This document shows positions 1-64,000 of a stretch of 64,000 nucleotides of DNA, piece by piece. Position 1 is the stretch's first letter. The number at the start of each line of letters is the position of its first letter. The stretch is from positions 2,282,501 through 2,346,500 of the forward strand of contig NZ_OY762653.1 in the NCBI RefSeq assembly GCF_963666195.1, given 5' to 3'. The notes below the pieces were generated by a model, which made no database searches, had not been told where the DNA came from, and saw only the letters and a list, made by a program, of their open reading frames with translations. Origin of the DNA: Trichococcus shcherbakoviae (GTDB taxonomy: Bacteria; Bacillota; Bacilli; Lactobacillales; Aerococcaceae). A program made the position numbers and the translations under genes.

Positions 1-1
1 A

Positions 2-1192
2 TTGGAAAATGGTATCCGCAATTTTGAGTTTCAAAATCCGACAAAAATAGTTTTCGGTAAAGACCAGATCAAGCGCATCAATGATTTGATTCCACAGGAC
101 GCGAAAGTATTGATTTTGTACGGCGGCGGCAGCGTCAAGAAATTCGGCACATTCGACCGCGTCGTCGAAGCCTTAGGCAACCGCGAGTGGGCTGAATTCG
201 GCGGCATCGAAGCGAATCCGACCTACGAAACGCTGATTCAGGCAGTCGACAAGATCAAAGCGGAAGGCTATGACTACTTGTTGGCAGTCGGCGGAGGCAG
301 CGTCATCGATGGCGTGAAATTCGTTGCGGCAGGTGCGGTGTTCGATGGCGATCCTGTCGATATGTTCGGCAGCGGTGTCGGCAAGGGCTTGCAGGTCACA
401 AAAGCATTGCCTTTCGGAACTGTCTTGACTTTGCCGGCCACTGCATCGGAAATGAACAACAATTCGGTTGTCACCTTTGTAGAAAAGCAAGCGAAAATCA
501 GTTTCGCCAGTCCACATACTTATCCACAATTTTCCATCCTGGAACCGGAAGCTACCTACACGTTGCCGAAGCGCCAACTGGCGAATGGTGTCATCGATTC
601 CTTTATCCATGTGATGGAGGCCTATCTGACTTATCCGATCGAGGCAAAAGTGCAGGATCGCTGGGCGGAAGGGCTGCTGCAGACATTGATCGAAATCGGC
701 CCGGACGTAGTCGATGAGGACAACCATGACTATGCGACCCGCGCCAATTTTATGTGGACAGCAACGAATGCGCTGAATCGCTTCATTTCACCAGGTGTTC
801 CCCAGGACTGGGCGACGCATCAACTGGGCCATGAAATGACGTTGGCATTCGGGATCGACCACGCGCGTACGTTATCGATTGTCCTTCCGGCCATGATGAA
901 AGTCCGCAAGCAGCAGAAGTGGGACAAACTGCTTCAGTATGCGGAACGCGTGTGGGATATCCGCGGTGATTCCAATCTGACCGATGAAGAAAAAATCGAT
1001 TTGGCGATCAAAAAGACCGAAGACTTCTTCGCTGGCCTTGGGGCACCGATCCGCTTCGCCGATGTCGATCTGGATGAAACCGACATTCCAGACCTTGTGG
1101 AAGCACTCGTCCGCCACAAGAAAGAGAACATTTCCGAGCGCGGTGACTTCACTACAGAGGATGCAAGAGCCGTTTATACAGCCGCACTTTAA
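2..1192 (+). CDS. iron-containing alcohol dehydrogenase (YqhD/butanol dehydrogenase type)
   Basis: Predicted cytosolic NAD(P)H-dependent alcohol dehydrogenase/aldehyde reductase of the iron-dependent (type III) family, 396 residues, the usual family length. The nucleotide-binding glycine motif GGGSVID is near residue 98. The metal-ligand region runs from GVIDSFIHVMEAY (Asp and His) to HQLGHEMTLAFGIDHARTL, which supplies the other histidines. The TTG at position 2 gives a sensible N-terminus (MENGIRNFEF), but the ribosome site lies outside the window, so the start cannot be confirmed. A hairpin terminator follows. The natural substrate cannot be read from the sequence; fermentative butyraldehyde, methylglyoxal-type or other aldehyde reduction are all possible. 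Confidence 0.9.
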   Translation: MENGIRNFEFQNPTKIVFGKDQIKRINDLIPQDAKVLILYGGGSVKKFGTFDRVVEALGNREWAEFGGIEANPTYETLIQAVDKIKAEGYDYLLAVGGGSVIDGVKFVAAGAVFDGDPVDMFGSGVGKGLQVTKALPFGTVLTLPATASEMNNNSVVTFVEKQAKISFASPHTYPQFSILEPEATYTLPKRQLANGVIDSFIHVMEAYLTYPIEAKVQDRWAEGLLQTLIEIGPDVVDEDNHDYATRANFMWTATNALNRFISPGVPQDWATHQLGHEMTLAFGIDHARTLSIVLPAMMKVRKQQKWDKLLQYAERVWDIRGDSNLTDEEKIDLAIKKTEDFFAGLGAPIRFADVDLDETDIPDLVEALVRHKKENISERGDFTTEDARAVYTAAL

Positions 1193-1218
1193 AATCTCTT
1201 CTATCTTTCATTACATCG

Positions 1219-1245
1219 AACTCCCTTTAACTGGGGAGTTTTTTT
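1219..1245 (+). terminator. terminator after the alcohol dehydrogenase
   Basis: Arms AACTCCC and GGGAGTT around a short loop are followed directly by a run of T, the form of a Rho-independent terminator. Confidence 0.8.
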
Positions 1246-1362
1246 GTGCATTTTGCTCATGTTAATTTAATAATTTTTAAAACTAACATAGTGGCACTCT
1301 ATAATCTATGGTAATATTGAAGAAAGAGAGCATCGGAGTCAACAGGAAAGAAGGGTTGCCAA

Positions 1363-3363
1363 TTGGAGAATAACGAGAGCATTTTCGATACAATTTGCCG
1401 GATGCGGGATGAACAGCCGGGTCTGCCTTATCGGTTCCAGGATGAGCGGACGGCTGGGCAAAAAGATGTGCTTTATGTCCTTGCATCCGAAGGGATCCCG
1501 TTTTGGCGGAAAGAGGATTTGGCGAAGGAGTGCTGCGGCATCCTCAAGGACCTCGTCCACAAAGAAGAGGCGATCCTGACAGACCCTGTTCTGCGCCATT
1601 TTCTGGAGCATTATCCGATCTGCAGTTATTTCCTTGAATTGCGCGAAAGAGTGAGGATTACTTTGGAAGCGGAATCAGGCGCACGGGAGCGGTTGTACCA
1701 TCTCGGCATGCGGCTCGCCCGCAGCGGCACCGATCCGGAACAGGTGAAACTGGGCATCATCCTTCTGGGCTTCTTTCCGTATGATACTACCAAACAGATC
1801 ATGCGCACACTGGGTTACCACAGCGAGTACACTTTGTACGTGCTCGAGAGCATCCAGTATGTTTTCCCGCTGCAGAACAATTTCATCTTCGAATTGGCCA
1901 AGCAAACTGTCGGTTACGGAAAACTGGCGGCCATGTTCCTGCTGAAGCCGGTCACTTGGGAGCAGCAACACTGGATGATGCATGAAGGCATCAAGAGCGA
2001 TTTCCTCGCCAACATCTACGCCAATCTCTGCATCCAGAAAACGGATATGCGCGCCTATTTCAAAAAGACCGAGATCACTGCAGCCAATTTCACGGATTTC
2101 GCTTATCTGATCTGTTACGCCGACTACAACAATGACAGCTTGACCCTCGATGCCCAGCTGGACTTCCTGTATAAGTTCATCGACAAGCGTGATTATGCGG
2201 CAAGCTTCATCGATCTGGGCGCGCTCGTCAGCATCTGGTATCAGGCAGTCGACTATTGGCAACAGGATTACGACTTCATCAGTCAAAATGAAACGAAATA
2301 CCGCCGCACCAAAACCATGTGGGATACCCGCATCGCCCGCTACGAAAAGCTGGTGCATAAAGTTGAGAGTTTCCTGCATCAGCCTAAATGGCGCCACATC
2401 GTCTATCAGGAAATTTCCGCCCCGAAGGAATCGGATAGTCTGATTATGAAAGTGCTCGTCTATCTGAACATGCACCCCGATTTTCCGGCTTTCATGGAAG
2501 TGCTGAGTAGGCAACCGTTGGGATTCAACATGCTGGATTTCTTCCTGAAAATCAATCCCGAATTCTATTTCGACGATGTCTGCGAATACCTGGAAGCGAT
2601 CCTGAACCCGGAGCTCTACACGCTCCCTCTGGAAACCGAAGAGCCGGAAAATCCGAGCGTCACGGATCTGATGCGCGCCGACGAATGGTTGCTGCGCCTG
2701 TTCGAAGTGATGAGCGAGAAACGCAAATACAACGAAGCCTGGTGCATCCGCGGCATCCATTACCGTCATGCCGGCGTGCGCAAAAAAGCGGCGCAGGTGC
2801 TGCAACAGCACAGGAAAAAATGGTCCGACCAGGTGGAACATGAACTCCGGATTGCGCTTGAGAAGGAGCCGAACATCAAACTGAAGCGGCAGATCGACAG
2901 ACTCTTGCAGCCGGAAAATCTGAAGAACCAAAAAGAAAGTCGTTATCTGAAGGCAAAGCAGCCGCCGTTGAGCCATGCCCACACGGACAAGGAATTGCTG
3001 CATACCTATATCGCCGGCACGCAGTTTCATGAGCTGAGTGGAGTCGCCGATTTCCTGAAACCGGGAGATTTGCTGCAGCTTGTCCGCGAGGCCGATAATT
3101 CCTATGACGCGAATGCCATCGCCGTTGCGACCCAAGCCGGCTACATGCTGGGTTATGTGCCGCGCTCGGAGAATCCCGTCCTGGCCAGTCTGCTCGATGC
3201 CGAGGAGCGTCTTTATGCGATCCTTGAATCGCCGACAGTCGAGATGGAACGGCCGAAAATCACGATTGTCCTGAAACGCACCTTTTTCCAAGCGCAACCG
3301 AATGAGCAGGGCCAAGGCATCATCCTGCCGTTCCCACCGCCAAAGAAAAAGAAATACGAATAA
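1363..3363 (+). CDS. HIRAN-domain protein of unknown function
   Basis: A 666-residue protein. The last 110 residues or so (about 545-650) resemble a HIRAN domain, with TYIAGTQFHE, LVREADNSYDANAIAV and GYMLGYVPR. HIRAN domains are known from SWI/SNF helicases such as HLTF and from stand-alone bacterial proteins, and can bind DNA ends. The first 540 residues are helix-rich, soluble and not recognised; they have no helicase or nuclease motif that I can see. The start is TTG at 1363, preceded by AGGAAAGAAGG; a -10-like TATAAT lies at 1310-1315. It appears to be a single-gene unit ending at a strong terminator. A DNA-repair or stalled-fork role is only a guess from the HIRAN domain. Confidence 0.8.
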   Translation: MENNESIFDTICRMRDEQPGLPYRFQDERTAGQKDVLYVLASEGIPFWRKEDLAKECCGILKDLVHKEEAILTDPVLRHFLEHYPICSYFLELRERVRITLEAESGARERLYHLGMRLARSGTDPEQVKLGIILLGFFPYDTTKQIMRTLGYHSEYTLYVLESIQYVFPLQNNFIFELAKQTVGYGKLAAMFLLKPVTWEQQHWMMHEGIKSDFLANIYANLCIQKTDMRAYFKKTEITAANFTDFAYLICYADYNNDSLTLDAQLDFLYKFIDKRDYAASFIDLGALVSIWYQAVDYWQQDYDFISQNETKYRRTKTMWDTRIARYEKLVHKVESFLHQPKWRHIVYQEISAPKESDSLIMKVLVYLNMHPDFPAFMEVLSRQPLGFNMLDFFLKINPEFYFDDVCEYLEAILNPELYTLPLETEEPENPSVTDLMRADEWLLRLFEVMSEKRKYNEAWCIRGIHYRHAGVRKKAAQVLQQHRKKWSDQVEHELRIALEKEPNIKLKRQIDRLLQPENLKNQKESRYLKAKQPPLSHAHTDKELLHTYIAGTQFHELSGVADFLKPGDLLQLVREADNSYDANAIAVATQAGYMLGYVPRSENPVLASLLDAEERLYAILESPTVEMERPKITIVLKRTFFQAQPNEQGQGIILPFPPPKKKKYE

Positions 3364-3383
3364 GAAAAAGAAAAGCGGAACGA

Positions 3384-3419
3384 AGAGGAACACCGAAAGA
3401 ACAGGGTGTTCCTCTTTTT
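3384..3419 (+). terminator. terminator after the HIRAN gene
   Basis: An 11-bp perfect stem (AGAGGAACACC / GGTGTTCCTCT) is followed by TTTTT. Confidence 0.85.
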
Positions 3420-3501
3420 GCGCGGAAATGAACTTGACTATTTCGCGGGAAAGTCGAAAATGGGAAGAGAGCATTAAATTGACAGAAGGGGGAGCAAATA
3501 T

Positions 3502-4005
3502 ATGAATTTTGGGAAACTGTTGGGGACTTTGATTGTGGCATTCATCGGAGGCTGGGCTGGGATCCGTTTCCGCGTGCCGGCCGGAGGGATGATCGGTTCG
3601 CTGATCGCAGTCGCCATCTACAATTATTTTTCGCAGATGGGCTATATGCCGGCCAATCTGAAGATCATCGGTCAGATCATCATCGGCGGGACCATCGGCA
3701 TGAACTTCACGAAAAGCAGCTTGGCCGAAATGAAACAGGTGTTTTTCCCTGCCGTTACTTCCGTACTGATTTTGTTGACGGTCGGAGTGATTGCGGGCTA
3801 CATCCTGCACAAAGTGGCTGGAATCGATCTGATCACAGCCTTGCTTGGGACTTCACCGGGCGGATTGACGGATATGACCATCCTGGCGGCGGCTTTTGAG
3901 GCGGACACGATCGTCGTCTCCTCCATCCATCTCGTCCGGCTATTCTCTGTCATACTGTTGATGCCGATCTTTGTCCGATTCATCAGCACGTACATAAATA
4001 AATAA
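3502..4005 (+). CDS. AbrB-family (AbrB duplication) membrane protein, half-size
   Basis: An integral membrane protein of 167 residues with about five hydrophobic segments. It matches one unit of the membrane AbrB/ammonia-monooxygenase-regulator family (not the DNA-binding AbrB); typical glycine-rich motifs are VPAGGMIGSLIAVA and LGTSPGGLTDMTILA. Family members are usually about 350 residues with two such units, so this is a single-unit form that would be expected to dimerise or pair with another half. No second half lies next to it. The start ATG follows GAAGGGGGAGC. The transport substrate is unknown. Confidence 0.8.
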   Translation: MNFGKLLGTLIVAFIGGWAGIRFRVPAGGMIGSLIAVAIYNYFSQMGYMPANLKIIGQIIIGGTIGMNFTKSSLAEMKQVFFPAVTSVLILLTVGVIAGYILHKVAGIDLITALLGTSPGGLTDMTILAAAFEADTIVVSSIHLVRLFSVILLMPIFVRFISTYINK

Positions 4006-4022
4006 GCAAAAATGGCCGTTTC

Positions 4023-4200
4023 GAAGAATCGGACAAGCGCAATGCGTTTGGAGCACTGTTTGTCCGATAACCGCGAAGAATCGGACAAGCGCAATGCGTT
4101 TGGAGCACTGTTTGTCCGATAACCGTGAAGAATCGGACAACCGCAACAAAAAAGCGACGCCGTTTGTCCGATAACCGTGAAGAATCGGACAACCGCAACA
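4023..4200. repeat. 52-bp-period hairpin array, TGTCCGAT family (array 1)
   Basis: The motif GAAGAATCGGACAA begins at 4023, 4075, 4127 and 4179, an exact 52-bp step. Each unit carries an inverted repeat, TTGTCCGAT then an 11-base loop (AACCGYGAAGA) then ATCGGACAA, separated by a spacer. Spacers 1 and 2 are identical (containing GCGTTTGGAGCACTG) while the third differs in sequence but not in length. It lies between the convergent ends of the AbrB-like and DegV genes. No open reading frame or known RNA is evident. Confidence 0.9.
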
Positions 4201-4205
4201 AAAAA

Positions 4206-4237
4206 GCGGCCGTCTCCAAGAGACGGCCGCTTTTTTT
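4206..4237. terminator. terminator between convergent AbrB-like and DegV genes
   Basis: Ten-base arms GCGGCCGTCT and AGACGGCCGC are followed by seven T on the plus strand and preceded by a run of A, so it can work in both directions. Confidence 0.85.
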
Positions 4238-4254
4238 GACTGAAGCAACTATTG

Positions 4255-5106
4255 TTATTCGTATTTCTTCAGGAAGAACAAGCCCAGCGTCCCCAGCCCG
4301 GTATGCGAGCTGATCGTGGAACCGATCGTGTTCACATAGATGCGGCGCGGATGGAAATGCTCTTCGATGTATTGACGCATTTCTTCGACTGCTTCGGCAT
4401 CGTCGCTGTGGCAAAGGAAAACGTTCTGTTCCTGGATCATGTCCGCTTCATCGCGCAAGCGTTCATACATCCGGTTCAGGACCTTTTTGCGCCCGCGCAG
4501 TTTTTCGACGGGTACCAATTCACCATTGATGACTTCCAATAACGGTTGGATATTCAGCAAGCCCCCAAAAAAGGCGCTGGATTTCGAAAGTCGGCCGCCT
4601 TCGGCAAGATAATTCAAATCCTTGACCGTAAACAGAGATACGACGTTGGCAGACGTGAAACGGACACGCGATTCAATCTCATCCAAAGTAAAACCAGCCT
4701 CGCGCATTTCGATTGCTTCTACGACGGACAAGCCTTCACCGACGGAAGCACTCATGGAGTCGACAATCCGCAGATCAAAGTCCGGGAACTCCTCTTTCAG
4801 TTGTTGGTAAGCCAGATAAGCGGCCTGGTAAGTGCCGGAAAGTTTGGCGGAAAGGGAAATATAGATGCCCGATTCGCCGGCTTCCGCCGCTTTCCGGAAA
4901 CCTGAAAGGAATTTCTCCAATGACACTTGGCTCGTTTTCGGATGACCGCCGCGTGCGATCATTTCGTAGACTTTATCGGCTTGGATTTCGATTATATCTT
5001 CGTATTCGCCGGTATCCAGCAGAGTGGTCAACGGGAAGACTTCCACATCATTCTCCTGCAGATAGGCATAGGCCAGATCACAAGCACTATCGGTAAATAT
5101 TTTCAT
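4255..5106 (-). CDS. DegV-family fatty-acid-binding protein
   Basis: A soluble protein of 283 residues of the DegV/FakB family, which bind a single fatty acid; FakB members present it to the FakA kinase for phosphorylation and entry into phospholipid synthesis. Family marks are KIFTDSACDL at the N-terminus, TSQVSLEKFLSGF near residue 80 and VDSMSASVGEG near 135. I place the start at the ATG ending at 5106 because AGGAGGCG lies 8 bases upstream; an upstream in-frame ATG would add 11 residues without a ribosome site. A promoter with TATACT sits near 5159-5164. No fakA gene is nearby, so whether it works as FakB is inference. Confidence 0.85.
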   Translation of the reverse strand: MKIFTDSACDLAYAYLQENDVEVFPLTTLLDTGEYEDIIEIQADKVYEMIARGGHPKTSQVSLEKFLSGFRKAAEAGESGIYISLSAKLSGTYQAAYLAYQQLKEEFPDFDLRIVDSMSASVGEGLSVVEAIEMREAGFTLDEIESRVRFTSANVVSLFTVKDLNYLAEGGRLSKSSAFFGGLLNIQPLLEVINGELVPVEKLRGRKKVLNRMYERLRDEADMIQEQNVFLCHSDDAEAVEEMRQYIEEHFHPRRIYVNTIGSTISSHTGLGTLGLFFLKKYE

Positions 5107-5245
5107 CAGTAACGCCTCCTCTAGCGCGAGTTCTTTCACGGGATATTCCGTGGACTACTCTACAGTATAACACGTTTCGGCCGTTTGGAAAATTTCAGCG
5201 CTACGGCTTCATGAAGTGGGCCGGAGCGGAGTCAGGAACAATCGG

Positions 5246-7030
5246 TCAATCGTTCAATTCGCCGAGTTCCTCTTTGATCAGCAGCGCCGTCTTCTCGGGG
5301 ATGCCCAATGCTTTGAGGTCTTCGTAGCTGGCTTCGCGGATGTTCTTCATCGTCTTGAAATGCTTCAGGATCTTCGTGCGGGTTTTCGGCCCGACGCCTT
5401 CGATCTGGTCCAATTGCGAAGCGATGCTGTTCTTGGCGCGCACTTGGCGGTGGAAGGTGATTGCGAAGCGGTGGACCTCTTCTTGGATCCGCTGCACAAG
5501 ATGAAAGGCTTGGCTGTTCGGACTGAGTTCCACGATTTCATCCTTCTCGCCGAAGATGAGCGAAGAAGTCTTGTGCTTCGTGTCCTTGACCATGCCAGCC
5601 ACCGGTATGTCCAGTCCGAGCTCGTCCTCAAGCACTTCCTTGGCGGCATGCACCTGCACTTTGCCGCCGTCCATCAGGATCAGATCAGGCATGGCGCGTC
5701 CTTCGCGCAGCAAACGGCTGTAGCGGCGGCGGATGACTTCCTGCGTCGTCGCGAATTCATTGCTGCCTTCGACAGTTTTGACTTTGTATTTCCGGTAGTT
5801 TTTGCGTTCCGGCTTGCCGTCCTTGTAGACGACCATCGCTGAGACCGGGTTGGTTCCCTGGATGTTCGAATGGTCGAACGACTCGATAATCTCCAGATAT
5901 TCGATGCCGAGCGCCTCCGAAAGTTCCTGGATGGCGCCGACCGTCTTGTGGGTGTCGCGCTCGATCAGCATGAACTTCTCAGTCAGCGCCAGTTCGCTGT
6001 TCGTGATCGCAAGATCGAGGATGCTGCGCTTGCTGCCGCGGACAGGCGTGTGCACTTTCGTTCCGAGCGCTTCCTGCAGCAGCTCGGTATCGACGCCTTT
6101 CGGTACGAGGACTTCCTGCGGCAGGATGTGATTGGGATCCTGATAGAACTGCATGATGAAGGAAGCCAGCTCTTCCTCCGGCGTGTCGTAGCAAGGGAAA
6201 AGGGCAGCTTCGCGCTTGATGATCGAAGACTGCCGCAGCAGGAACACCTGGATCGACAGCCAACCTTTGTCCATATGGAAGGCGAAGACGTCGCGGTTTG
6301 TGTAGTCGCGGGACATGACCGTCTGTTTTTCGACAGTCGCCTCGATGTAGCTGATCTGATCGCGGTAATCGGCAGCCTGTTCGAAGTTCAGGCTGTCGGC
6401 GGCGCGGTGCATCTTTTCCCGCAGATCCTTTTTGATTTCCTTGACTTCGCCGTTCAGGAAAGCGGCGATCCGTTTGATCTGGGCATCGTATTCCTCTTTA
6501 GACACCTCATGGTCGCAGCAGCCGATGCATTGGCCCATATGGTAATAAAGGCAGGCGCGTTTGGAATTCTTGGCGCACTTGCGCAGCGGGTAGATCTTCT
6601 GGATGAATTCCTGCGTCTCCGTCGCCGCGTAGACGTGCGGATAGGGACCGAAGTAGATGCCGCCGTCATCCTCGACAGTCGAAGTGATGAGAAGCTGCGG
6701 ATCCTTTTCGTTCGTGACCTTCAGATAGGGATACATCGTCCCTTGCTTCAGCTTGATGTTGTATTTGGGCTGGTAACGCTTGATCAGGTTGATCTCCAGC
6801 AGCAGCGATTCCTTGTTCGTTTTGGTGACGATCGTTTCGAACCGGTCGATGTCCGCGACCAACAGCTGCGTCTTGCCTTCGTGCTTGCTGTGGAAGTACG
6901 ATTTCACGCGGTTCTTCAGATTTTTGGCCTTGCCGATGTAGATGATTTCGTCATCCTTGTCCCGCATGATGTAGCAGCCGGGCAAGTCGGGCAGCAACGC
7001 CAATTTTTGGTTGATTTCTTCTCTGCTCAT
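5246..7030 (-). CDS. uvrC: excinuclease ABC subunit C
   Basis: Subunit of the UvrABC nucleotide-excision repair nuclease that cuts on both sides of a DNA lesion. The 594 residues show the full family order: GIY-YIG nuclease domain at the N-terminus (GCYIMRDKDD, IIYIGKAKNLKNRV), a cysteine cluster near 160-180, a UVR motif near 200-235 (AADSLNFEQAADYRDQI), the RNase H-like endonuclease domain (LILMDGGKVQVHAA) and a C-terminal helix-hairpin-helix pair (IEGVGPKTRTKIL). The ATG at 7030 gives the standard MSREEINQKL start; the longer frame upstream lacks a ribosome site. It is divergent from the MFS gene, with TATACT as a likely -10 near 7060-7070. Confidence 0.95.
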   Translation of the reverse strand: MSREEINQKLALLPDLPGCYIMRDKDDEIIYIGKAKNLKNRVKSYFHSKHEGKTQLLVADIDRFETIVTKTNKESLLLEINLIKRYQPKYNIKLKQGTMYPYLKVTNEKDPQLLITSTVEDDGGIYFGPYPHVYAATETQEFIQKIYPLRKCAKNSKRACLYYHMGQCIGCCDHEVSKEEYDAQIKRIAAFLNGEVKEIKKDLREKMHRAADSLNFEQAADYRDQISYIEATVEKQTVMSRDYTNRDVFAFHMDKGWLSIQVFLLRQSSIIKREAALFPCYDTPEEELASFIMQFYQDPNHILPQEVLVPKGVDTELLQEALGTKVHTPVRGSKRSILDLAITNSELALTEKFMLIERDTHKTVGAIQELSEALGIEYLEIIESFDHSNIQGTNPVSAMVVYKDGKPERKNYRKYKVKTVEGSNEFATTQEVIRRRYSRLLREGRAMPDLILMDGGKVQVHAAKEVLEDELGLDIPVAGMVKDTKHKTSSLIFGEKDEIVELSPNSQAFHLVQRIQEEVHRFAITFHRQVRAKNSIASQLDQIEGVGPKTRTKILKHFKTMKNIREASYEDLKALGIPEKTALLIKEELGELND

Positions 7031-7171
7031 CCGTTTCAATCCTTTTACTTTTAGTTGAGAATAGTATAACATGAATGGAAACATACGTTCAGCCGTTTGA
7101 TTCCAAATGAAGGTGAACGCAGTCATTTTGGGGACACATCACCGTGCCCACAGCAAGGAAGTGAAAGTAGT

Positions 7172-8419
7172 GTGATAAAGAATATGAAATATGAAAAGTG
7201 GCAGCGTCAAACGGCTCTCTTTCTGGGCAGTCAGACGATTTCCCTGTTCGGCTCGTCGCTTGTCCAATACGCGATATTCTGGTATCTGACCTTGGAAACG
7301 CAGTCCGGCGTCATCATGACCTTGTCGACCATCTTCGGTTTTCTGCCGACTTTCTTCATCTCTCCATTCGCTGGGGTGTGGGCCGACCGCTATAACCGGA
7401 AGCGCCTGATCGTCCTTTCCGACGGCATCACCGCGCTCTCGACATTGGTGCTGGTCCTGCTGTTTTTGGCCGGGCAGCGCTCGATCTGGATTCTGTTGGC
7501 GACATCGGCCATCCGCGCGATAGGGGCGGGCATCCAGATGCCGGCGGTCGGCGCCATCCTGCCGCAGATCGTGCCGGAAAAGGAATTGACCCGGATCAAC
7601 GGGCTCAACGGCAGCATCCAGGCCGTCGTCATGCTGGTTTCGCCGATGATCAGCGGCGCGCTTTACCAATTTGCGCCGATGGAAGGCATTTTCATGATCG
7701 ATATCGTTACAGCGGCTTTGGCGATCGCCATCATGGTGTTCCTGCTGAAAGTCCCGACGCATGAAAAAGCCAGCCAGGAACAGGTCAGCAATTACCTGCA
7801 GGACATGAAGCTCGGCTTCCGCTACATCCAAAATCACGCCTTCATCAAAAGGCTGTTCCTCTATTTTTCGCTTGCCTTCTTGATGGCCGCTCCGGTGTCG
7901 TTCCTTTCCCCTTTGCAGGTGGCGCGCTCGTTCGGCGACGACGTCTGGCGCTTGACGGCGATCGAAATCGCCTTTTTCATCGGGATGATAGGCGGCGGCC
8001 TCTGGATCGCCTCATGGGGCGGCTTCAAGAACCGGATCCATTCCATCGCTTTTGCGATCGGAGCCATGGGCCTGTGCACTTTCGGGATGGGTGTCATCCC
8101 GAATTTCTGGATCTACCTCTTCCTGATGGGTCTCGTCGGCCTCGTCATCCCGTTGCTGAACGCGCCGAGCATGACGCTGCTGCAGGAAAAGATCGAGGAA
8201 GATTTCCTCGGCCGGGTCTTCGGTGTCCAAAGCATGGTCTCCAGTTCGATGATGCCGTTGGGGATGCTGATCTTCGGACCGCTTGCGGACCGGATGGCGA
8301 TCGAAATCCTGATGGCCGTATCAGGCGCGTTGCTGATGGTCGTGGCCTTCTTCGCAATCCGTGACCGGGTACTGTTGGAGGCCGGCAAGCCGGAACCTTC
8401 GAACACCGGGAAAGAATGA
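7172..8419 (+). CDS. MFS exporter (EntS/MefA-like)
   Basis: A 12-helix major facilitator superfamily protein of about 415 residues in the MFS_3 group, which includes macrolide (Mef) and siderophore (EntS) exporters. The N-terminus has the typical TALFLGSQTISLFGSS, followed by the cytoplasmic loop motif WADRYNRKRLIV. I chose GTG at 7172 because AAGGAAG lies about 10 bases upstream; the ATG at 7184 is an alternative, and the longer frame from 7097 runs back towards the uvrC promoter. The substrate cannot be inferred; drug or metabolite export are both plausible. Confidence 0.85.
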   Translation: MIKNMKYEKWQRQTALFLGSQTISLFGSSLVQYAIFWYLTLETQSGVIMTLSTIFGFLPTFFISPFAGVWADRYNRKRLIVLSDGITALSTLVLVLLFLAGQRSIWILLATSAIRAIGAGIQMPAVGAILPQIVPEKELTRINGLNGSIQAVVMLVSPMISGALYQFAPMEGIFMIDIVTAALAIAIMVFLLKVPTHEKASQEQVSNYLQDMKLGFRYIQNHAFIKRLFLYFSLAFLMAAPVSFLSPLQVARSFGDDVWRLTAIEIAFFIGMIGGGLWIASWGGFKNRIHSIAFAIGAMGLCTFGMGVIPNFWIYLFLMGLVGLVIPLLNAPSMTLLQEKIEEDFLGRVFGVQSMVSSSMMPLGMLIFGPLADRMAIEILMAVSGALLMVVAFFAIRDRVLLEAGKPEPSNTGKE

Positions 8420-8431
8420 AACTAAAGACTG

Positions 8432-8459
8432 GAGCTGCCGCATTTGGCAGCTCTTTTTT
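8432..8459 (+). terminator. terminator after the MFS gene
   Basis: Perfect arms GAGCTGCC and GGCAGCTC are followed by TTTTTT. Confidence 0.85.
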
Positions 8460-8463
8460 GTGC

Positions 8464-8650
8464 TTGTCCGATACTATGCGTTTATCGGACAAGCAGCGCC
8501 TGATGTATACGGCGGATGTCCGATACTTTGCGGTTATCGGACAAATAGTGCTCTAAGTGCTATGCGGTTGTCCGATATTTTATGGTTATCGGACAAGTAG
8601 CGCTTCAAACGCGACGCGGTTGTCCGATACTATGCGTTTATCGGACAACC
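8464..8650. repeat. 52-bp-period hairpin array, TGTCCGATA family (array 2)
   Basis: TGTCCGATA begins at 8465, 8517, 8569 and 8621, three exact 52-bp steps. Each is followed by a 9-base loop and TATCGGACA, giving a near-perfect 9-10 bp stem. Spacers (for example AGCGCTTCAAACGCGACGCGG) are reverse-complement relatives of the array 1 spacer, so this is the same element in the other orientation. It fills most of the 324-base gap between the convergent MFS and nrdJ genes; the rest of the gap is two terminators. Confidence 0.9.
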
Positions 8651-8694
8651 GAAGCGCAAGCCAAGCAGAAAAGCATGATTGTCGGCAAACCACA

Positions 8695-8734
8695 AAGAAG
8701 AACCCGTCCAAAAATCAGACGGGTTCTTCTTCAT
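8695..8734. terminator. bidirectional terminator after nrdJ
   Basis: Fourteen-base arms AAGAAGAACCCGTC and GACGGGTTCTTCTT surround a 9-base loop. In the leftward direction it lies just downstream of the nrdJ stop. Confidence 0.8.
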
Positions 8735-8743
8735 TTGATCAGT

Positions 8744-11317
8744 TTATAAGCCGCATTTCAGCTGCGCGCCGCAATTGGTGCAAGTGTTGCAGCCGCCCAG
8801 ATCTTCGACCGTACCTTGTCGGCAGATCGGGCAGGTGTCGCCGATTTCGTTGCCGATTGTGACATCGGTGGACGTGAGATTGGCTATCGAATCAACCAGG
8901 AAAGTCTTGTCCTTGTTGATTTTGACGTGCTCTTTCTCTTCCTCAAGCTTGGCTTCGTCATCCCAAACGTTTTCTTCGGCTTTCAGCGTCAGCACCTGCG
9001 AATCGCGGCTGCCGTCGACGTAGACCGTACCGCCCTTGGCTCCGCCCAGGTAAAGGCGTTCGTAGATTTTCTCGACTTGATCGACGGTATAGCCTTTCGG
9101 CGTATTCACCGTTTTCGAGATGGAGCTGTCGACCCAGCGCTGGATCGTCGTCTGCACATCGACGTGCTCTTCAGGGGCAAGCGTCATGGCTGTCGCGAAA
9201 TAATCAGGCAACTGGTTCGGATCGGCATCGGGATGACGATCCAGATATTCTTGGACGATATCCGCCTTCACTTCGATGAATTTGCCGAGACGGCCGCTGC
9301 GGTAATACGTGAACGAGAAGTAGGGCTCCAAACCGGTTGAAACGCCGGCCATCGTGCCTGTCGATCCGGTAGGCGCCACCGTCAACAGATGTGAGTTGCG
9401 GATGCCGTATTTCAGGACGCCTTCACGGACATGCTCAGGCATTTTTTTCATGTAGCCAGTGTTGATGAAACGCTCGCGCAGGATCTGCGTCTCTTTTCCG
9501 GTTTGTCCGACCAGGAACGGGAAACTGCCGCGCGTCTTCGCCAACTCGATGCTTTCCTCGTAGGCCGCCACTGCGATCGTTTCGAAGACTTGATCGATCA
9601 GCTGCAGGCTTTCCAGTGAACCGTAGCGGACGCCGCAATAGATCAGCATATCCGCCAAGCCCATGATCCCCAAGCCAATCCGGCGTTCGCCGAGCGCTTG
9701 TTTTTTGTTCTCCTCCAGGAAGTAAGGGGTGGAGTCGATGACGTTGTCCTGCATATGGATGCCGGTGCGGACGGTCTGTTCCAATTTGGCGAAGTCGACC
9801 ATCTGCAGGTCCTTGTTGACCATTTCGGCCAAGTTGACTGCGGCCAAGTTGCAGACGGAATAGGCTGCCAATGGCTGCTCCCCGCAAGGATTGGTGGCGA
9901 CAACTTTTTGACCGTAGGCTACCGCATTCGTCATCTTGTTGGCGTTGTCGATAAAGAAGATGCCAGGCTCTGCCGCGTAAGTCGCGCAGACATTGATCAG
10001 CCTCCACAATTCGCGGGCTTTGACGGTCCGGTAGGTGCGGACAGCGTTGCCGGTAGCTTCCCATTCGCGGACATCGCCGCAGTTGGTCCATTCAGCGTCA
10101 TAGTGCGCCATCGCGTCCGCGTCGTAGTGTTCGACATCCGGGAAACGCAGCGCATACTCTTCATTCCTCATGACGGCATCCATAAAGTCATCGGTGATGC
10201 AGACGGAAATGTTGGCGCCGGTCAGGAACTCAGGATTGTTGACTGTATAAGTGCCGCCATCGCGCAGTTTTTTCTCTGCTTCATGGATGACCGAGGCGTC
10301 AAAACCGCCGTGACCTGGGATGTGCTTGTAGTTGACGATGCCTGTGTACATGTTGATGTCTTTTGAAGAGAACGGCGTGAAATGCAGCTTTTCCTTCGCC
10401 AGCATGCGGATCTGCTCATCCTCGAAGTTTTCGATGATGTAGCGGAGGATGCGCGGATTCTGCATCTTGGAAATGATGAATTCGAAGATATCCGGATGCC
10501 AGTCGGCCAGCATGATCATCTGGGCGCCGCGACGGGATCCGCCTTGTTCGACCAGATGCGTCAGCTTGGCGATGTCGTCCATCCAGGAAACGGAGCCGGA
10601 AGAGCGGCCGTTGACGCCTTTCACTATTGTGTGGCGCGGACGCAGCGTCGAACCGTTCGAGCCGACGCCGCCGCCACGGCTCATGATTTCCATGACTTTT
10701 TTGCGGTGGTCGGAAATGCCGCCGCGCGAGTCGGGCACGAAAGGCATGACGTAACAGTTGAAATAGGTGACATCGGTACCGGAGCCGGCGCCGTAGAGCA
10801 CGCGCCCAGCCGGGATGAAGTTCAAGGCTTTCTGTTCTTCGTAGAATTTCAGGAACGCTTCATGGCGAAGTTCCGGCGTGATTTCGACCTCGGCCAGGCC
10901 ATGCGCATTGCGCATCGCAATCTGTTCGTAGAAAAGCTCCAGCGGTTTGTCCAACGTCAGGATCCGGCGCGTCACGATGCCGCCTTCCTCGACTTCGAAA
11001 TCATCGATGTTGTGTTGGTATTCCTCGGACACTTTGATGCGGACAGTCTGTTCCTTGTGGTTTACGGAAAGGACGGTTCCTGTTCCGCGGGCCGGATATT
11101 TCGGGTCCTCCTTGACAGTCAGAATCACGATATCGCCTTCGGACAGGGTCTCCTTGGTGGAATCCTTATAGGAGTAGCGATCCAACATGACGAGGCGTGA
11201 CACGCCCTCATAGGTCACGTTCATATCCTCCGTAATCGGAAACACATGCGGGAACCGCTCAATGTCCTTGTTCAATTTTTCGAATCCTGCTTTAAATGTG
11301 GTCTTTGTTGCATCCAC
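8744..11317 (-). CDS. nrdJ: adenosylcobalamin-dependent (class II) ribonucleotide reductase
   Basis: Reduces ribonucleotides to deoxyribonucleotides with a cobalamin-generated radical, so it needs neither oxygen nor an activating enzyme. The 857 residues include the class II motifs YFNCYVMPFVPDSRGG near 190, RGGGVGSNGSTLRPR near 215, the catalytic NPCGEQPLAAYSVCNLA stretch near 490 and the APTGSTGTMAGVSTGLEP loop near 665. A C-terminal cysteine-rich zinc-binding tail (CPIC..CNTC..CG) follows, which normally relays electrons. I prefer GTG at 11317, with GGGAG 8 bases upstream, over the frame start at 11326 that lies inside that ribosome site. NrdR-like boxes precede it. No cobalamin synthesis gene or cobalamin riboswitch is visible in the window. 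Confidence 0.93.
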   Translation of the reverse strand: MDATKTTFKAGFEKLNKDIERFPHVFPITEDMNVTYEGVSRLVMLDRYSYKDSTKETLSEGDIVILTVKEDPKYPARGTGTVLSVNHKEQTVRIKVSEEYQHNIDDFEVEEGGIVTRRILTLDKPLELFYEQIAMRNAHGLAEVEITPELRHEAFLKFYEEQKALNFIPAGRVLYGAGSGTDVTYFNCYVMPFVPDSRGGISDHRKKVMEIMSRGGGVGSNGSTLRPRHTIVKGVNGRSSGSVSWMDDIAKLTHLVEQGGSRRGAQMIMLADWHPDIFEFIISKMQNPRILRYIIENFEDEQIRMLAKEKLHFTPFSSKDINMYTGIVNYKHIPGHGGFDASVIHEAEKKLRDGGTYTVNNPEFLTGANISVCITDDFMDAVMRNEEYALRFPDVEHYDADAMAHYDAEWTNCGDVREWEATGNAVRTYRTVKARELWRLINVCATYAAEPGIFFIDNANKMTNAVAYGQKVVATNPCGEQPLAAYSVCNLAAVNLAEMVNKDLQMVDFAKLEQTVRTGIHMQDNVIDSTPYFLEENKKQALGERRIGLGIMGLADMLIYCGVRYGSLESLQLIDQVFETIAVAAYEESIELAKTRGSFPFLVGQTGKETQILRERFINTGYMKKMPEHVREGVLKYGIRNSHLLTVAPTGSTGTMAGVSTGLEPYFSFTYYRSGRLGKFIEVKADIVQEYLDRHPDADPNQLPDYFATAMTLAPEEHVDVQTTIQRWVDSSISKTVNTPKGYTVDQVEKIYERLYLGGAKGGTVYVDGSRDSQVLTLKAEENVWDDEAKLEEEKEHVKINKDKTFLVDSIANLTSTDVTIGNEIGDTCPICRQGTVEDLGGCNTCTNCGAQLKCGL

Positions 11318-11345
11318 AGTAATCACTCCCTTATTTATGGCGAAA

Positions 11346-11393
11346 ACACTAGATGTTGTGCTGTCGGTTTGTTTCTCATACCATATATGTTAA
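11346..11393 (-). promoter_or_regulatory. probable tandem NrdR boxes upstream of nrdJ
   Basis: ACACTAGATGTTGTGC at 11346-11361 fits the NrdR box (ACACWATATATWGTGT) well, and a weaker match, ATACCATATATGTTAA, starts at 11378. The two are 32 bp apart, the three-turn spacing characteristic of NrdR operators. The ATP/dATP-sensing NrdR repressor is therefore the likely regulator. The second box is degenerate. Confidence 0.55.
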
Positions 11394-11672
11394 TTCTGTT
11401 CACCGGATAAATCAAGGGGAACAGTCAGTAAGTTGGAGTGTGCAAACGGATGAAAACGTTATTCGGATGGAAGGGGATGCGTTTGTAATAATATATCGGC
11501 CAATAAGAATAGGGCGTTGTGCGTCGGGATAGAGTCGTCGGCTGTTGCGGAAAGACTGAATGCCGAACACCCCAACAAATCCGTCCCACCCAGAATGCGA
11601 AACAGTAACCACTCAGCCCTTGCGAAAGCTATAATAAAGGCAGAAAGAACCACAAAAGAAAGGAGCCCGAGC

Positions 11673-12416
11673 ATGAACGATAAAGAACGCTTCGCGGACA
11701 TGATCCGCAAATCAAAACGCATCGTCGCCTTCACTGGGGCGGGCATCAGCACCGAGAGCGGTATCCCGGATTTCCGTTCGGCGGGCGGGCTGTTCGACAG
11801 ATTGAGCGGCCGCCATTTCACCGGTGAGGAGACGCTCAGCATCGGTTTTCTGGAGACGTATCCCGAACTTTTCTTCCGCAATTATGCAGCGCATTTCGAT
11901 TTTTCGCAGGCGCTCCCGAACGCCGGGCACCGCTTCTTTGCGGATCTCGAGCAGACAGGCAAAGAAGTCACCGTCGTCACCCAGAACATCGACAATCTGC
12001 ACCAGTCCGCCGGCAGCAGCGCAATCATCGAACTGCACGGCAACGGGACGAGATGGCGGACGTTCGACACGGCCGAACCCGCTGATGCCAACGCGATCAG
12101 CATGGACGCGCATGGCATCCAGCGCGATCCCCAAGGCCGGATGGTGCGTCCCGATATCGTCCTCTACGGCGAAATGCTCAATGAGGAGGCGATGGAGCGC
12201 GCAACTGCGGCGATCGGCGCAGCTGACATGCTTGTCGTCATCGGCACATCGCTGGCCGTCTACCCGGCCGCGAGCTTCGTCCATTATTTCAATGGCCCTT
12301 ACGCCGTCCTGCTGAACCGGACGCCCGTGCCGCAGTCGCTGACCTTCCAATTGGCCGTCCAGACAGATGCGGGCGCCTTTTTGGCGGAAGTCTGGCAAGA
12401 ATTTTTTGAGAAATGA
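11673..12416 (+). CDS. Sir2-family NAD-dependent protein deacylase lacking zinc cysteines
   Basis: Sirtuin of 247 residues that should use NAD to remove acyl groups from lysines, or alternatively transfer ADP-ribose. NAD-binding motifs are intact: AFTGAGISTESGIPDFRS near residue 20, TQNIDNLHQSAG near 100 with the catalytic His in ELHGNG, and VIGTSLAVYPAA near 190. The start ATG at 11673 follows AAAGGAG. Oddly, the whole protein contains no cysteine. The four zinc-binding cysteines normally found between the catalytic His and the VRPDIVLYGE segment are all absent; this segment reads RWRTFDTAEPADANAISMDA instead. The gene has its own upstream region of about 350 bases shared divergently with nrdJ. 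Confidence 0.85.
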   Translation: MNDKERFADMIRKSKRIVAFTGAGISTESGIPDFRSAGGLFDRLSGRHFTGEETLSIGFLETYPELFFRNYAAHFDFSQALPNAGHRFFADLEQTGKEVTVVTQNIDNLHQSAGSSAIIELHGNGTRWRTFDTAEPADANAISMDAHGIQRDPQGRMVRPDIVLYGEMLNEEAMERATAAIGAADMLVVIGTSLAVYPAASFVHYFNGPYAVLLNRTPVPQSLTFQLAVQTDAGAFLAEVWQEFFEK

Positions 12417-12465
12417 ATAAAAGGGTGCTGAAACAAAAAGGGAATTCAGGAAAGGGGAAATCGTT

Positions 12466-12981
12466 ATGCCGAAGCTGATTCAGCTGGCGAAGTATTTGGT
12501 CTATTCCTACGAAAACTATACGGCAGCCCGGTTCGGCGACAATGAGCTGAAGCTGCAGGCGATGCTCTATTTCGCGCAGCGGGAATGTCTGGCTATGGTA
12601 GGGGAGCCGCTATTCGAGGAAAGCTTTGAAGGCTGGGAAGAGGGACCGGTGCTGGCGGAACTGCATTTCTTCTTCGAGGAAGGCTACGATCCCTTCGAAC
12701 CGTTGGAGATGAAAAAGTTGACGGAGCGCGAACAGTTCATCCTCGACCGCATCGTCTTTGCGTACGGGCAGTATGAAGGTTGGTATCTGGCGGATTTGGC
12801 GCGCCGCGAAACATCCTGGCGCAACAGCAGAACAGCAATCCCCGCGGAAGAAACCGAACCCAAACTGCTGGAACTTGCAGACATCCGCGAAGACGCGAAA
12901 AAAGTGCGGATCTACGATTCCATTTTTGATGTTTATCTGGATGAGTTGGAGGATTTCGAAGGGGAGGTGCTGGAGCCATGA
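12466..12981 (+). CDS. Panacea-domain (DUF4065) protein, putative antitoxin
   Basis: A 171-residue acidic protein with the SocA/Panacea (DUF4065) look: LAKYLVYSYE, then ELKLQAMLYFAQRECLAM, then EGWEEGPVLAELH. Panacea domains are known as antitoxin domains that can pair with many unrelated toxins. The start ATG follows AAAGGGGAAATCGTT. Its stop overlaps the ATG of the next gene by four bases (ATGA), so the two are translationally coupled. The order antitoxin-then-toxin, the overlap and the small sizes suggest a toxin-antitoxin module. Panacea proteins also occur as phage proteins, but nothing else here is phage-like. Confidence 0.75.
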   Translation: MPKLIQLAKYLVYSYENYTAARFGDNELKLQAMLYFAQRECLAMVGEPLFEESFEGWEEGPVLAELHFFFEEGYDPFEPLEMKKLTEREQFILDRIVFAYGQYEGWYLADLARRETSWRNSRTAIPAEETEPKLLELADIREDAKKVRIYDSIFDVYLDELEDFEGEVLEP

Positions 12982-13370
12982 ACGAAACGCAAGCCTACAT
13001 CGGTGCCATCGTGAAGACCCGTTTTGCCTATCATGACCTTGAAACGGACAAAATCGCCTTCAAGTCGCGCCCATTCCTGATTATCGGTGCCGAATACGAT
13101 ACGCTGCCGTGCGACTTCACGGCTTTTCCGATTTCGAAAGTGTGGACGAGCCAAAATATCGATCCCGTCCATGACATTAAAGTCGCAAAGGAACTCTACC
13201 CCAAGCTGAGCCTGAATGCGGAAGTCTCCTATATCCGCGTCCACAAAAGCCAGACGATCCACAGCTCGCAGCTTGCGATCGGAATCCTGTCCTCCTTGGG
13301 TGAAGCCTACCCAGATCTCTATACTGAAATAAAGGCTGCTTATCGGGATTTTTCTGGAGGGCTATTCTGA
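12978..13370 (+). CDS. small PemK/MazF-like protein, putative toxin
   Basis: A 130-residue protein whose first half resembles the SH3-like barrel of PemK/MazF endoribonucleases: GAIVKTRFAYHD, then SRPFLIIG, then CDFTAFPISKVW. The second half (LSLNAEVSYIRVHKSQTI, then the SSLGEAYPDLYTEIKAAY helix) fits the family tail loosely. The similarity is faint and the catalytic residues cannot be assigned with confidence. It starts four bases inside the upstream Panacea gene and the pair ends at a strong bidirectional terminator, as a two-gene cassette. If it is a toxin, mRNA cleavage is the likely activity, but this is inference. Confidence 0.6.
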   Translation: MNETQAYIGAIVKTRFAYHDLETDKIAFKSRPFLIIGAEYDTLPCDFTAFPISKVWTSQNIDPVHDIKVAKELYPKLSLNAEVSYIRVHKSQTIHSSQLAIGILSSLGEAYPDLYTEIKAAYRDFSGGLF

Positions 13371-13410
13371 GTTATCAGAGCCGCGCCCTTGGACCGGACC
13401 CATACAACAA

Positions 13411-13470
13411 AAAAAACACCCCTGCATAGCGAAGGCCCATTAAGGTGCCTTCGTCTATGCGGGGGTGTTT
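13411..13470. terminator. bidirectional terminator, toxin-like gene and surface-protein gene
   Basis: Long arms AAACACCCCTGCATAG...GAAGGC and GCCTTC...CTATGCGGGGGTGTTT, with A-run on one side and T-run on the other, lie between convergent genes. Confidence 0.85.
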
Positions 13471-13503
13471 CACAACAGCATATGCAAGCTCAGCGACATA
13501 CGC

Positions 13504-14025
13504 TTAAGCTTCCACTGCAAATTGAAATCTTTTTTTAGCAACAACAGCTGCTCCAGCTGCAGCTACCAGCAAGGAGATTCCTCCTGCCAAGTAAAGATTG
13601 TTTGCCCCAGTCTGTTTGACATCATTCCCATTTATCGGGAATCTAGCGACAACAGTGCCGTGTGCATCACTTAAAACAACTTCTTTTGAAGTAACAGTAA
13701 CAGTCATATCCAATATAGCAGCAGCTGCAACAAGCTCGGCCAAGATGGCTTGTTTATCAGCTTGAGTGAGCTGATTCACGCTGTTCGCTCCGCGTGCATT
13801 CACGACAGCTTGTGCATTATTGATGTGGACAATGATTTGATCTGCTTCTTCAGCAGTAACATCGTTGGCCATTAAATAATTTTTTGCTTGCTGCACGTAA
13901 TTGGATGGTAAACTAGTTGCTTCCAAAGTTGCGATGATGTCATTTTCTGTTGCAGCAGCAACATTCGGTAGTGCTCCGAAGAACAACACGAATGCAAACA
14001 AAAGAGATACAACGACTTTTTTCAT
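13504..14025 (-). CDS. small secreted, sortase-processed surface protein candidate
   Basis: A 173-residue precursor. An N-terminal signal peptide (KKVVVSLLFAFVLFFGALPN, cut after VAAA) precedes an acidic helical domain of about 100 residues. The C-terminus has a sorting-signal layout: VKQTGANN, a hydrophobic span of about 20 residues, then KKRFQF. The motif is not LPXTG; it keeps only the QTG core. The start ATG at 14025 follows GGAGGTG, so the frame upstream is not used. It is the last gene of a unit with a class D sortase and a membrane protein, which suggests it is that sortase's own substrate. It resembles in outline the processed acidic surface proteins encoded beside sortases in other Firmicutes. 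Confidence 0.75.
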   Translation of the reverse strand: MKKVVVSLLFAFVLFFGALPNVAAATENDIIATLEATSLPSNYVQQAKNYLMANDVTAEEADQIIVHINNAQAVVNARGANSVNQLTQADKQAILAELVAAAAILDMTVTVTSKEVVLSDAHGTVVARFPINGNDVKQTGANNLYLAGGISLLVAAAGAAVVAKKRFQFAVEA

Positions 14026-14069
14026 ATATTTTTCACCTCCTCTCAATGCTTCTATCAGCCGATAATGAA

Positions 14070-14987
14070 TCAGTAGTATTCCATTTCTTCAGAGTAGGCG
14101 CGTTCTCGGCGGTAGGCCGCTCGTTTTGCCTTGCTGATCAGGTAATAGCCAACCAGGCAGGCAATTCCCAAAGCGAAGACAAGTGCGCTCGAACCCAGGA
14201 AGAAGGTAGTGTAATGCAGAGCCAATGTGCGCAGTGCAGTATTGATGTAATCCGCTGAAACAGTGATCCGTTGCGGAATTTTAAGAATCAAAGCCATAAT
14301 TGCCGGGATGATGACAAAGGCGGAGCCGGAAACTAAGCCACTACCGATCCAAATCAAGGACCGGTGAGGCAGTTTCCAGTTCAAGCCGACGATTGCCCCG
14401 GCAATCAAAAGGAAGGCTAGTGGTACGAGATAGAAATACGCAAGAACGGTTTGCAGCATTTTCCGGACGGTCTGGAATTGCGGAAAAGCAATGACGTTAT
14501 CCAGATTGAATAGCATGATGTGGCTACCGACGATGGCGGTGGCTTCAGCAATGATCGTATCAGTCTGCGCTTGTAAGCCTTCATCGAACGGCTGGTTGTG
14601 CTCTGAGGCGTAGCTCTGAACATAAGCCGTCACGGGTTCCTCGAACATGCTGCGATCGGTCATCGCTTTGTATGTTGCATCAGGATCAATCAGATAATTG
14701 AGCACTTGTTCATTGTTTGTACGGGCAAGTTGCTGTAGGCCATATTGGTCCATCGCAGCTTCCACGAAGACTTCCTTGGGTATGGACGTTTCCAAGCTCA
14801 ACGTCTTGAATTTAGCGGACAAGCTTTCCTCTACCATGGTATAGTAGGGGCTGTCGTCCAACTGCTTGTTGAGGTCGCTTCCGTTCAACAGGACCTGCTT
14901 CATGAAGATGACCCCGATCAAGGCGACCACTACATACATCAGGAGAAAGCTGAGGGTCATTCTGCCGATTTTTTTTATGTTTCGCAT
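14070..14987 (-). CDS. membrane protein of the sortase locus, unknown function
   Basis: A 305-residue protein with one N-terminal membrane segment (about 10-30), an extracellular domain of about 150 residues rich in acidic and polar residues, and three further hydrophobic segments near 185-210, 218-240 and 262-285, ending in a basic tail (SKAKRAAYRRERAY). I do not recognise the family. Its ribosome site AAGGAGC overlaps the sortase stop region with a gap of about 12 bases, and the surface-protein gene follows 44 bases later, so the three genes form one operon. Position suggests a partner in export, anchoring or assembly of the small surface protein. Confidence 0.75.
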   Translation of the reverse strand: MRNIKKIGRMTLSFLLMYVVVALIGVIFMKQVLLNGSDLNKQLDDSPYYTMVEESLSAKFKTLSLETSIPKEVFVEAAMDQYGLQQLARTNNEQVLNYLIDPDATYKAMTDRSMFEEPVTAYVQSYASEHNQPFDEGLQAQTDTIIAEATAIVGSHIMLFNLDNVIAFPQFQTVRKMLQTVLAYFYLVPLAFLLIAGAIVGLNWKLPHRSLIWIGSGLVSGSAFVIIPAIMALILKIPQRITVSADYINTALRTLALHYTTFFLGSSALVFALGIACLVGYYLISKAKRAAYRRERAYSEEMEYY

Positions 14988-14999
14988 AACGATGCTCCT

Positions 15000-15674
15000 T
15001 TAAAAATTGATTTCCGACAGTGGATTGCCTTCGACTAATTTAGCGGTCACGACATATCTGTCAGGTGTGTTTCCGATGTAGTCGAAAGGATAACAAGTGT
15101 ACAGCGTCAAAATCTGCTCTTCGGAAGGTGCCAGGATACTTTGGTCGGTCCCACTCTTGATTTCGATATTGCTGATTTCATACACGTAAGTTCCGTAAGT
15201 CAGCTCCAGGCGGATAGAGTCGCCGATCTGCGCATCCCCCAAAGTCTTGAAGACGGAATTGGTGTGCCCGGCGATGACCGTGTTGCCGATATCCCCCGGA
15301 AACACGGAACCATAATATTGGCCAGCTCCATATAATAATTGCGTTTCGTCATCGCCGACGAAAACAGGCGAGATGATGTTTGCTGCAGCCACGCTCAGCA
15401 TCCCGTATTCATCCCCGTATTTCGGGAAAGATGGTTGGGTAGCTGTGCTTGGATCCTCAACAGCCTTACTGCTGTCGCTCAAATTCGTCTGCGCAATCGC
15501 GACTTCCTGTGGAAAGAACATCCGCGACAGGTAAAAGGCGTAGGAAATATTATCAAAAAATGCCAAAGAGAGCAGTGTTATACCGGATACGAAAAGCAGT
15601 ACCGGGATACCAATCAATGTGACAATTCTCCGCCGCTTTAACCGTTTTTTTGGATTTATTTTTTTCCTCATCAT
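15000..15674 (-). CDS. class D sortase
   Basis: Membrane-anchored cysteine transpeptidase of 224 residues that would cut a sorting signal and attach the protein to the cell wall or another acceptor. It has a basic N-terminus, a membrane segment at about 18-40 (LIGIPVLLFVSGITLLSLAF) and a catalytic domain with all three key residues: His in VIAGHTNSVF, Cys in LTLYTCYPFDY and Arg in NTPDRYVV. The TLYTCYP motif and overall layout fit class D. The start is one of two adjacent ATGs (15674 or 15671) after GGAGTGG. It heads the operon with the two genes downstream. Confidence 0.88.
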   Translation of the reverse strand: MMRKKINPKKRLKRRRIVTLIGIPVLLFVSGITLLSLAFFDNISYAFYLSRMFFPQEVAIAQTNLSDSSKAVEDPSTATQPSFPKYGDEYGMLSVAAANIISPVFVGDDETQLLYGAGQYYGSVFPGDIGNTVIAGHTNSVFKTLGDAQIGDSIRLELTYGTYVYEISNIEIKSGTDQSILAPSEEQILTLYTCYPFDYIGNTPDRYVVTAKLVEGNPLSEINF

Positions 15675-15834
15675 TCCACTCCATTCATTTTAGTTGATGC
15701 GGCCTACCGTTTCTGGCAAAAGACGCAGGTTATCGCAGTCTATTTTCGTAAAATAACGGTTTAGCCCAATATATTGTAGATACCATAAAAATACTGATCT
15801 TTAAATTTTTGTTTACAATACTGCGTTAAGTGTA

Positions 15835-15873
15835 AAGTAAAAAAATGCTGATGTCCATGGAAAATCAGCATTT
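15835..15873 (-). terminator. leftward terminator or attenuator upstream of the sortase operon
   Basis: Perfect 10-bp arms AAATGCTGAT and ATCAGCATTT surround an 11-base loop. Read leftward, the stem ends in a run of T, so it would stop transcription heading for the sortase operon from further right. Confidence 0.65.
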
Positions 15874-15962
15874 GGAGTAAAGATGTTTATAATGGATAGT
15901 TTCATATGGGAAAATCCGATTTTTAGGAATTCGCCCATCGGCATATTTTTACGAGGTAGAGG

Positions 15963-16015
15963 AAAAAGAGCACCCCGAAATCCTCACACTATCTGAGATT
16001 TTCAGCGTGCTTTTT
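15963..16015. terminator. bidirectional hairpin terminator in the 15.7-16.4 kb gap
   Basis: Outer arms AAAAAGAGCAC and GTGCTTTTTC enclose a second pairing of GAAATC with GATTTT; T-runs lie on both strands. Together with the stem at 15843-15873 it is the only clear structure in the first part of this 785-base gap. Confidence 0.6.
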
Positions 16016-16023
16016 CATTATTA

Positions 16024-16370
16024 TGTGTTGGGGTTTAAATTTTACCCGCGAATAGCTGGTTTTTGGATTTGTAGGTAAACACGATTTTAATTTTAGCGAT
16101 GACGGTATTGCCCGCCACTGCCAAATGGGAGATGATATCTTCATTAATTTCACCGAGATGCACAGCTTTTTAGGAATGAAGCGACGCATCCTCGAACGGA
16201 ATGGCGAAAACTCCGAAGCCAACATAACAATAAAGTCCGCCTGCATGGACAATGTTTGTTGTATGCATGCCCGAAATCGGGAACGGCTTCTGCAACGGTG
16301 CGTAGTATTCCTGATGGGTATTTGTTCCAAACTAGCACCTGAAGTGGACTCCAAGTCAACATAAAATAGA
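16024..16370 (-). pseudogene. decayed coding remnant, perhaps a hotdog-fold thioesterase
   Basis: No intact gene lies here, but joining leftward frames gives protein-like sequence. One frame reads NTHQEYYAPLQKPFPISG, then HTTNIVHAGGLYCYVGFGVF. After a frame change near 16170 it continues VHLGEINEDISHLAVAGNTV, then IAKIKIVFTYKSKNQLFAGK and a stop at about 16040. The order of an HAGG-type segment followed by a G-T-IAK-KIV strand recalls PaaI-type thioesterases. At least two frame changes are needed. The family assignment is a weak guess; the decayed-gene reading is better supported than the function. Confidence 0.35.
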
Positions 16371-16394
16371 CGGAGACAAGTGTATTTCGACAAA

Positions 16395-16435
16395 ACAAAA
16401 GGCCAGCACCCATTTCGGGAGTGCTGGCCTTTTGT
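16395..16435 (-). terminator. terminator downstream of tRNA-Ser
   Basis: Fifteen-base arms ACAAAAGGCCAGCAC and GTGCTGGCCTTTTGT flank an 11-base loop, 24 bases past the tRNA 3' end in the leftward direction; TTTTGT follows the stem on that strand. Confidence 0.75.
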
Positions 16436-16459
16436 TGGATACTATTCAAAAGCATTTAA

Positions 16460-16548
16460 GGAGAATAAGGGATTCGAACCCTTGCGCGCCTTTCGACACC
16501 TAACGCATTTCGAGTGCGTCCTCTTCAGCCGGACTTGAGTAATTCTCC
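16460..16548 (-). tRNA. tRNA-Ser (anticodon CGA)
   Basis: Read leftward, the 89 bases fold as a class II tRNA. The acceptor stem is GGAGAAT with ATTCTCC, the anticodon arm is ACGCA-CTCGAAA-TGCGT (anticodon CGA, reading UCG), there is a long variable arm as expected for serine, and the T-arm contains GGGTTCGAATCCC. CCA is not encoded. A terminator follows. The upstream side shares its intergenic region with sstT, whose product imports serine. Confidence 0.95.
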
Positions 16549-16765
16549 ATAAATGATATTATACCGCTTTTCGAACAATCAGAAAAGAAGATTTTTCAAA
16601 AATAACAAAAAAACAGCCACAAACTTCGGAATACGCGCTTGTTTATGACAAATCGGGAGTCACCCAGTAAAATGAGTCCTTCCTGAACAGATTAAATTAT
16701 GGTAAAATGGAACCCTATGTACTCATTTTATTGTAATTTTTTACATACATCAGGAGGAATTTGAA

Positions 16766-17986
16766 TTGTATAAACTATTGAACCAATGGTACAAGCTGAG
16801 CCTTGTCAAACGTATCATCGCCGGTCTGATCATAGGCATCATCCTTGGCGTAACGATTCCGGATGTCGCGCAGCCGATTACCATTTTTGGAGCCCTGTTT
16901 GTCGGCGCTTTAAAAGCGATTGCGCCTATGCTAGTCTTTTTCTTGGTTGCTTCCGCGATTTCGCAGCACAAAAAAGGCCAACAGACGAACATGAAATCTG
17001 TCATCGTGCTCTACCTTTTAGGTACCTTCTCGGCGGCACTCGTAGCAGTGGTCGCGAGCTTCATCTTCCCGGTTACTTTGACCTTGGGTGCTGGTGTCGA
17101 AGATATCGCTGCTCCTGGGGGCGTGGTGGAAGTCCTGAAGGCGCTGCTCTTGAACGTCGTGGACAATCCAGTCAAGGCTCTCTACAATGCCAATTATATC
17201 GGCATCTTGTCATGGGCTCTTATGCTCGGTTTCACTCTGAAGAATGCCGCAGCTTCAACCAAGCTGATGCTGGCTAATGTTTCTGATGCGCTGACGGAAA
17301 TGGTCAGAATCGTCATTGCCTTCGCTCCTTTGGGGATCATGGGGCTTGTGTTCGATGTCATCGCGACAAGCGGAATAGGCGTTCTATTGGGCTATGGGAA
17401 ACTGCTTGCGGTCCTGATAGGCTGTATGCTGTTCGTCGCTTTGGTCGTCAACCCGATCATCGTCTACATCTACATCCGTTCCAATCCGTTCCCGCTCGTC
17501 TTCAGATGCTTACGGGAGAGTGGCATCACAGCTTTCTTCACAAGAAGCTCTGCTGCGAACATCCCCGTGAACATGACGCTGTGCGAGGATCTTGGACTGG
17601 ACAGGGATACTTACTCTGTATCCATTCCGCTTGGAGCGACCATCAACATGGCTGGGGCGGCGGTTACGATTTCCGTCCTTACCTTGGCAGCTGTCAACAC
17701 GTTGGGTATCCCTGTTGATTTCGGTACTGCCCTTATCCTTAGCATCCTGGCAGCAGTCAGCGCTTGCGGGGCATCGGGTGTTGCCGGTGGTTCACTTTTG
17801 CTTATCCCGTTAGCAGCAAGTCTGTTCGGTATCCCGAACGATGTGGCTATGCAAATAGTCGGTGTCGGATTCATCATCGGTGTCCTGCAGGATTCATTCG
17901 AAACAGCCCTCAACTCATCGACCGATGTCCTTTTCACTGCGACTGCAGAATTCGCGGAGCGACGCAAGCGAGGCATTAAATCCTGA
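16766..17986 (+). CDS. sstT: serine/threonine:sodium symporter
   Basis: A 406-residue inner membrane protein of the dicarboxylate/amino acid:cation symporter (DAACS) family that takes up serine and threonine with sodium. Family marks are the N-terminal [17 protein letters not shown], then [14 protein letters not shown] near residue 255, then [20 protein letters not shown] near 285, and the C-terminal [20 protein letters not shown]. The start is TTG at 16766, with AGGAGG 8-9 bases upstream. It stands alone with a terminator after it. Confidence 0.93.
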
Positions 17987-18012
17987 TTGAAGACAAAATA
18001 GCAACGAAAGAG

Positions 18013-18062
18013 GCTGCATCAGAACCAGAACAGAATTTTCTGGCTTTGATACAGCTTTTTTT
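18013..18062 (+). terminator. terminator after sstT
   Basis: An 18-base imperfect stem from GCTGCATCAGAACCAGAA to TTCTGGCTTTGATACAGC is followed by seven T. Confidence 0.8.
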
Positions 18063-18080
18063 GTTTGTTTGTATTCGGAG

Positions 18081-18166
18081 ATTCCCCGCCAAAACCTTTT
18101 GGCGGGGCAAAACGTCTGCAGATAGCACGAGATTCCCCGCCAAAACCCATTTGACGGGGAATTCCA
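18081..18166. repeat. inverted-repeat pair, CCCCGCC family, 51-bp step
   Basis: ATTCCCCGCCAAAAC begins at 18081 and again at 18132, a 51-bp step. Each is followed by its inverted partner (TTTTGGCGGGG; TTTGACGGGGAAT), making an 11-13 bp stem. A third partial half, ATTCCACCGCCAAAC, is at 18161. It sits between the convergent sstT and PTS genes. It shares only layout and period, not sequence, with the other arrays of the window. Confidence 0.7.
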
Positions 18167-18176
18167 CCGCCAAACC

Positions 18177-18218
18177 GATCAAAAGGGCTACCTCTTAAAT
18201 GAGGTAGCCCTTTTGATC
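18177..18218. terminator. bidirectional terminator after the PTS gene
   Basis: Perfect 18-base arms from GATCAAAAGGGCTACCTC to GAGGTAGCCCTTTTGATC around a 6-base loop lie just past the PTS stop codon. Confidence 0.85.
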
Positions 18219-18235
18219 GTCAATAACTATTTGAA

Positions 18236-19753
18236 TCAGTCTTCTGTCCCTAATATTTGATTAATCTCTTGTGACAGCAAGTCTGCCTTGCCGCCAAATA
18301 CAGCTTGGATGCCGCCTTGGACTTCGAAAACAGCAGTTGCTCCGAGATTCTTGATGGCATTTTTATCAACGACCGAACCGTCCTTCACGGAAACACGCAG
18401 ACGGGTTGCACAAGCGCTGACGGATTCAATGTTTGCTTCATTCCCTAATGCTTCGATGATGATATGCGCTTCATCATTCAAGGTAGAAGCCTCTCCGGAG
18501 GCTCTGACCGGAATGCTTGCGTCAGATTCTGACTCATCCATACCAGGCACCATCACTTTGAATTTCGTGATCAGGAAGCGGAAGACGAAGTAATAAATCA
18601 ATGCCCAAACAATACCGACGGGGATTACCCATACCCAGTTTGTTTTTGCATTACCTTGCAGCGGACCGAACAGGAAGAAGTCGATGAATCCGCCTGAGAA
18701 AGTGTTTCCGATACGGATGCTCAGTAAGTCAGCCACGTAGAAGGAAACGCCATCAAGGAAGGCATGGACCACATACAACCAAGGTGCGACGAACAAGAAC
18801 ATATATTCAAGTGGTTCGGTAATACCGGTCAAGAATGAAGTCAGAGCACTACTGAAATAGATACCGCCATTGGCTTTGCGGTTCTGTTTCGGAATGGAGT
18901 GGTACATGGCTAAAGAAGCAGCCGGCAAACCGAACATCATTGTAGCGAAACGACCTGCGAAGAAGCGCGTTCCGTAAGTGAAAAGACCTGTATGATTTGG
19001 ATCGGCCAATTGCGCGAAGAAGATGTTTTGGGCACCGGCAACGGTTTCGCCCGCTACAACTTCAACTCCGCCCAAAGAGCTGTACCAGAACAGCGGATAA
19101 ATCGTATGGTGCAAACCGACCGCACCTGTCAAACGAAGCAAAAATCCGTACAAGAACGTTCCGAAACTGCCCATAGCTGCGATGGCTGTGCCGGCGGATG
19201 TCAGTGCGCCTTGGATAGGTGGCCAAATCAGGTAAAAGAATGCCCCAAGAATGATAGCTGCAAATGATGCTACAATCGGGATAAAACGCGAGCCTCCGAA
19301 GAAACCCAAAAACTGCGGCAGTTCGATTTTACGATAACGATTATGCAGGAAGGCAACGGTACTTCCGACTGCTATTGAACCAACAACCCCAGTGTCGATC
19401 GAAGCGCCTTCCGCGGAAAATAATTGCAGAAAACCACTGATGGTTGCGACGAAAACAACGTAACCCACACCGCCGGCCAAACCAGCAGTCCCTTTATCTC
19501 CATTCGCGAGACCGACAGCGACCCCGATGGTGAAGATGAGCGCCAAATTGGCAAAGACGGCACTTCCGGCAAAACTCATGATGCTCAGGATCACTTGCAA
19601 CCATTCAATGTCAAGGAACGGATAGGCCGCCAAGGTGCTTGGATTTGTCAATGCACCACCGAAACCAAGCAAGAGGCCGGCAGCGGGTAAAATGGCGATT
19701 GGGAGCATCATGGCTCTTCCGATTTGAGAGAATTTTTTAAACATGTTTTTCAC
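18236..19753 (-). CDS. PTS EIICB transporter, glucose family, probably for an amino sugar
   Basis: A 505-residue membrane permease and phosphotransfer protein. Residues about 1-390 form the EIIC domain (IGRAMMLPIAILPAAGLLLG at the start, GLHHTIYPLFWY, and GITEPLEYMFLFVAPWLYVV). After a linker, an EIIB domain (about 415-500) carries the phosphorylated cysteine in SACATRLRVSVKDG. There is no EIIA domain, so it depends on a shared EIIA. It follows nanE by only three bases in the same unit, under a divergent RpiR regulator. This points to N-acetylmannosamine or a related amino sugar entering as the 6-phosphate; N-acetylglucosamine or glucose remain possible. Confidence 0.85.
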   Translation of the reverse strand: MKNMFKKFSQIGRAMMLPIAILPAAGLLLGFGGALTNPSTLAAYPFLDIEWLQVILSIMSFAGSAVFANLALIFTIGVAVGLANGDKGTAGLAGGVGYVVFVATISGFLQLFSAEGASIDTGVVGSIAVGSTVAFLHNRYRKIELPQFLGFFGGSRFIPIVASFAAIILGAFFYLIWPPIQGALTSAGTAIAAMGSFGTFLYGFLLRLTGAVGLHHTIYPLFWYSSLGGVEVVAGETVAGAQNIFFAQLADPNHTGLFTYGTRFFAGRFATMMFGLPAASLAMYHSIPKQNRKANGGIYFSSALTSFLTGITEPLEYMFLFVAPWLYVVHAFLDGVSFYVADLLSIRIGNTFSGGFIDFFLFGPLQGNAKTNWVWVIPVGIVWALIYYFVFRFLITKFKVMVPGMDESESDASIPVRASGEASTLNDEAHIIIEALGNEANIESVSACATRLRVSVKDGSVVDKNAIKNLGATAVFEVQGGIQAVFGGKADLLSQEINQILGTED

Positions 19754-19756
19754 TCC

Positions 19757-20446
19757 TTATTTTAAGTTGTCAATGAAACGTTTCGCTATTTCTTTTGGCC
19801 GTGTGATTGCACCTCCTACGACAATTCCTGCTACACCCAATTCCTGGATTGCTTTAGCTTGTTCAGGCATATGGATTTTACCTTCGGCGATGACATCCAC
19901 ACCGGCTTCCACCAGTTTTTTCATCAAGGCGATATCCGGCCCATCCTGTTGGGTGCTTTCCTCTGTGTAACCGCTTAGCGTTGTGCCGACAAAATCGATT
20001 CCTTCCTGGAAAGCGTTGAGTCCTTCCTCAAAGGTGGCGATATCCGCCATGAACAATTGATCGGGATATTTTTCTTTAATTTCTTTGATGAAGGCATTGA
20101 TTGTTTTGCCGTCATAGCGTTCCCGCAAAGTGCAATCCAATGCAATGACTTCTACACCCGTTTCAACCAATTCATCGATTTCCTTCATGGTAGCCGTAAT
20201 GAATGGCGCTTGAGGAGGGTAATCGCGTTTGATGATCCCGATGATCGGTAAATCAACTTTTTCCTTAATCTGTTGAATATCCCTTACCGATTCGGCACGA
20301 ATTCCGACTGCACCAGCTTGTTCAGCTGCAAGAGCCATCAAAGGCATGATGCCGCCTTCTTCTGTGTATAAAGGTTCTCCTGGTTGCGCTTGACATGAGA
20401 CAATGATGCCGCCACGGACTTTGTTGATGAAATCTTCCTTCTTCAT
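19757..20446 (-). CDS. nanE: N-acetylmannosamine-6-phosphate 2-epimerase
   Basis: Converts ManNAc-6-phosphate to GlcNAc-6-phosphate in sialic acid and ManNAc catabolism. This TIM-barrel protein of 229 residues shows the family marks [16 protein letters not shown] near residue 12, [12 protein letters not shown] near 70, [16 protein letters not shown] near 98 and [16 protein letters not shown] near the end. The start ATG follows GGAGGAAATATCC. It is first in the leftward unit, with the PTS gene three bases downstream. No sialic acid lyase or ManNAc kinase is near, which fits PTS uptake of ManNAc yielding the 6-phosphate directly. Confidence 0.93.
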
Positions 20447-20475
20447 GGATATTTCCTCCGTTATTTATTTTATTC

Positions 20476-20516
20476 CGGAGTTTATCTCCGTAAATGAAAT
20501 ATAGCACACGCTTTCA
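20476..20516. promoter_or_regulatory. candidate RpiR operator and cre-like site between nanE and its regulator
   Basis: CGGAGTTTATCTCCG at 20476-20490 is a perfect inverted repeat with a 5-base centre. TGAAAGCGTGTGCT (leftward, 20503-20516) resembles a CcpA cre site with two mismatches. Both lie in the divergent promoter region, suggesting local RpiR control plus catabolite repression. Confidence 0.45.
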
Positions 20517-20574
20517 TGTTTGTAAACAGGTAATTTGCATTTCTAAAAGTTCGTGTATAATGAGAGGCATAAAC

Positions 20575-21411
20575 ATGAAAAGGACTGACTTTATGGGACT
20601 AGCTCAACTGATTCAAGAAAAATATCACGCGTTGACGAAATCCGAGAAACGGATTGCGGATTACTTATTGAAAAATCAAGAACAGGCTGTGTATCAGACA
20701 ATGAAGGATGTGACCGAGGCGGTAAAAGTAGGCGATGCCACGCTGATCCGCTTTTCCCAGAAGATCGGCTTCCATGGCTTTTCTGATTTGAAAATTGCTA
20801 TTGCCAAGGAGGAATTCACCAGCCAGTATGAAGGGGACAACGATCGCCAATTTTACGACCGGATTTTGGAGAACCAGATCAAAGTTTTGGAATCGACCCG
20901 GCAGTTGCTCGATTCGGAAGTGGTTCTGCTTGCGATCGAAGCACTCACTAAAGCAAAACGGATCTACATCATCGGTGTTGGATCGAGTGGCTTGTCGGCA
21001 GCTTCATTGGAAAAGATGTTGCTCCGGGTAGGTGTGCATGCGAACCATATCGTTGATCCGCATTTTCAAGCCCATGCCTTAGCATTGCTGGGACCAGAAG
21101 ATCTCGTGATCTGTTTCTCTTTGAGCGGTCGTACCAAGGATATCCACGATTCTTTGAAAATAGCCAAAGAAAACCATACACCCATCATTGCCATTACCAA
21201 TTTCAAATCCTCGCCCATTGCTGAATTGGGTGACATTGTCCTACAGACCGCCAATGAGGAATTTTTTGATGGCGGATCACTGGCCGGGAAAATTTCGCAA
21301 TTGTTCATTTCGGAGACGCTGGTGCGGGGCTATGAAATAAATAATAAAATCAAAACGGTCGAATTGCGGGAGAAGGTATTACGTTCCATTATTGATAAAG
21401 TACTGGATTAA
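20575..21411 (+). CDS. RpiR-family (MurR/RpiR) sugar-phosphate regulator
   Basis: A transcription factor of about 278 residues with an N-terminal helix-turn-helix (ALTKSEKRIADYLLKNQEQA, then VGDATLIRFSQKIGFHGFSD) and a C-terminal SIS domain that binds a phosphosugar (RIYIIGVGSSGLSA near 145, DLVICFSLSGRTKDIHDSLK near 200). Divergent from nanE and the PTS gene, it most likely senses an amino-sugar phosphate such as ManNAc-6-P or GlcNAc-6-P. The start at 20575 follows GAGAGG; an ATG at 20593 after AAAAGGA is equally good, and the longer frame upstream has no ribosome site. Confidence 0.85.
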   Translation: MKRTDFMGLAQLIQEKYHALTKSEKRIADYLLKNQEQAVYQTMKDVTEAVKVGDATLIRFSQKIGFHGFSDLKIAIAKEEFTSQYEGDNDRQFYDRILENQIKVLESTRQLLDSEVVLLAIEALTKAKRIYIIGVGSSGLSAASLEKMLLRVGVHANHIVDPHFQAHALALLGPEDLVICFSLSGRTKDIHDSLKIAKENHTPIIAITNFKSSPIAELGDIVLQTANEEFFDGGSLAGKISQLFISETLVRGYEINNKIKTVELREKVLRSIIDKVLD

Positions 21412-21465
21412 TTTTGTAGTGGCCTTATCCGCTCGTTCCTGCAGCAGGCAGTGGAGACGCGTGAG

Positions 21466-21485
21466 CATAATATAATTATATTATG
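21466..21485. promoter_or_regulatory. perfect 20-bp AT-rich palindrome upstream of the MATE gene
   Basis: CATAATATAATTATATTATG is fully self-complementary and lies about 180 bases before the MATE start. It could be an operator or the tip of a hairpin after the RpiR gene; there is no T-run, so it is not a typical terminator. Confidence 0.4.
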
Positions 21486-21665
21486 AGAGGGTGCGTGATT
21501 TCTGTATGGATGAAAGGGAATGAACTGTTTATGACAGTTTATTGAAAAGAAATTTATGTGCAAAATAGTTGCGCAAAAATATGCTATACTGAGAGGGAGA
21601 GAGTTGAATAGTTAAAACGATTTTTCGGTATTTTGCATCGGAGCACGAGTCGTAGGAGGTTGATT

Positions 21666-23048
21666 ATGGGGGAAGAGAAGCAAACGGACATAAAACAGCT
21701 GAAAAGTCCGATCAATAAGGAAATCATGAACATCGCGTGGCCGGTTCTGATTGAACTGGTCCTGAGTTCGTTGTTCGGGATGATCAACATGATGATGTTG
21801 GGGAATATAGCGGACCATGCCTATGCGGCAGCTGCCGTTTCGGCGGTCGGGGTGACGAATCAGCCGCTGTTCTTAGGGCTGTCCGTAGTGCAGGCTTTGA
21901 ACATCGGAGGCACTGCCTTGATCGCCCGCTATTTCGGAGCCGGAAAACATGACCGGATGGAAAACGTCATGAAGCATGTCATGATCATCAGCATGATCCT
22001 TTCCGCCCCGTTAGCCCTGGCCGCCTTTGTCTACTCAGATCAGATCATGACCTTTATGGGCGCGCAGCCCGATACAGTCGAAGTCGGAAGGCTCTATTTC
22101 CGGATCATCTGCATAAGTTACCTGTTGCAATCCTTCAATTTCAGCATTTCCGGTTCCTTGCGCGGAATCGGCGAAACACACATTCCGATGGGCGTGAATT
22201 TGCGCGCTAATTTCCTGAATGTCGTCGGAAATGCCTTGCTGATCTATGGACTTTTCGGGATTCCGGCTTTTGGCATCGAGGGCGCGGCGATTTCGACAGT
22301 CATCGCCAACCTAGTGGCCAACTTCCTGCTGATCCGTTACCTGCGATCCGGCAAGAGCAAGCTGAATTTTTCGTTCGCTCATCCTTTCCATTTTTCGATG
22401 AAAACGATGAAAAGCTTGGCGAAAATCGGACTGCCTTCAGCGCTGGAGCAACTAGTGCTGCGTTCCGGAATGATTCTGTTCATCCAAATCGTGTCGGGCT
22501 TGGGTACCGTCGTCTTTGCCGCCCACAACATCGGCATGAATATCCTATCCCTGTCATTCACGCTCGGACAAGCCTTCGGGATTGCGGCGTCAGCCTTGGT
22601 CGGAAGGGCTTTGGGAGCCGGGGATGCGAACCTGGCCGAAAAATATGCCTCGCGGACCGCTAAAATCGGCAGCCTGTGGGGCGCAATCATTGGAGTGGCT
22701 TTCTTCTTCGGAGCCGAGTACATCGTCGGCTTCTATTCCAGCGATCCGGAGATCATCCGGAATGCCGCTATCGCCATCCGGGTTGCTGCCATAACGCAGC
22801 CTTTCCAGTCGCATCAACTGATCGTAGCGGGTTCGTTGCGCGGGGCCGGGGATACGATTTTTCCGCTCATCTCGACTTTCCTTGGGATATTGATCATCCG
22901 GGTTGCTGCAGCTACTTTCTTCGTGCAGGTGCTCGGCCTGGGCATCCTCGGGGCCTGGCTGGCTGTCATGCTGGATCAGATCATCCGTTGGTTCCTGATC
23001 GCAATGCGTTTCCGCTCCGGCAAATGGAAAAGGATGAAGCTGGCCTAA
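21666..23048 (+). CDS. MATE-family multidrug efflux transporter
   Basis: A 12-helix sodium- or proton-driven exporter of 460 residues. Marks include IMNIAWPVLIELVLSSLFGM, then ALNIGGTALIARYFGAGKHD, and the repeated half-protein pattern seen again at IAASALVGRALGAGDANLAE and VAGSLRGAGDTIFPLISTFL. The ATG at 21666 follows AGGAGG directly upstream; the frame upstream has no ribosome site. Substrate unknown. Confidence 0.9.
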   Translation: MGEEKQTDIKQLKSPINKEIMNIAWPVLIELVLSSLFGMINMMMLGNIADHAYAAAAVSAVGVTNQPLFLGLSVVQALNIGGTALIARYFGAGKHDRMENVMKHVMIISMILSAPLALAAFVYSDQIMTFMGAQPDTVEVGRLYFRIICISYLLQSFNFSISGSLRGIGETHIPMGVNLRANFLNVVGNALLIYGLFGIPAFGIEGAAISTVIANLVANFLLIRYLRSGKSKLNFSFAHPFHFSMKTMKSLAKIGLPSALEQLVLRSGMILFIQIVSGLGTVVFAAHNIGMNILSLSFTLGQAFGIAASALVGRALGAGDANLAEKYASRTAKIGSLWGAIIGVAFFFGAEYIVGFYSSDPEIIRNAAIAIRVAAITQPFQSHQLIVAGSLRGAGDTIFPLISTFLGILIIRVAAATFFVQVLGLGILGAWLAVMLDQIIRWFLIAMRFRSGKWKRMKLA

Positions 23049-23111
23049 ATTCGCTCGAGAAAAAGAGTGCTGCCAATGCGCATTTTCAATAATTCAATAA
23101 GCTACAATTTG

Positions 23112-23145
23112 TCCTCCTCTTTCTGAGAAAGCGGGGGATTTTTTT
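23112..23145 (+). terminator. terminator after the MATE gene
   Basis: CCTCCTCTTTC pairs with GAAAGCGGGGG across a tight loop and is followed by a run of T. Confidence 0.65.
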
Positions 23146-23249
23146 CACATGCTTTGCTTAAAAATGGTATACTGTTCAATGAGAGAGCGGTTACAAATCG
23201 TCATCTGATAGCCGTAAGAAAGAGGCCAATACAAAGGAGGATGAGCAGT

Positions 23250-24620
23250 ATGGAAGGACAATTGATACTGATTCGGCATGGAATCGCGGAAGAACGTACG
23301 CCTGAGGGGGATGACTTCTACAGAAAACTGACGGAAGCAGGAGTGGAGGAAATGACTGCGTTCCTGCCCGACGTCGCACCCTTACTGACTGAGGCCGGGA
23401 ACTTAAAGATATGGACGAGCCCGTTGGTGCGGGCGCGTCAGACAGCTGAATTGGTGGCGGAAGCCGCTGCTGTCGAAGTAATCCAACCACAGGAATTTTT
23501 GGCGACCGGCGATTACGCGGCCTTCAGCGAAGCGTTGGAACTGGAAGAGGATGGCTTCAACTTGGTGCTTGTTGGTCACGAACCGTATATGAGCAGTTGG
23601 ACGAAAGAGTTGATCGGTGCCGCGATCCCGTTCAAAAAAGGGGCTGTCGCCTTCTTCACTGTCGATTTGACTGCGGATCCTATCGGCAATCTGGAGTGGT
23701 TGTTGGCACCGGGGAAATCTGCGAAACGCAAACACGAAGACGCCGCCGACAAAAAGCATGCAGCGGATAAGCACGAAGGGACTGCGGATTGTGGCCCATG
23801 CGACGGCGAAGACACTTTGTACGCCGATATCATAAACGAACAGATGGCAGGTGTTCAGCATGCTTATGCCGCTTACCAACAGGATCCCGTCGAGCCGGAA
23901 TCGGCGCATGCGCTGCGGGTGGTAATCCGCCAACTGCGGGCGTTGTTGAATTTCAACAAGGCGAACGGCGAGGAGAAATATTACCGGGAGGCGGGCGAAG
24001 ATTGGCGCGACATCGCCACTACCTTCGGATACCTGCGCGAGCTGGATGTGCTGATGGAAGAATGCCGCGAGTTGCGCGGGTTGTATCCGGATATGCTGGC
24101 CGAGGACGGCCAAGTCATGACTTGGTTGATGGAAGAGCGTCAAGCCGAACAGGACAGCATCCATGAATTGATTACGAGTGGAGCTTTGACCGAGCGCATC
24201 CTGGATGCGGAAGCCGCTACGGCACAGTTCTTGAAATCCATCAGCCTGGACGATGAGCAGCAGAAAAAAGCCACGATCAAAAAACTTGAGAAAATGAAAA
24301 AACGTCTGATGCGCAAATGGGAAGAGGTGGATTTCTCCAACCATGAAGAAACCCATAGTCTGCGGATCAATGCAAAAAAACTACGCTATGCGGCCACCTA
24401 CCTCGCTCCTATCATAGGAGAGAAAGATAAAACGGTCATAAAAGAGATGAAGAAAGTCCAAACGGGTCTAGGGACGCTCTGCGACCTCGACATCAACGGC
24501 CACTTGCTGTTGGAGATGGCCGATAAGACCGACGATCCCGAACTGCAGCACCATTTCAGAACACTCAGTGAGCACCAATTTCAACGCAGAGAGGCGATAT
24601 TGAACGACGAAGAAGATTGA
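23250..24620 (+). CDS. fusion of SixA-like histidine phosphatase and CHAD domain
   Basis: A soluble protein of 456 residues with two parts. Residues about 1-155 are a histidine phosphatase of the SixA type: LILIRHGIAEERT holds the catalytic RHG, WTSPLVRARQTAELVAEA the second arginine, and LVGHEPYMS the second histidine. A charged linker rich in Lys, Asp and His follows (about 165-195). Residues about 200-450 are a CHAD domain (ESAHALRVVIRQLRALLNF; SLRINAKKLRYAATYLAPII), which binds inorganic polyphosphate through conserved His and Arg. The ATG at 23250 is best placed after AAAGGAGG. CHAD is usually found with a CYTH triphosphatase, so this pairing with a phosphohistidine phosphatase is notable. 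Confidence 0.85.
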   Translation: MEGQLILIRHGIAEERTPEGDDFYRKLTEAGVEEMTAFLPDVAPLLTEAGNLKIWTSPLVRARQTAELVAEAAAVEVIQPQEFLATGDYAAFSEALELEEDGFNLVLVGHEPYMSSWTKELIGAAIPFKKGAVAFFTVDLTADPIGNLEWLLAPGKSAKRKHEDAADKKHAADKHEGTADCGPCDGEDTLYADIINEQMAGVQHAYAAYQQDPVEPESAHALRVVIRQLRALLNFNKANGEEKYYREAGEDWRDIATTFGYLRELDVLMEECRELRGLYPDMLAEDGQVMTWLMEERQAEQDSIHELITSGALTERILDAEAATAQFLKSISLDDEQQKKATIKKLEKMKKRLMRKWEEVDFSNHEETHSLRINAKKLRYAATYLAPIIGEKDKTVIKEMKKVQTGLGTLCDLDINGHLLLEMADKTDDPELQHHFRTLSEHQFQRREAILNDEED

Positions 24621-24631
24621 ACATAAAAAGA

Positions 24632-24680
24632 AGCCCATCCAATGACCGGTTCAAACGGTCATTGGATGGGCTATTTTTTT
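24632..24680. terminator. bidirectional terminator between the SixA-CHAD and BASS genes
   Basis: Arms AGCCCATCCAATGACCG and CGGTCATTGGATGGGCT are followed by seven T; the genes converge here. Confidence 0.85.
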
Positions 24681-24685
24681 GGCTG

Positions 24686-25660
24686 TTATGCTTCAGTAAC
24701 GGGTGATTCGACAGCAACCGGTGTTGCTTCGGCAGACTTGGTGTCTTTGTAGCGGCAATAGCTCGCGAACAAAGAGCCGGTCACGTTGTGCATGATCGAA
24801 TAGATGGCACCGGCCATGGAGGCCTGCGGTGCATTGAACGGCGCGTTCAGTGCCATGCTGGAAGCAAGGCCCGAGTTCTGCATGCCGACTTCGATCTGCA
24901 TGGCACGGGTGGAGCTTGTATCGACTTTGAATACTTTGCAGACGATCCAAGCAAAGGCATAACCGCTCGTATTGTGCAGGAAAGTCACAAAAGTGATCAA
25001 CAATCCGGAATGCATAATCGTTTCTTTGTTGACGGAAACGACTGCCGCAATCACCAAGAGTACCCCGATGGATGAGAAGGTCGGCAGGACAGAATAGTAA
25101 GAAGCGATCTTTTTGCCGAACAGCGAGTTCAGCACAACCCCGAGAACAACCGGCAGGAAAACGACCCGCAGAATCGACCAGAACATCGGCCAGAAGCTGA
25201 TTTCGATTATTTCACCGGCATATAGCGAAATGTTCAGCGGCATGATGATCGGAGCCAACATCGTCGAAATCGAAGTCGCGGTCACCGAAAGTGCCACATC
25301 GCCATTTGAAAGGTAGGTCATCACGTTCGATGCAGTTCCCCCGGGACAGCATCCCAACAGGATGACACCCAATGCCAATTCAGGCGGCAGATTGAATATT
25401 TTCGTCAGCGCCCAACCGGCGAAAGGCATCCAGATGAATTGCATCAAGGTTACCAGTGCCACATATCCCGGACGATGGAACACCTCTTTGAAGTCATCGA
25501 CGGATAGGGTCAAACCCATGAAAAACATGATGATCTGCAGGAATAAAGTTGTATAATTGCTTGCCCATACAAAGGATTGATCGAAAACGAAAGCCGCCAA
25601 CGCGACACCGAGCACGATCCAGGTTAGATACTTGTTGAAGATTTGGTTCAGATTTGCCAT
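24686..25660 (-). CDS. BASS-family (bile acid:sodium symporter-like) transporter
   Basis: A membrane protein of 324 residues with about ten hydrophobic segments. Family marks are FFMGLTLSVDDFKEV near residue 50, ALGVILLGCCPGGTASNVMT near 90 with the conserved PGG and SNV, and MQIEVGMQNSGLASSMAL near 245. Bacterial members import varied organic acids with sodium; the YocS-like group includes keto-pantoate and similar carriers. The ATG at 25660 follows AGGGGAAATA. The substrate cannot be assigned. No metabolic gene shares its unit. Confidence 0.88.
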   Translation of the reverse strand: MANLNQIFNKYLTWIVLGVALAAFVFDQSFVWASNYTTLFLQIIMFFMGLTLSVDDFKEVFHRPGYVALVTLMQFIWMPFAGWALTKIFNLPPELALGVILLGCCPGGTASNVMTYLSNGDVALSVTATSISTMLAPIIMPLNISLYAGEIIEISFWPMFWSILRVVFLPVVLGVVLNSLFGKKIASYYSVLPTFSSIGVLLVIAAVVSVNKETIMHSGLLITFVTFLHNTSGYAFAWIVCKVFKVDTSSTRAMQIEVGMQNSGLASSMALNAPFNAPQASMAGAIYSIMHNVTGSLFASYCRYKDTKSAEATPVAVESPVTEA

Positions 25661-25924
25661 TATTTCCCCTCTTTTCTTAAAAACGATAAACATCATGCTT
25701 TAAAATAAACGAATGTTTGCAAAGTCACGATAGATAAATATTAAAACTTGATGAGCATTATGTCAATCTTTATTATTCTATTGTTATAATTATTTCTGTA
25801 TTTCCATTCATTGTGCATGCGGCTCAGAAATGAATGAGTCCCAAAGTACAGCTATACTTATTTTGTGGACTCTGCTATCATGATAGTTAGATTGCAAGTG
25901 TATACAGGAAAGGAGGTGTTTCAA

Positions 25925-26908
25925 TTGGGAACAATGAAAGACGTAGCTGCTTTAGCGAAGGTTGGCGTCGGTACCGTATCGCGTGTACTGAACAATTCCG
26001 GAGCCGTAAAAGAATCAACCCGCAGAAAAGTAGAAGCGGCGATGAAAGAGTTGAACTATATTCCGAATGCCTACGCGCGCGGATTGAAGATGAACAAGAC
26101 CAACACGGTTGCGTTGATCATTCCGACAATCTGGCATCCATTCTTTTCAGAATTTGCCTACTATGTGGAGCGGAATTTATCCGAACATAAATACAAGATG
26201 TTGTTGTGCAACTCCGATGTCAACAATGACAAGGAACTGGAATATATCAAGATGGTTCAAGAAAACAAAGTGGACGGCATCATCGGCATCACCTATTCGG
26301 ATTTGGATAATTTTGTCTCGTCGCATTTGCCTTTCGTCACCATTGACCGTCATTTCAAGGAAGAAACGGTCTGTGTCACTTCGGACAACTTTCATGCAGG
26401 CCAATTGGCTGTAGAAAAGTTGATTGAGAAAGGTTGTAAAAAAATCGGGTATATCGGAACCCATTCACGCTTTCCTACTGAGACGACAAAGAGAAGGAGT
26501 GGTTTTGTGGAGCAATCTGAGCTGATGGGAATGCCTTATGCCATCTTCGATGGGGAAGACCCTGTTGTGGAATTAAAGAAAGACATCCGAACCTTTTTCG
26601 AAGAAAATCCAGATGTGGATGGCGTCTTTGCCCACACAGATTTTATTGCTTTGGACATTCTGGAAGTTTTGGAGGAAATGAATCGCAAAGTACCGGAAGA
26701 GGTGCAGATCATCGGGTGCGATGGCATCAAGATGGAAGCAGGGCGCAAACAGATCGTATCGACAATCCGTCAGCCTGTGGATTTGATGGCCAAAGCCGCA
26801 GTCGAAAAAATCATCCAGGTGATCGATGGCGAACCCGTCAAAACGAAGATCACTTTGCCTGTCCATTACATAGAAGGACCGACGACGAAAAATGAAATTT
26901 TAAAATAA
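25925..26908 (+). CDS. LacI-family regulator of fructan operon 1
   Basis: A DNA-binding repressor of 327 residues. The helix-turn-helix is at the extreme N-terminus (TMKDVAALAKVGVGTVSRVL), followed by the hinge YIPNAYARGLK and a periplasmic-binding-like sensor domain (NTVALIIPTIWHPFF onwards). The start is TTG at 25925, placed by GGAGGTG 7 bases upstream. It precedes the ABC-GH32-kinase operon in the same direction, separated by a strong promoter and repeated TGGAAACGTTTCAA palindromes that are its most likely targets. The effector is probably a fructose-containing oligosaccharide or sugar phosphate, by context only. Confidence 0.88.
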   Translation: MGTMKDVAALAKVGVGTVSRVLNNSGAVKESTRRKVEAAMKELNYIPNAYARGLKMNKTNTVALIIPTIWHPFFSEFAYYVERNLSEHKYKMLLCNSDVNNDKELEYIKMVQENKVDGIIGITYSDLDNFVSSHLPFVTIDRHFKEETVCVTSDNFHAGQLAVEKLIEKGCKKIGYIGTHSRFPTETTKRRSGFVEQSELMGMPYAIFDGEDPVVELKKDIRTFFEENPDVDGVFAHTDFIALDILEVLEEMNRKVPEEVQIIGCDGIKMEAGRKQIVSTIRQPVDLMAKAAVEKIIQVIDGEPVKTKITLPVHYIEGPTTKNEILK

Positions 26909-26921
26909 TATGTTTTTGGTA

Positions 26922-26950
26922 TTGACAGAAAACGGTTACTGAATTATTAT
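26922..26950 (+). promoter_or_regulatory. strong SigA-type promoter of fructan operon 1
   Basis: TTGACA at 26922-26927 and TATTAT at 26945-26950 are separated by exactly 17 bases. Transcription would start near 26957 and give a leader of about 250 bases that contains the three TGGAAACGTTTCAA repeats. Confidence 0.8.
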
Positions 26951-26970
26951 ATGTTTAAATCAAAAACATA

Positions 26971-27187
26971 TTTTTTTGAAGCGAAGTGGAAACGTTTCAA
27001 TTACTCGATAAACGTTTCCCTATTTTTGAAATTGCGGGCAGTCTGATGATCCATTAACCGCACCGATTTCAAAAGTAGCATGCCGATTCTTCAGAATTTA
27101 TTTTTTTGAACTAAAGTGGAAACGTTTCAATTATCGAGCATGAATCTTTCCACATTTTTTTGAAGCAAAGTGGAAACGTTTCAATTT
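26971..27187 (+). repeat. three 32-bp operator-bearing repeats in the leader of fructan operon 1
   Basis: A near-identical block, seven T then GAA, four variable bases and AAGTGGAAACGTTTCAATT, occurs at 26971-27003, 27101-27133 and 27155-27187. Each contains the palindrome-like TGGAAACGTTTCAA (26987, 27117 and 27171), close to LacI-family and CcpA operators; it has one mismatch to TGNAANCGNTNNCA. A half-like AAACGTTTCC lies at 27010. All lie downstream of the promoter at 26922-26950, the last only 10 bases before the ribosome site, so bound repressor would act as a roadblock. Confidence 0.7.
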
Positions 27188-27211
27188 TCAAAAGGAGGAG
27201 TTAGATCAGTC

Positions 27212-28153
27212 ATGAAAAAAAGCCAGACAAGCATCAAACCAAAGGGCACACAAACAAAATGGGAATTCATCAAACAGCACCGAATGCTCTACTATATGCT
27301 GTTGCCGGGACTGATACTCACGCTAGTATTCAAGTATTTCCCGATGTACGGCATTCTCTTGGCTTTCAAGGATTACAACCCGCTGCGTGGGATCATGGGA
27401 AGCGAATGGGTGGGAGTGGAAAACTTCGTACAGTTCATCGACTCTCCCAACTTCGGCATACTGTTGGAGAACACGCTCAAAATAAGCATATACGGACTGA
27501 TCTTGGGATTCTTCCCGCCGATCCTCTTGGCATTATCCTTGAATCATCTGATCAGCACAAAATGGAAGAAGCGATTCCAACTGATCCTGTATGCACCGAA
27601 CTTCATTTCCTTGGTCATCGTTGTGGGGATGCTGTTCATGTTCCTTGCCGCAGATGGCCCCATCAACGGATTAATTGAAACCATCACCGGTTCGCGCATC
27701 ACGTTCATGACCGACCCGAATTATTTCCGGACTTTGTACGTCCTATCCGGCATTTGGCAAGGAATGGGCTGGGCATCGGTCCTCTACACAGCCACACTGG
27801 CAAACGTCAGCCAAGATCTGATTGATGCAGCTCACATGGACGGCGCCAATATCTTGTACCGGATCTGGTACATCGATCTTCCGGCGCTGCGCCCGATCAT
27901 GGTCATCCAGTTCATCCTTTCTGTCGGGGGGATCATGAACGTTGGTTATGAGAAAGCTTTCCTGATGCAAACATCTATGAACCTGCCTGTTTCGGAGATC
28001 ATCTCGACCTACGTCTACAAAGTCGGATTGCAAATGGGGGATTACGGATATTCAACAGCAGTCGGGTTATTCAATACAGTCATCAATGTCATCTTGCTGT
28101 TGGCCGTAAACATGATAGCAAATAAAGTAAGCACTGATGACGCGGCTTTATAG
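27212..28153 (+). CDS. ABC sugar transporter permease (LplB-type)
   Basis: An inner membrane permease of 313 residues with six or so helices and the EAA-type loop LIDAAHMDGANILYRIWYID before the last third. It belongs to the LplB group of oligo/polysaccharide importers (KQHRMLYYMLLPGLIL; VFKYFPMYGILLAFKDYNP). The ATG at 27212 follows AAAGGAGG. First structural gene of the operon; the partner permease follows after 17 bases. No ATPase is encoded in the operon, so it must share one such as an MsmX/MsmK-type protein. Confidence 0.9.
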   Translation: MKKSQTSIKPKGTQTKWEFIKQHRMLYYMLLPGLILTLVFKYFPMYGILLAFKDYNPLRGIMGSEWVGVENFVQFIDSPNFGILLENTLKISIYGLILGFFPPILLALSLNHLISTKWKKRFQLILYAPNFISLVIVVGMLFMFLAADGPINGLIETITGSRITFMTDPNYFRTLYVLSGIWQGMGWASVLYTATLANVSQDLIDAAHMDGANILYRIWYIDLPALRPIMVIQFILSVGGIMNVGYEKAFLMQTSMNLPVSEIISTYVYKVGLQMGDYGYSTAVGLFNTVINVILLLAVNMIANKVSTDDAAL

Positions 28154-28170
28154 AGAGAGAGGAGAACAAA

Positions 28171-29052
28171 ATGATAACGTTGACAAAATTTGACCGCAGT
28201 GTCCTGCTGCTGAACCGCATTCTGATAGGGCTTCTGGTATTGATCACTCTATCGCCGTTGCTGTATGTATTGATTGCTTCCTTCATGGATCCCTTCATTC
28301 TCCGCTCACAAGGCCTGAGTCTGAATCCTGCGAATTGGAGTTTGGATGGCTATAACCGGGTGCTGAAGGATCCGGCAATCATAAGAGGTTTTGTGAATTC
28401 GATTTTCTATTCGTTCACTTACAGTGCATTGACCGTGGGGGTATCGATCTTGACTGCCTATCCTTTATCAAGAAAAAAACTGGTAGGCAAACGACCGCTA
28501 ACAATCTTTTTTATAATCACGATGTTCATAGGTGGCGGGTTGGTTCCTACTTATTTATTAGTGAAAAACCTGGGCATGTTGAACACCGTCTGGGCAATTA
28601 TCCTTCCAGGCTCAATCAATGTTTGGAACATTATCTTGGCCCGGACGTACTTTCAACAATTGCCCGCCGAGTTGGAGGAGGCAGCCATCATTGATGGCGC
28701 GAATGAACTGCAGATATTCTTTAAGATCATGCTGCCATTGGCGAAACCAATCATTTTCGTGCTGTTCCTCTACGCTTTCGTGGGTCAGTGGAATTCTTAC
28801 TTCGATGCCATGATTTACCTGAATGATGCAGACCTGCAGCCACTCCAAATTGTGCTGCGAAAAATACTGATTCAAAACCAACCGCAACAAGATATGATCG
28901 GATCGGCGACTCAAATGGCGGAAATGGCCCAGTTGGCTGAACTGATCAAATACTCAACAATCGTCATCTCCAGCTTACCGCTTCTGATCATGTATCCATT
29001 CTTCCAGAAGTATTTCGATAAAGGGATGATGGCAGGTTCACTCAAAGGTTAG
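28171..29052 (+). CDS. ABC sugar transporter permease (LplC/YtcP-type)
   Basis: The second permease of the importer, 293 residues with six predicted helices. The EAA loop is ELEEAAIIDGANELQIFFKI near residue 165, and the C-terminus PLLIMYPFFQKYFDKGMMAG is the usual ending of this family. It follows the first permease by 17 bases with AGAGAGAGGAG as ribosome site. Confidence 0.9.
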   Translation: MITLTKFDRSVLLLNRILIGLLVLITLSPLLYVLIASFMDPFILRSQGLSLNPANWSLDGYNRVLKDPAIIRGFVNSIFYSFTYSALTVGVSILTAYPLSRKKLVGKRPLTIFFIITMFIGGGLVPTYLLVKNLGMLNTVWAIILPGSINVWNIILARTYFQQLPAELEEAAIIDGANELQIFFKIMLPLAKPIIFVLFLYAFVGQWNSYFDAMIYLNDADLQPLQIVLRKILIQNQPQQDMIGSATQMAEMAQLAELIKYSTIVISSLPLLIMYPFFQKYFDKGMMAGSLKG

Positions 29053-29098
29053 GCAATACGCAACACAAAATAAATACACTATAAAGGAGAAATACAAA

Positions 29099-30712
29099 AT
29101 GAGAGTAAAATACCTTGGCACAGCACTATTATCCACAGCAACAGTTTTGACTTTAGCAGCATGCGGTTCTTCCGGCGGGGCCTCTTCCCCCGATTACGAA
29201 TTGACCAATGTATCGTTCCCTTTGAAGGAAGAAGTAACCTTGAAGATGTCCACTTCCAGTTCGCCATTGGCACCGGCTGATCCGAATGAGAAGTTGATCT
29301 TCCAGCGTTTGCAGGAGCAATCGGGCGTGCAAGTCGAATGGAAAAACTATTCTTCGGACTACATTGAAAAACGGAATCTGGACATTTCCAGCGGCGACTT
29401 GCCTGATGCCATGTGGAATGCTGGCGCCAGCGACTATGATCTGCTTTCCTGGGCGGAAGACGGCATCATCATTCCCTTGGAAGACCTGATCAATGAACAT
29501 ATGCCGAACTTCAAAAAAGTATTGGACGAAAATCCGGAATATTTGGCCATGGTCACAGCGCCGGACGGCCATATCTACTCTCTGCCATGGATCGAAGAAT
29601 TGGGTCAGGATAAAGAGTCCATCCATACCGTAAATGATATTCCGTGGATTAATGTGGATTGGTTGGAAACATTGGGCTTGGAGATGCCGCAAACAACGGA
29701 AGAATTGATGGTTGTATTGGAAGCATTCAAAACCCAAGACCCGAACGGCAATGGCAAAGCGGATGAAATCCCGATGTCCTTCATCAACGATGGCGGAAAT
29801 GAAGACATGAAGTTCCTCTTCGGCGCATTTGGCATCGGCGACAACGATGATCACTTGGTAGTCAATGATGACGGCACAATCGACTTTACTGCCGACAACG
29901 AAGAATTCAAAAATGGCGTCACTTATTTCAACGAACTGTACAACAAAAACCTGATTGATGTGGAAGCTTTTGAACAGGATTGGAATGCCTACGTAGCGAA
30001 AGGGAAAGAGCAACTGTTCGGCGTGTATTTCTCATGGGATAAAGCCAACGTTTCGGGAGCGAATGATTCCTATGAGCCACTGCCTGCATTGGCTGGTCCA
30101 AGTGGAGAAAAACATGTTACGCGTACGAACGGCTTCGGATTCAGCCGCGACCGTTTCGTAATCACCAGCGCCAACAAAAATCTGGAGTTGACTGCCAAAT
30201 GGGCAGATCAGATGTATGTGCCGATCCAATCTGTACAGAATAACTGGGGTACATATGGGGATGAAACGCAACAAAATATCTTTGAATATGTAGAAGCAAC
30301 TGATTCGTTGAAACACTTGCCTTTGGAAGGCACAGCACCGGGCGAATTGCGTCAAAAAACCGAAGCTGGCGGACCGTTGGCAATTTTGGACGACTACTAC
30401 GGAACTGTGACGACAATGCCGGATGATGCACAATGGCGTTTGGATATCTTCAAAGACACTTACTTGGCTGATGTTCATAATCAATTCAATTATCCTCGTG
30501 TATTCTTGTCATTGGAACAGGCTGACCGGATCGCACAGATCGACGCGGACTTGATGCCGTTCGTCAACAGAAAACGTGCAGAATGGATCGCAAACGGCAA
30601 AATTGCCGAAGAGTGGGATGCTTACCTGGAAGAACTGAACCGTCTGGGACTGGAAGAATGGATGCAGATCAAACAAGACGCGTATGATACTTACTTATCA
30701 AACAATAAATAA
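29099..30712 (+). CDS. ABC sugar-binding lipoprotein (LplA-type)
   Basis: An extracellular solute-binding lipoprotein of 537 residues. A signal peptide ends in the lipobox LTLAACGSSGG, placing Cys near residue 22 as the lipid anchor. The long sequence with DLPDAMWNAGASDYDLLSWA and a calcium-like DPNGNGKADEIP loop fits the LplA/YtcQ group that binds oligosaccharides. Start ATG after AAAGGAGAAATA. With the two permeases it would deliver fructo-oligosaccharides to the intracellular GH32 enzyme encoded next. Confidence 0.9.
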   Translation: MRVKYLGTALLSTATVLTLAACGSSGGASSPDYELTNVSFPLKEEVTLKMSTSSSPLAPADPNEKLIFQRLQEQSGVQVEWKNYSSDYIEKRNLDISSGDLPDAMWNAGASDYDLLSWAEDGIIIPLEDLINEHMPNFKKVLDENPEYLAMVTAPDGHIYSLPWIEELGQDKESIHTVNDIPWINVDWLETLGLEMPQTTEELMVVLEAFKTQDPNGNGKADEIPMSFINDGGNEDMKFLFGAFGIGDNDDHLVVNDDGTIDFTADNEEFKNGVTYFNELYNKNLIDVEAFEQDWNAYVAKGKEQLFGVYFSWDKANVSGANDSYEPLPALAGPSGEKHVTRTNGFGFSRDRFVITSANKNLELTAKWADQMYVPIQSVQNNWGTYGDETQQNIFEYVEATDSLKHLPLEGTAPGELRQKTEAGGPLAILDDYYGTVTTMPDDAQWRLDIFKDTYLADVHNQFNYPRVFLSLEQADRIAQIDADLMPFVNRKRAEWIANGKIAEEWDAYLEELNRLGLEEWMQIKQDAYDTYLSNNK

Positions 30713-30750
30713 CCACATAGAAAAAACAAATCCAAGAAATGAGGGGTAGC

Positions 30751-32250
30751 GTGAACACTCAAAGTCAATTGGCTTACTCGGCAGATCGTGCCAACCAATA
30801 TATAGCAGAAAATAAAGGAACAGTGAATCCTCTTTACCGGAATCGCTATCATGCATCACCGCCAGTCGGCTGGATGAACGATCCGAACGGCTTCGTCCAG
30901 TTCCAAGGGGCGTATCACCTGTTTTATCAATTCCACCCGTATGATGCGAAATGGGGCCCGATGCACTGGGGCCACATGAAGTCGACGGACTTGATCCATT
31001 GGGAAGACTTGCCTGTCGCTTTGGCGCCGGATCAAGCGTATGACCGATTCGGCTGCTTCTCAGGAAGCGCCATCGAACGGGACGGGAAATTGTATCTGCT
31101 GTATACAGGCGTAACCGAAGCCAATGAAGAAGGCGTGCATCACCAGGTGCAGTGTCTGGCGGTGTCAGAGGATGGGCTGCACTTCGATAAAGTGCAGCAA
31201 AATCCGGTCATCCCGGTTGCGGCTTTGCCGGCAGACGCTTCCCAGATCGATTTCCGGGACCCTAAAGTTTTTGAACACGAAGGCATGTACTACACGGTAG
31301 TCGCCTCCAAGGCTGGCGACGAGACAGGGCAAATTTTGCTTTACCAATCTGCTGACTTGGTGGAATGGGAGTTTGCCTCCGTCTTCCTGAAGGGGAACAA
31401 AGAGCAAGGGATCATGTGGGAATGCCCGGATTTCTTCCGCTTGAATGGGAAAGATTGCTTGATCTTCTCGCCGATGCAATGGCCACAGGACGGGGACGAC
31501 TATCAGAATCTGAATGCCTCGGTCTTGGCTGTCGGCGAAGTGGATTGGGCGACGAAACAGTTCCACCCGGAAAGTTATCAGGAATTGGATCACGGTTTGG
31601 ACTATTATGCTCCTCAAAGCCTGGAGGATGACAAAGGCAGAAGAATCTGTATCGGCTGGATGCAGATGTGGGGAAGAAATTTCCCGACAGATACGCTGGG
31701 CCACAACTGGACAGGATCAATGACGATTCCGCGGGAGTTGAAATGGGAAGACGGCAAGTTGAAGCAATATCCGATCGGTATCGAAGCTATTGCCGACAAT
31801 CAGGGAGAAAACAGCCCGGTGATCACAATGGCGGATACTAAAGAATCAATCCCAGGCATCGCAGGGGACTGCGGATTGCTGACGCTGAAAGTGGATACGT
31901 CTGGATTGGAAAAACTGTCCATCCATCTGCGTGAGAACGAGAACGAAAGAACAGTAGTCTACTATGATAAAGCAAAGAATGAATTAGGAATCGATCGATC
32001 TGCAAGCGGCATCGAACTGAAAGGGGAGGAAGCACATCCTCCCGTCAGCCGGAAAGTCGTGTTGTCCGGAAAGAGCGATCATCTTGAACTCGCCATTTAC
32101 CTGGACAGTTCGTCGGTTGAAGTGTTTGAGAAAAATGGTGAAGTAGTCATGACTTCAAACGTATATCCAACCGCGGAAGCAAAAGGCATTTCGTTTGAAT
32201 GCAGCGGCAAAGCGGTATTTGAGGAAGCGACTTTTACGCCCTTTATCTGA
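30751..32250 (+). CDS. GH32 beta-fructosidase (sucrose/fructan hydrolase), operon 1
   Basis: Hydrolyses beta-fructosyl linkages in sucrose, sucrose-6-phosphate or fructo-oligosaccharides. The three acidic active-site motifs are present: the nucleophile in GWMNDPNGF near residue 40, the transition-state Asp in DFRDPKVF near 170 and the acid/base Glu in MWECPDFF near 220. A beta-sandwich domain makes up the last 140 residues. About 499 residues with no signal peptide, so it works inside the cell on imported sugar. I prefer GTG at 30751 after GAGGGG; an in-frame ATG at 30739 is possible. The kinase that follows supports release of free fructose. Confidence 0.9.
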   Translation: MNTQSQLAYSADRANQYIAENKGTVNPLYRNRYHASPPVGWMNDPNGFVQFQGAYHLFYQFHPYDAKWGPMHWGHMKSTDLIHWEDLPVALAPDQAYDRFGCFSGSAIERDGKLYLLYTGVTEANEEGVHHQVQCLAVSEDGLHFDKVQQNPVIPVAALPADASQIDFRDPKVFEHEGMYYTVVASKAGDETGQILLYQSADLVEWEFASVFLKGNKEQGIMWECPDFFRLNGKDCLIFSPMQWPQDGDDYQNLNASVLAVGEVDWATKQFHPESYQELDHGLDYYAPQSLEDDKGRRICIGWMQMWGRNFPTDTLGHNWTGSMTIPRELKWEDGKLKQYPIGIEAIADNQGENSPVITMADTKESIPGIAGDCGLLTLKVDTSGLEKLSIHLRENENERTVVYYDKAKNELGIDRSASGIELKGEEAHPPVSRKVVLSGKSDHLELAIYLDSSSVEVFEKNGEVVMTSNVYPTAEAKGISFECSGKAVFEEATFTPFI

Positions 32251-32301
32251 TCGGGAATTCAGGTTTTTTGGAACAAATAACTGCAACCGAAAGGAGACGT
32301 T

Positions 32302-33255
32302 ATGCGGAGAGTTTATACTATTGGAGAAATACTGATTGATTTTTTCCCGAGTGAAATCGGGGTGCCCTTGAAGGAGGTTTCCGGTTTCACGAAGCAACCG
32401 GGAGGCGCGCCTGCTAATGTTGCGGTGACGGTTAGCCGCCTAGGCGGGAACGCGAGCTTCATCGGTAAAGTGGGTCAGGATGCCTTCGGGGATTATTTGA
32501 CTGATGTGCTCAAACAGAATCAGGTGGACACCCATCACCTGTTTCGGACCACTGAGGCAAACACGGCGCTGGCGTTTGTGTCGCTCCAGGAAAATGGGGA
32601 GCGTGAATTCAGTTTCTACCGCAATCCCAGCGCGGATATGTTGTTGAACAAGGAAGAACTGAATGAGCTTGTTTTCACCGCTGCAGATATCCTGCATTTT
32701 TGCTCGGTCGATCTGATCGAAGCACCCGTAAAGTATGCGCATCTTGCCGCTTTGGAAAAAATGCAGCAGGCCGGCGGAACGATCGTTTTCGATCCGAATG
32801 TGCGCTTGAATCTCTGGCCGGATCCGGAAATGCTGAAGCAGACGATCCAGGAATTCCTGCCGTATGCCGACATCCTGAAAATCAGCGATGATGAATTGGC
32901 CTTCATTACGGGCATGGATTCGGAAGCGGATGGGATAGCAGCATTGCTGAAGACGGAACCGAAACTGCTGATCTTCACCAAAGGCAGCAAGGGAGCGGAT
33001 CTGTACTTCAAAGGCGAGAAGACCAGCATTGAAGGGATCAGCGTCAAAGCAGTCGATACGACAGGGGCAGGCGACTCATTCATCGGGTCCTTCCTCTATC
33101 AGATCGCCGGCAAGGATGCTTGGGAAGACTGCACGTTGGATGAAATCCGCGAGATGGGCCTGTTCGCCAATCGTGTGGCCGCATTGGTGACGACGCGACC
33201 GGGCGGCATGCAATCCATACCGACCTTGCAGGAAGTGTTACGTTCGGAAGGATAA
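32302..33255 (+). CDS. PfkB-family fructokinase
   Basis: Phosphorylates fructose released by the GH32 enzyme, feeding glycolysis. The 317 residues show the ribokinase-family marks: GEILIDFFP near the start, FTKQPGGAPANVAVTVSRLG near residue 30, and the anion hole and catalytic base in VDTTGAGDSFIGSFL near 252. The start follows AAAGGAGACGTT. It is the last gene of the operon, with a terminator 10 bases past the stop. Substrate assignment rests on context; other PfkB sugars cannot be excluded. Confidence 0.88.
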   Translation: MRRVYTIGEILIDFFPSEIGVPLKEVSGFTKQPGGAPANVAVTVSRLGGNASFIGKVGQDAFGDYLTDVLKQNQVDTHHLFRTTEANTALAFVSLQENGEREFSFYRNPSADMLLNKEELNELVFTAADILHFCSVDLIEAPVKYAHLAALEKMQQAGGTIVFDPNVRLNLWPDPEMLKQTIQEFLPYADILKISDDELAFITGMDSEADGIAALLKTEPKLLIFTKGSKGADLYFKGEKTSIEGISVKAVDTTGAGDSFIGSFLYQIAGKDAWEDCTLDEIREMGLFANRVAALVTTRPGGMQSIPTLQEVLRSEG

Positions 33256-33264
33256 TTAATCAAA

Positions 33265-33304
33265 AAAACAGGGCATTATTCCTATGTGGATAGCCCTGTT
33301 TTTT
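33265..33304 (+). terminator. terminator of fructan operon 1
   Basis: AAAACAGGGC and GCCCTGTTTT form a 10-bp stem with an 18-base loop, followed by T. Confidence 0.8.
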
Positions 33305-33386
33305 GCATGTTCACTTGGTGCTTACGGGTACTTGAATGTGTTTTTTCATATCTGGGTTCGATCGGAGATGGCTGGGTTGTTGGGGT

Positions 33387-33650
33387 TGTCCAATAACCGG
33401 GAAGAATCGGACAACGCGAGCAAGCATACGACATCCGCATCGCATTTGGTGCGCTACTTGTCGGATAACCGCATAGTATCCGACATCCGCATCGCATTTG
33501 GTGCAGTGCTTGTCGGATAACCGCAATGTATCCGACAACCTCACCGCATTTGGTGCACTGCTTGTCGGATTACTGCAAAGTATCCGACATCCGCATCGCA
33601 TTAGGAGTCCTGCTTGTCCGATAACCGCAAAGAATCGGACAACGCGAGCA
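33387..33650. repeat. 52-bp-period hairpin array, TGTCGGATA/TGTCCGATA family (array 3)
   Basis: The stem start TGTC(G/C)GAT occurs at 33459, 33511, 33563 and 33615, three exact 52-bp steps; an outlying first copy is at 33387. In the middle copies the left arm is TGTCGGATA and the right arm TATCCGACA, while the outer copies have TGTCC...GGACA; both arms change together so pairing is kept. Spacers (GCATCGCATTTGGTGCACTGC type) match the array 1 spacer closely. It fills most of the 518-base gap between the convergent fructokinase and ftsH genes; the rest is the two terminators. Confidence 0.9.
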
Positions 33651-33671
33651 TATCTCGAACATTTTCCGCCT

Positions 33672-33720
33672 CAAAAATAAGCAGTGTGGCTATCTCGAAC
33701 TGAGACAACCACACTGCTTT
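33672..33720 (-). terminator. terminator after ftsH paralogue
   Basis: Read leftward, AAGCAGTGTGG and CCACACTGCTT form an 11-bp stem followed by ATTTTTG. Confidence 0.75.
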
Positions 33721-33773
33721 CTTTTGTTGACATATCGGCAGTTCTGATGAATCCGTGCCTCGTATGCGAGCTG

Positions 33774-35648
33774 TTATGCTTCCAATATCTTCATGAATTC
33801 CGCACCGGTAATGGTCTCTTCGATCAGCAGGTGGTGGGACAGTTCATGCAGTTTCTCTCTGTTTTCGTTCAATATGGCAATGGCTTTCTCATGAGCCAGC
33901 TTGATGATGTCCAGCACTTCACGGTCGACCTGCTCGGCCATCCCGGCGGACACATTCATGGAAGTGTCGCCACCCAAATATTTGTTCGTCTGGGTTTCAA
34001 TCTGCATCATGTCGAACGTGTCGCTCATCCCGTAGCGCGTAATCATGGCGCGCGCCATTTTGGTCATCTGCTCGATATCATTCGAAGCGCCGGTCGTGAT
34101 GCTGCCGAAGACGATCTCTTCGGCGGCGCGACCGCCTGCCAACGTCACGATTTTATTGAACAATTCTTGCTTCGTCATCAACGATTTTTCGCCTTCCTCG
34201 ATCTGCATTGTATAGCCCAAAGCACCGGAAGTACGCGGAATGATCGTGATCTTGTGGACCGGCGCGGAATCCGTCTGTTTGGCCGCTACCAGCGCGTGGC
34301 CGATTTCATGGTAAGAGACGATTTCCTTTTCTTTCGGAGAAATGACCGCATTTTTGCGCTGGTACCCAGCAATGACAGTCTCAACAGACTCCTCCAGATC
34401 GCTTTGCGTAACGGCGCTGCGGCCTTCACGGACGGCGCGGAGGCCGCCTTCATTGATGATATTCGCCAATTCAGCACCGGAAGCACCGGAAGTAGCGCGG
34501 GCGATTGTATTGTAATCAATATTTGGATCCATTTTGTAGTTCAACGCATGCACTTTCAGAATGGCTTCACGTCCTGCCAAGTCCGGCAGTTCGACCGGTA
34601 CGCGACGGTCAAAACGGCCCGGACGCAGTAGGGCAGCGTCAAGGGATTCCGGACGGTTGGTGGCGGCCAGGAGGATGATGCCTTTGTTGGCTTCAAATCC
34701 GTCCATTTCCGCCAGCAATTGGTTCAATGTCTGCTCACGCTCATCGTTCCCCCCACCGAAATTGCCGTTGTCGCGCTTTTTACCGATTGTGTCGATTTCA
34801 TCGATGAAGACGATACAAGGGGCTTTTTCATTGGCTTCCTTGAACAGGTCGCGGACTTTTGCGGCGCCGCGTCCGACGAACATCTCGACGAATTCGGAGC
34901 CGGAAATACTGAAGAACGGCACATCGGCTTCGCCGGCGACAGCGCGGGCCAACAGGGTTTTACCGGTTCCGGGAGGTCCGACCAGCAGGATGCCCTTCGG
35001 ATTCTTGGCACCGATATCCTGGTATTTTTTCGGTTGATGCAAGTAATCGACGACTTCGCTGAGCGCTTCTTTGGCTTCGTCCTGTCCGGCGACATCCTTG
35101 AATGTCTTGGCGTCGTCTGCTTTCACGTAGACTTTAGCATTCGATTTGCCGAACGACAATGCGCCACCGGCACCGCCGCCCATCCGTTTCGCCATCTGTT
35201 TCCCAAGCATGCTGCCCAATCCCCAGAACAGCAGGAGCGGTAAGACCCAAGAAACTAAGATCGAAAGGATCGGAGAAGCTTCAGTCGGAATGTCCTTACT
35301 GAAGGTCACATCGGCTTCTTCCAAGCGGGTGACGAGTGTCGGATCATCGATCAGACCAGTAATGTAAACTTGTTTGTCGCCCGCATCATCAGTAGCAACG
35401 AAAGTGATTTGGTTCTCTTCCAGTTTCACTTCGGATACATCGCCCGTCGACACTTGATTCAGGAACGTGCTGTAGGTCACTTCCTCCACGCTTCGGTTCA
35501 GGTAGCTAGGTAATGCGAAATAGTTCAGGAACATCAGGACGCTCAATGCCATCAACAAGTAATAGGCTGTCCTTTTGCGATTGTCGGGGTTTTCGTTGTT
35601 CAGATTCACATTCCACTTGCGGTTGTTTTTATTTTTATCATCTGCCAT
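33774..35648 (-). CDS. ftsH: FtsH-type membrane AAA+ zinc protease (paralogue type)
   Basis: ATP-driven membrane protease of 624 residues. Two membrane segments (about 27-45 and 128-146) flank a small outer domain. The AAA+ module has Walker A GPPGTGKT near residue 222, Walker [13 protein letters not shown] near 280 and the second region of homology [20 protein letters not shown]. The zinc site is HEIGH near 435. The pore motif reads [13 protein letters not shown] rather than the usual FVGVGASRVRDLF, and the protein is shorter than housekeeping lactic-bacterial FtsH. It lies behind a marR gene with a 10-base gap instead of next to hpt/tilS. This suggests a second, stress-regulated FtsH; a sole FtsH cannot be excluded from one window. 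Confidence 0.9.
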
Positions 35649-35658
35649 AAATGTTGAG

Positions 35659-36114
35659 TCAATCCTCTCTTTGTTGTTCGTTCATTTCTTGTATCAAAAG
35701 TTGCAGTTCCTTGATGCCAACTGCGATTTTTTCAAGCCGTTCCTCGGACACGCCTTCCATCAGCAAGCAGTATTTGCCTTCGATATCCTGCTCCATTTTC
35801 TGAAGGATCGCTTGGCCATTGTGTGTGAGTTTCAGCGTGATGAAACGTTCATCATCCGCGCGCCGTTCCCGCGTCAGGTAGCCTTGCTGTTCCAATTTTT
35901 TGCAGAGGGTGGAGACGTTGCCGTTGTTCATATCCATCACCTTCGCCAAACGGTTGAGTGATAGATTTTCACTCACATTCACTTCCATCAAAATCCGCAA
36001 TTGCAGCGGGGTGATGGGATAGTCTTTAGCGACCGGGCACATGACCATATCTTTGGAAACTTGGATGGTCCGCATCAAATCCCAGATTTCTTTTTTCAAA
36101 AAATCAATTTTCAT
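35659..36114 (-). CDS. MarR-family regulator in an operon with ftsH
   Basis: Winged-helix repressor of 151 residues: ITPLQLRILMEVNVSENLSL, then the recognition region RLAKVMDMNNGNVSTLCKKL near 60-80, then the wing RERRADDERFITLKLTHNG. It precedes ftsH by 10 bases, so it very likely controls itself and ftsH. Paired AAAACTATTTT repeats sit just upstream. The signal is unknown; MarR proteins commonly sense small aromatic or oxidising compounds. Confidence 0.88.
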   Translation of the reverse strand: MKIDFLKKEIWDLMRTIQVSKDMVMCPVAKDYPITPLQLRILMEVNVSENLSLNRLAKVMDMNNGNVSTLCKKLEQQGYLTRERRADDERFITLKLTHNGQAILQKMEQDIEGKYCLLMEGVSEERLEKIAVGIKELQLLIQEMNEQQRED

Positions 36115-36153
36115 ATTGAAATCCGCTCCTTTATCGGATAATAGTTGTGATAT

Positions 36154-36180
36154 AAAACTATTTTAAATCAAAACTATTTT
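36154..36180 (-). promoter_or_regulatory. candidate MarR operator (direct repeats)
   Basis: AAAACTATTTT occurs at 36154-36164 and 36170-36180, a 16-bp step, 40-65 bases upstream of the marR start where its promoter should lie. Confidence 0.5.
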
Positions 36181-36358
36181 TCGTGCAAGCGGTTCAACTT
36201 AGTCTTAAACAATTCCTAAGATCCTTCCCGCGAGGAATGCTGTGAACCTACTATAAAGCGTGAGTGTGAAGAAATCGTGAAGATGCTTGAAAGTATTCCA
36301 TAAGAAATGTTTTCGGCGTGCGCCGGTTGCTAGGGACAGCGACTGGAAGTGGCTTCAG

Positions 36359-36490
36359 CTCCGGCAATGGGCCGCTGCACGGAGGAGTGCACCAAAAAAT
36401 AGCGCCAGCTCCGGGAAAGCCCATCTCCCCGGAGGAGAGTATTCAGAATGTGGGGCGAACTCCGGCGAATCCTGCGTTCACCGGAGGAAA
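36359..36490. repeat. 50-51-bp-period hairpin array, CTCCGG family (array A)
   Basis: CTCCGG begins at 36359, 36409 and 36460 (steps of 50 and 51). Each is followed after 14-17 bases by CGGAGGA or GGAGGAG, the inverted partner. It lies in the 509-base gap between the divergent marR and LacI genes, at least 130 bases from either start. The rest of the gap holds the marR operator region on the left and a LacI promoter region on the right, which includes ATTAGTCAACTAAT at 36521 and TATACT at 36559. Confidence 0.8.
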
Positions 36491-36623
36491 CTTTAATACA
36501 GGGACCGCAAAGGAATTTCAATTAGTCAACTAATCTTTTAAATTCATCGGAAATAGAATATACTGATAAAAAGATCAATTTTTTATAGATCAAATAGTCA
36601 CATAGGAGAGAGGAGGGTTTTCC

Positions 36624-37607
36624 TTGGAAAAAGCGACTATTCATGATGTTGCAAAAAAAGCGGGTGCATCCGTCACAACCGTTTCGCGTGTGTTGAATAA
36701 CCGTGGATACATAAGTGATGAAATGAAAGAAAAAGTAATGACAGCAATTAAAGAATTAAACTACATACCGAATGAGATAGCACGCTCGTTCTTCACGAAT
36801 AAAACCAATTTTGTAGGGCTGATTGTGCCCACAACCAGTAATCCTTTTTTTGGAGAGCTTACCTTTCATATTGAAAAGAAATTATCGAATAAGGGATATA
36901 AACTTTTCATTTGCAATAGTATAAATGACGTGGAAACCGAACGGGTCTATCTGCGCTTGCTGCAGGAAAAAAGAGTCGATGGCATCATAGTCGGTTCGCA
37001 CAACGTGGATATTGAAGAATACGAGGAATACGGCATGAATATTGTATCAATCGATCGCGAGTTGACCGCGAACATTCCGATTGTTCAGTGCGACAACTAT
37101 GACGGAGGCCGACTGGCTACGGAAACTTTGATTGGTTCCGGATGTAAACGGATTCTCTGCATTACCGGTGATGCGCGTGTAAAGACAACCGCACGGGCAC
37201 GGGTCAGTGCCTACGAAGACCGAATGAGAGAAGAGGGCTTGGAGCCGGAAGTAATGGAAATTTCATTTTCTCTATCAGAGAATGACAAAAAACGTGTCGT
37301 CATGGAAAACTTGTTCAGTGAATCGCTGCCTTATGATGGTATTTTTGCAGGTGACGACGTCATGGCGAGTATCGTTTATCATGCCGCACTGAAAAAAGGA
37401 TATAAAGTTCCGGAAGATTTGAAGATTGTCGGATTTGATGGGACCGAGATGATGCGGACTGTATTTCCGACACTCACGACCATCATCCAACCAATTGAAC
37501 AAATAGCTGAAGCCGCGGTGGATTTATTGTTAGATAAGATTGGAGAAAAGAAGGCCGAAAACAAGATTGTACTTCCGATCGCTTTACACAAAGGAAGTAC
37601 TGCGTAA
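36624..37607 (+). CDS. LacI-family regulator of fructan operon 2
   Basis: A repressor of 327 residues with N-terminal helix-turn-helix (ATIHDVAKKAGASVTTVSRV), hinge YIPNEIARSF and a sugar-binding sensor domain. The start is TTG at 36624 after GAGAGGAGGG. It directly precedes the second ABC-GH32 operon, from which it is separated by its own terminator and by a consensus promoter with AACCGGTT operators. Similar in length and layout to the regulator at 25925 but clearly not a recent duplicate. Confidence 0.88.
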   Translation: MEKATIHDVAKKAGASVTTVSRVLNNRGYISDEMKEKVMTAIKELNYIPNEIARSFFTNKTNFVGLIVPTTSNPFFGELTFHIEKKLSNKGYKLFICNSINDVETERVYLRLLQEKRVDGIIVGSHNVDIEEYEEYGMNIVSIDRELTANIPIVQCDNYDGGRLATETLIGSGCKRILCITGDARVKTTARARVSAYEDRMREEGLEPEVMEISFSLSENDKKRVVMENLFSESLPYDGIFAGDDVMASIVYHAALKKGYKVPEDLKIVGFDGTEMMRTVFPTLTTIIQPIEQIAEAAVDLLLDKIGEKKAENKIVLPIALHKGSTA

Positions 37608-37648
37608 CCATCATAATCTCTATTGCGGTGTCAGTTGGACGCTAAATG

Positions 37649-37680
37649 AAAAACGCAAAAAGATTGTGATGCGTTTTTTT
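37649..37680 (+). terminator. terminator after the LacI regulator of operon 2
   Basis: AAAAACGCA and TGCGTTTTT form a 9-bp stem followed by further T. Confidence 0.7.
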
Positions 37681-37690
37681 AAATATTCAT

Positions 37691-37754
37691 GTTAACCGGT
37701 TGACATGTGGAACCGGTTAGCATATAATTTGTTTTGTAAACAAGAAACCGATTA
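37691..37754 (+). promoter_or_regulatory. consensus promoter with three AACCGGTT-type operators, fructan operon 2
   Basis: TTGACA at 37700-37705 and TATAAT at 37723-37728, 17 bases apart, match the SigA consensus exactly. AACCGGTT at 37694-37701 overlaps the -35 box and AACCGGTT at 37711-37718 fills the spacer; AACCGATT at 37746-37753 lies downstream. Such self-complementary sites are typical of LacI-family repressors, and the regulator at 36624 is the obvious candidate. Occupied sites would block RNA polymerase completely. Confidence 0.85.
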
Positions 37755-37775
37755 CAAAAAATGGAGGTACTGAAA

Positions 37776-39080
37776 ATGGAAAGAATCAAGAGAAGTGCGT
37801 TGCTGTTATCAACAATGTTATTGGCTGCCGGGTGTGGGAATGGCGCAAGTGAGACTTCATCCGATGCGACGGGGTCTGCTGATGGGAAAGAAGTGACAAT
37901 GTGGGTTCAATATTCTGAAGAATCGGCAGAAGGTCAGGTAATGGTCCAGTCCATCAAAGATTTCAATGAAACAAATGAAGACGGTATCACAGCCAAAGTC
38001 GAATACATTCCTAGGAGTGGTTCAGGCGGTGGCTATGAGGATAAAATCAATGCTGCACTGACGACGAATACGTTACCGGATGTCATCACACTGGATGGAC
38101 CTAACACAGCAGCTTACGCAAACTCTAAAATCATTCAGCCATTGGATGGCTACATATCGGATATGGACGATTTCCTTCCAAGTATCATCCAACAAGGTAC
38201 CTTCGATGATCAGATGTACTCTATCGGTTATTCCGAATCAGGCGTAGGTGTATTCTACAACAAGCAAATGTTGGAAGAAGCCGGTGTGGACTTAGCGACT
38301 TTGCCAACAGTGGACGACCCATGGACATGGGATGAGTTCAATGCGATGGCGGATACTTTAGTGGCTCATTATAACGGACCTGTGCTGGATGTCGGTTTCA
38401 ATGACCGTTCAGAGTGGCTATTGTACGCCTTCACACCTTTCGTATGGTCAGCAGGCGGTGATTTGACGAACGAAGAAGGAACAAAGGCTGTAGGAGTTTT
38501 TGATTCCGAGGAAAATGTCAGCGCATTTGAGTTCATCCAAAACTTGATCGAATCCGGCTATTCGACCATCACACCGACTGAGGCCGGTTTCCAAACAGGG
38601 GAATATGCCTTGAAGCTAAGCGGCTCGTGGACAATGCAAGAACTGGATGCTGAATACCAAGACATCGAATACGGTATCATGCCTTATCCTGTGTCACCGG
38701 AAACAGAAGAATTAGTAAGTCCGACTGGAAGTTGGGCATACGGTTTGACATCGACTACCAAAAACACGGAAGCAGCTGCCGAATTGATTGATTTCTTAGT
38801 TTCGGAACAAGAACTCTACGATATGAGCATGGGCAACACGGTATTGCCGGCAAGACAATCCGTTGCAGACCGCATGATGGAAGAAGTTTCTGAACCAATG
38901 AAAGTCTTGATCGAACAGAACAGCAAGACAGGCCGTGCAAGACCAGTATTGGTGAATTACCCACAAGTCAGCAGAACCTTCCAGGATACAGTGACCGAAA
39001 GTACTTATTATGAAGAAAATGCAGACATCAAAGCATTGTTGGAGTCCAAAGCACTTGAGATTGAAAGTTACTTAGAATAA
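37776..39080 (+). CDS. ABC sugar-binding lipoprotein, family 1, operon 2
   Basis: Extracellular solute-binding lipoprotein of 434 residues. The signal peptide ends at the lipobox LLAAGCGNG. Typical features are VTMWVQYSEES after the anchor, TNTLPDVITLDGPNTAAYAN near 95 and LKLSGSWTMQE near 280. The ATG at 37776 lies 8 bases after GGAGG; an upstream in-frame ATG overlaps that site. It belongs to the MalE/UgpB-like group rather than the LplA group of operon 1, so the two importers are not duplicates. By context it binds sucrose or fructo-oligosaccharides. Confidence 0.9.
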   Translation: MERIKRSALLLSTMLLAAGCGNGASETSSDATGSADGKEVTMWVQYSEESAEGQVMVQSIKDFNETNEDGITAKVEYIPRSGSGGGYEDKINAALTTNTLPDVITLDGPNTAAYANSKIIQPLDGYISDMDDFLPSIIQQGTFDDQMYSIGYSESGVGVFYNKQMLEEAGVDLATLPTVDDPWTWDEFNAMADTLVAHYNGPVLDVGFNDRSEWLLYAFTPFVWSAGGDLTNEEGTKAVGVFDSEENVSAFEFIQNLIESGYSTITPTEAGFQTGEYALKLSGSWTMQELDAEYQDIEYGIMPYPVSPETEELVSPTGSWAYGLTSTTKNTEAAAELIDFLVSEQELYDMSMGNTVLPARQSVADRMMEEVSEPMKVLIEQNSKTGRARPVLVNYPQVSRTFQDTVTESTYYEENADIKALLESKALEIESYLE

Positions 39081-39117
39081 TAAAAAATCGCGATTGATTG
39101 TGTATGATCGTAAAGTG

Positions 39118-39156
39118 TTCATAGAAAAATCCTTTCAGCATGGATTTTTCTATGAA
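39118..39156 (+). terminator. intra-operon hairpin between binding protein and permease genes
   Basis: TTCATAGAAAAATCC and GGATTTTTCTATGAA form a perfect 15-bp stem with a 9-base loop. No long T-run follows, so it is more likely a processing or partial-termination site that keeps binding-protein mRNA above permease mRNA. Confidence 0.6.
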
Positions 39157-39233
39157 TCTTTTGTAAAGAAGCACAAAAATGGGGGAGGAAACTGCTGTAA
39201 CTTCAGGATCTCCTTCAATAATGAGGTGAAAAG

Positions 39234-40124
39234 ATGAAAAAGAAATTATGGTACAAAAATAATGATACGCTGACTGGTTATATGTTTTTGACGCCCGCAC
39301 TATTGATTCTTGGACTTTTTCTGTTTATCCCGACTATGATGACTTTGTATTATTCACTGACTGATTACTACATGTTGACCCCTGATTTGACAGCATTCAT
39401 CGGATTGGACAATTTTAAGGCACTCCTTCAAGATAAGCTGTTTCTGAAAAGTATCGGAAATATTTTTAAATTCGTTCTGTTTATTATGCCCATTCAAGTA
39501 GGGACAGCACTATTTTTGGCTTTGCTGGTAAACAACAAAGCAAGGGGCACCATCTTCTATAAGATTGCTTTCTTTTCCCCGGTGGTTATGTCACTGGTTG
39601 TTGTATCCGTGTTGTGGCTGTATTTGTTGAATCCTGCTGACGGATTGATCAATGTGATATTTGAAGCGATTGGTTTTAATCCGCAACCGTTGTTGACAAG
39701 TCCTAAACAAGCGATGTACGTCATCATTATGATTTCCGCTTGGCAAGGGGCAGGCTATCAGATGCTCATCTTTTTGGCGGGGCTGCAAAATATCCCGTCC
39801 GAAGTGTATGAAGCTTCAAAGATTGATGGCGCAACAAAGTGGGAACAATTCAGACATATTACGCTGCCGATGCTGAAACCCACTTCGTTGATGATATTGA
39901 CGACAACGCTGATCGATGCCTTCAAGCTGATTATCCAGCCGATGGTCATGACCCAAGGGGGACCGTTGAATTCAACATTGACGCCTGTCTACTACATCTA
40001 TCGGACAGGTTTTACCGATCGTCAAGTAGGCTTTGCAAGTGCGGTGACAGTAATCTATGGTGGACTCATCATTATGTTCGCAATTGCCCAACGTAAATTG
40101 ATTGGAAGTGCAGATTATGAATAA
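39234..40124 (+). CDS. ABC sugar transporter permease (MalF/UgpA-type), operon 2
   Basis: Inner membrane permease of 296 residues with six helices. The EAA loop is EVYEASKIDGATKWEQFRHI near residue 190. N-terminal DTLTGYMFLTPALLILGLFL is typical for the family. Its end overlaps the next permease gene by 8 bases. As in operon 1, no ATPase gene accompanies it. Confidence 0.9.
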   Translation: MKKKLWYKNNDTLTGYMFLTPALLILGLFLFIPTMMTLYYSLTDYYMLTPDLTAFIGLDNFKALLQDKLFLKSIGNIFKFVLFIMPIQVGTALFLALLVNNKARGTIFYKIAFFSPVVMSLVVVSVLWLYLLNPADGLINVIFEAIGFNPQPLLTSPKQAMYVIIMISAWQGAGYQMLIFLAGLQNIPSEVYEASKIDGATKWEQFRHITLPMLKPTSLMILTTTLIDAFKLIIQPMVMTQGGPLNSTLTPVYYIYRTGFTDRQVGFASAVTVIYGGLIIMFAIAQRKLIGSADYE

Positions 40125-40959
40125 TAAAGCGAGCAAAATCCTGTATTATGTGCTGATGACTCTGTTAGCTGCCCTGTTCATGTTTCCTCTTGTGTGGATG
40201 ATCAGCTCCTCGTTAAAACCGGAGGCTGCCATCTACAACGATTTGGATTCCATCAAAGCGCTATTGCCATCGGGCCATATCAGTGAATGGTTCTTTTCCT
40301 ACAAAGAAATATTCGGCCGATTTGATATTGTCCGCTACATGACGAACAGTGTCCTTTATGCAGGAAGCGTGACGATCGGATCGATCGCTGTAAATTCGTT
40401 AGCGGGCTTCGCTTTTGCGAAATTCGATTTCAAAGGAAAAGCGATCCTGTTTGGTCTGATGATTGCCTTGTTGGTCATCCCTGGGGAAACAATCATGATC
40501 TCAAAATTCGTGATTGCCCAAAAATTGGGTATTTTGAACAGCCAATTAGCTGTCATCTTGCCACTGATGGCAAGCCCGTTGTTCATCTATATGTTCCAGA
40601 ATTTTTTCAAGGCAATCCCTGAAGATGTGCAGGAATCCGCGAAATTGGATGGTGCGAATCAATTCCAAATTTATTGGAAAGTGATGTTGCCGATGTCCAA
40701 ACCCGCCATCGCAACTGTTGGTACCTTATCATTCATAATGAGCTGGAATGACTACATCTGGCCGTTAATGGTACTGACCGACTCAACAAAATTTCCGCTG
40801 CAAGTAGCGATAACGAATATCAATAACACTCAGCCTGTTTATACGAATCAAGTTATGGCAATCCTGACAATCTCGACGATTCCCTTGATTTTGATTTATG
40901 TATTCTTCCAAAAATATTTGGTGCAAGGTTTGAGCAGTTCCGGAACAGGAGTGAAATAA
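40117..40959 (+). CDS. ABC sugar transporter permease (MalG/UgpE-type), operon 2
   Basis: Partner permease of 280 residues with six helices; EAA loop DVQESAKLDGANQFQIYWKV near residue 172 and the usual C-terminal VFFQKYLVQGLSSSGTGVK. I place the start at ATG 40117 (MNNKASKILYY) after GGAAGTG, inside the end of the previous gene; the ATG at 40102 lacks a ribosome site. Its stop TAA overlaps the ATG of the GH32 gene by one base (TAATG), coupling their translation. Confidence 0.88.
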   Translation: MNNKASKILYYVLMTLLAALFMFPLVWMISSSLKPEAAIYNDLDSIKALLPSGHISEWFFSYKEIFGRFDIVRYMTNSVLYAGSVTIGSIAVNSLAGFAFAKFDFKGKAILFGLMIALLVIPGETIMISKFVIAQKLGILNSQLAVILPLMASPLFIYMFQNFFKAIPEDVQESAKLDGANQFQIYWKVMLPMSKPAIATVGTLSFIMSWNDYIWPLMVLTDSTKFPLQVAITNINNTQPVYTNQVMAILTISTIPLILIYVFFQKYLVQGLSSSGTGVK

Positions 40960-42425
40960 TGACAGCATTAAGCATTGAACGAGCCAATCAATTTATTGAA
41001 GAAAAAGAGGGGACGTTGGACAAAACCTTTTACCCCGCTTACCATTTTGCTGCACCGATCGGATGGATCAACGACCCCAATGGTTTTTCCTACTATAAGG
41101 ACCAGTATCATCTGTTCTATCAATACAATCCCTACGATTCTGTCTGGGGTCCGATGCATTGGGGCCACGCAGTCAGTCCGGACGGCATAGACTGGAGTCA
41201 CCTTCCAGTGGCTTTGGCCCCGGATCAACCCTATGACAAGGGAGGCTGCTTCTCCGGGAGCGCGCTTGCGCATGATGGCAAGCTGTATCTGATGTATACC
41301 GGACATCTTCCGGCTGAAGACGGAAGACCCTTGCGCCAAAACCAAAATATCGCCTACTCGGAAGATGGCATTCACTTTGAAAAATACGCCAAAAACCCGG
41401 TGCTGGATGAAAAAGATGTCCCGGAAGGCTCATCTGTGGAAGATTTTCGTGATCCGAAGATGTTCAAGCATGAAGATTATTTTTATGCCGTCATCGGATC
41501 CCGGACAATCGACGACAAAGGGCAAGTGTTGCTGTATCGTTCCGAAAATATGTTGGATTGGGAATATGTTTCCGTGGTCTTCCAGAACAATCCCTATTTA
41601 GGTACGATGGTCGAATGTCCGGACTTCATGGAAGTGGACGGCAAAGCGGTGTTCATGTTAAGCGCCATGAACTATACGGATAAGGAGACCGATGTTTTTT
41701 ATCCGCACATCACTTGGTTCGTCGAGGGAGAGATGGATTGGGATACGCATACCTTTAGGATGACCCATATCAAAGAGTTGGACAAAGGCATGGATTTCTA
41801 CGCGCCGCAATCCTTCAGTAATGAAGGGGAAACAACGATGATCGCCTGGATGCAAGGGTGGAACAACACCATCGCTTCGGATACGTTGAAGCACGGTTGG
41901 GCTGGGCAGATGACATTGCCGCGTAAGCTTTTTTATGAAGACAGCATCCTGAAGCAGACGGTTGTTCCTGCATTTGAGCAAGCTCTGAATACAATCCGGG
42001 AAGAGACAGAAATCACGGCAGAAGGGGAATTGCTGCTGACCGAAAAGGCCCCGAAATATCTGACGATGCGAATTCCTGTGGACAATCTGTCGGAGACTCT
42101 GAAACTGCGATTAGGCAAAGAAAGAGGGGAACATATCTTTTTGAATATTGATGGCGAGAACAAGCAACTGTCATTGGATCGCGGTCAAACTGCTTATCCG
42201 ATCAAGGATAGGGATGGCAAAGTCTTCGACAAGACCCGAAGACTATCGTTTGCCGACAAAGAGGAACTGTTCATCCAAATATACAATGACAGGAGCTCTG
42301 TCGAAGTGATTGTAAACAACGAAGAATCGCTGACGATGACGTACTACGCATCGGAACCATTACAAGCTTGGTCCATCATTTCGGGTGCGCCTAGTGTCCT
42401 TCGTGATGTAAAAATCGCGGATTAA
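40959..42425 (+). CDS. GH32 beta-fructosidase, operon 2
   Basis: A second intracellular fructosidase, 488 residues with no signal peptide. Active-site motifs are GWINDPNGF near residue 36 (nucleophile), DFRDPKMF near 163 and MVECPDF near 213 (acid/base). SGSAL and the C-terminal beta-sandwich are also present. Its first 100 residues closely resemble the enzyme at 30751, but differences such as INDPNG for MNDPNG and the insert LPAEDGRPLRQNQ suggest separate specificity. Translation is coupled to the permease upstream; a terminator follows. No kinase is encoded here, so free fructose would rely on the kinase of operon 1 or another. Confidence 0.9.
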   Translation: MTALSIERANQFIEEKEGTLDKTFYPAYHFAAPIGWINDPNGFSYYKDQYHLFYQYNPYDSVWGPMHWGHAVSPDGIDWSHLPVALAPDQPYDKGGCFSGSALAHDGKLYLMYTGHLPAEDGRPLRQNQNIAYSEDGIHFEKYAKNPVLDEKDVPEGSSVEDFRDPKMFKHEDYFYAVIGSRTIDDKGQVLLYRSENMLDWEYVSVVFQNNPYLGTMVECPDFMEVDGKAVFMLSAMNYTDKETDVFYPHITWFVEGEMDWDTHTFRMTHIKELDKGMDFYAPQSFSNEGETTMIAWMQGWNNTIASDTLKHGWAGQMTLPRKLFYEDSILKQTVVPAFEQALNTIREETEITAEGELLLTEKAPKYLTMRIPVDNLSETLKLRLGKERGEHIFLNIDGENKQLSLDRGQTAYPIKDRDGKVFDKTRRLSFADKEELFIQIYNDRSSVEVIVNNEESLTMTYYASEPLQAWSIISGAPSVLRDVKIAD

Positions 42426-42474
42426 CTATTTGGTTCATTCGAAATAACTGTTATCACATTTACCTTTTCCTTTA

Positions 42475-42516
42475 TACCTGTTCGATGGGGCTTTCTCTGT
42501 CGAACAGGTATTTTTC
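42475..42516 (+). terminator. terminator of fructan operon 2
   Basis: TACCTGTTCGA and TCGAACAGGTA form an 11-bp stem followed by TTTTTC. Confidence 0.85.
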
Positions 42517-42801
42517 TGTGTATAATGAGTGTTTGAATTAAAGGACATCAGAAAAAAACTTTAAGTTCGCTTCGCAAACAAATCCATGACAAAAATAAGT
42601 TGCCAATTATAATTTAATCGAAGGTAGCTCAAATTCAACAGCTTTAACGGAGTTTTGCCGAACCCGTACAAAAAATGAATGCTTTCATCTTGTTGATAAA
42701 AACCAAATATACTATTGAGTATGGAAATAAAATTATAGGTCTATTTCGATGAAATCCGTTATCTTGTCATTTTTTTTATAGGAGGGATTTCAACGGGAGC
42801 T

Positions 42802-43067
42802 ATGTTTGAAAACTGTTGTGGAATCAATGTGCATCGATAGTCCATTGTCTGTTGTATGCTTGACGGCCCATTAGATACGAACAAACCCCAAAAAACAATA
42901 TTGTACTTTTGGTACGACAACAAAGAAAATTCGAGAGGCATTGACATGGATTCAATCTCAGAACGTAACGCATGTTTTTTTCGAAAGTACTTGTCAATAT
43001 TGGATTCCCATGTTTAATATTTTTTATGACAGCAATCTGACGTTTATTCTGGCGCACATTTGTCAAG
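42802..43067 (+). pseudogene. IS110-family transposase remnant (N-terminal part)
   Basis: A leader with AGGAGGG runs into ATG and MFENCCGINVHR, an in-frame TAG, then SIVCCMLDGPLDTNKPQKTI. After one frame change near 42897 it continues FGTTTKKIREALTWIQSQNV, then THVFFESTCQYWIPMFNIFY and DSNLTFILAHICQ. This is the DEDD N-terminal domain of IS110-type transposases. The usual GIDVH reads GINVH, so a catalytic Asp is also lost. Everything after about residue 90 is missing. The AT-rich 260 bases upstream may include the former left end, where IS110 elements encode their bridge RNA. Confidence 0.75.
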
Positions 43068-43154
43068 TTGACTAAGGTAATGACATTGACTGTGGAATGT
43101 GTTACTTTTATTTATACCGAATAGGGAACTATTGTTTTTAAGGAGGTCTTACCC

Positions 43155-43748
43155 ATGCAAAACGAATCGATCAGGAGTGCCAACAGAACCAAGTACTTAT
43201 TCAAGGATGCATTACTCAGATTATTGGAGACGGAAAGTTTCGCATACATATCGGTCAGGGATATCGTCGAGACGGCGGAGTTTACCCGCACAACCTTCTA
43301 TAATCATTACATAGATAAATTTGATTTACTGGATGACGTCACCCAAGATTTCCTGGACAGATTTGCTGATGCCCTTCAAACAAGTTTTCAAAAGTATTAT
43401 CCGACCAATAAAATGCTGATGACAAAAACTGATATAATCATTTTTGACTTTATTTATCATAACAAGAACAAATACAACCTTTTGCTCAATAAGCAAAAAG
43501 ATTTTCTACCGAATTACTCACGAAAATTGTCAGAAGCTGTGCTAGATAGGCTAATAGACATATGGTCTTCAGAGGTTGATATGACTGACCCTAGCTTTAA
43601 GGCATACACAAAGATATTTAGATATGTATTGATGGGTACAATTGGGGGATGGATGGCCGAAGACTTTTCAACTGATCCTGAAACTACGACACAAGAATTT
43701 GTCGACTACTACAATTTCAAATTCGACAAAATAAACAAGCACTCATGA
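43155..43748 (+). CDS. TetR/AcrR-family regulator
   Basis: A repressor of 197 residues with N-terminal helix-turn-helix (FAYISVRDIVETAEFTRTTF, then YNHYIDKFDLLDDV) and a TetR-type C-terminal domain with a conserved GGWMAEDF near 170. The start follows AAGGAGGTCTT. It is more AT-rich than its neighbours and sits between two decayed insertion sequences, so it may have arrived with foreign DNA or be an orphan of a lost locus. No target gene is adjacent. Confidence 0.85.
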   Translation: MQNESIRSANRTKYLFKDALLRLLETESFAYISVRDIVETAEFTRTTFYNHYIDKFDLLDDVTQDFLDRFADALQTSFQKYYPTNKMLMTKTDIIIFDFIYHNKNKYNLLLNKQKDFLPNYSRKLSEAVLDRLIDIWSSEVDMTDPSFKAYTKIFRYVLMGTIGGWMAEDFSTDPETTTQEFVDYYNFKFDKINKHS

Positions 43749-43824
43749 GCATATCATCTGACTGCTCACCACGGATAAATCTAGGGGGTTCCAAGGGCGG
43801 TTGGGACGTCACAGACCGTACTGG

Positions 43825-43857
43825 CGACATTTCCACAAAAGTGGAGATGTCGTTTTT
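43825..43857 (+). terminator. terminator after the TetR gene
   Basis: CGACATTTCCAC and GTGGAGATGTCG form a 12-bp stem with an AAAA loop, followed by TTTTT. Confidence 0.85.
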
Positions 43858-43968
43858 CTATTTCCGTTCTATTCCCAAAAGCCATTAGACTTTCTCAACA
43901 AAGCGCCCAGTGGCAACATTAGCGTTGAATGCTCGCAACTGAACCTTTTGGTTGCTTATACACAGTTG

Positions 43969-45359
43969 TTAAGCAAATTGAAAGTCTCGTAGTCCTAAAT
44001 TACGGGACTGGCGTTCGGTTGATTGGCAGAGCGTCTGTATGCATGTGTCGTGGTGCGCCATGAAGGTGGCGAACGTTGTGCTACTACATTTTGTGCGGTC
44101 CGTTTCGTTGCGTGTCGGTTGGCTATTTTTCAGGAGGAACGCACTGTAGTGATTCCGTTGGACAAGTTACCCGCCAACAAGGGTCGTACGTTCGTCACGC
44201 GCCTTTTTGATATACGTATCATTTGCGTGGTTATACTGGCTGGCACGAAATTTAAAGGTGTCCACCTCGTAAAGCGCACCTCCTTCTTGGGGTGCTTTTT
44301 GCTTCACGATGCCGACCAACATAGCCGGCGCGTGATAGCCAATGGACTTGCCATAGCGCCCTTTACGTTGGAATCGCGCATCCTTATTGACAATGGTCTG
44401 TTTGGCCCGCTTCATCAATGCGCGGAAATCCATGTCCTCCAAATAAACTTGATTACCCAGTGCCAGGATGGCATTGGAGGTTTTGTTGTGGGCTTCTTTT
44501 AAGGCCACCGCCCGACGGCGGTAGAGGTCCTTCAAGTGCAACACGATTTTCATGTAGTTCTTGCTCCGTACCCAGATCAACTTGACACCCCGCGTGACGG
44601 AGCCGTCGAGGTTAAAGTTGGCGGGGTTTGTTGCTTGGCGACTCCGGTCCAGTTTTCGTTGCAATAGATGAATCGCGCAGTCATAGAGCTTCCCTTCTGG
44701 AAACAATTCCTTCAAGAAGACGCCGTCATCACCTGCCACCGCAGAGGTACCAATATCGATGCCCACTTCCGCATTCGGAGCGGGTTTTCGGCGGGGCTTA
44801 CCTGTATTATTGTTGCGTTTCACCGTCGGGATGCCTTCCAATACCAGTTGCAGGAAGTATTGATTGCCGCCCTTGAATGCCTTTGAAGCGCATGCCCGTA
44901 GCGTTCGACTTGCCTTCCAACGATTCCAGCTGTCCGAACTTTTTGAAGCATACCTTTTTGCCTTTGACATACAGAAGGGAGGACGCATTTGTCCAGACCA
45001 CCGAAGCGATTTCCTGTGCTGTGAAGCTGTTGATATGCTTCTTGTACGCCTCTCGCATCCGTCCGATGTAAGCATGCAAAGCGTATTCCGTCATACCGAA
45101 GGTCTTTTGGATAGTTTGCAACTCCTTGTTGCACGCGGTCTCACGTTTCCTTTGCTTTGATAGCCAAGCGGCGTTCTTCTAGCACCTCTTGGTATCGACG
45201 GTTCTTATACAACTCTGTCAGCTGCATCCGCGCATGGTATAAGACTTTGTTATACAGTTTTTCAGCGATTTTGAAACGCTTATCCAGCACGGCTTGTTCA
45301 TTTTGATGTGTAACAAGTCCCAGCGCTACGACGAATGAAGCTGTTTTGCTTTTAGCCAT
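43969..45359 (-). pseudogene. tnpB: TnpB-like RNA-guided nuclease pseudogene
   Basis: The coding trace starts at 45359 (MAKSKTASFVVALGLVTHQN). It changes frame near 45145 to ETACNKELQTIQKTFGMTEY, again near 44885 into KAFKGGNQYFLQLVLEGIPT, and once more near 44175 to VQRNHYSAFLLKNS, ending at 43969. RuvC-like motifs are visible: Asp in VGIDIGTSAV and Glu in VYLEDMDF. The third catalytic position, normally Asp in VQRDLYSAF, is Asn here. With three frame changes and this substitution the nuclease cannot be active. No zinc-ribbon cysteines are seen, as in one IS605 subgroup. Confidence 0.8.
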
Positions 45360-45394
45360 ACGTGTTCCTTCTTTTTTGATGGATTCCTTCGCAT

Positions 45395-45800
45395 TTACCG
45401 GCGTGAGGTCTGTTGGCTTTGGATGTATTGCTGAATCATTTCAAGCTGTGCCCACCCGCTGTGGAATCGAAATAGCTATTCGACCCAAGCGTGGGTAGCT
45501 TTGTCGTCAGTTTCTTAAACTCCTGTCTCAGCACGCGGGAAGAAGTTTCCTTTATACGTTTGGCTGCTTTGTGAACCCCGAATTGTCGGTCTATATCCAA
45601 TACGAGGTGAACGTGGTCTGGCATGATTTCCATTTCCTGAATTTCGACGGACAGACCGGTGTACGTTTCTAGAACGAGCTCATTTAAGCGTGCCGCTACT
45701 GGTCCGACAAGGACCGTTCGCCGATACTTTGGACACCAGACAACATGGTAGGTACAAGAATAAGTGATGTTATCATTTGATTTATTTTTTTATTTTCCAT
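45395..45800 (-). pseudogene. tnpA: TnpA Y1 transposase pseudogene of the IS605-type element
   Basis: From an ATG at 45800 (MENKK), a slip in a poly-A run joins it to NDNITYSCTYHVVWCPKYRR. The frame is then open through MPDHVHLVLDIDRQFGVHKA (HxH metal site HVH) to GSNSYFDSTAGGHSLK and a stop. The expected C-terminal end with the catalytic tyrosine, AQLEMIQQYIQSQQTSRR, is present in another frame, ending at 45395. At least two indels separate the parts. It precedes tnpB by 35 bases. Confidence 0.8.
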
Positions 45801-46011
45801 TCATTAATTATACAGAATATGCCCACATAATACGACTGAGTACACGCCTCATGTACCCACGGCTAAAGAAAGGGGATATAAGAAGCTCTTTCGGTAAAGT
45901 CATTTCAAAAAAGACCATTCATAACCTGACTAGAGTGCGAATACTTTCTGTCGTTGGCGCTACTGTGTATAATGGAGCAGAGAGATTGTGTGATTACGAA
46001 AAAAAGGACTG

Positions 46012-46527
46012 ATGATCAGGATGAAAGCATATAAATATATCCAAACACCGCTCGGGAAGTACTTGTTGGCTGAAAACGGCAAGGGCATCACATTTCTGGA
46101 GCATGTTTCATCGGAATTGGATCCGCGCATCGAAAAGGAAATCGCAGCCGGGGAAATGGTGGAGGCGGACACGCCTTTGTTGCTGGAAGGTGAGCGTCAG
46201 CTGCAGGGATATTTCAGTGGTGAGCGTCAGGAGTTCGAGCTGCCTTTGGATGCAGCCGGTACGCCTTTCCAATTGAAAGTGTGGGAAGCTTTGCGCCAAA
46301 TCCCTTACGGCGAGACGCGCAGCTACAAGGAAATAGCTATCGCTATCGAAAATCCGAAAGGCGTCCGCGCAATCGGCATGGCAAACAACCGCAACCCGAT
46401 ATCGATCATCACCCCTTGCCACCGCGTCATCGGCACAAACGGGAAACTGGTGGGGTATGCCGGCGGTTTGCATTTGAAGGAATATTTGCTGAATCATGAG
46501 ACAAAGGTTGCAATCGAGAAAGGCTGA
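46012..46527 (+). CDS. ogt: methylated-DNA--[protein]-cysteine S-methyltransferase
   Basis: Removes alkyl groups from O6-alkylguanine in DNA by a suicide transfer to its own cysteine. The active-site motif PCHRVIG is near residue 138, preceded by the DNA-binding region FQLKVWEALRQIPYGETRSY and IGMANNRNPISIITPCHRVI. About 171 residues, normal for the family. An ATG at 46021 would shorten it by three residues; spacing from AAAGGA favours neither strongly. It is a single-gene unit bordered by the IS605 remnant on the left and a terminator on the right. Confidence 0.93.
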   Translation: MIRMKAYKYIQTPLGKYLLAENGKGITFLEHVSSELDPRIEKEIAAGEMVEADTPLLLEGERQLQGYFSGERQEFELPLDAAGTPFQLKVWEALRQIPYGETRSYKEIAIAIENPKGVRAIGMANNRNPISIITPCHRVIGTNGKLVGYAGGLHLKEYLLNHETKVAIEKG

Positions 46528-46565
46528 CTTTTTGAATTTTGTAACAATGAAGTATGCAAAAAGAA

Positions 46566-46613
46566 CGAAAGAAGCAACCCCAACACTTGAGGTTGCTTCT
46601 TTCGTTTTTTTTT
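46566..46613. terminator. bidirectional terminator between ogt and the amino-acid ABC genes
   Basis: Arms CGAAAGAAGCAACC and GGTTGCTTCTTTCG are followed by nine T on the plus strand and by TTCTTTTT on the other. Confidence 0.85.
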
Positions 46614-46626
46614 GCGGTTTTATTTG

Positions 46627-47307
46627 TCATTCCACATACATAGATAATTTCTTCTCGATGCGTGTCTGGAAGGCAGCGAAGACGCTGCAGACCGCCCAGT
46701 AGATGAGCGCGACCAGGATGTACATGGTCATGTAATCGAACTCGCGACCGCCGACGATCTTGGCGTTCTGGAACATTTCCGGAACGGTGATCATCGCCGC
46801 CAGAGACGAACCTTTGATCAGGTCCAGCAGCACGTTGCTCATCGGCGGAATGGCGATCCGTAGGGCTTGCGGCACGATGACTTTCCGCATGATGAACGAC
46901 CATTTAAGCCCCAGCGCATAAGCCGCTTCCCATTGTCCGTGATTGACGGAATTCAATGATGAACGGATGATTTCTGCGCTGTAGGCGGCCGAGCTCATGC
47001 TGAAGCCGATGATTGCCGCCGTTACGGCTGTGAATTGGATGCCGATGAACGGAAAGCCGAAGTAGAGCAGGAACAAAATGACCAAAGTAGGGGTTCCCCT
47101 CATGAAGGAGATGTAGAGCCGCGCCAGCCAGCGAAGTGGTTTCAACTTGGCCAGCTGCAGCATCGCAAGCACAAAGCCAAGCAGCGTGCCATTCAGCATG
47201 CTGGTCAACGCGATTCCAAGAGTATAGCCCATCCCTTTGAGGACGTACGGGAGGCTGTCGAGAGCCAACTCCGGATTGAAGATATACTGCCATTGGATGC
47301 CTGACAT
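46627..47307 (-). CDS. amino-acid ABC transporter permease (HisM-type)
   Basis: Inner membrane permease of 226 residues with five helices. The family marks are LYISFMRGTPTLVILFLLYF near residue 68 and the EAA loop WEAAYALGLKWSFIMRKVIV followed by PQALRIAIPPMSN. It lies 54 bases after the binding-protein gene in the same direction. No ATP-binding subunit is adjacent, so the pair must use one encoded elsewhere, or the locus has lost it. Polar amino acids (glutamine, glutamate, arginine, cystine) are the usual substrates. Confidence 0.9.
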   Translation of the reverse strand: MSGIQWQYIFNPELALDSLPYVLKGMGYTLGIALTSMLNGTLLGFVLAMLQLAKLKPLRWLARLYISFMRGTPTLVILFLLYFGFPFIGIQFTAVTAAIIGFSMSSAAYSAEIIRSSLNSVNHGQWEAAYALGLKWSFIMRKVIVPQALRIAIPPMSNVLLDLIKGSSLAAMITVPEMFQNAKIVGGREFDYMTMYILVALIYWAVCSVFAAFQTRIEKKLSMYVE

Positions 47308-47361
47308 GTCTTGCCCACCTTTCTGCTTTACAATTTTATTTTACATTTCCATTCTATAGGT

Positions 47362-48252
47362 CTAGTCTACATCGCTTACGTCGATCACTGGGAAATCATA
47401 TTCGATCTGGACAGTCACGTCCGCACCATCGTAGAATTGTTTCGACAATTCCGCCAAAGTTCCGTCAGCACGCATTTCATCCAAAGCTTCGTTGAATTTC
47501 TCGGTCAATTCGTCATTGCCTTTTTTGATGGAGAAATTAGTTTCGGATGGGTTGTAGAAAATGTCATGCACTTTAACAGGGATATCCGGCAAAGCGGCAG
47601 TCGCCAACTTTTGTGCATAGTAATCGTTCAGAATAACATCTGTCCGTCCGTTCGCTACGTCAGACAAGTACATATCGTTTGTCGCGTTGTCGTAGATTTT
47701 TTCTTCCGCGCCGAAATAACGGGCAACCTTCATGTAAGTTGTCGTTGCCGCACCGGCAGCGATTTTGCCTTTCAGGTCTTCCAGCGTTTCAATGCCGGAA
47801 TTATCGGATTCACGGACAACCATGGCACCGAATGAATATTTGTAAGGAGTTGTGTAATTGTATTTGTCGGCGTTTTCGCCATTGCGGTCGATCCCGAATG
47901 CTGCAACATCCACTGCGCCGCTGTTGACGGAAGTCAGCATGCCGTCAACGCCCATCTCCGTGAATGCCACTTCCACGCCGATGCGTTCTGCGACTTCACG
48001 GATAATTTCCACCTCGTAACCGGTCAGTTCGTCGGTTTCCTTGTCGTGATAAGAATTAGGGTAGAGCGTTCCGGAAGTGGCTACTTTCAAAACACCGGCT
48101 TCCTCGATCTTGTCCCATGCTGTTTCTGAATCAGTTAATACTGCTGTATCAATCGCGCTGCTGTCGACTGTTTCGCCGCTACCGCAAGCCGCCAAAGTCA
48201 AACCCAGTAATGCTGTCAAACCGCCAAATAAAACTCTCTTTTTCTTTACCAT
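47362..48252 (-). CDS. amino-acid ABC transporter binding lipoprotein
   Basis: Periplasmic-binding-fold lipoprotein of 296 residues. The lipobox LTLAACGSGE puts the anchor Cys at about 23. Typical segments are VLKVATSGTLYPNSYHDKET, LTGYEVEIIREVAERIGVEV, then VDVAAFGIDRNGENADKYN and LEDLKGKIAAGAATT. The start follows AGGAGAGG. It is first in a two-gene unit with the permease. Ligand not assignable; the tyrosine- and aspartate-rich pocket looks like the cystine/polar amino acid groups but this is loose. Confidence 0.88.
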   Translation of the reverse strand: MVKKKRVLFGGLTALLGLTLAACGSGETVDSSAIDTAVLTDSETAWDKIEEAGVLKVATSGTLYPNSYHDKETDELTGYEVEIIREVAERIGVEVAFTEMGVDGMLTSVNSGAVDVAAFGIDRNGENADKYNYTTPYKYSFGAMVVRESDNSGIETLEDLKGKIAAGAATTTYMKVARYFGAEEKIYDNATNDMYLSDVANGRTDVILNDYYAQKLATAALPDIPVKVHDIFYNPSETNFSIKKGNDELTEKFNEALDEMRADGTLAELSKQFYDGADVTVQIEYDFPVIDVSDVD

Positions 48253-48580
48253 CCGTGAAACCTCTCCTTTTTCCTCGAATAAGAACTAGACATAAGATAG
48301 CACGTATCCGGGCTGAAAGCAACCGTTTTATATGCGTTAATAATACAGTTTTATTTGCTGTTATAAACGAGTTTCATTAAAAAGATTGAACATAATTAGC
48401 ATATTTTCTCATAAAAGTCGTTTAGGCTGCTATAGATGTTTATACAGTTCGGAAAACAGTTTGTGAAATAGGGAACAGCTGTGGCAAGATGACACGAAAG
48501 TTACTGAAAACAAAAACATACAAAAGATGTCACAAAGAGCATATGGCATTACTCAAAGCGAAATCGAGAGCGGGGCAGAA

Positions 48581-48720
48581 TTGTCGAATGCTCGAGGAAC
48601 ATCCGATTATTTGACCCGGGCGCGGGACGAAATTGTCGAATGCTCAGTAACATTCGACAATTTGACCCCAGAACGAAGCGGAATTATCGAATATTCGAGG
48701 AACATTCGATAATTCCGCTC
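48581..48720. repeat. 51-52-bp-period hairpin array, TTGTCGAATG family
   Basis: TTGTCGAATG begins at 48581 and 48633 and TTATCGAATA at 48684 (steps of 52 and 51). The second copy pairs AATTGTCGAATG with CATTCGACAATT (12 bp). The third pairs GGAATTATCGAAT with ATTCGATAATTCC (13 bp), with G and C exchanged for A and T on opposite arms so pairing is kept. The stretch TTGACCC follows copies one and two. It lies in the 546-base gap upstream of the binding-protein gene. The part from 48253 to 48580 shows only a likely AT-rich promoter region. A terminator-like GACCCGGATCGG...CCGATCCGGGTC lies at 48737-48769. Confidence 0.8.
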
Positions 48721-48736
48721 CTCAAGTATGCAAAAG

Positions 48737-48769
48737 ACCCGGATCGGCATCAAATACCGATCCGGGTCT
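48737..48769 (-). terminator. hairpin downstream of the PII-like gene
   Basis: GACCCGGATCGG pairs with CCGATCCGGGTC, a perfect 12-bp stem 30 bases past the stop codon of the leftward PII-like gene; TTTTGC follows it on that strand. Confidence 0.65.
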
Positions 48770-48798
48770 TTCAGGTTGGACTATCAAGGACGGTACTC

Positions 48799-49464
48799 TT
48801 AACGAACTCCGCGTACATTCTCGGCATCGAAGCTGAACAGGAAGCCGTTACCCGGCACATCCAACTGCATCTGATCGACAATGGCGGTTTCCACTGCAAG
48901 AGCGACCTCGGAGGTGACCAAGTTCATAATGATGTCTTTGCCGTTGTCGAGTTCGATCCCGAACACTTTTCGGCATTTATCCGCAAAAGCGCCAGTCCCG
49001 TGGAAAAGGGTGCCGCCGCGTGCGCCAGCCGCAGCCGCTGCTTCAACGACATCGTCACCCAATCCGCCGGCAACGAGCGTAAAGAAGACTTCATGACCGG
49101 AAGTTGGATGGGGATCTTTTTCATCCATATGCAGGCGTTCGCCATGCGTACCCAGCAAGTGTGAAATCGGACTTGTGAAGAGGATGCCACGATTCGGCAA
49201 CTCGAAATGGAAAAGTGAGCTGATGTGTTCGACAGTAGGTTGCGTCTTATCGCGCGCGCAGACCATAAAGAGGATTTCTTTTTTTACTTCATAAAAACCG
49301 ATTGTGCGCAATAAAGCGCTGGAAACCGTTCCGGAACCATGCAGGATGGTCCCTCCGGTGATGCCGCATTTTTTCGCTTCTTCAAGCACGCGGCTGGCTT
49401 TGCCGATGTTGACGACGACAAAAATGACATCGTAGAATCTTTTGTTTTCAACTTGTTCGGTCAA
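48799..49464 (-). CDS. double PII-like regulatory protein paired with DUF1538
   Basis: Soluble protein of 221 residues made of two related halves, each like a PII (GlnB) signalling domain: residues about 8-105 (DVIFVVVNIGKASRVLEEAK; GGTILHGSGT) and about 120-215 (EVFFTLVAGGLGDDVVEAAA; GGTLFHGTGA). The T-loop regions are short and no uridylylation tyrosine is evident. The start is TTG at 49464, immediately after the stop of the upstream membrane gene, with GGAGGG inside that gene's end, so translation is coupled. By analogy with PII proteins it would gate the partner membrane protein in response to a nucleotide or ion. Confidence 0.8.
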   Translation of the reverse strand: MTEQVENKRFYDVIFVVVNIGKASRVLEEAKKCGITGGTILHGSGTVSSALLRTIGFYEVKKEILFMVCARDKTQPTVEHISSLFHFELPNRGILFTSPISHLLGTHGERLHMDEKDPHPTSGHEVFFTLVAGGLGDDVVEAAAAAGARGGTLFHGTGAFADKCRKVFGIELDNGKDIIMNLVTSEVALAVETAIVDQMQLDVPGNGFLFSFDAENVRGVR

Positions 49465-50952
49465 TTAGAGACCCTCCTTTATACTGTTGCGCTGATAAAT
49501 GGCGCCCAACAATTGCAACGAAATGATCGGCATCATCGCCACCATCGCAATCATCCCGAAGCCTTCCAAGAGCACGTTGGCATCCGGCGTGATTTCCGCA
49601 ACACCCTGAATGAATGCCAGAATGAAAGTCGCCGTCATCGGGCCTGAAGCCACGCCGCCCGCATCAAAGGCAATCCCGACGAACAGCTTCGGAACTTTAT
49701 AGGAGAGGGCAAGGATGATCAGATAACCGGGGACGAGATAGTGCCACAGTTGCAACCATGGTACGAGCACGCGCACGACCGACAACAAGACGGCCAGGCC
49801 GACGCCTATGGATAGGAAGCCCAGCACGATACCGCGCTTTACATACCCTGTTGTAACATCTTCAATTTGATGCGTCAATACATATACCGCAGGTTCCGCC
49901 AAAATGACCAATACCCCCAGCACAAAACCGACGATCAGGACCGGAATGGAGCTGTCCATTCCGGCAATCAGCATGCCGAGTTTGCGGCCGACTTCCATGA
50001 AGCCGGCATTCACGCCAGTCAGGAAAAGGACCAAACCGACGAACAGATAAGCCATCCCCAAGAAAATACGGCGGAAAGCACGTTTGGAGAGTTTCTCATC
50101 AGCGAAGAAGACATGGTTGAGCACGAAAATGATCAGAATCGGTGAAACGGCCAACAGGATTTCGCCCGCTATTTTCGGCAGCTCGTACAGGAATGGCGCA
50201 AGCCAATTGGCGGCGACTGCTTCGTGTCCGGGTATCGATCCCGAGAGCGGTTCGTCGGAACGGACGAACAATCCCAAAATCAATACGGCCAGAATGGCGC
50301 CAGACGAGGCTATTCCAACCAGACCGAAGCTGTCTGCCTCTGCTGATTGCGTCTGTCGATTCAGGGATGCGACGCCGACCGCCAACGCCAGCATGAAAGG
50401 CACTGTCAAAGCGCCGGTCGTCGATCCCGAAGCATCAAAAGCGATGGCGAACAGGTCGTTGGTGCTGAAGTAAGCTAAGCCAAAGATGGCCAGGTAGAGG
50501 ATAGTGAAGGCCTTATTCAGCGGGTAACGGTAAACAATCCGGAAAAGACCGATTGTCAGCATAACGGCGATGCCAACGGAAACGACGATCAAAAGCAGGT
50601 TTTTCGGATACATGCCGTTTGTGACCTCGGAAACCTGCGTCGCTAAAATATGCAGATCCGGCTCCGCTATCGAAATGAAGAAGCCGAGCACAAGCCCCAT
50701 TCCGAGCACGTATTTCATACTGTTGCTGCGGGCCAAGCCTCGCCCTAGAAATTTCCCGATTGGCGTTATGCCGAGATCCACGCCGAAAAGAAAGATGGAT
50801 AAGCCGATGATGATCAAAAACGCCCCGAACAGGAAACGCTGCAGATCAATGGTTTCGAGCGGAGTCAAGGTGAAATGGAGCAGCACAACAAGCGCTGTGA
50901 TCGGCAGCACGGACTGCAGGACTTCCCTTAATTTTTCTGTAAATATACTCAT
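49465..50952 (-). CDS. DUF1538 membrane protein with internal duplication
   Basis: A membrane protein of 495 residues in two repeated halves. Compare FLFGVDLGITPIGKFLGRGL with FLTGVNAGFMEVGRKLGMLI, and AFDASGSTTGALTVPFMLAL with AFDAGGVASGPMTATFILAF. About 12 membrane segments in all. DUF1538 proteins are uncharacterised and often lie with PII-like genes, as here; a gated transporter or channel is likely. The ATG at 50952 follows GAAGGGA; the frame upstream has no ribosome site. Confidence 0.85.
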   Translation of the reverse strand: MSIFTEKLREVLQSVLPITALVVLLHFTLTPLETIDLQRFLFGAFLIIIGLSIFLFGVDLGITPIGKFLGRGLARSNSMKYVLGMGLVLGFFISIAEPDLHILATQVSEVTNGMYPKNLLLIVVSVGIAVMLTIGLFRIVYRYPLNKAFTILYLAIFGLAYFSTNDLFAIAFDASGSTTGALTVPFMLALAVGVASLNRQTQSAEADSFGLVGIASSGAILAVLILGLFVRSDEPLSGSIPGHEAVAANWLAPFLYELPKIAGEILLAVSPILIIFVLNHVFFADEKLSKRAFRRIFLGMAYLFVGLVLFLTGVNAGFMEVGRKLGMLIAGMDSSIPVLIVGFVLGVLVILAEPAVYVLTHQIEDVTTGYVKRGIVLGFLSIGVGLAVLLSVVRVLVPWLQLWHYLVPGYLIILALSYKVPKLFVGIAFDAGGVASGPMTATFILAFIQGVAEITPDANVLLEGFGMIAMVAMMPIISLQLLGAIYQRNSIKEGL

Positions 50953-51216
50953 AGATTCAGTCCCTTCGTAGTGATGTTGTAATGTTGAAGAGTAATATTC
51001 ATATATTAAACATAACATGCTAATTAATTAATAGGAAGCAAAAAGCACCTATTTGAACCGTATCGGACAACATCCTTATGGTTTCAGGAAAATTACCCAG
51101 CTCCGATAATCGCTTCCGACGGTCACAAGAACCAACCGTTTTATTTTGACTGAAGCGCTCCAAAGCATTAGAATAGAGGAAACAATAGGGTTTCTTGAAG
51201 ATAGAGGATGATAAAT

Positions 51217-52098
51217 ATGAACATAAAAAACAAAAGCCTGCTGAAGACTGCCGTTTTGGCGGGCACAGCGGCCTATCTGCATCTCCAAAACACCTGGATC
51301 CAGAAGACCGAGTACACCATTCCGGTAAAGAATCTGGCGCCTGAAAACGAAGGGCTGAAGATAGTCCAGCTTTCCGATATCCATTTGCCGAAAGAAAAAG
51401 TCGATCTGAACAAGCTGATTGACATGACCAAAGCAGCGGATCCGGACTTTATCTTTCTTACTGGTGATCAGATTCAAGGGGATGGTACTTTTGATCCTTC
51501 AGTCGCGGAAAAACTGTTCCGGAAACTGACGGCGATTGCACCGACCTATGCCATAACAGGTAATCATGACCGCCATTCTCCGATGTTCACTATCGTGTTG
51601 GATTTGTACAAGCAGACAGGCATCCGTTTTCTGGACGATGAAGCAATCAGCGTCCTTGCAAAGGGTCGCAAGCCTATCGTGATCATGGGACTGAGCGACA
51701 AAAGCTCGGCCATTCAGAAAATCGCGAAGGACTTTCTGAAAAAGATCAGGCTGAGAAAAGATTGGCAAGGCCAAACATGTCTTTTGTTGGCGCACCGACC
51801 TGAACATTTTCTGAAGTACCATATCGATCCGGAGAAATCAGCTGATATCACCTTTGCTGGCCATGCTCATGGCGGCCAGATCCGCATCCCGAGATTGGGT
51901 GGGCTGTATGCTCCTGGACAAGGGCGGATGCCACGGCATACCGAAGGCGTTTATCTGTTGCCCACGGATCCGGAAAAGAAACTGGTCGTCAGCCGGGGCA
52001 TCGGTGGGTCATCATTCCCGTTCCGCATCAACAACCGACCGGAAATGGTCATTGTGACCTTAACGAACGGCTCCACTTCAGAATCTTTGGAAATATGA
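51217..52098 (+). CDS. metallophosphoesterase (YkuE/YaeI-like)
   Basis: Calcineurin-like phosphoesterase of 293 residues. Metal-binding motifs appear in the right order: IVQLSDIHLPKE near residue 48 (DxH), LTGDQIQGDG near 85 (GDQ), TGNHDRH near 115 (GNHD), LLLAHRPEHF near 190 and TFAGHAHGGQIRIP near 215. A short hydrophobic N-terminus (LLKTAVLAGTAAYL) may anchor or export it. Family members act on UDP-diacylglucosamine, UDP-sugar lipids or phosphodiesters; the substrate here is unknown. The ATG at 51217 is 9 bases after GAGG. Confidence 0.88.
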   Translation: MNIKNKSLLKTAVLAGTAAYLHLQNTWIQKTEYTIPVKNLAPENEGLKIVQLSDIHLPKEKVDLNKLIDMTKAADPDFIFLTGDQIQGDGTFDPSVAEKLFRKLTAIAPTYAITGNHDRHSPMFTIVLDLYKQTGIRFLDDEAISVLAKGRKPIVIMGLSDKSSAIQKIAKDFLKKIRLRKDWQGQTCLLLAHRPEHFLKYHIDPEKSADITFAGHAHGGQIRIPRLGGLYAPGQGRMPRHTEGVYLLPTDPEKKLVVSRGIGGSSFPFRINNRPEMVIVTLTNGSTSESLEI

Positions 52099-52115
52099 CC
52101 GTTTGGATTGGTTCG

Positions 52116-52151
52116 GGGAGGAAAGGAAAGTGTTTTTCCTCCGTTTTGTTT
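52116..52151 (+). terminator. terminator after the phosphoesterase
   Basis: GGAGGAAA and TTTTCCTCC pair around a 9-base loop, followed by GTTTTGTTTTG. Confidence 0.7.
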
Positions 52152-52232
52152 TGTAAGCGCATTAATAATTTTTGTGTTTCTGAGGAAATTGCGTTACACT
52201 TAAGGTAATAAGTAGAAGGAGTGTGGGTTATC

Positions 52233-53111
52233 ATGGTGAAGAGCTTAATGGACAGAATGCCTTTGAATGATGGTTTTACAATCCCCGGAATCGGATACGG
52301 AACTTGGAACGTGAGCAATGATGAAGCTGAAGAGATGGTCTTCATGGCCATCATGCGTGGGTATCGCCTGATTGATACAGGCAGCATGTACGGAAACGAA
52401 GTCGGCGTAGGCCGCGGTATCCATAAAGCCATCAACGCAGGCATTTCCAGAGATGATATTTTTGTCGTGACCAAACTCGGTAAAGACGACATGGGCTTCG
52501 AAAAAGCAACAGACGCTATCCGTGCAAGCTACGACCGGCTCGGACTAAAGTACATTGATCTGTTCCTGATCCACTTCCCGAGCTCTGATGAAGGTGTAAC
52601 TGCAGCCACTTGGAAAGCCTTGGAGGAAGCCAAGGATTCCGGAATCGTCCGCAGCATCGGCGTCTCCAACTTCATGCGTGGGGATCTGAAAGAACTATTG
52701 GAGAACTCCCGCATCAAACCAGTCGTGAACCAATTGGAAATCAATCCATTCAACCTCATGGAGGAAGTGGATGACTTCGGCTACGACAATAACATTATGA
52801 CGATGGCCTACAGCCCATTGGCTAAGGGAAGAGCTTTGGAAGACGGCAAAGTTATGAAAATAGCTGAAAAATATAATAAAACACCGGCACAGATCATACT
52901 GAGATGGGCCGTACAACGCGACCTCATTCCGATTCCGAAAACAAAGGATGCCGACCGAATGAAGGAAAATCTTGATCTGTTCGATTTTAGTTTGACGGAT
53001 GAGGAATTAGAAAGAATCACCCGCATCAAGAAAGACAGCAACTTCGTGAAGGGGCACCAAGACCACAATCTCGGTAAGAGAATCGGGGTCGACATCCGTA
53101 ACAGTAAGTGA
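52233..53111 (+). CDS. aldo/keto reductase
   Basis: NADPH-dependent carbonyl reductase of 292 residues with the AKR catalytic set: Asp in LIDTGSMYGNEVGVGRGI (Asp and Tyr), Lys in DIFVVTKLGKDD and His in IDLFLIHFPSS. The cofactor loop IPIPKTKDADRMKENL near residue 240 is typical. It falls with the 2,5-diketo-gluconate reductase-like group, which reduce many aldehydes including methylglyoxal. The ATG at 52233 follows AAGGAG; frame upstream not supported. Confidence 0.92.
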   Translation: MVKSLMDRMPLNDGFTIPGIGYGTWNVSNDEAEEMVFMAIMRGYRLIDTGSMYGNEVGVGRGIHKAINAGISRDDIFVVTKLGKDDMGFEKATDAIRASYDRLGLKYIDLFLIHFPSSDEGVTAATWKALEEAKDSGIVRSIGVSNFMRGDLKELLENSRIKPVVNQLEINPFNLMEEVDDFGYDNNIMTMAYSPLAKGRALEDGKVMKIAEKYNKTPAQIILRWAVQRDLIPIPKTKDADRMKENLDLFDFSLTDEELERITRIKKDSNFVKGHQDHNLGKRIGVDIRNSK

Positions 53112-53124
53112 TGCCAATCAAATC

Positions 53125-53156
53125 AAAGCTGGGGGCTTCCGAGTCTCCAGCTTTTC
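53125..53156 (+). terminator. terminator after the aldo/keto reductase
   Basis: AAAGCTGG and CCAGCTTT pair around a 14-base loop, followed by TTCTT. Confidence 0.65.
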
Positions 53157-53209
53157 TTATGGGGGAAAGGGGTTATGGTTGAAAAATATGCAGAGCAAGG
53201 GTGGAATAA

Positions 53210-53911
53210 ATGAATTTTTATTATGATGAAGAAGCGATCCGCTGTCTGAAGGCCAAGGATCCAATTCTAGCGGACGTCATCGATCGGATCGGACCGATCG
53301 AGCGGCCGATCGATGCGGATCTTTTTTCCGCGCTCGTCAACAATATCGTCGGCCAGCAGATTTCAATGAAAGCTCAGGAAACCGTCTGGAAAAGGATGCT
53401 TGCCGTTTTTGGGGCGATAACACCGGATCGCATCTGCCGGGCGAGCATCGAAGAAATACAGCAGTGTGGCCTATCGACCCGTAAAGCAACCTATATCCGT
53501 GAGGCTGCCGAGAAAGTCATTTCCGGTGCCTGTGATCTGGAGGCGCTGAAGGATATGAGTGACGAAGCGGTCATCGCCGAGTTGTCGCAGCTGCGCGGCA
53601 TCGGTAAATGGACAGCCGAGATGTTGCTGATCTTCTCGATGGGTCGTCAGGATGTACTGAGCTGGGATGACCTCGCTATCCATCGCGGCTTGCGGATGGT
53701 TTATCATCACCGCAAAATCACCAAGCAACTGTTCCAGAAATACAAACGGCGTTTTGCGCCATACGGTTCGGTCGCGAGTCTCTATCTGTGGGAAGTGTCC
53801 GTCGGCGTCCTACCGGATCTGAAGGACTACGCGCCGCTGTCGGAAGCCGAAAAGCGAAAACGCCTGAAGCAGCGCCAAGAGCTGAAAAGGGCGGAAAAGC
53901 AACTGCTATAA
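53210..53911 (+). CDS. DNA-3-methyladenine glycosylase II-like (AlkA/HhH-GPD)
   Basis: Base-excision repair glycosylase of 233 residues that removes alkylated purines. Marks are FSALVNNIVGQQISMKAQET near residue 40, the helix-hairpin-helix LRGIGKWTAEMLLIFSM near 130 and the catalytic aspartate in SWDDLAIHRGLRM near 155. No iron-sulphur cluster cysteines. The start follows AAGGGTGGAATA. The last 30 residues are highly charged. With ogt at 46 kb the window carries two alkylation-repair genes, but they are not in one unit. Confidence 0.9.
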   Translation: MNFYYDEEAIRCLKAKDPILADVIDRIGPIERPIDADLFSALVNNIVGQQISMKAQETVWKRMLAVFGAITPDRICRASIEEIQQCGLSTRKATYIREAAEKVISGACDLEALKDMSDEAVIAELSQLRGIGKWTAEMLLIFSMGRQDVLSWDDLAIHRGLRMVYHHRKITKQLFQKYKRRFAPYGSVASLYLWEVSVGVLPDLKDYAPLSEAEKRKRLKQRQELKRAEKQLL

Positions 53912-53921
53912 ATATGAGGAG

Positions 53922-53953
53922 AGCATCCCAGCTGCATCGGGATGCTTTTTTCT
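53922..53953 (+). terminator. terminator after the AlkA-like gene
   Basis: AGCATCCC and GGGATGCT form an 8-bp stem followed by T. Confidence 0.75.
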
Positions 53954-54067
53954 TTTCTGATGCGGTTTGTGCCCTAAAAAGGTGGTATCGCTAAGCAATC
54001 CGACCCCGATTAGTGTAGAATAGGGATAGAATGTTCAAAAGAAAACAACGAGTGAGGGGATAAAACC

Positions 54068-55075
54068 ATGATCAGATTAGGCATCATCGGAACAAGCAGC
54101 ATTGCGCATGCATTCGCAACAGCGGCCAAAGCATCCGGACAATTCGAAATAAAAGCGGTCTACAGCCGCAACCAGTTCACCGCCCAAAGCTTTGGAGAAG
54201 GCTACGGTGCGGATATTTTCGTCACGGACTTGGAAAAATTCACTGCCTTGGAGGAAGTCGATGCCATCTACATCGCATCACCGAATAGCCTCCATTTCCA
54301 GCAAGCCATGTCGGCCATCGCCAATGGCAAGCATCTCATCGTCGAAAAGCCGATCTTCTCGAATACAAAAGAATGGGAAGCTGCCTTCTCGGCGGCCAAA
54401 GCCAATAATGTCTTCCTGTTTGAAGCCGCTCGCCATCTGCATGAGCCAAACTTCGCGCTGGTCAAGAATGAAATCGCCAAATTGGGCGAAATCGACGGCG
54501 CCAGCTTCACTTATGCCAAATATTCCTCCCGCTACGACCAGGTTTTGGCCGGCGAGGAACCGAACATCTTCTCACTGAATTTTTCCGGTGGGGCACTCTC
54601 CGATTTGGGCGTGTACTTGCTGTATGCTGCCATCGCATGGTTCGGTGTGCCAGAGGAAGTCGATTATGCCGCCAAGAAAATCCAGACGGGCGTTGACGGA
54701 GCCGGCACGATGCTGCTGAAATATCCGTATTTCACAGCCAGCCTGCACACGTCAAAAATTTACAATTCCTTCGCCGATTCAGAAATATACAGTGCCAAAA
54801 AAACACTGATTCTCGATGGGGTCAATTTGATCCAATCGGTGGAACTGGTGGACGGCGAGACCAACGAACGGTACCAATTGGCCGAAAAAGCATCCGGACA
54901 TTTTATGGATGATGAGGTCCGTGCATTCGCGCGCGTCTTGAATGATCCGGAAAATCCTGATACTATAGAAGACTATGAACGTTGGACGCAGATCAGCCGA
55001 GACGTCAACCGGACAATGGAAGCTCTGCGTAAAAAAGCAGGCATCGTTTACCCAGCGGATTTAGATGAGGCATAG
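54068..55075 (+). CDS. Gfo/Idh/MocA-family oxidoreductase
   Basis: NAD(P)-dependent sugar or inositol-type dehydrogenase of 335 residues. The Rossmann motif is at the start (IRLGIIGTSSIAHAFATAAK), followed by AIYIASPNSLHFQQAMSAI near 75 and the conserved Lys in HLIVEKPIFSNTKEW near 95. The C-terminal domain has FSGGALSDLGVYLLYAA near 180. It resembles YhhX/YulF-like members of unknown substrate. Start ATG after GAGGGGATAAAACC. Confidence 0.9.
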   Translation: MIRLGIIGTSSIAHAFATAAKASGQFEIKAVYSRNQFTAQSFGEGYGADIFVTDLEKFTALEEVDAIYIASPNSLHFQQAMSAIANGKHLIVEKPIFSNTKEWEAAFSAAKANNVFLFEAARHLHEPNFALVKNEIAKLGEIDGASFTYAKYSSRYDQVLAGEEPNIFSLNFSGGALSDLGVYLLYAAIAWFGVPEEVDYAAKKIQTGVDGAGTMLLKYPYFTASLHTSKIYNSFADSEIYSAKKTLILDGVNLIQSVELVDGETNERYQLAEKASGHFMDDEVRAFARVLNDPENPDTIEDYERWTQISRDVNRTMEALRKKAGIVYPADLDEA

Positions 55076-55150
55076 GTCGGACGGATGCTTCCGCGCGAGG
55101 TATGCACCGCAGCCTAAAAACAGGCTGCATTATAAGAAATGAGGAAATAA

Positions 55151-56476
55151 ATGATGATGATGGAAGAAATGGCAATGCCATTCGAAAAATACTGGCATGA
55201 GATGAGTTTTCAGCTGCCGACGCCGATCCAAGAAAATGTCTTCAAGCCATTGATGGAAGGCAAGGATGTTGTTGGGCTATCGCCGACCGGTACCGGCAAG
55301 ACGTTGGCTTATGCTATCCCGTTGCTGCAAAAAACGGATGCCAACAAGGAATTGCAATTGTTGGTTCTCGTGCCTTCGCAGGAATTGGCGCACCAAGTAG
55401 GGCACGTTTTGGCTGAATGGGGTTCCCTGAAGGACTTGAGCGCGCAAGTGATCATCGGTGGCGCGAACGTTGGCCGTCAGATCGACAAGCTGAAGGAAAA
55501 GCCGGAAATCGTGGTCGGAACACCGGGACGATTGCTGGAATTGGCAAACCAGAAAAAACTGAAATTGCACAACATCAAGACGGTCATCCTGGATGAGGCG
55601 GACTATTTGATGCAGGAAGAACATCTGAGTGCCTTGCGCGAATTGATCAAAAAAACGCCGGGATCCCGCCAGATGGGCTTCTTCTCGGCTACGAACAGTG
55701 AGAATCTGAAGGACATCCAGAAATGGTTCAACACGGAGCCGCTTTGGTTCGACACAACCAAAGAAGGTCAGTTCATGGACCAGACTGTCCATGGCTTCAT
55801 CGAGGCACCGACGCGGAAACGTGCGGAAATGCTGCGCCGTTTGGGCAACCTGGAAGGCATGCAGGCGCTTGTCTTCGTGAATTCTACGCAGGAACTTGAT
55901 TATTTGGCGGGAAAACTGCAGTTCGAGGGCATCAATGTCCGCATGCTGCACAGCGATTACGGCAAGGCACAGCGTAAGAGCGCCATGGATGAATTCCGCA
56001 AAGGTAACGCGACGTTCCTGCTGACGACGGATGTTTCCGCCCGTGGGATTGACATCCAAGATCTGCCTTACGTCATCCATTACGATCTGCCGCTTTCGAA
56101 GGAAACCTATCTGCACCGCTCCGGACGTACGGGCCGGATGGGCAAAAAAGGGGTTGTACTGTCACTTGTTAATGACCGCAACAGCCGCGATATCAAACGC
56201 TTTGCGCCGCATCCGGATGAAGTAAAAGAATTCTTCATCTACGGCGGTGAGCTCGTCAACGAACTGCCGAGCCGCGAATCACGTGACGCTATCCGCGATG
56301 CGCAGAAACCGGCCGCAGCCAAAGCAGCTAAAATCCAGAAAAAAGTTGCCTTGAAAGAGGAGGAGACTGCGAAGGAAGCAGTTGCCAAAAAAACGAAAAA
56401 GAAAAAAATCCGCTCCAAAGATCAGAAAAACAAAGGCGCGCGCCGCAAGCCAACAGAAAAAAAGCCAACTGAATAA
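55151..56476 (+). CDS. DEAD-box RNA helicase
   Basis: ATP-dependent RNA helicase of 441 residues. All core motifs are visible: Q motif LPTPIQENVF, Walker A SPTGTGKT near 40, Ia VPSQELA, TPGR near 120, II DEAD near 143, III SAT near 170, and the second RecA domain with TTDVSARGID and HRSGRTGRMGKKG near 320. A C-terminal tail of about 60 residues is rich in Lys and Ala, suited to RNA binding. It is closest in layout to YfmL/CshC-type accessory helicases involved in ribosome assembly and cold growth. Start ATG 55151 after GAGGAAATAA. Confidence 0.93.
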   Translation: MMMMEEMAMPFEKYWHEMSFQLPTPIQENVFKPLMEGKDVVGLSPTGTGKTLAYAIPLLQKTDANKELQLLVLVPSQELAHQVGHVLAEWGSLKDLSAQVIIGGANVGRQIDKLKEKPEIVVGTPGRLLELANQKKLKLHNIKTVILDEADYLMQEEHLSALRELIKKTPGSRQMGFFSATNSENLKDIQKWFNTEPLWFDTTKEGQFMDQTVHGFIEAPTRKRAEMLRRLGNLEGMQALVFVNSTQELDYLAGKLQFEGINVRMLHSDYGKAQRKSAMDEFRKGNATFLLTTDVSARGIDIQDLPYVIHYDLPLSKETYLHRSGRTGRMGKKGVVLSLVNDRNSRDIKRFAPHPDEVKEFFIYGGELVNELPSRESRDAIRDAQKPAAAKAAKIQKKVALKEEETAKEAVAKKTKKKKIRSKDQKNKGARRKPTEKKPTE

Positions 56477-56506
56477 TTGAAGAACTTTCCGCATTCTGCC
56501 GGAAGG

Positions 56507-56539
56507 ACAGCCCCAAACCGCGCTTGCGGAGGCTGTCCG
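56507..56539. other. GC-rich hairpin after the helicase gene
   Basis: GGACAGCC and GGCTGTCC enclose an inner pair CCGC/GCGG. No good T-run follows immediately (ATTTTTG comes about 25 bases later), so it may be a weak terminator or an RNA-stability structure. Confidence 0.4.
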
Positions 56540-56740
56540 CGGCGAAGTGCGGATTTTTGCGTTCGGCGAGATGCGGGCCGGAACTCCAGCCAGTTGCGCG
56601 TTCACTAGTCCCAATAGGCAGAATTCCTTCCCCGGTCCGTTGCGGCGAACCGCTCGCACCTGTATAATCAAAGACAGAGAATGAATATGTATACGGAACA
56701 AAGTCCGCTATGCAGCACAAGAAAGGGGTGGGCGCTAACT

Positions 56741-57721
56741 ATGGTCACCATCAATGACATCGCCAAAATGGCCGGTGTGGCGAAGAGCACCGTTTCCCGC
56801 TATCTGAACGGCGGGGCGGTCAGCGAAAAAACAAAGGCGAAGCTGGATGAGATTGTTGCCGAGAACGACTATAAACCGAATAAATTTGCCCAAAGCCTGA
56901 AAGCGAAGCGCACGCATATGGTCGGGACGATCATTCCGCGTCTGAATTCCTTTGCGACGAATGAAGCGTTGCGGGGCTTGGAGAACAGTTTGCGCCTTTC
57001 CAAAAACCAACTGTTGATCACGAATGCGGATCAGAGCCGCGAGCGCGAAATCGAAGCCATCTCCACCTTGGCGAAGCAGCGCGTCGACGGCATCGTCTTC
57101 TTCGCCGCTGCCATCACACCGGCTCATGTCAAGGCGTTCGAAGAGGCTGATGTTCCCGTCGTCATCGTCGGGCAATCGCATCCCGATTTCCACTGCATCA
57201 TCCACGATGACGAGAAGGCGGGCCGTTCGGTCGGAGCGTACGCGGTTGCGAACGGACACAGGAACATTCTTGTCTTCGGGGTCGACGAATCCGATACGGC
57301 GGTCGGGGTGACCCGACGCAACGGCATCGAGCAGGCTTTCGAAGGCCATGATATCGACTATACCTTCGTCAAAACGAGCTTTGCCATGAAGGACGCCTAC
57401 GAAAAGGCACTGGAAATCCTGCCGCAATCCAAAGCGACTTTCGTGATCGGCGCGACCGACAATATCGCGATCGGGATCATGCGCGCTGCGCATGAACTGC
57501 AGATTGAAATCCCCAACCAGCTTTCCTTAGCGGGGTTCGGCGGCTACGAAATCACCGAAGCGGTCTATCCGCGCATCACAACCGTCCATTATCCTTTCCA
57601 GGAGTCCGGAGAATTGGCGGCCAAAATTCTGATGGAATTGATTCTGGAAAAAGAAGTCGACCTGATCCAAACGCTGGATAACGAGTTGTTGATCAGGGAA
57701 TCTACCCAAAAAAATGCTTAG
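56741..57721 (+). CDS. LacI-family regulator (SacR/ScrR-like)
   Basis: A repressor of 326 residues with helix-turn-helix TINDIAKMAGVAKSTVSRYL, hinge YKPNKFAQSLKAK and a sugar-binding domain. The short recognition pattern STVSRYLNGG and the sensor sequence are reminiscent of sucrose regulators ScrR/SacR. No sugar genes adjoin it, so its targets are likely elsewhere, possibly the GH32 operons; that is speculation. The ATG at 56741 is chosen because the helix-turn-helix begins at once; AAAGGGG lies about 13 bases upstream. Confidence 0.85.
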   Translation: MVTINDIAKMAGVAKSTVSRYLNGGAVSEKTKAKLDEIVAENDYKPNKFAQSLKAKRTHMVGTIIPRLNSFATNEALRGLENSLRLSKNQLLITNADQSREREIEAISTLAKQRVDGIVFFAAAITPAHVKAFEEADVPVVIVGQSHPDFHCIIHDDEKAGRSVGAYAVANGHRNILVFGVDESDTAVGVTRRNGIEQAFEGHDIDYTFVKTSFAMKDAYEKALEILPQSKATFVIGATDNIAIGIMRAAHELQIEIPNQLSLAGFGGYEITEAVYPRITTVHYPFQESGELAAKILMELILEKEVDLIQTLDNELLIRESTQKNA

Positions 57722-57749
57722 ACATAACTTAGGCAACGATCAATAAATA

Positions 57750-57789
57750 AAAACCGACACGCAACCTAATGCTTGCGTGTCGGTTTTTT
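57750..57789 (+). terminator. terminator after the SacR-like regulator
   Basis: AACCGACACGCAA and TTGCGTGTCGGTT form a 13-bp stem followed by T. Confidence 0.85.
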
Positions 57790-57929
57790 GAGCCTTCCAC
57801 AATACACAGGAGAAGCACAACCCTTCACAACCGCTTCAAAAAAAACGAAACTGAGAATCCGTACGTTTTCTCCACATTTTTATTGTCACCCTTTAAAAAT
57901 ACGGGTTTGCATCTATTTTTTGCGGTAAC

Positions 57930-58088
57930 GTGTTCGATGTCTGCACGACCCATACTTACGACGACAAAATCGCCGCCATCCGCGCTGCGCAAAAGGCAGG
58001 TCTGACTGTCTGCAGCGGCGGCATCATCGGTTTGGGCGAGACGATGGAGGACCGCATCGATATGGTCATCGACCTGCGCGACGACTGA
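57930..58088 (+). pseudogene. bioB: biotin synthase (bioB) fragment
   Basis: The frame ending at the stop 58086-58088 reads [20 protein letters not shown], then [20 protein letters not shown] and [13 protein letters not shown]. This matches the middle of biotin synthase (CTTHTYEDR...AGxxVCSGGIxGxGE...EDRxDM). Upstream lies an in-frame stop and no trace of the iron-sulphur CxxxCxxC part; downstream the rest is gone. It is a relic of about 50 codons with no ribosome site. It implies that an ancestor carried biotin synthase at this locus. Confidence 0.75.
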
Positions 58089-58253
58089 CGGGACCATATA
58101 GACCCGCCTTCTCCTCTTCGCAATATCCTTTTGAATACAGCTGACAGAAGGGGTTATCTGTTGAATTATTGTTTATCGCGGTTGATTTGATAATTTAATT
58201 GCGGATTATTATATAATAAATGGATATTGTTTTTGAGGGGGAAGATCGGAAAA

Positions 58254-59072
58254 ATGAATAATGCAAAAGGATTAAAAAAAGTTTTGGCGGTTCTGGGGGC
58301 GTTCGCTTTATTGGGACTGAGTGGCTGCGGCCAAGAAGAAACGGTAGAAACGGACAGCAGTGCACAGGAAACGACGGAACTGACCTCCGAAACGACGACT
58401 GAAGAAACGACCGAAGCAGCCGCTGAGGAACATTTGGATTATGAAAACCAGGATGAATGGGACTTCGAATCCGGCGCGATGCAATCCCCGATCAATATCG
58501 AAACGAATGCAACCGAAGCGATGACCACGGACGGTTCCTTGACATTGGACTATGCGGAGGAGATCATCGATGTGGTCGATAACGGGCACAGCATCGAAAT
58601 CGAAGACGGCGGCCAAGCGACGATTGCCGGACGCGGTTTTGAATTGGCGCAATTCCATTTACATTCCCCGAGCGAGCACACGGTGGATGGGGAGAGTTTC
58701 CCGATCGAACTGCATTTTGTCCACAAGGCACAGGATGGCCGCTTAGCAGTCATCGCGGTCTTCTTTAAAGAAGGAACAGAAAATGCTGCTTTTCAGGCGA
58801 TCCTGGATGATGTGCAGGCAAACGAAGAATCAGACGTTGCGAGCGGCCTCAGCCTGAACGTTGCCGAGCTGCTTCCAGCCAACAAAAGCTACTAACATTA
58901 CCTAGGTTCCTTGACGACACCGCCGCTGACCGAAAATGTCGAGTGGTACGTGATGGCGAACCCTGTGGAAGTTTCCGCGGAACAAATTGCAGCCTTCAAC
59001 GAATATTATCAAGGCAACAACAGAGAGGTCCAACCATTGGGCGAGCGTTCCGTTCTGAAATATGAAGAATAA
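58254..59072 (+). pseudogene. alpha-carbonic anhydrase interrupted by one in-frame stop
   Basis: Exported lipoprotein-type alpha-carbonic anhydrase (CO2 hydration). The ATG at 58254 gives a signal peptide with lipobox LLGLSGCGQ, a Thr/Glu-rich linker and the catalytic domain: SPINIETNATEA, zinc ligands in AQFHLHSPSEHTVDG (HxH) and the third His in ELHFVHKAQDGRLAV. At 58893-58895 a TAA follows NKSY, ending the readable protein at 213 residues. The same frame then continues HYLGSLTTPPLTENVEWYVM and ends at 59070 with KYEE, the normal C-terminus, including the TTPP loop with the catalytic threonine. One base (TAC or CAA to TAA) explains the break. Either a recent nonsense mutation or a base-calling error. 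Confidence 0.85.
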
Positions 59073-59106
59073 CGATCCTGTTTTGGCGATTTGAGCGCCT
59101 TGGCTG

Positions 59107-59154
59107 AAAAAGTTCCGTCCCCCCGATTCGTATTGGTGCGGGCGGAACTTTTTT
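59107..59154 (+). terminator. terminator after the carbonic anhydrase
   Basis: AAAAAGTTCCG and CGGAACTTTTT pair, with a G/C-rich inner part, followed by T. Confidence 0.75.
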
Positions 59155-59172
59155 GAATGCTCTGATCGAGGA

Positions 59173-59243
59173 TGCAAAGGAATCCGTATCGTGATTACAA
59201 CATACAGAAAGAACGGATACGGATGCACTTTTTTTGTTATAAT
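59173..59243 (+). promoter_or_regulatory. hairpin with T-run plus -10 box ahead of the AEC gene
   Basis: ATCCGTATC (59182) and GATACGGAT (59216) form a 9-bp stem, extended by TGC/GCA across a bulge, followed by CTTTTTTTG. An extended -10, TGTTATAAT, overlaps the end of that T-run. The stem could be a second terminator for the upstream region or insulate the AEC promoter. Confidence 0.5.
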
Positions 59244-59272
59244 TAAGGAAAAACGCGAGCAGGGGGAACGTA

Positions 59273-60184
59273 ATGGGGGAAATAGCAGCAAAAGCCGCAT
59301 CATTGATTTTGATCATCGTGATCGGCTACGTCATCAAACGGATCGGGTGGGTGAGCGCAGCTGATTTTCCGAAATTTTCGAAAATCGTACTGCGGATCAC
59401 GTTGCCCTGCGCCCTGATCACCAGTTTCAACACGTTCGATATCACCTACAACTTGCTGTTTTTGACCGCAATCGGCCTCCTCGCTAACTTGATCCTGCAA
59501 ATCACCGGATATCTGGTGAACCAACGGAAAGGCGGTATAGCGCAGGCTTTCGGAATCATCAACCTCGGCAGCTACAATGTCGGGGCCTTTGCGATGCCAT
59601 ATATCGCCGGATTGATGGGCCCGCAGTCGATCATTTTCGCATCCCTTTTCGATGTCGGCAATTCATTCGGAGCTGCCGGAATTGGCTATGGTTGGTCCCG
59701 TTCTGTTGCGGATGAGAAGCAAAAAACAACTTTAGGCGGCTTCCTCAAACTCATGTTTCTTTCGCCGTTGTTCGATACATACTTGATCCTGTTGCTGATG
59801 CGCCTCCTCGGGCTGCAATTACCGGATGAGGTCATCACCTTTACGTCCACGGTGGGCGGCGCCAACACATTCCTGGCGATGCTGATGATCGGAATCGGTT
59901 TGGAATTGGGCTTGGATGCGCACCGCTTCAAGCTGGCCTTCAAATACTTGGCCATCCGCTACGGCTTTTCGCTGATTTTCTCCATCCTGACCGTGCTCTT
60001 CCTGCCGGTATCAATGGTCGTGAAGACGATCCTCTGCATGCTGTTCTTTTCGCCGATCGCATCCATGGCGACCGGATTCACCGACGAAGCGGGCGGGGAC
60101 GTCGAAACCTCCGCCTTCATGAATTCCGTTTCCATCCTGATCGGAATCTTCGCGCTGCCGCTCGTTTTGGCGGTCATGGGATAA
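59273..60184 (+). CDS. AEC-family (auxin efflux carrier-like) transporter
   Basis: A ten-helix membrane protein of 303 residues. Family marks are KRIGWVSAADFPKFSKIVLR and ITLPCALITSF near the start, GSYNVGAFAMPYIAGLMGPQ near 105 and SPIASMATGFTDEAG near the end. Bacterial AEC proteins export or import malate, malonate and similar acids. The start follows AGCAGGGGGAACGTA. Substrate not assignable. Confidence 0.88.
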   Translation: MGEIAAKAASLILIIVIGYVIKRIGWVSAADFPKFSKIVLRITLPCALITSFNTFDITYNLLFLTAIGLLANLILQITGYLVNQRKGGIAQAFGIINLGSYNVGAFAMPYIAGLMGPQSIIFASLFDVGNSFGAAGIGYGWSRSVADEKQKTTLGGFLKLMFLSPLFDTYLILLLMRLLGLQLPDEVITFTSTVGGANTFLAMLMIGIGLELGLDAHRFKLAFKYLAIRYGFSLIFSILTVLFLPVSMVVKTILCMLFFSPIASMATGFTDEAGGDVETSAFMNSVSILIGIFALPLVLAVMG

Positions 60185-60206
60185 AAATGTCAAATGAAAA
60201 AAATTC

Positions 60207-60241
60207 AAAACCATCCGTTCTTGTGTAGCGGGTGGTTTTTT
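60207..60241 (+). terminator. terminator after the AEC gene
   Basis: AAAACCATCCG pairs with CGGGTGGTTTT (one G-T pair), followed by T. Confidence 0.7.
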
Positions 60242-60259
60242 GTTGGGCGGAATTTGTTT

Positions 60260-60417
60260 CCTCCGTCGAACGCAGGTTACGCCGGAGTTCGGCCCACATA
60301 TGCCTCTTTTCCTCCGATGAGGGGGCGCTCGCCGAAGTTGGCCCTAAGATGTTACTGTCGTCCTCCGGTGAGCACCCCCTCGCCGGAGAAGGGCGCCGCA
60401 CGTATCGTTCAGCTCCG
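60260..60417. repeat. 50-51-bp-period hairpin array, CTCCGG family (array B)
   Basis: CCTCCG begins at 60260, 60311 and 60362, with GCTCCG at 60412 (steps 51, 51, 50). Inverted partners GCCGGAG, GCCGAAG and GCCGGAG follow. The reverse complement of the last unit of array A (36460-36487) matches the first unit here almost base for base, loop included (GAACGCAGG). It occupies most of the 434-base gap before the MFS gene. The remainder, 60430-60618, holds an AT-rich stretch with the likely MFS promoter. Confidence 0.85.
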
Positions 60418-60618
60418 GCCAACCTGGCCAGCAGCACAAACATATAACATCAACCTATAACTGAATATATCATTTAAGTGTTACTCTATAACATGATTCC
60501 ATGGCATAATGGAACAACCTTCATCAATGAAAGGCATCAGCAAATATTGGGATAGCGTCGCAACTTTTGCACCGCTAGCTTTGAAAATAATAAAGAACTT
60601 GGAAAAGGAGGAACAGTA

Positions 60619-61857
60619 ATGAAGAAAGAAACAAATCGTTGGGTGGTGCTGATCAGCTCGATGGGGATCTTGTTGTGCACCGGTATCGTCTACACGTTCA
60701 GTGTTTTCGCAGGACCTTTGGCGGAATTGCGGGGATGGGCGGTACCGGATATCATGATGGCGTTCGCAATCAACTCCGCAGTGGGGCCGATCCCGATGAT
60801 CTTCGGCGGCTATTTTACGGACCGTGGCTGGGCAAAATGGATCGCCCGCATCGGCGTTGTGCTTTTCGGAATCAGCTTCGCTTTCACCGGGCAAGCGACG
60901 AGCATTTTTCAGTTGTACCTGATCTACGGAATCTTCGGCGGCTTTGCGCAGAACTTTGCCTATTCCGCCTGTCTCAGCAACACAATCCGCTTTTTCCCGG
61001 ATAAAAAAGGCTTGGCTTCCGGTCTGATCACGGGGGGAATGGGCGGAGCGGCGATCATCGCGGCACCGATCGCGAACACGCTGATCGAACGCTACGGAGT
61101 CAGCCAAGCCTTCTGGCGCATGGGCTTGGCGTATGCGCTGATCGGATTCTTTTTCAGTCTTTTCATCCGCTCGGCACCGAAACAGGCAGTTCCACAAACG
61201 GCTGTGGCCTCCGAAAAGGCTCCAGCACCAGCAAAAACCATCACCGCAAACAAAAACTGGAAGGAAATGTTGGCGAGTCCCGCATTCTACCTGCTTATCC
61301 TGATGTTCGCGATGGGCGCCTTTTCCGGTCTGATGATTGCTTCGAACGCATCATTGATCGGGCAATCGATGTTCGGTTTGTCGGCATCGGCCGCTGCCGC
61401 TTATGTCAGCCTCTATTCCTTGAGCAACACGTCAGGCCGGGTATTCTGGGGCGCGATTTCTGATCGCATCGGCCAAATCCGCGCGGTCATCATCATCTAC
61501 AGTGCCATCATTTTTGCCTTCATCCTGCTCGTCAGCGTCAACCAAGTGTGGGCCTTCGCTATCGGGATCGTCACCTTGGGCCTTTGCTTCGGCGGCGTGA
61601 TGGGCGTCTTCCCGGGATTGGTCATGGATAACTTTGGTCCGGCGAATCAGGGCGTCAATTACGGCATCGTCTTCATCGGCTTTTCGAGCGCCGCATTCGT
61701 CGCTCCGAAAGTGACTGCGTCATTGGCTGCCGCGAACGACGGTGACTTCACGAAAGCCTTCTATGTCGCGATTGCCGTCGTCCTGCTGGGACTGGGCTTG
61801 AGCCTTGTCTATGCAAAAAGAAAAACTGTGGCCAAGCTTGCAGCGGAAACTGTTTAA
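60619..61857 (+). CDS. MFS transporter, oxalate/formate antiporter (OFA) type
   Basis: A 12-helix major facilitator protein of 412 residues. The N-terminus NRWVVLISSMGILLCTGIVY followed by TFSVFAGPLAEL is diagnostic of the OFA group, as are GGYFTDRGWAKW and SNTSGRVFWGAISDRIG. Members carry oxalate, formate, lactate or other monocarboxylates. The start follows AAAGGAGGAACAGTA. Near the AEC gene, it may be part of an organic-acid handling region, though the two are separate units. Confidence 0.9.
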   Translation: MKKETNRWVVLISSMGILLCTGIVYTFSVFAGPLAELRGWAVPDIMMAFAINSAVGPIPMIFGGYFTDRGWAKWIARIGVVLFGISFAFTGQATSIFQLYLIYGIFGGFAQNFAYSACLSNTIRFFPDKKGLASGLITGGMGGAAIIAAPIANTLIERYGVSQAFWRMGLAYALIGFFFSLFIRSAPKQAVPQTAVASEKAPAPAKTITANKNWKEMLASPAFYLLILMFAMGAFSGLMIASNASLIGQSMFGLSASAAAAYVSLYSLSNTSGRVFWGAISDRIGQIRAVIIIYSAIIFAFILLVSVNQVWAFAIGIVTLGLCFGGVMGVFPGLVMDNFGPANQGVNYGIVFIGFSSAAFVAPKVTASLAAANDGDFTKAFYVAIAVVLLGLGLSLVYAKRKTVAKLAAETV

Positions 61858-61871
61858 AAGACACTTCATTG

Positions 61872-61921
61872 AAAATAGCCCGCGTTGAGGAGAGAAGTTC
61901 TCCTCAACACGGGCTATTTTT
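61872..61921 (+). terminator. terminator after the OFA-type gene
   Basis: Arms of 22 bases, AAAATAGCCCGCGTTGAGGA outward and TCCTCAACACGGGCTATTTT, followed by TT; one mismatch. Confidence 0.85.
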
Positions 61922-62118
61922 CTGAATGAAAAGAGTTGTGGCACACAATTTGCGAATAAGTGTCTACAAGTATTAAGCCCGTAAAGTTAGCGATCCGAGC
62001 AGAGGAGGCTTATAATCAAGATATAAATTAACCCGTTCCCACGACCATCTCCTGAGAGAATCCAGCCATTATGGATTCCATCGTTAGCTCCAGTGTACTT
62101 TTAGGAGGAGTGATTTAT

Positions 62119-63465
62119 ATGAAAAATAGAACGATGCTGGTGACCCTATTCAGCTTGATTTTTTTGGCGAGCTGCTCCGACACAATGGAATCGGGCCTGG
62201 ATTCAGCAAAAAGCAGCCAAGAGAGCACGTCTCAAGCCAACAGCAAACCGGAAACAGACGCAGAAACCGCAAAAGAAAATCGGCCGCTGACTTTCGCGGA
62301 TGAAGCGATTGAAGATTATGTGCGTAAATTGATCGGCAAAGAAGAGGGCGACCTGACTGCGAGCGATATCGAGTCGGTCGATGCGCTCTATCTGGGCAAT
62401 AAAGATATCAACAGCATCAGCGGAATCGAACATTTTACGAACCTGCGGATACTGCATCTGAATGATACGCAAATTAATGACATCAGCGCGCTGGCCGGTT
62501 TGACGCAGCTGGAATATCTCGACATCAGCCGCACCCAAATCCAGGATCTCACAGCTTTAACGGATTTGGCGAAACTCAAAACCCTTTACCTCAACAACAA
62601 CCAATTGGAGGACATCACAGCATTAGCCGGATTGAAGAAGCTTGAGGTGCTCTATCTGAATGACACACAAGTCGTTGATATCCGCCCGTTAGCCGACTTG
62701 ACCGGCCTGCAGTCTCTGAAGCTGCGTAACACCGAAGTTGAAGATGTCGGAGTTGTAGCAGATTTGACCCAGTTACGCTATCTGAGCCTAGGGAACACCA
62801 AAGTCAAAGATCTCACGGCGCTATCGGGCTTGACGCAGCTGACTATCCTGGAACTGGACAATACACTCATCCGTGACACCGTAGCCTTAGCGGATTTGAC
62901 GCAGTTGATGGAGTTGAACATGAGTGGGACTGAAATAGCCGATGTCAGCGCCTTGGCGGGTCTCGGCAATCTGCTGACGTTGGACCTTAGTGGCACAGAA
63001 ATAAGCGACATTTCGCCACTGGCAGGACTGACGAAGCTGACGCGCTTGGATTTGAACGCCACAAAAATCGAGGACATCGGCAGTTTGGCGGGAATGACCG
63101 GGCTGACACATCTCGAAATCAGCGGAGCGCAAGTGAGCGACGTCGCTGCCTTGGCAAATATGACGGGATTGGTCTACCTAGACCTGGCCCAGAATAGAAT
63201 CAGCACCATCGACAGCTTGGCCAGTCTCACCAAAATACGGCACTTGAATCTGTCTGGAAATCAGATAAGCGATATCACAGCATTAGCGGATTTGGCGGAT
63301 CTGTGGTACCTCGATTTGAAGGGAAATCCAATCAGTGATATCGCACCTTTGTCGAGTTTGGCTAAGTTGGGGAAACTGCATATCAGCAAGGCGGACATCA
63401 ATGCTGAACAACAAACAATGCTGCAGAGTGTTCTGCCGGACTGCGATATCAGTTGGTACGAATAA
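62119..63465 (+). CDS. internalin-like leucine-rich-repeat lipoprotein
   Basis: Surface lipoprotein of 448 residues. Signal peptide with lipobox LIFLASCSD, a Ser/Thr/Glu-rich linker, a cap-like segment (FADEAIEDYVRKLIGKEEGD) as in internalins, then 16 repeats of about 22 residues of the form LxxLxxLxLxxTxIxDIxALAG running to the end. There is no LPXTG or other wall-sorting tail, so it is lipid-anchored. The ATG at 62119 follows AGGAGG; a -10 TATAAT lies at 62011. Known LRR surface proteins bind protein partners, often host or neighbour surfaces; the ligand here is unknown. Confidence 0.88.
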   Translation: MKNRTMLVTLFSLIFLASCSDTMESGLDSAKSSQESTSQANSKPETDAETAKENRPLTFADEAIEDYVRKLIGKEEGDLTASDIESVDALYLGNKDINSISGIEHFTNLRILHLNDTQINDISALAGLTQLEYLDISRTQIQDLTALTDLAKLKTLYLNNNQLEDITALAGLKKLEVLYLNDTQVVDIRPLADLTGLQSLKLRNTEVEDVGVVADLTQLRYLSLGNTKVKDLTALSGLTQLTILELDNTLIRDTVALADLTQLMELNMSGTEIADVSALAGLGNLLTLDLSGTEISDISPLAGLTKLTRLDLNATKIEDIGSLAGMTGLTHLEISGAQVSDVAALANMTGLVYLDLAQNRISTIDSLASLTKIRHLNLSGNQISDITALADLADLWYLDLKGNPISDIAPLSSLAKLGKLHISKADINAEQQTMLQSVLPDCDISWYE

Positions 63466-63568
63466 GCAGCCAACGCATCGGCTTTACTATCCGGACTGAT
63501 CCAGCTGAAATGCAATAAACATCAACAATCATCTTACAATGAGCTTTTTGGGTAGAGGAGAGGGAACA

Positions 63569-64000
63569 ATGCAATCAAATAAACGGAATAAGAACGGTTT
63601 GAAAATATTCATCAGTATTCTGGCAATTCTGGTGATCGGTGTCCTCGGGTATGTCTACTCGATCTATGCAAATGTGAAAGACACGATGGACACAGCTTAT
63701 ACGCCTGTCGAAGTCGAGACCTTCCGGACAACGAACACCGGTACGGAAGCCGACGCTTCGGAAACGGCTGATGAAGAAAGCGGAGCCGATGTTCGAGTAT
63801 TAACACCATCTGAACTCCTGGAAGCCGGCGAGCCGGTTTCAATCCTATTGCTGGGCGTAGACACCGGTGATTTGGGCCGCACGGAACAGGGCCGTTCCGA
63901 CTCAATGGTGGTTGTCACCATCAATCCGCATACGCAAAAGACGACACTGTTGAGCATCCCACGCGATACGTACACCGAAATAGTCGGTTACGGCACTTCC
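63569..64000 (+). CDS. LytR-CpsA-Psr (LCP) family protein, partial
   Basis: The first 144 residues of a membrane-anchored LCP enzyme, which transfers wall polymers such as teichoic acid to peptidoglycan. A basic start (QSNKRNKNGLKIFI) precedes a membrane segment (IFISILAILVIGVLGYVYSI) and a stretch rich in Thr, Glu and Ala. Then the LCP domain begins: SILLLGVDTGDLGRTEQGRS and DSMVVVTINPHTQ, followed by LLSIPRDTY with the conserved Arg-Asp. The ATG at 63569 follows GGAGAGGGA. The gene runs off the end of the window. Confidence 0.9.
   Translation, partial: MQSNKRNKNGLKIFISILAILVIGVLGYVYSIYANVKDTMDTAYTPVEVETFRTTNTGTEADASETADEESGADVRVLTPSELLEAGEPVSILLLGVDTGDLGRTEQGRSDSMVVVTINPHTQKTTLLSIPRDTYTEIVGYGTS

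What the first reader, a model, noticed from the sequence alone, without database searches (positions are those of the whole stretch)
4023..60417. Seven intergenic hairpin arrays share a 50-52-bp period although their stem sequences differ
Arrays at 4023-4200, 8464-8650, 33387-33650 (TGTCSGATA stems), 48581-48720 (TTGTCGAATG stems), 36359-36490 and 60260-60417 (CTCCGG stems) and 18081-18166 (CCCCGCC stems) are unrelated in stem sequence. Yet start-to-start steps are 52,52,52 / 52,52,52 / 52,52,52 / 52,51 / 50,51 / 51,51,50 / 51. This is about five helical turns, so all stems face the same side of the DNA. Different sequences held to one geometry suggests selection on spacing, such as a protein array, DNA topology or roadblock element, rather than simple tandem duplication. 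I know of no described family with this behaviour.
Basis: seen in the sequence. Interest (0 to 1): 0.88.

Follow-up and report, generated by a model that had tools for sequence, protein, structure and literature searches.

The report
Palindrome arrays spaced by helical turns
At the ends of genes, a Trichococcus bacterium and some of its relatives carry rows of short mirror-image DNA motifs of many unrelated sequences, repeated almost exactly every three, four or five turns of the double helix, which suggests that the length itself is held in place, probably by something that docks along one face of the DNA.

Summary
The window lies in a Trichococcus genome. All seven arrays exist with the stated steps. 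They are not seven unrelated stems: four belong to one TGTCCGAT family and its variants, two are CTCCGG, one is CCCCGCC.

In 864 kb of this genome, hairpin centres lie 52 bp apart 68 times; no other distance from 20 to 100 bp exceeds 4. In the main family loops are 11 nt (405 of 409) and steps 52 bp (275 of 284), although spacers differ between loci. Length changes are 0.8 per 100 substitutions, against 15 in neighbouring intergenic DNA. Other genera of the family carry unrelated palindromes at 31, 40-41, 51 and 62 bp. Across 31 clustered families, lengths fall on whole helical turns (0 of 20,000 uniform draws as strong). Arrays sit beyond gene ends, mostly between convergent genes, almost never between divergent ones.

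Best reading: double-stranded-DNA elements whose length is held at whole turns, probably to present dyads to a protein on one face. The phasing is shown; protein and function are inferred. REP/BIME and STAR repeats are nearest in kind. I found no description of the shared helical ruler in the papers held.

The parts
4022..4198 (.). Family P array, stem TTGTCCGAT, three full hairpins at 4060, 4112, 4164 and a left half-unit, step 52
   Evidence: between convergent gene ends
8461..8651 (.). Family P array, stem TTGTCCGATA, four hairpins, step 52; lies between two terminator-like hairpins (8432-8453 and 8695-8731)
33386..33646 (.). Family P array, stems TGTCGGAT (three hairpins) and TTGTCCGAT (last), step 52; one more hairpin 72 bp upstream
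48579..48719 (.). Family P variant TTGTCGAAT, three hairpins, steps 52 and 51; two relatives carry TTGTCCGAT arrays at the orthologous site
36359..36491 (.). CTCCGG family, three hairpins, steps 50 and 51, part of an element of about 158 bp found in many copies in the genus
60256..60420 (.). CTCCGG family, three hairpins and a fourth half, steps 51, 51, 50
18081..18166 (.). CCCCGCC family, two hairpins, step 51; same family with period 52 at genome 1021420 and 1926910
4200..4236 (.). Terminator-like hairpin that borders the first array; congeners without the array have a different terminator here

Best explanation
The arrays are double-stranded-DNA elements placed just beyond gene ends. Each unit carries one dyad (inverted repeat), and the unit length is held at a whole number of B-DNA turns (3, 4, 5 or 6), so that successive dyads face the same side of the helix. 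Shown here: the repeat, the helical quantisation across unrelated dyads, the depletion of length changes, the gene-end placement and the gain and loss of whole units. Inferred: that something reads the geometry, most likely a dyad-binding, DNA-bending or DNA-wrapping protein (nucleoid-associated protein or topoisomerase) that docks along one face and handles the supercoiling or polymerase traffic that collects where genes end and converge. New units arise by slippage or recombination in steps of one unit; units out of phase are lost.
For: Family modes at 31, 40-41, 51-53 and 62 bp, resultant 0.84-0.86, 0 of 20,000 uniform draws; 86 of 99 palindromic arrays within 1.3 bp of a multiple of 10.4 bp, chance about 25%. 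Length changes 0.81 per 100 substitutions in family P against 15.0 in flanking intergenic DNA, although spacers differ between loci (40% identity). Convergent/co-directional/divergent 16/13/0 against 46/167/55, similar in other genera. Loop strand does not follow transcription (5 sense, 4 antisense), stems hardly covary, and 21 of 40 gene ends have a terminator-like hairpin before the array, all of which favour DNA over RNA. Different arrays replace each other at one site and keep the length.
Against: No binding protein was identified. Some units without a clear dyad are also quantised (14 of 21). Phase is not carried across boundaries between different dyad blocks in one region of G021. The CTCCGG family is looser (50-52.5 bp) and forms 180-bp super-repeats, which is not a whole number of turns. 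Homogenisation between units could also suppress length variants.
Confidence: 0.45

Rival explanations
1. Ruler by mutation: tandem units are born by a duplication process that itself works in whole helical turns (for example a nicking, recombination or topoisomerase step on wrapped DNA), and recombination between units keeps lengths uniform. The arrays need have no function.
For: Units without a clear dyad are quantised too; arrays gain and lose whole units; units within an array are 80% alike; phase is not kept between blocks.
Against: Length stays fixed while loop and spacer collect over a thousand substitutions between neighbouring units; arrays avoid divergent intergenic regions; dyads are kept.
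Confidence: 0.25
2. Selfish REP-like or MITE-like repeats spread by a transposase, tolerated at gene ends, with no host role.
For: Dozens of dispersed loci that share ancestry within family P (loop identity 0.56, spacer 0.40), presence/absence between species, gene-end placement as for REPs (PMC3733652).
Against: Y1 transposases do not track arrays: G008 has arrays and none, G004 and G009 have them and no exact family P hairpin; no clean insertion boundary; does not explain one length for unrelated dyads.
Confidence: 0.15
3. RNA hairpins in 3' untranslated regions that protect or process transcripts.
For: Placement downstream of stop codons, stable hairpins; some arrays precede the only terminator seen.
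Against: No strand preference, little covariation, many arrays beyond terminators, helical quantisation is not expected of single-stranded RNA.
Confidence: 0.08
4. Plain descent of all arrays from one 52-bp tandem duplication.
For: Within family P, loops and spacers keep weak similarity between loci (56% and 40% identity), so those arrays share an ancestor.
Against: Unrelated dyads (CTCCGG, CCCCGCC, TTCCCGG, AAACATG, CGACAGA in Trichococcus; GTAACAACT, TAGTTCGT, ATTGTCA, GGATGCA in other genera; ACCCTTATA in Bacillaceae) share 51-53 bp or another whole-turn length. Length is conserved far beyond the neutral expectation.
Confidence: 0.05

Closest known systems
REP / BIME (repetitive extragenic palindromes; GTAG and CGTC families, PMC3733652)
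   Same: Short palindromes in many intergenic copies, clustered, predominantly between convergent and unidirectional genes and downstream of coding regions; proposed roles in supercoiling and mRNA stability.
   Different: Other sequences and no GTAG/CGTC tag in the stems seen; strict 52-bp head-to-tail unit; unrelated dyads share a whole-turn length; no tracking RAYT.
STAR elements of Staphylococcus (PMC3532100)
   Same: Firmicute intergenic direct repeats, conserved motif with locus-specific spacers, tandem units of about 50 nt, copy number changes within a locus, function unknown.
   Different: STAR spacers are given as 40-44 bp, so the unit length varies; a single GC-rich motif, not many unrelated dyads.
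CRISPR-like 'false-CRISPR' tandem repeats (PMC5294841)
   Same: Repeat-spacer look without spacer diversity.
   Different: That class is a catch-all for annotation errors, with no common geometry described.
Other intergenic repeats of Firmicutes and mycobacteria, such as BOX and MIRU (recalled, not tested)
   Same: Intergenic repeat units of about 45-55 bp in tandem.
   Different: Not compared here; no shared sequence was sought.

Membership tests
REP/REPIN with RAYT | Intergenic palindromes in high copy, enriched downstream of genes | tested here: met
   65 exact hairpins in the genome; 16/13/0 convergent/co-directional/divergent
REP/REPIN with RAYT | GTAG or CGTC tag next to the stem | tested here: not met
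   Unit consensus read shows no constant tag beside the stem
REP/REPIN with RAYT | Dedicated Y1 (RAYT-type) transposase that goes with the repeats | tested here: not met
   Y1_Tnp matches are mostly open frames of about 140-190 aa and do not track array content (G008 none, G004 and G009 present); RAYT-specific motifs were not examined
BIME (topological role) | Protein binding and effect on supercoiling | not testable with these tools
   Needs binding or Topo-seq data
STAR element | Conserved motif with locus-specific spacers and unit number change | tested here: met
   Spacers 0.40 identical between loci, 0.80 within; unit number differs between same-species assemblies
STAR element | Signature T[GAT]TGTTG[GT]GGCCC[CA] | tested here: not met
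   Signature quoted in PMC5294841 does not occur in the unit consensus sequences
CRISPR array | Invariant repeats with diverse, unique spacers | tested here: not met
   Loops vary while spacers within an array are 80% alike
CRISPR array | Adjacent cas genes | not tested
   Flanking genes were not scanned for Cas proteins
Structured RNA family (Rfam) | Match to a covariance model | tested here: not met
   Only one tRNA in the window at gathering scores

The most novel reading that the evidence does not exclude
A general helical ruler: in Trichococcus, in other genera of its family and in some Bacillaceae, intergenic arrays of sequence-unrelated dyads are kept at whole numbers of helical turns because a structure-reading rather than sequence-reading factor assembles along one face of the DNA at gene ends. 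This would be a class of chromosomal element defined by geometry, not by sequence.
Probability: 0.3. Interest if true: 0.9.

Novelty: new variant of a known kind. Interest (0 to 1): 0.74.

Why it matters
Repeat families are normally defined by sequence. Here the shared property is a length in whole helical turns, kept across dyads that share no sequence and in several genera, at the places where converging transcription stresses the DNA. That makes it directly testable whether bacteria have elements selected for geometry alone, and whether short tandem repeats in general inherit their unit length from the helix.

Tried and rejected
Rfam scan: only a tRNA. RAYT/Y1 transposase as partner: does not track arrays. 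RNA covariation: almost none, apart from a C-G to G-C switch in whole arrays (the search pattern itself allowed that switch). Loop orientation relative to transcription: none. Phase continuity between different dyad blocks in one G021 region: not kept. Clean insertion with target-site duplication: not seen, since alleles differ in the whole terminator block. TTGTCCGAT outside the genus: absent from 89 genomes of the family and order, and in a class sample of 400 found only in two genomes of one other genus besides the own genome. A first clustering of families merged almost everything and was discarded. Literature: no paper found on these repeats or on helical quantisation of bacterial tandem repeats; the library lacks most subscription journals.

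Full report
What was checked. The seven arrays were read directly and by an exhaustive hairpin search. All are present. In the TGTCCGAT family (here P), each unit is a 9-bp arm, an 11-nt loop, the complementary arm and a 23-nt spacer: 52 bp. The arrays at 4.0, 8.5, 33.4 and 48.6 kb have this layout, with stems TTGTCCGAT, TTGTCGGAT and TTGTCGAAT. The arrays at 36.4 and 60.3 kb are one CTCCGG family, and 18.1 kb is CCCCGCC. The array at 33.4 kb has a further hairpin 72 bp upstream, out of the 52-bp register. The stated steps are right; the claim of seven unrelated stems is not.

Genome and relatives. The window is G000:C1:2282501-2346500, 2.93 Mb in one contig; named near relatives are Trichococcus. 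The exact hairpin TTGTCCGAT-N11-ATCGGACAA occurs 65 times in the genome, in 8 of 11 congeners and in none of 89 genomes of other genera of the family and order. The two-unit pattern with a 52-bp step also occurs in Mesobacillus boroniphilus, Pseudoneobacillus rhizosphaerae and Bacillus sp. isolates, with different loops and often pyrimidine- or purine-rich spacers.

The period is not chance. In 864 kb of this genome, 68 hairpin pairs have centres 52 bp apart; no other distance from 20 to 100 bp exceeds 4, and block-shuffled sequence gives none at 52. About half of that 864 kb was fetched because it holds family P, so the count is not a genome-wide rate. Intergenic TRF arrays of 51 or 52 bp include, besides P, the stems CCCCGCC, TTCCCGG, AAACATG and TTGTCGAAT; other Trichococcus stretches add CGACAGA at 52 bp.

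Unrelated families, whole helical turns. In other genera of the same family, tandem dyads of other sequences have 31 bp (TAGTTCGT, up to 22 units), 40-41 bp (ATTGTCA, CGCCAAA, GGATGCA, CTATTCTGTCC and more), 51 bp (GTAACAACT) and 62 bp; Bacillaceae add ACCCTTATA at 53 bp. Clustered into 31 families, modal lengths are 28, 31 (2), 40 (4), 41 (11), 43, 44, 51 (5), 52 (3), 53 (2) and 62. The resultant for a period of 10.3-11 bp is 0.84-0.86, with phase near zero at 10.3 bp; none of 20,000 uniform draws reached it. Of 99 palindromic arrays, 86 lie within 1.3 bp of a multiple of 10.4 bp where a quarter would by chance; of 21 arrays without a clear dyad, 14 do. The array count is dominated by family P; the family-level test is the more independent one, and its clustering is crude. 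No outgroup sample could be taken, so whether other bacteria show the same quantisation is open.

Length is conserved, sequence is not. Over all Trichococcus loci read here, 405 of 409 P loops are 11 nt and 275 of 284 steps are 52 bp. Between neighbouring units there were 1113 substitutions in loop and spacer and 9 length changes, 0.81 per 100. In flanking intergenic DNA of the same loci, compared between species, the figure is 15.0 gap openings per 100 mismatches. Spacers of different arrays are 40% identical (29% when shuffled), spacers within an array 80%. Tandem duplication and loss of whole units therefore go on, but a change of unit length is rarely kept. Homogenisation between units is the main way in which this could arise without selection.

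Anatomy and context. P arrays: 16 between convergent genes, 13 between co-directional, 0 between divergent, against 46/167/55 for intergenic stretches of 150 bp or more (p = 1.7e-5 and 0.004; genes called by a simple codon-usage method). Palindromic arrays of other genera: 12, 15 and 1. Loops are asymmetric, but their strand does not follow transcription. At 21 of 40 gene ends a terminator-like hairpin stands between gene and array. Stems hardly covary: the eight inner pairs show no double changes except a switch at one pair, mostly C-G to G-C in whole arrays, which the search pattern itself admitted. This fits recognition of DNA better than selection on RNA pairing.

Turnover. At the 4-kb site, G000, G101, G010 and G002 carry P arrays from about three to thirteen hairpins long, G008 carries a CTCCGG array, and five congeners carry only a different terminator. 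At the 8.5-kb site same-species G101 retains one hybrid hairpin where G000 has four. At the 48.6-kb site the TTGTCGAAT array stands where two relatives have TTGTCCGAT arrays with other spacers, all at 51-52 bp. Different arrays thus replace each other at one place and keep the length.

Mechanism. Shown: phasing, length constraint, gene-end placement, unit turnover. Inferred: that a factor reads the geometry along one face of the helix. A DNA-wrapping or DNA-bending protein acting on transcription-driven supercoiling, as proposed for BIMEs, is the reading I prefer; the protein is unknown. A duplication process with a helical ruler is the strongest rival, because some units without a clear dyad are quantised too and because phase is not carried across boundaries between dyad blocks.

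Known relatives. REP/BIME elements share placement and palindromy (PMC3733652), but neither the tag nor a tracking Y1 transposase was found. STAR elements share locus-specific spacers, units of about 50 nt and copy-number change (PMC3532100), but not the motif. No described family was found in which unrelated dyads share a length in helical turns; the search covered open-licence papers only.

Noticed in passing
genome G000:C1, 2.552 Mb through 2.925/0 to 0.339 Mb (outside the window): No family P array in a 712-kb zone that holds the replication terminus (dnaA at 1.648 Mb; GC skew flips near 0.18 Mb), while at least 35 arrays lie elsewhere; about 6e-5 if placed uniformly, but seen after the fact. 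Nine 20-kb stretches in the zone hold no array of 51-52 bp.
   Followed up: partly
L262:18420-19620, L286:11490-12210, L287:600-1230 (G021, another genus of the family): Single intergenic regions hold blocks of several unrelated dyads, each repeated two to four times at 40-41 bp and joined by a recurring motif like AAGYGGGAAGTGA.
   Followed up: partly
G001:C1:1561986-1563110 and relatives: The CTCCGG element is itself tandemly repeated at about 180 bp (179-189 in several genomes), not a whole number of turns.
   Followed up: no
orthologues of window 4013-4253 and 8420-8740: Congeners carry wholly different intergenic blocks, terminator included, at the same gene end: two alleles, with or without arrays.
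   Followed up: partly
   Followed up: partly
window 45436-45765, minus strand: IS200-type Y1 transposase match with one internal stop codon, probably a decayed copy.
   Followed up: no
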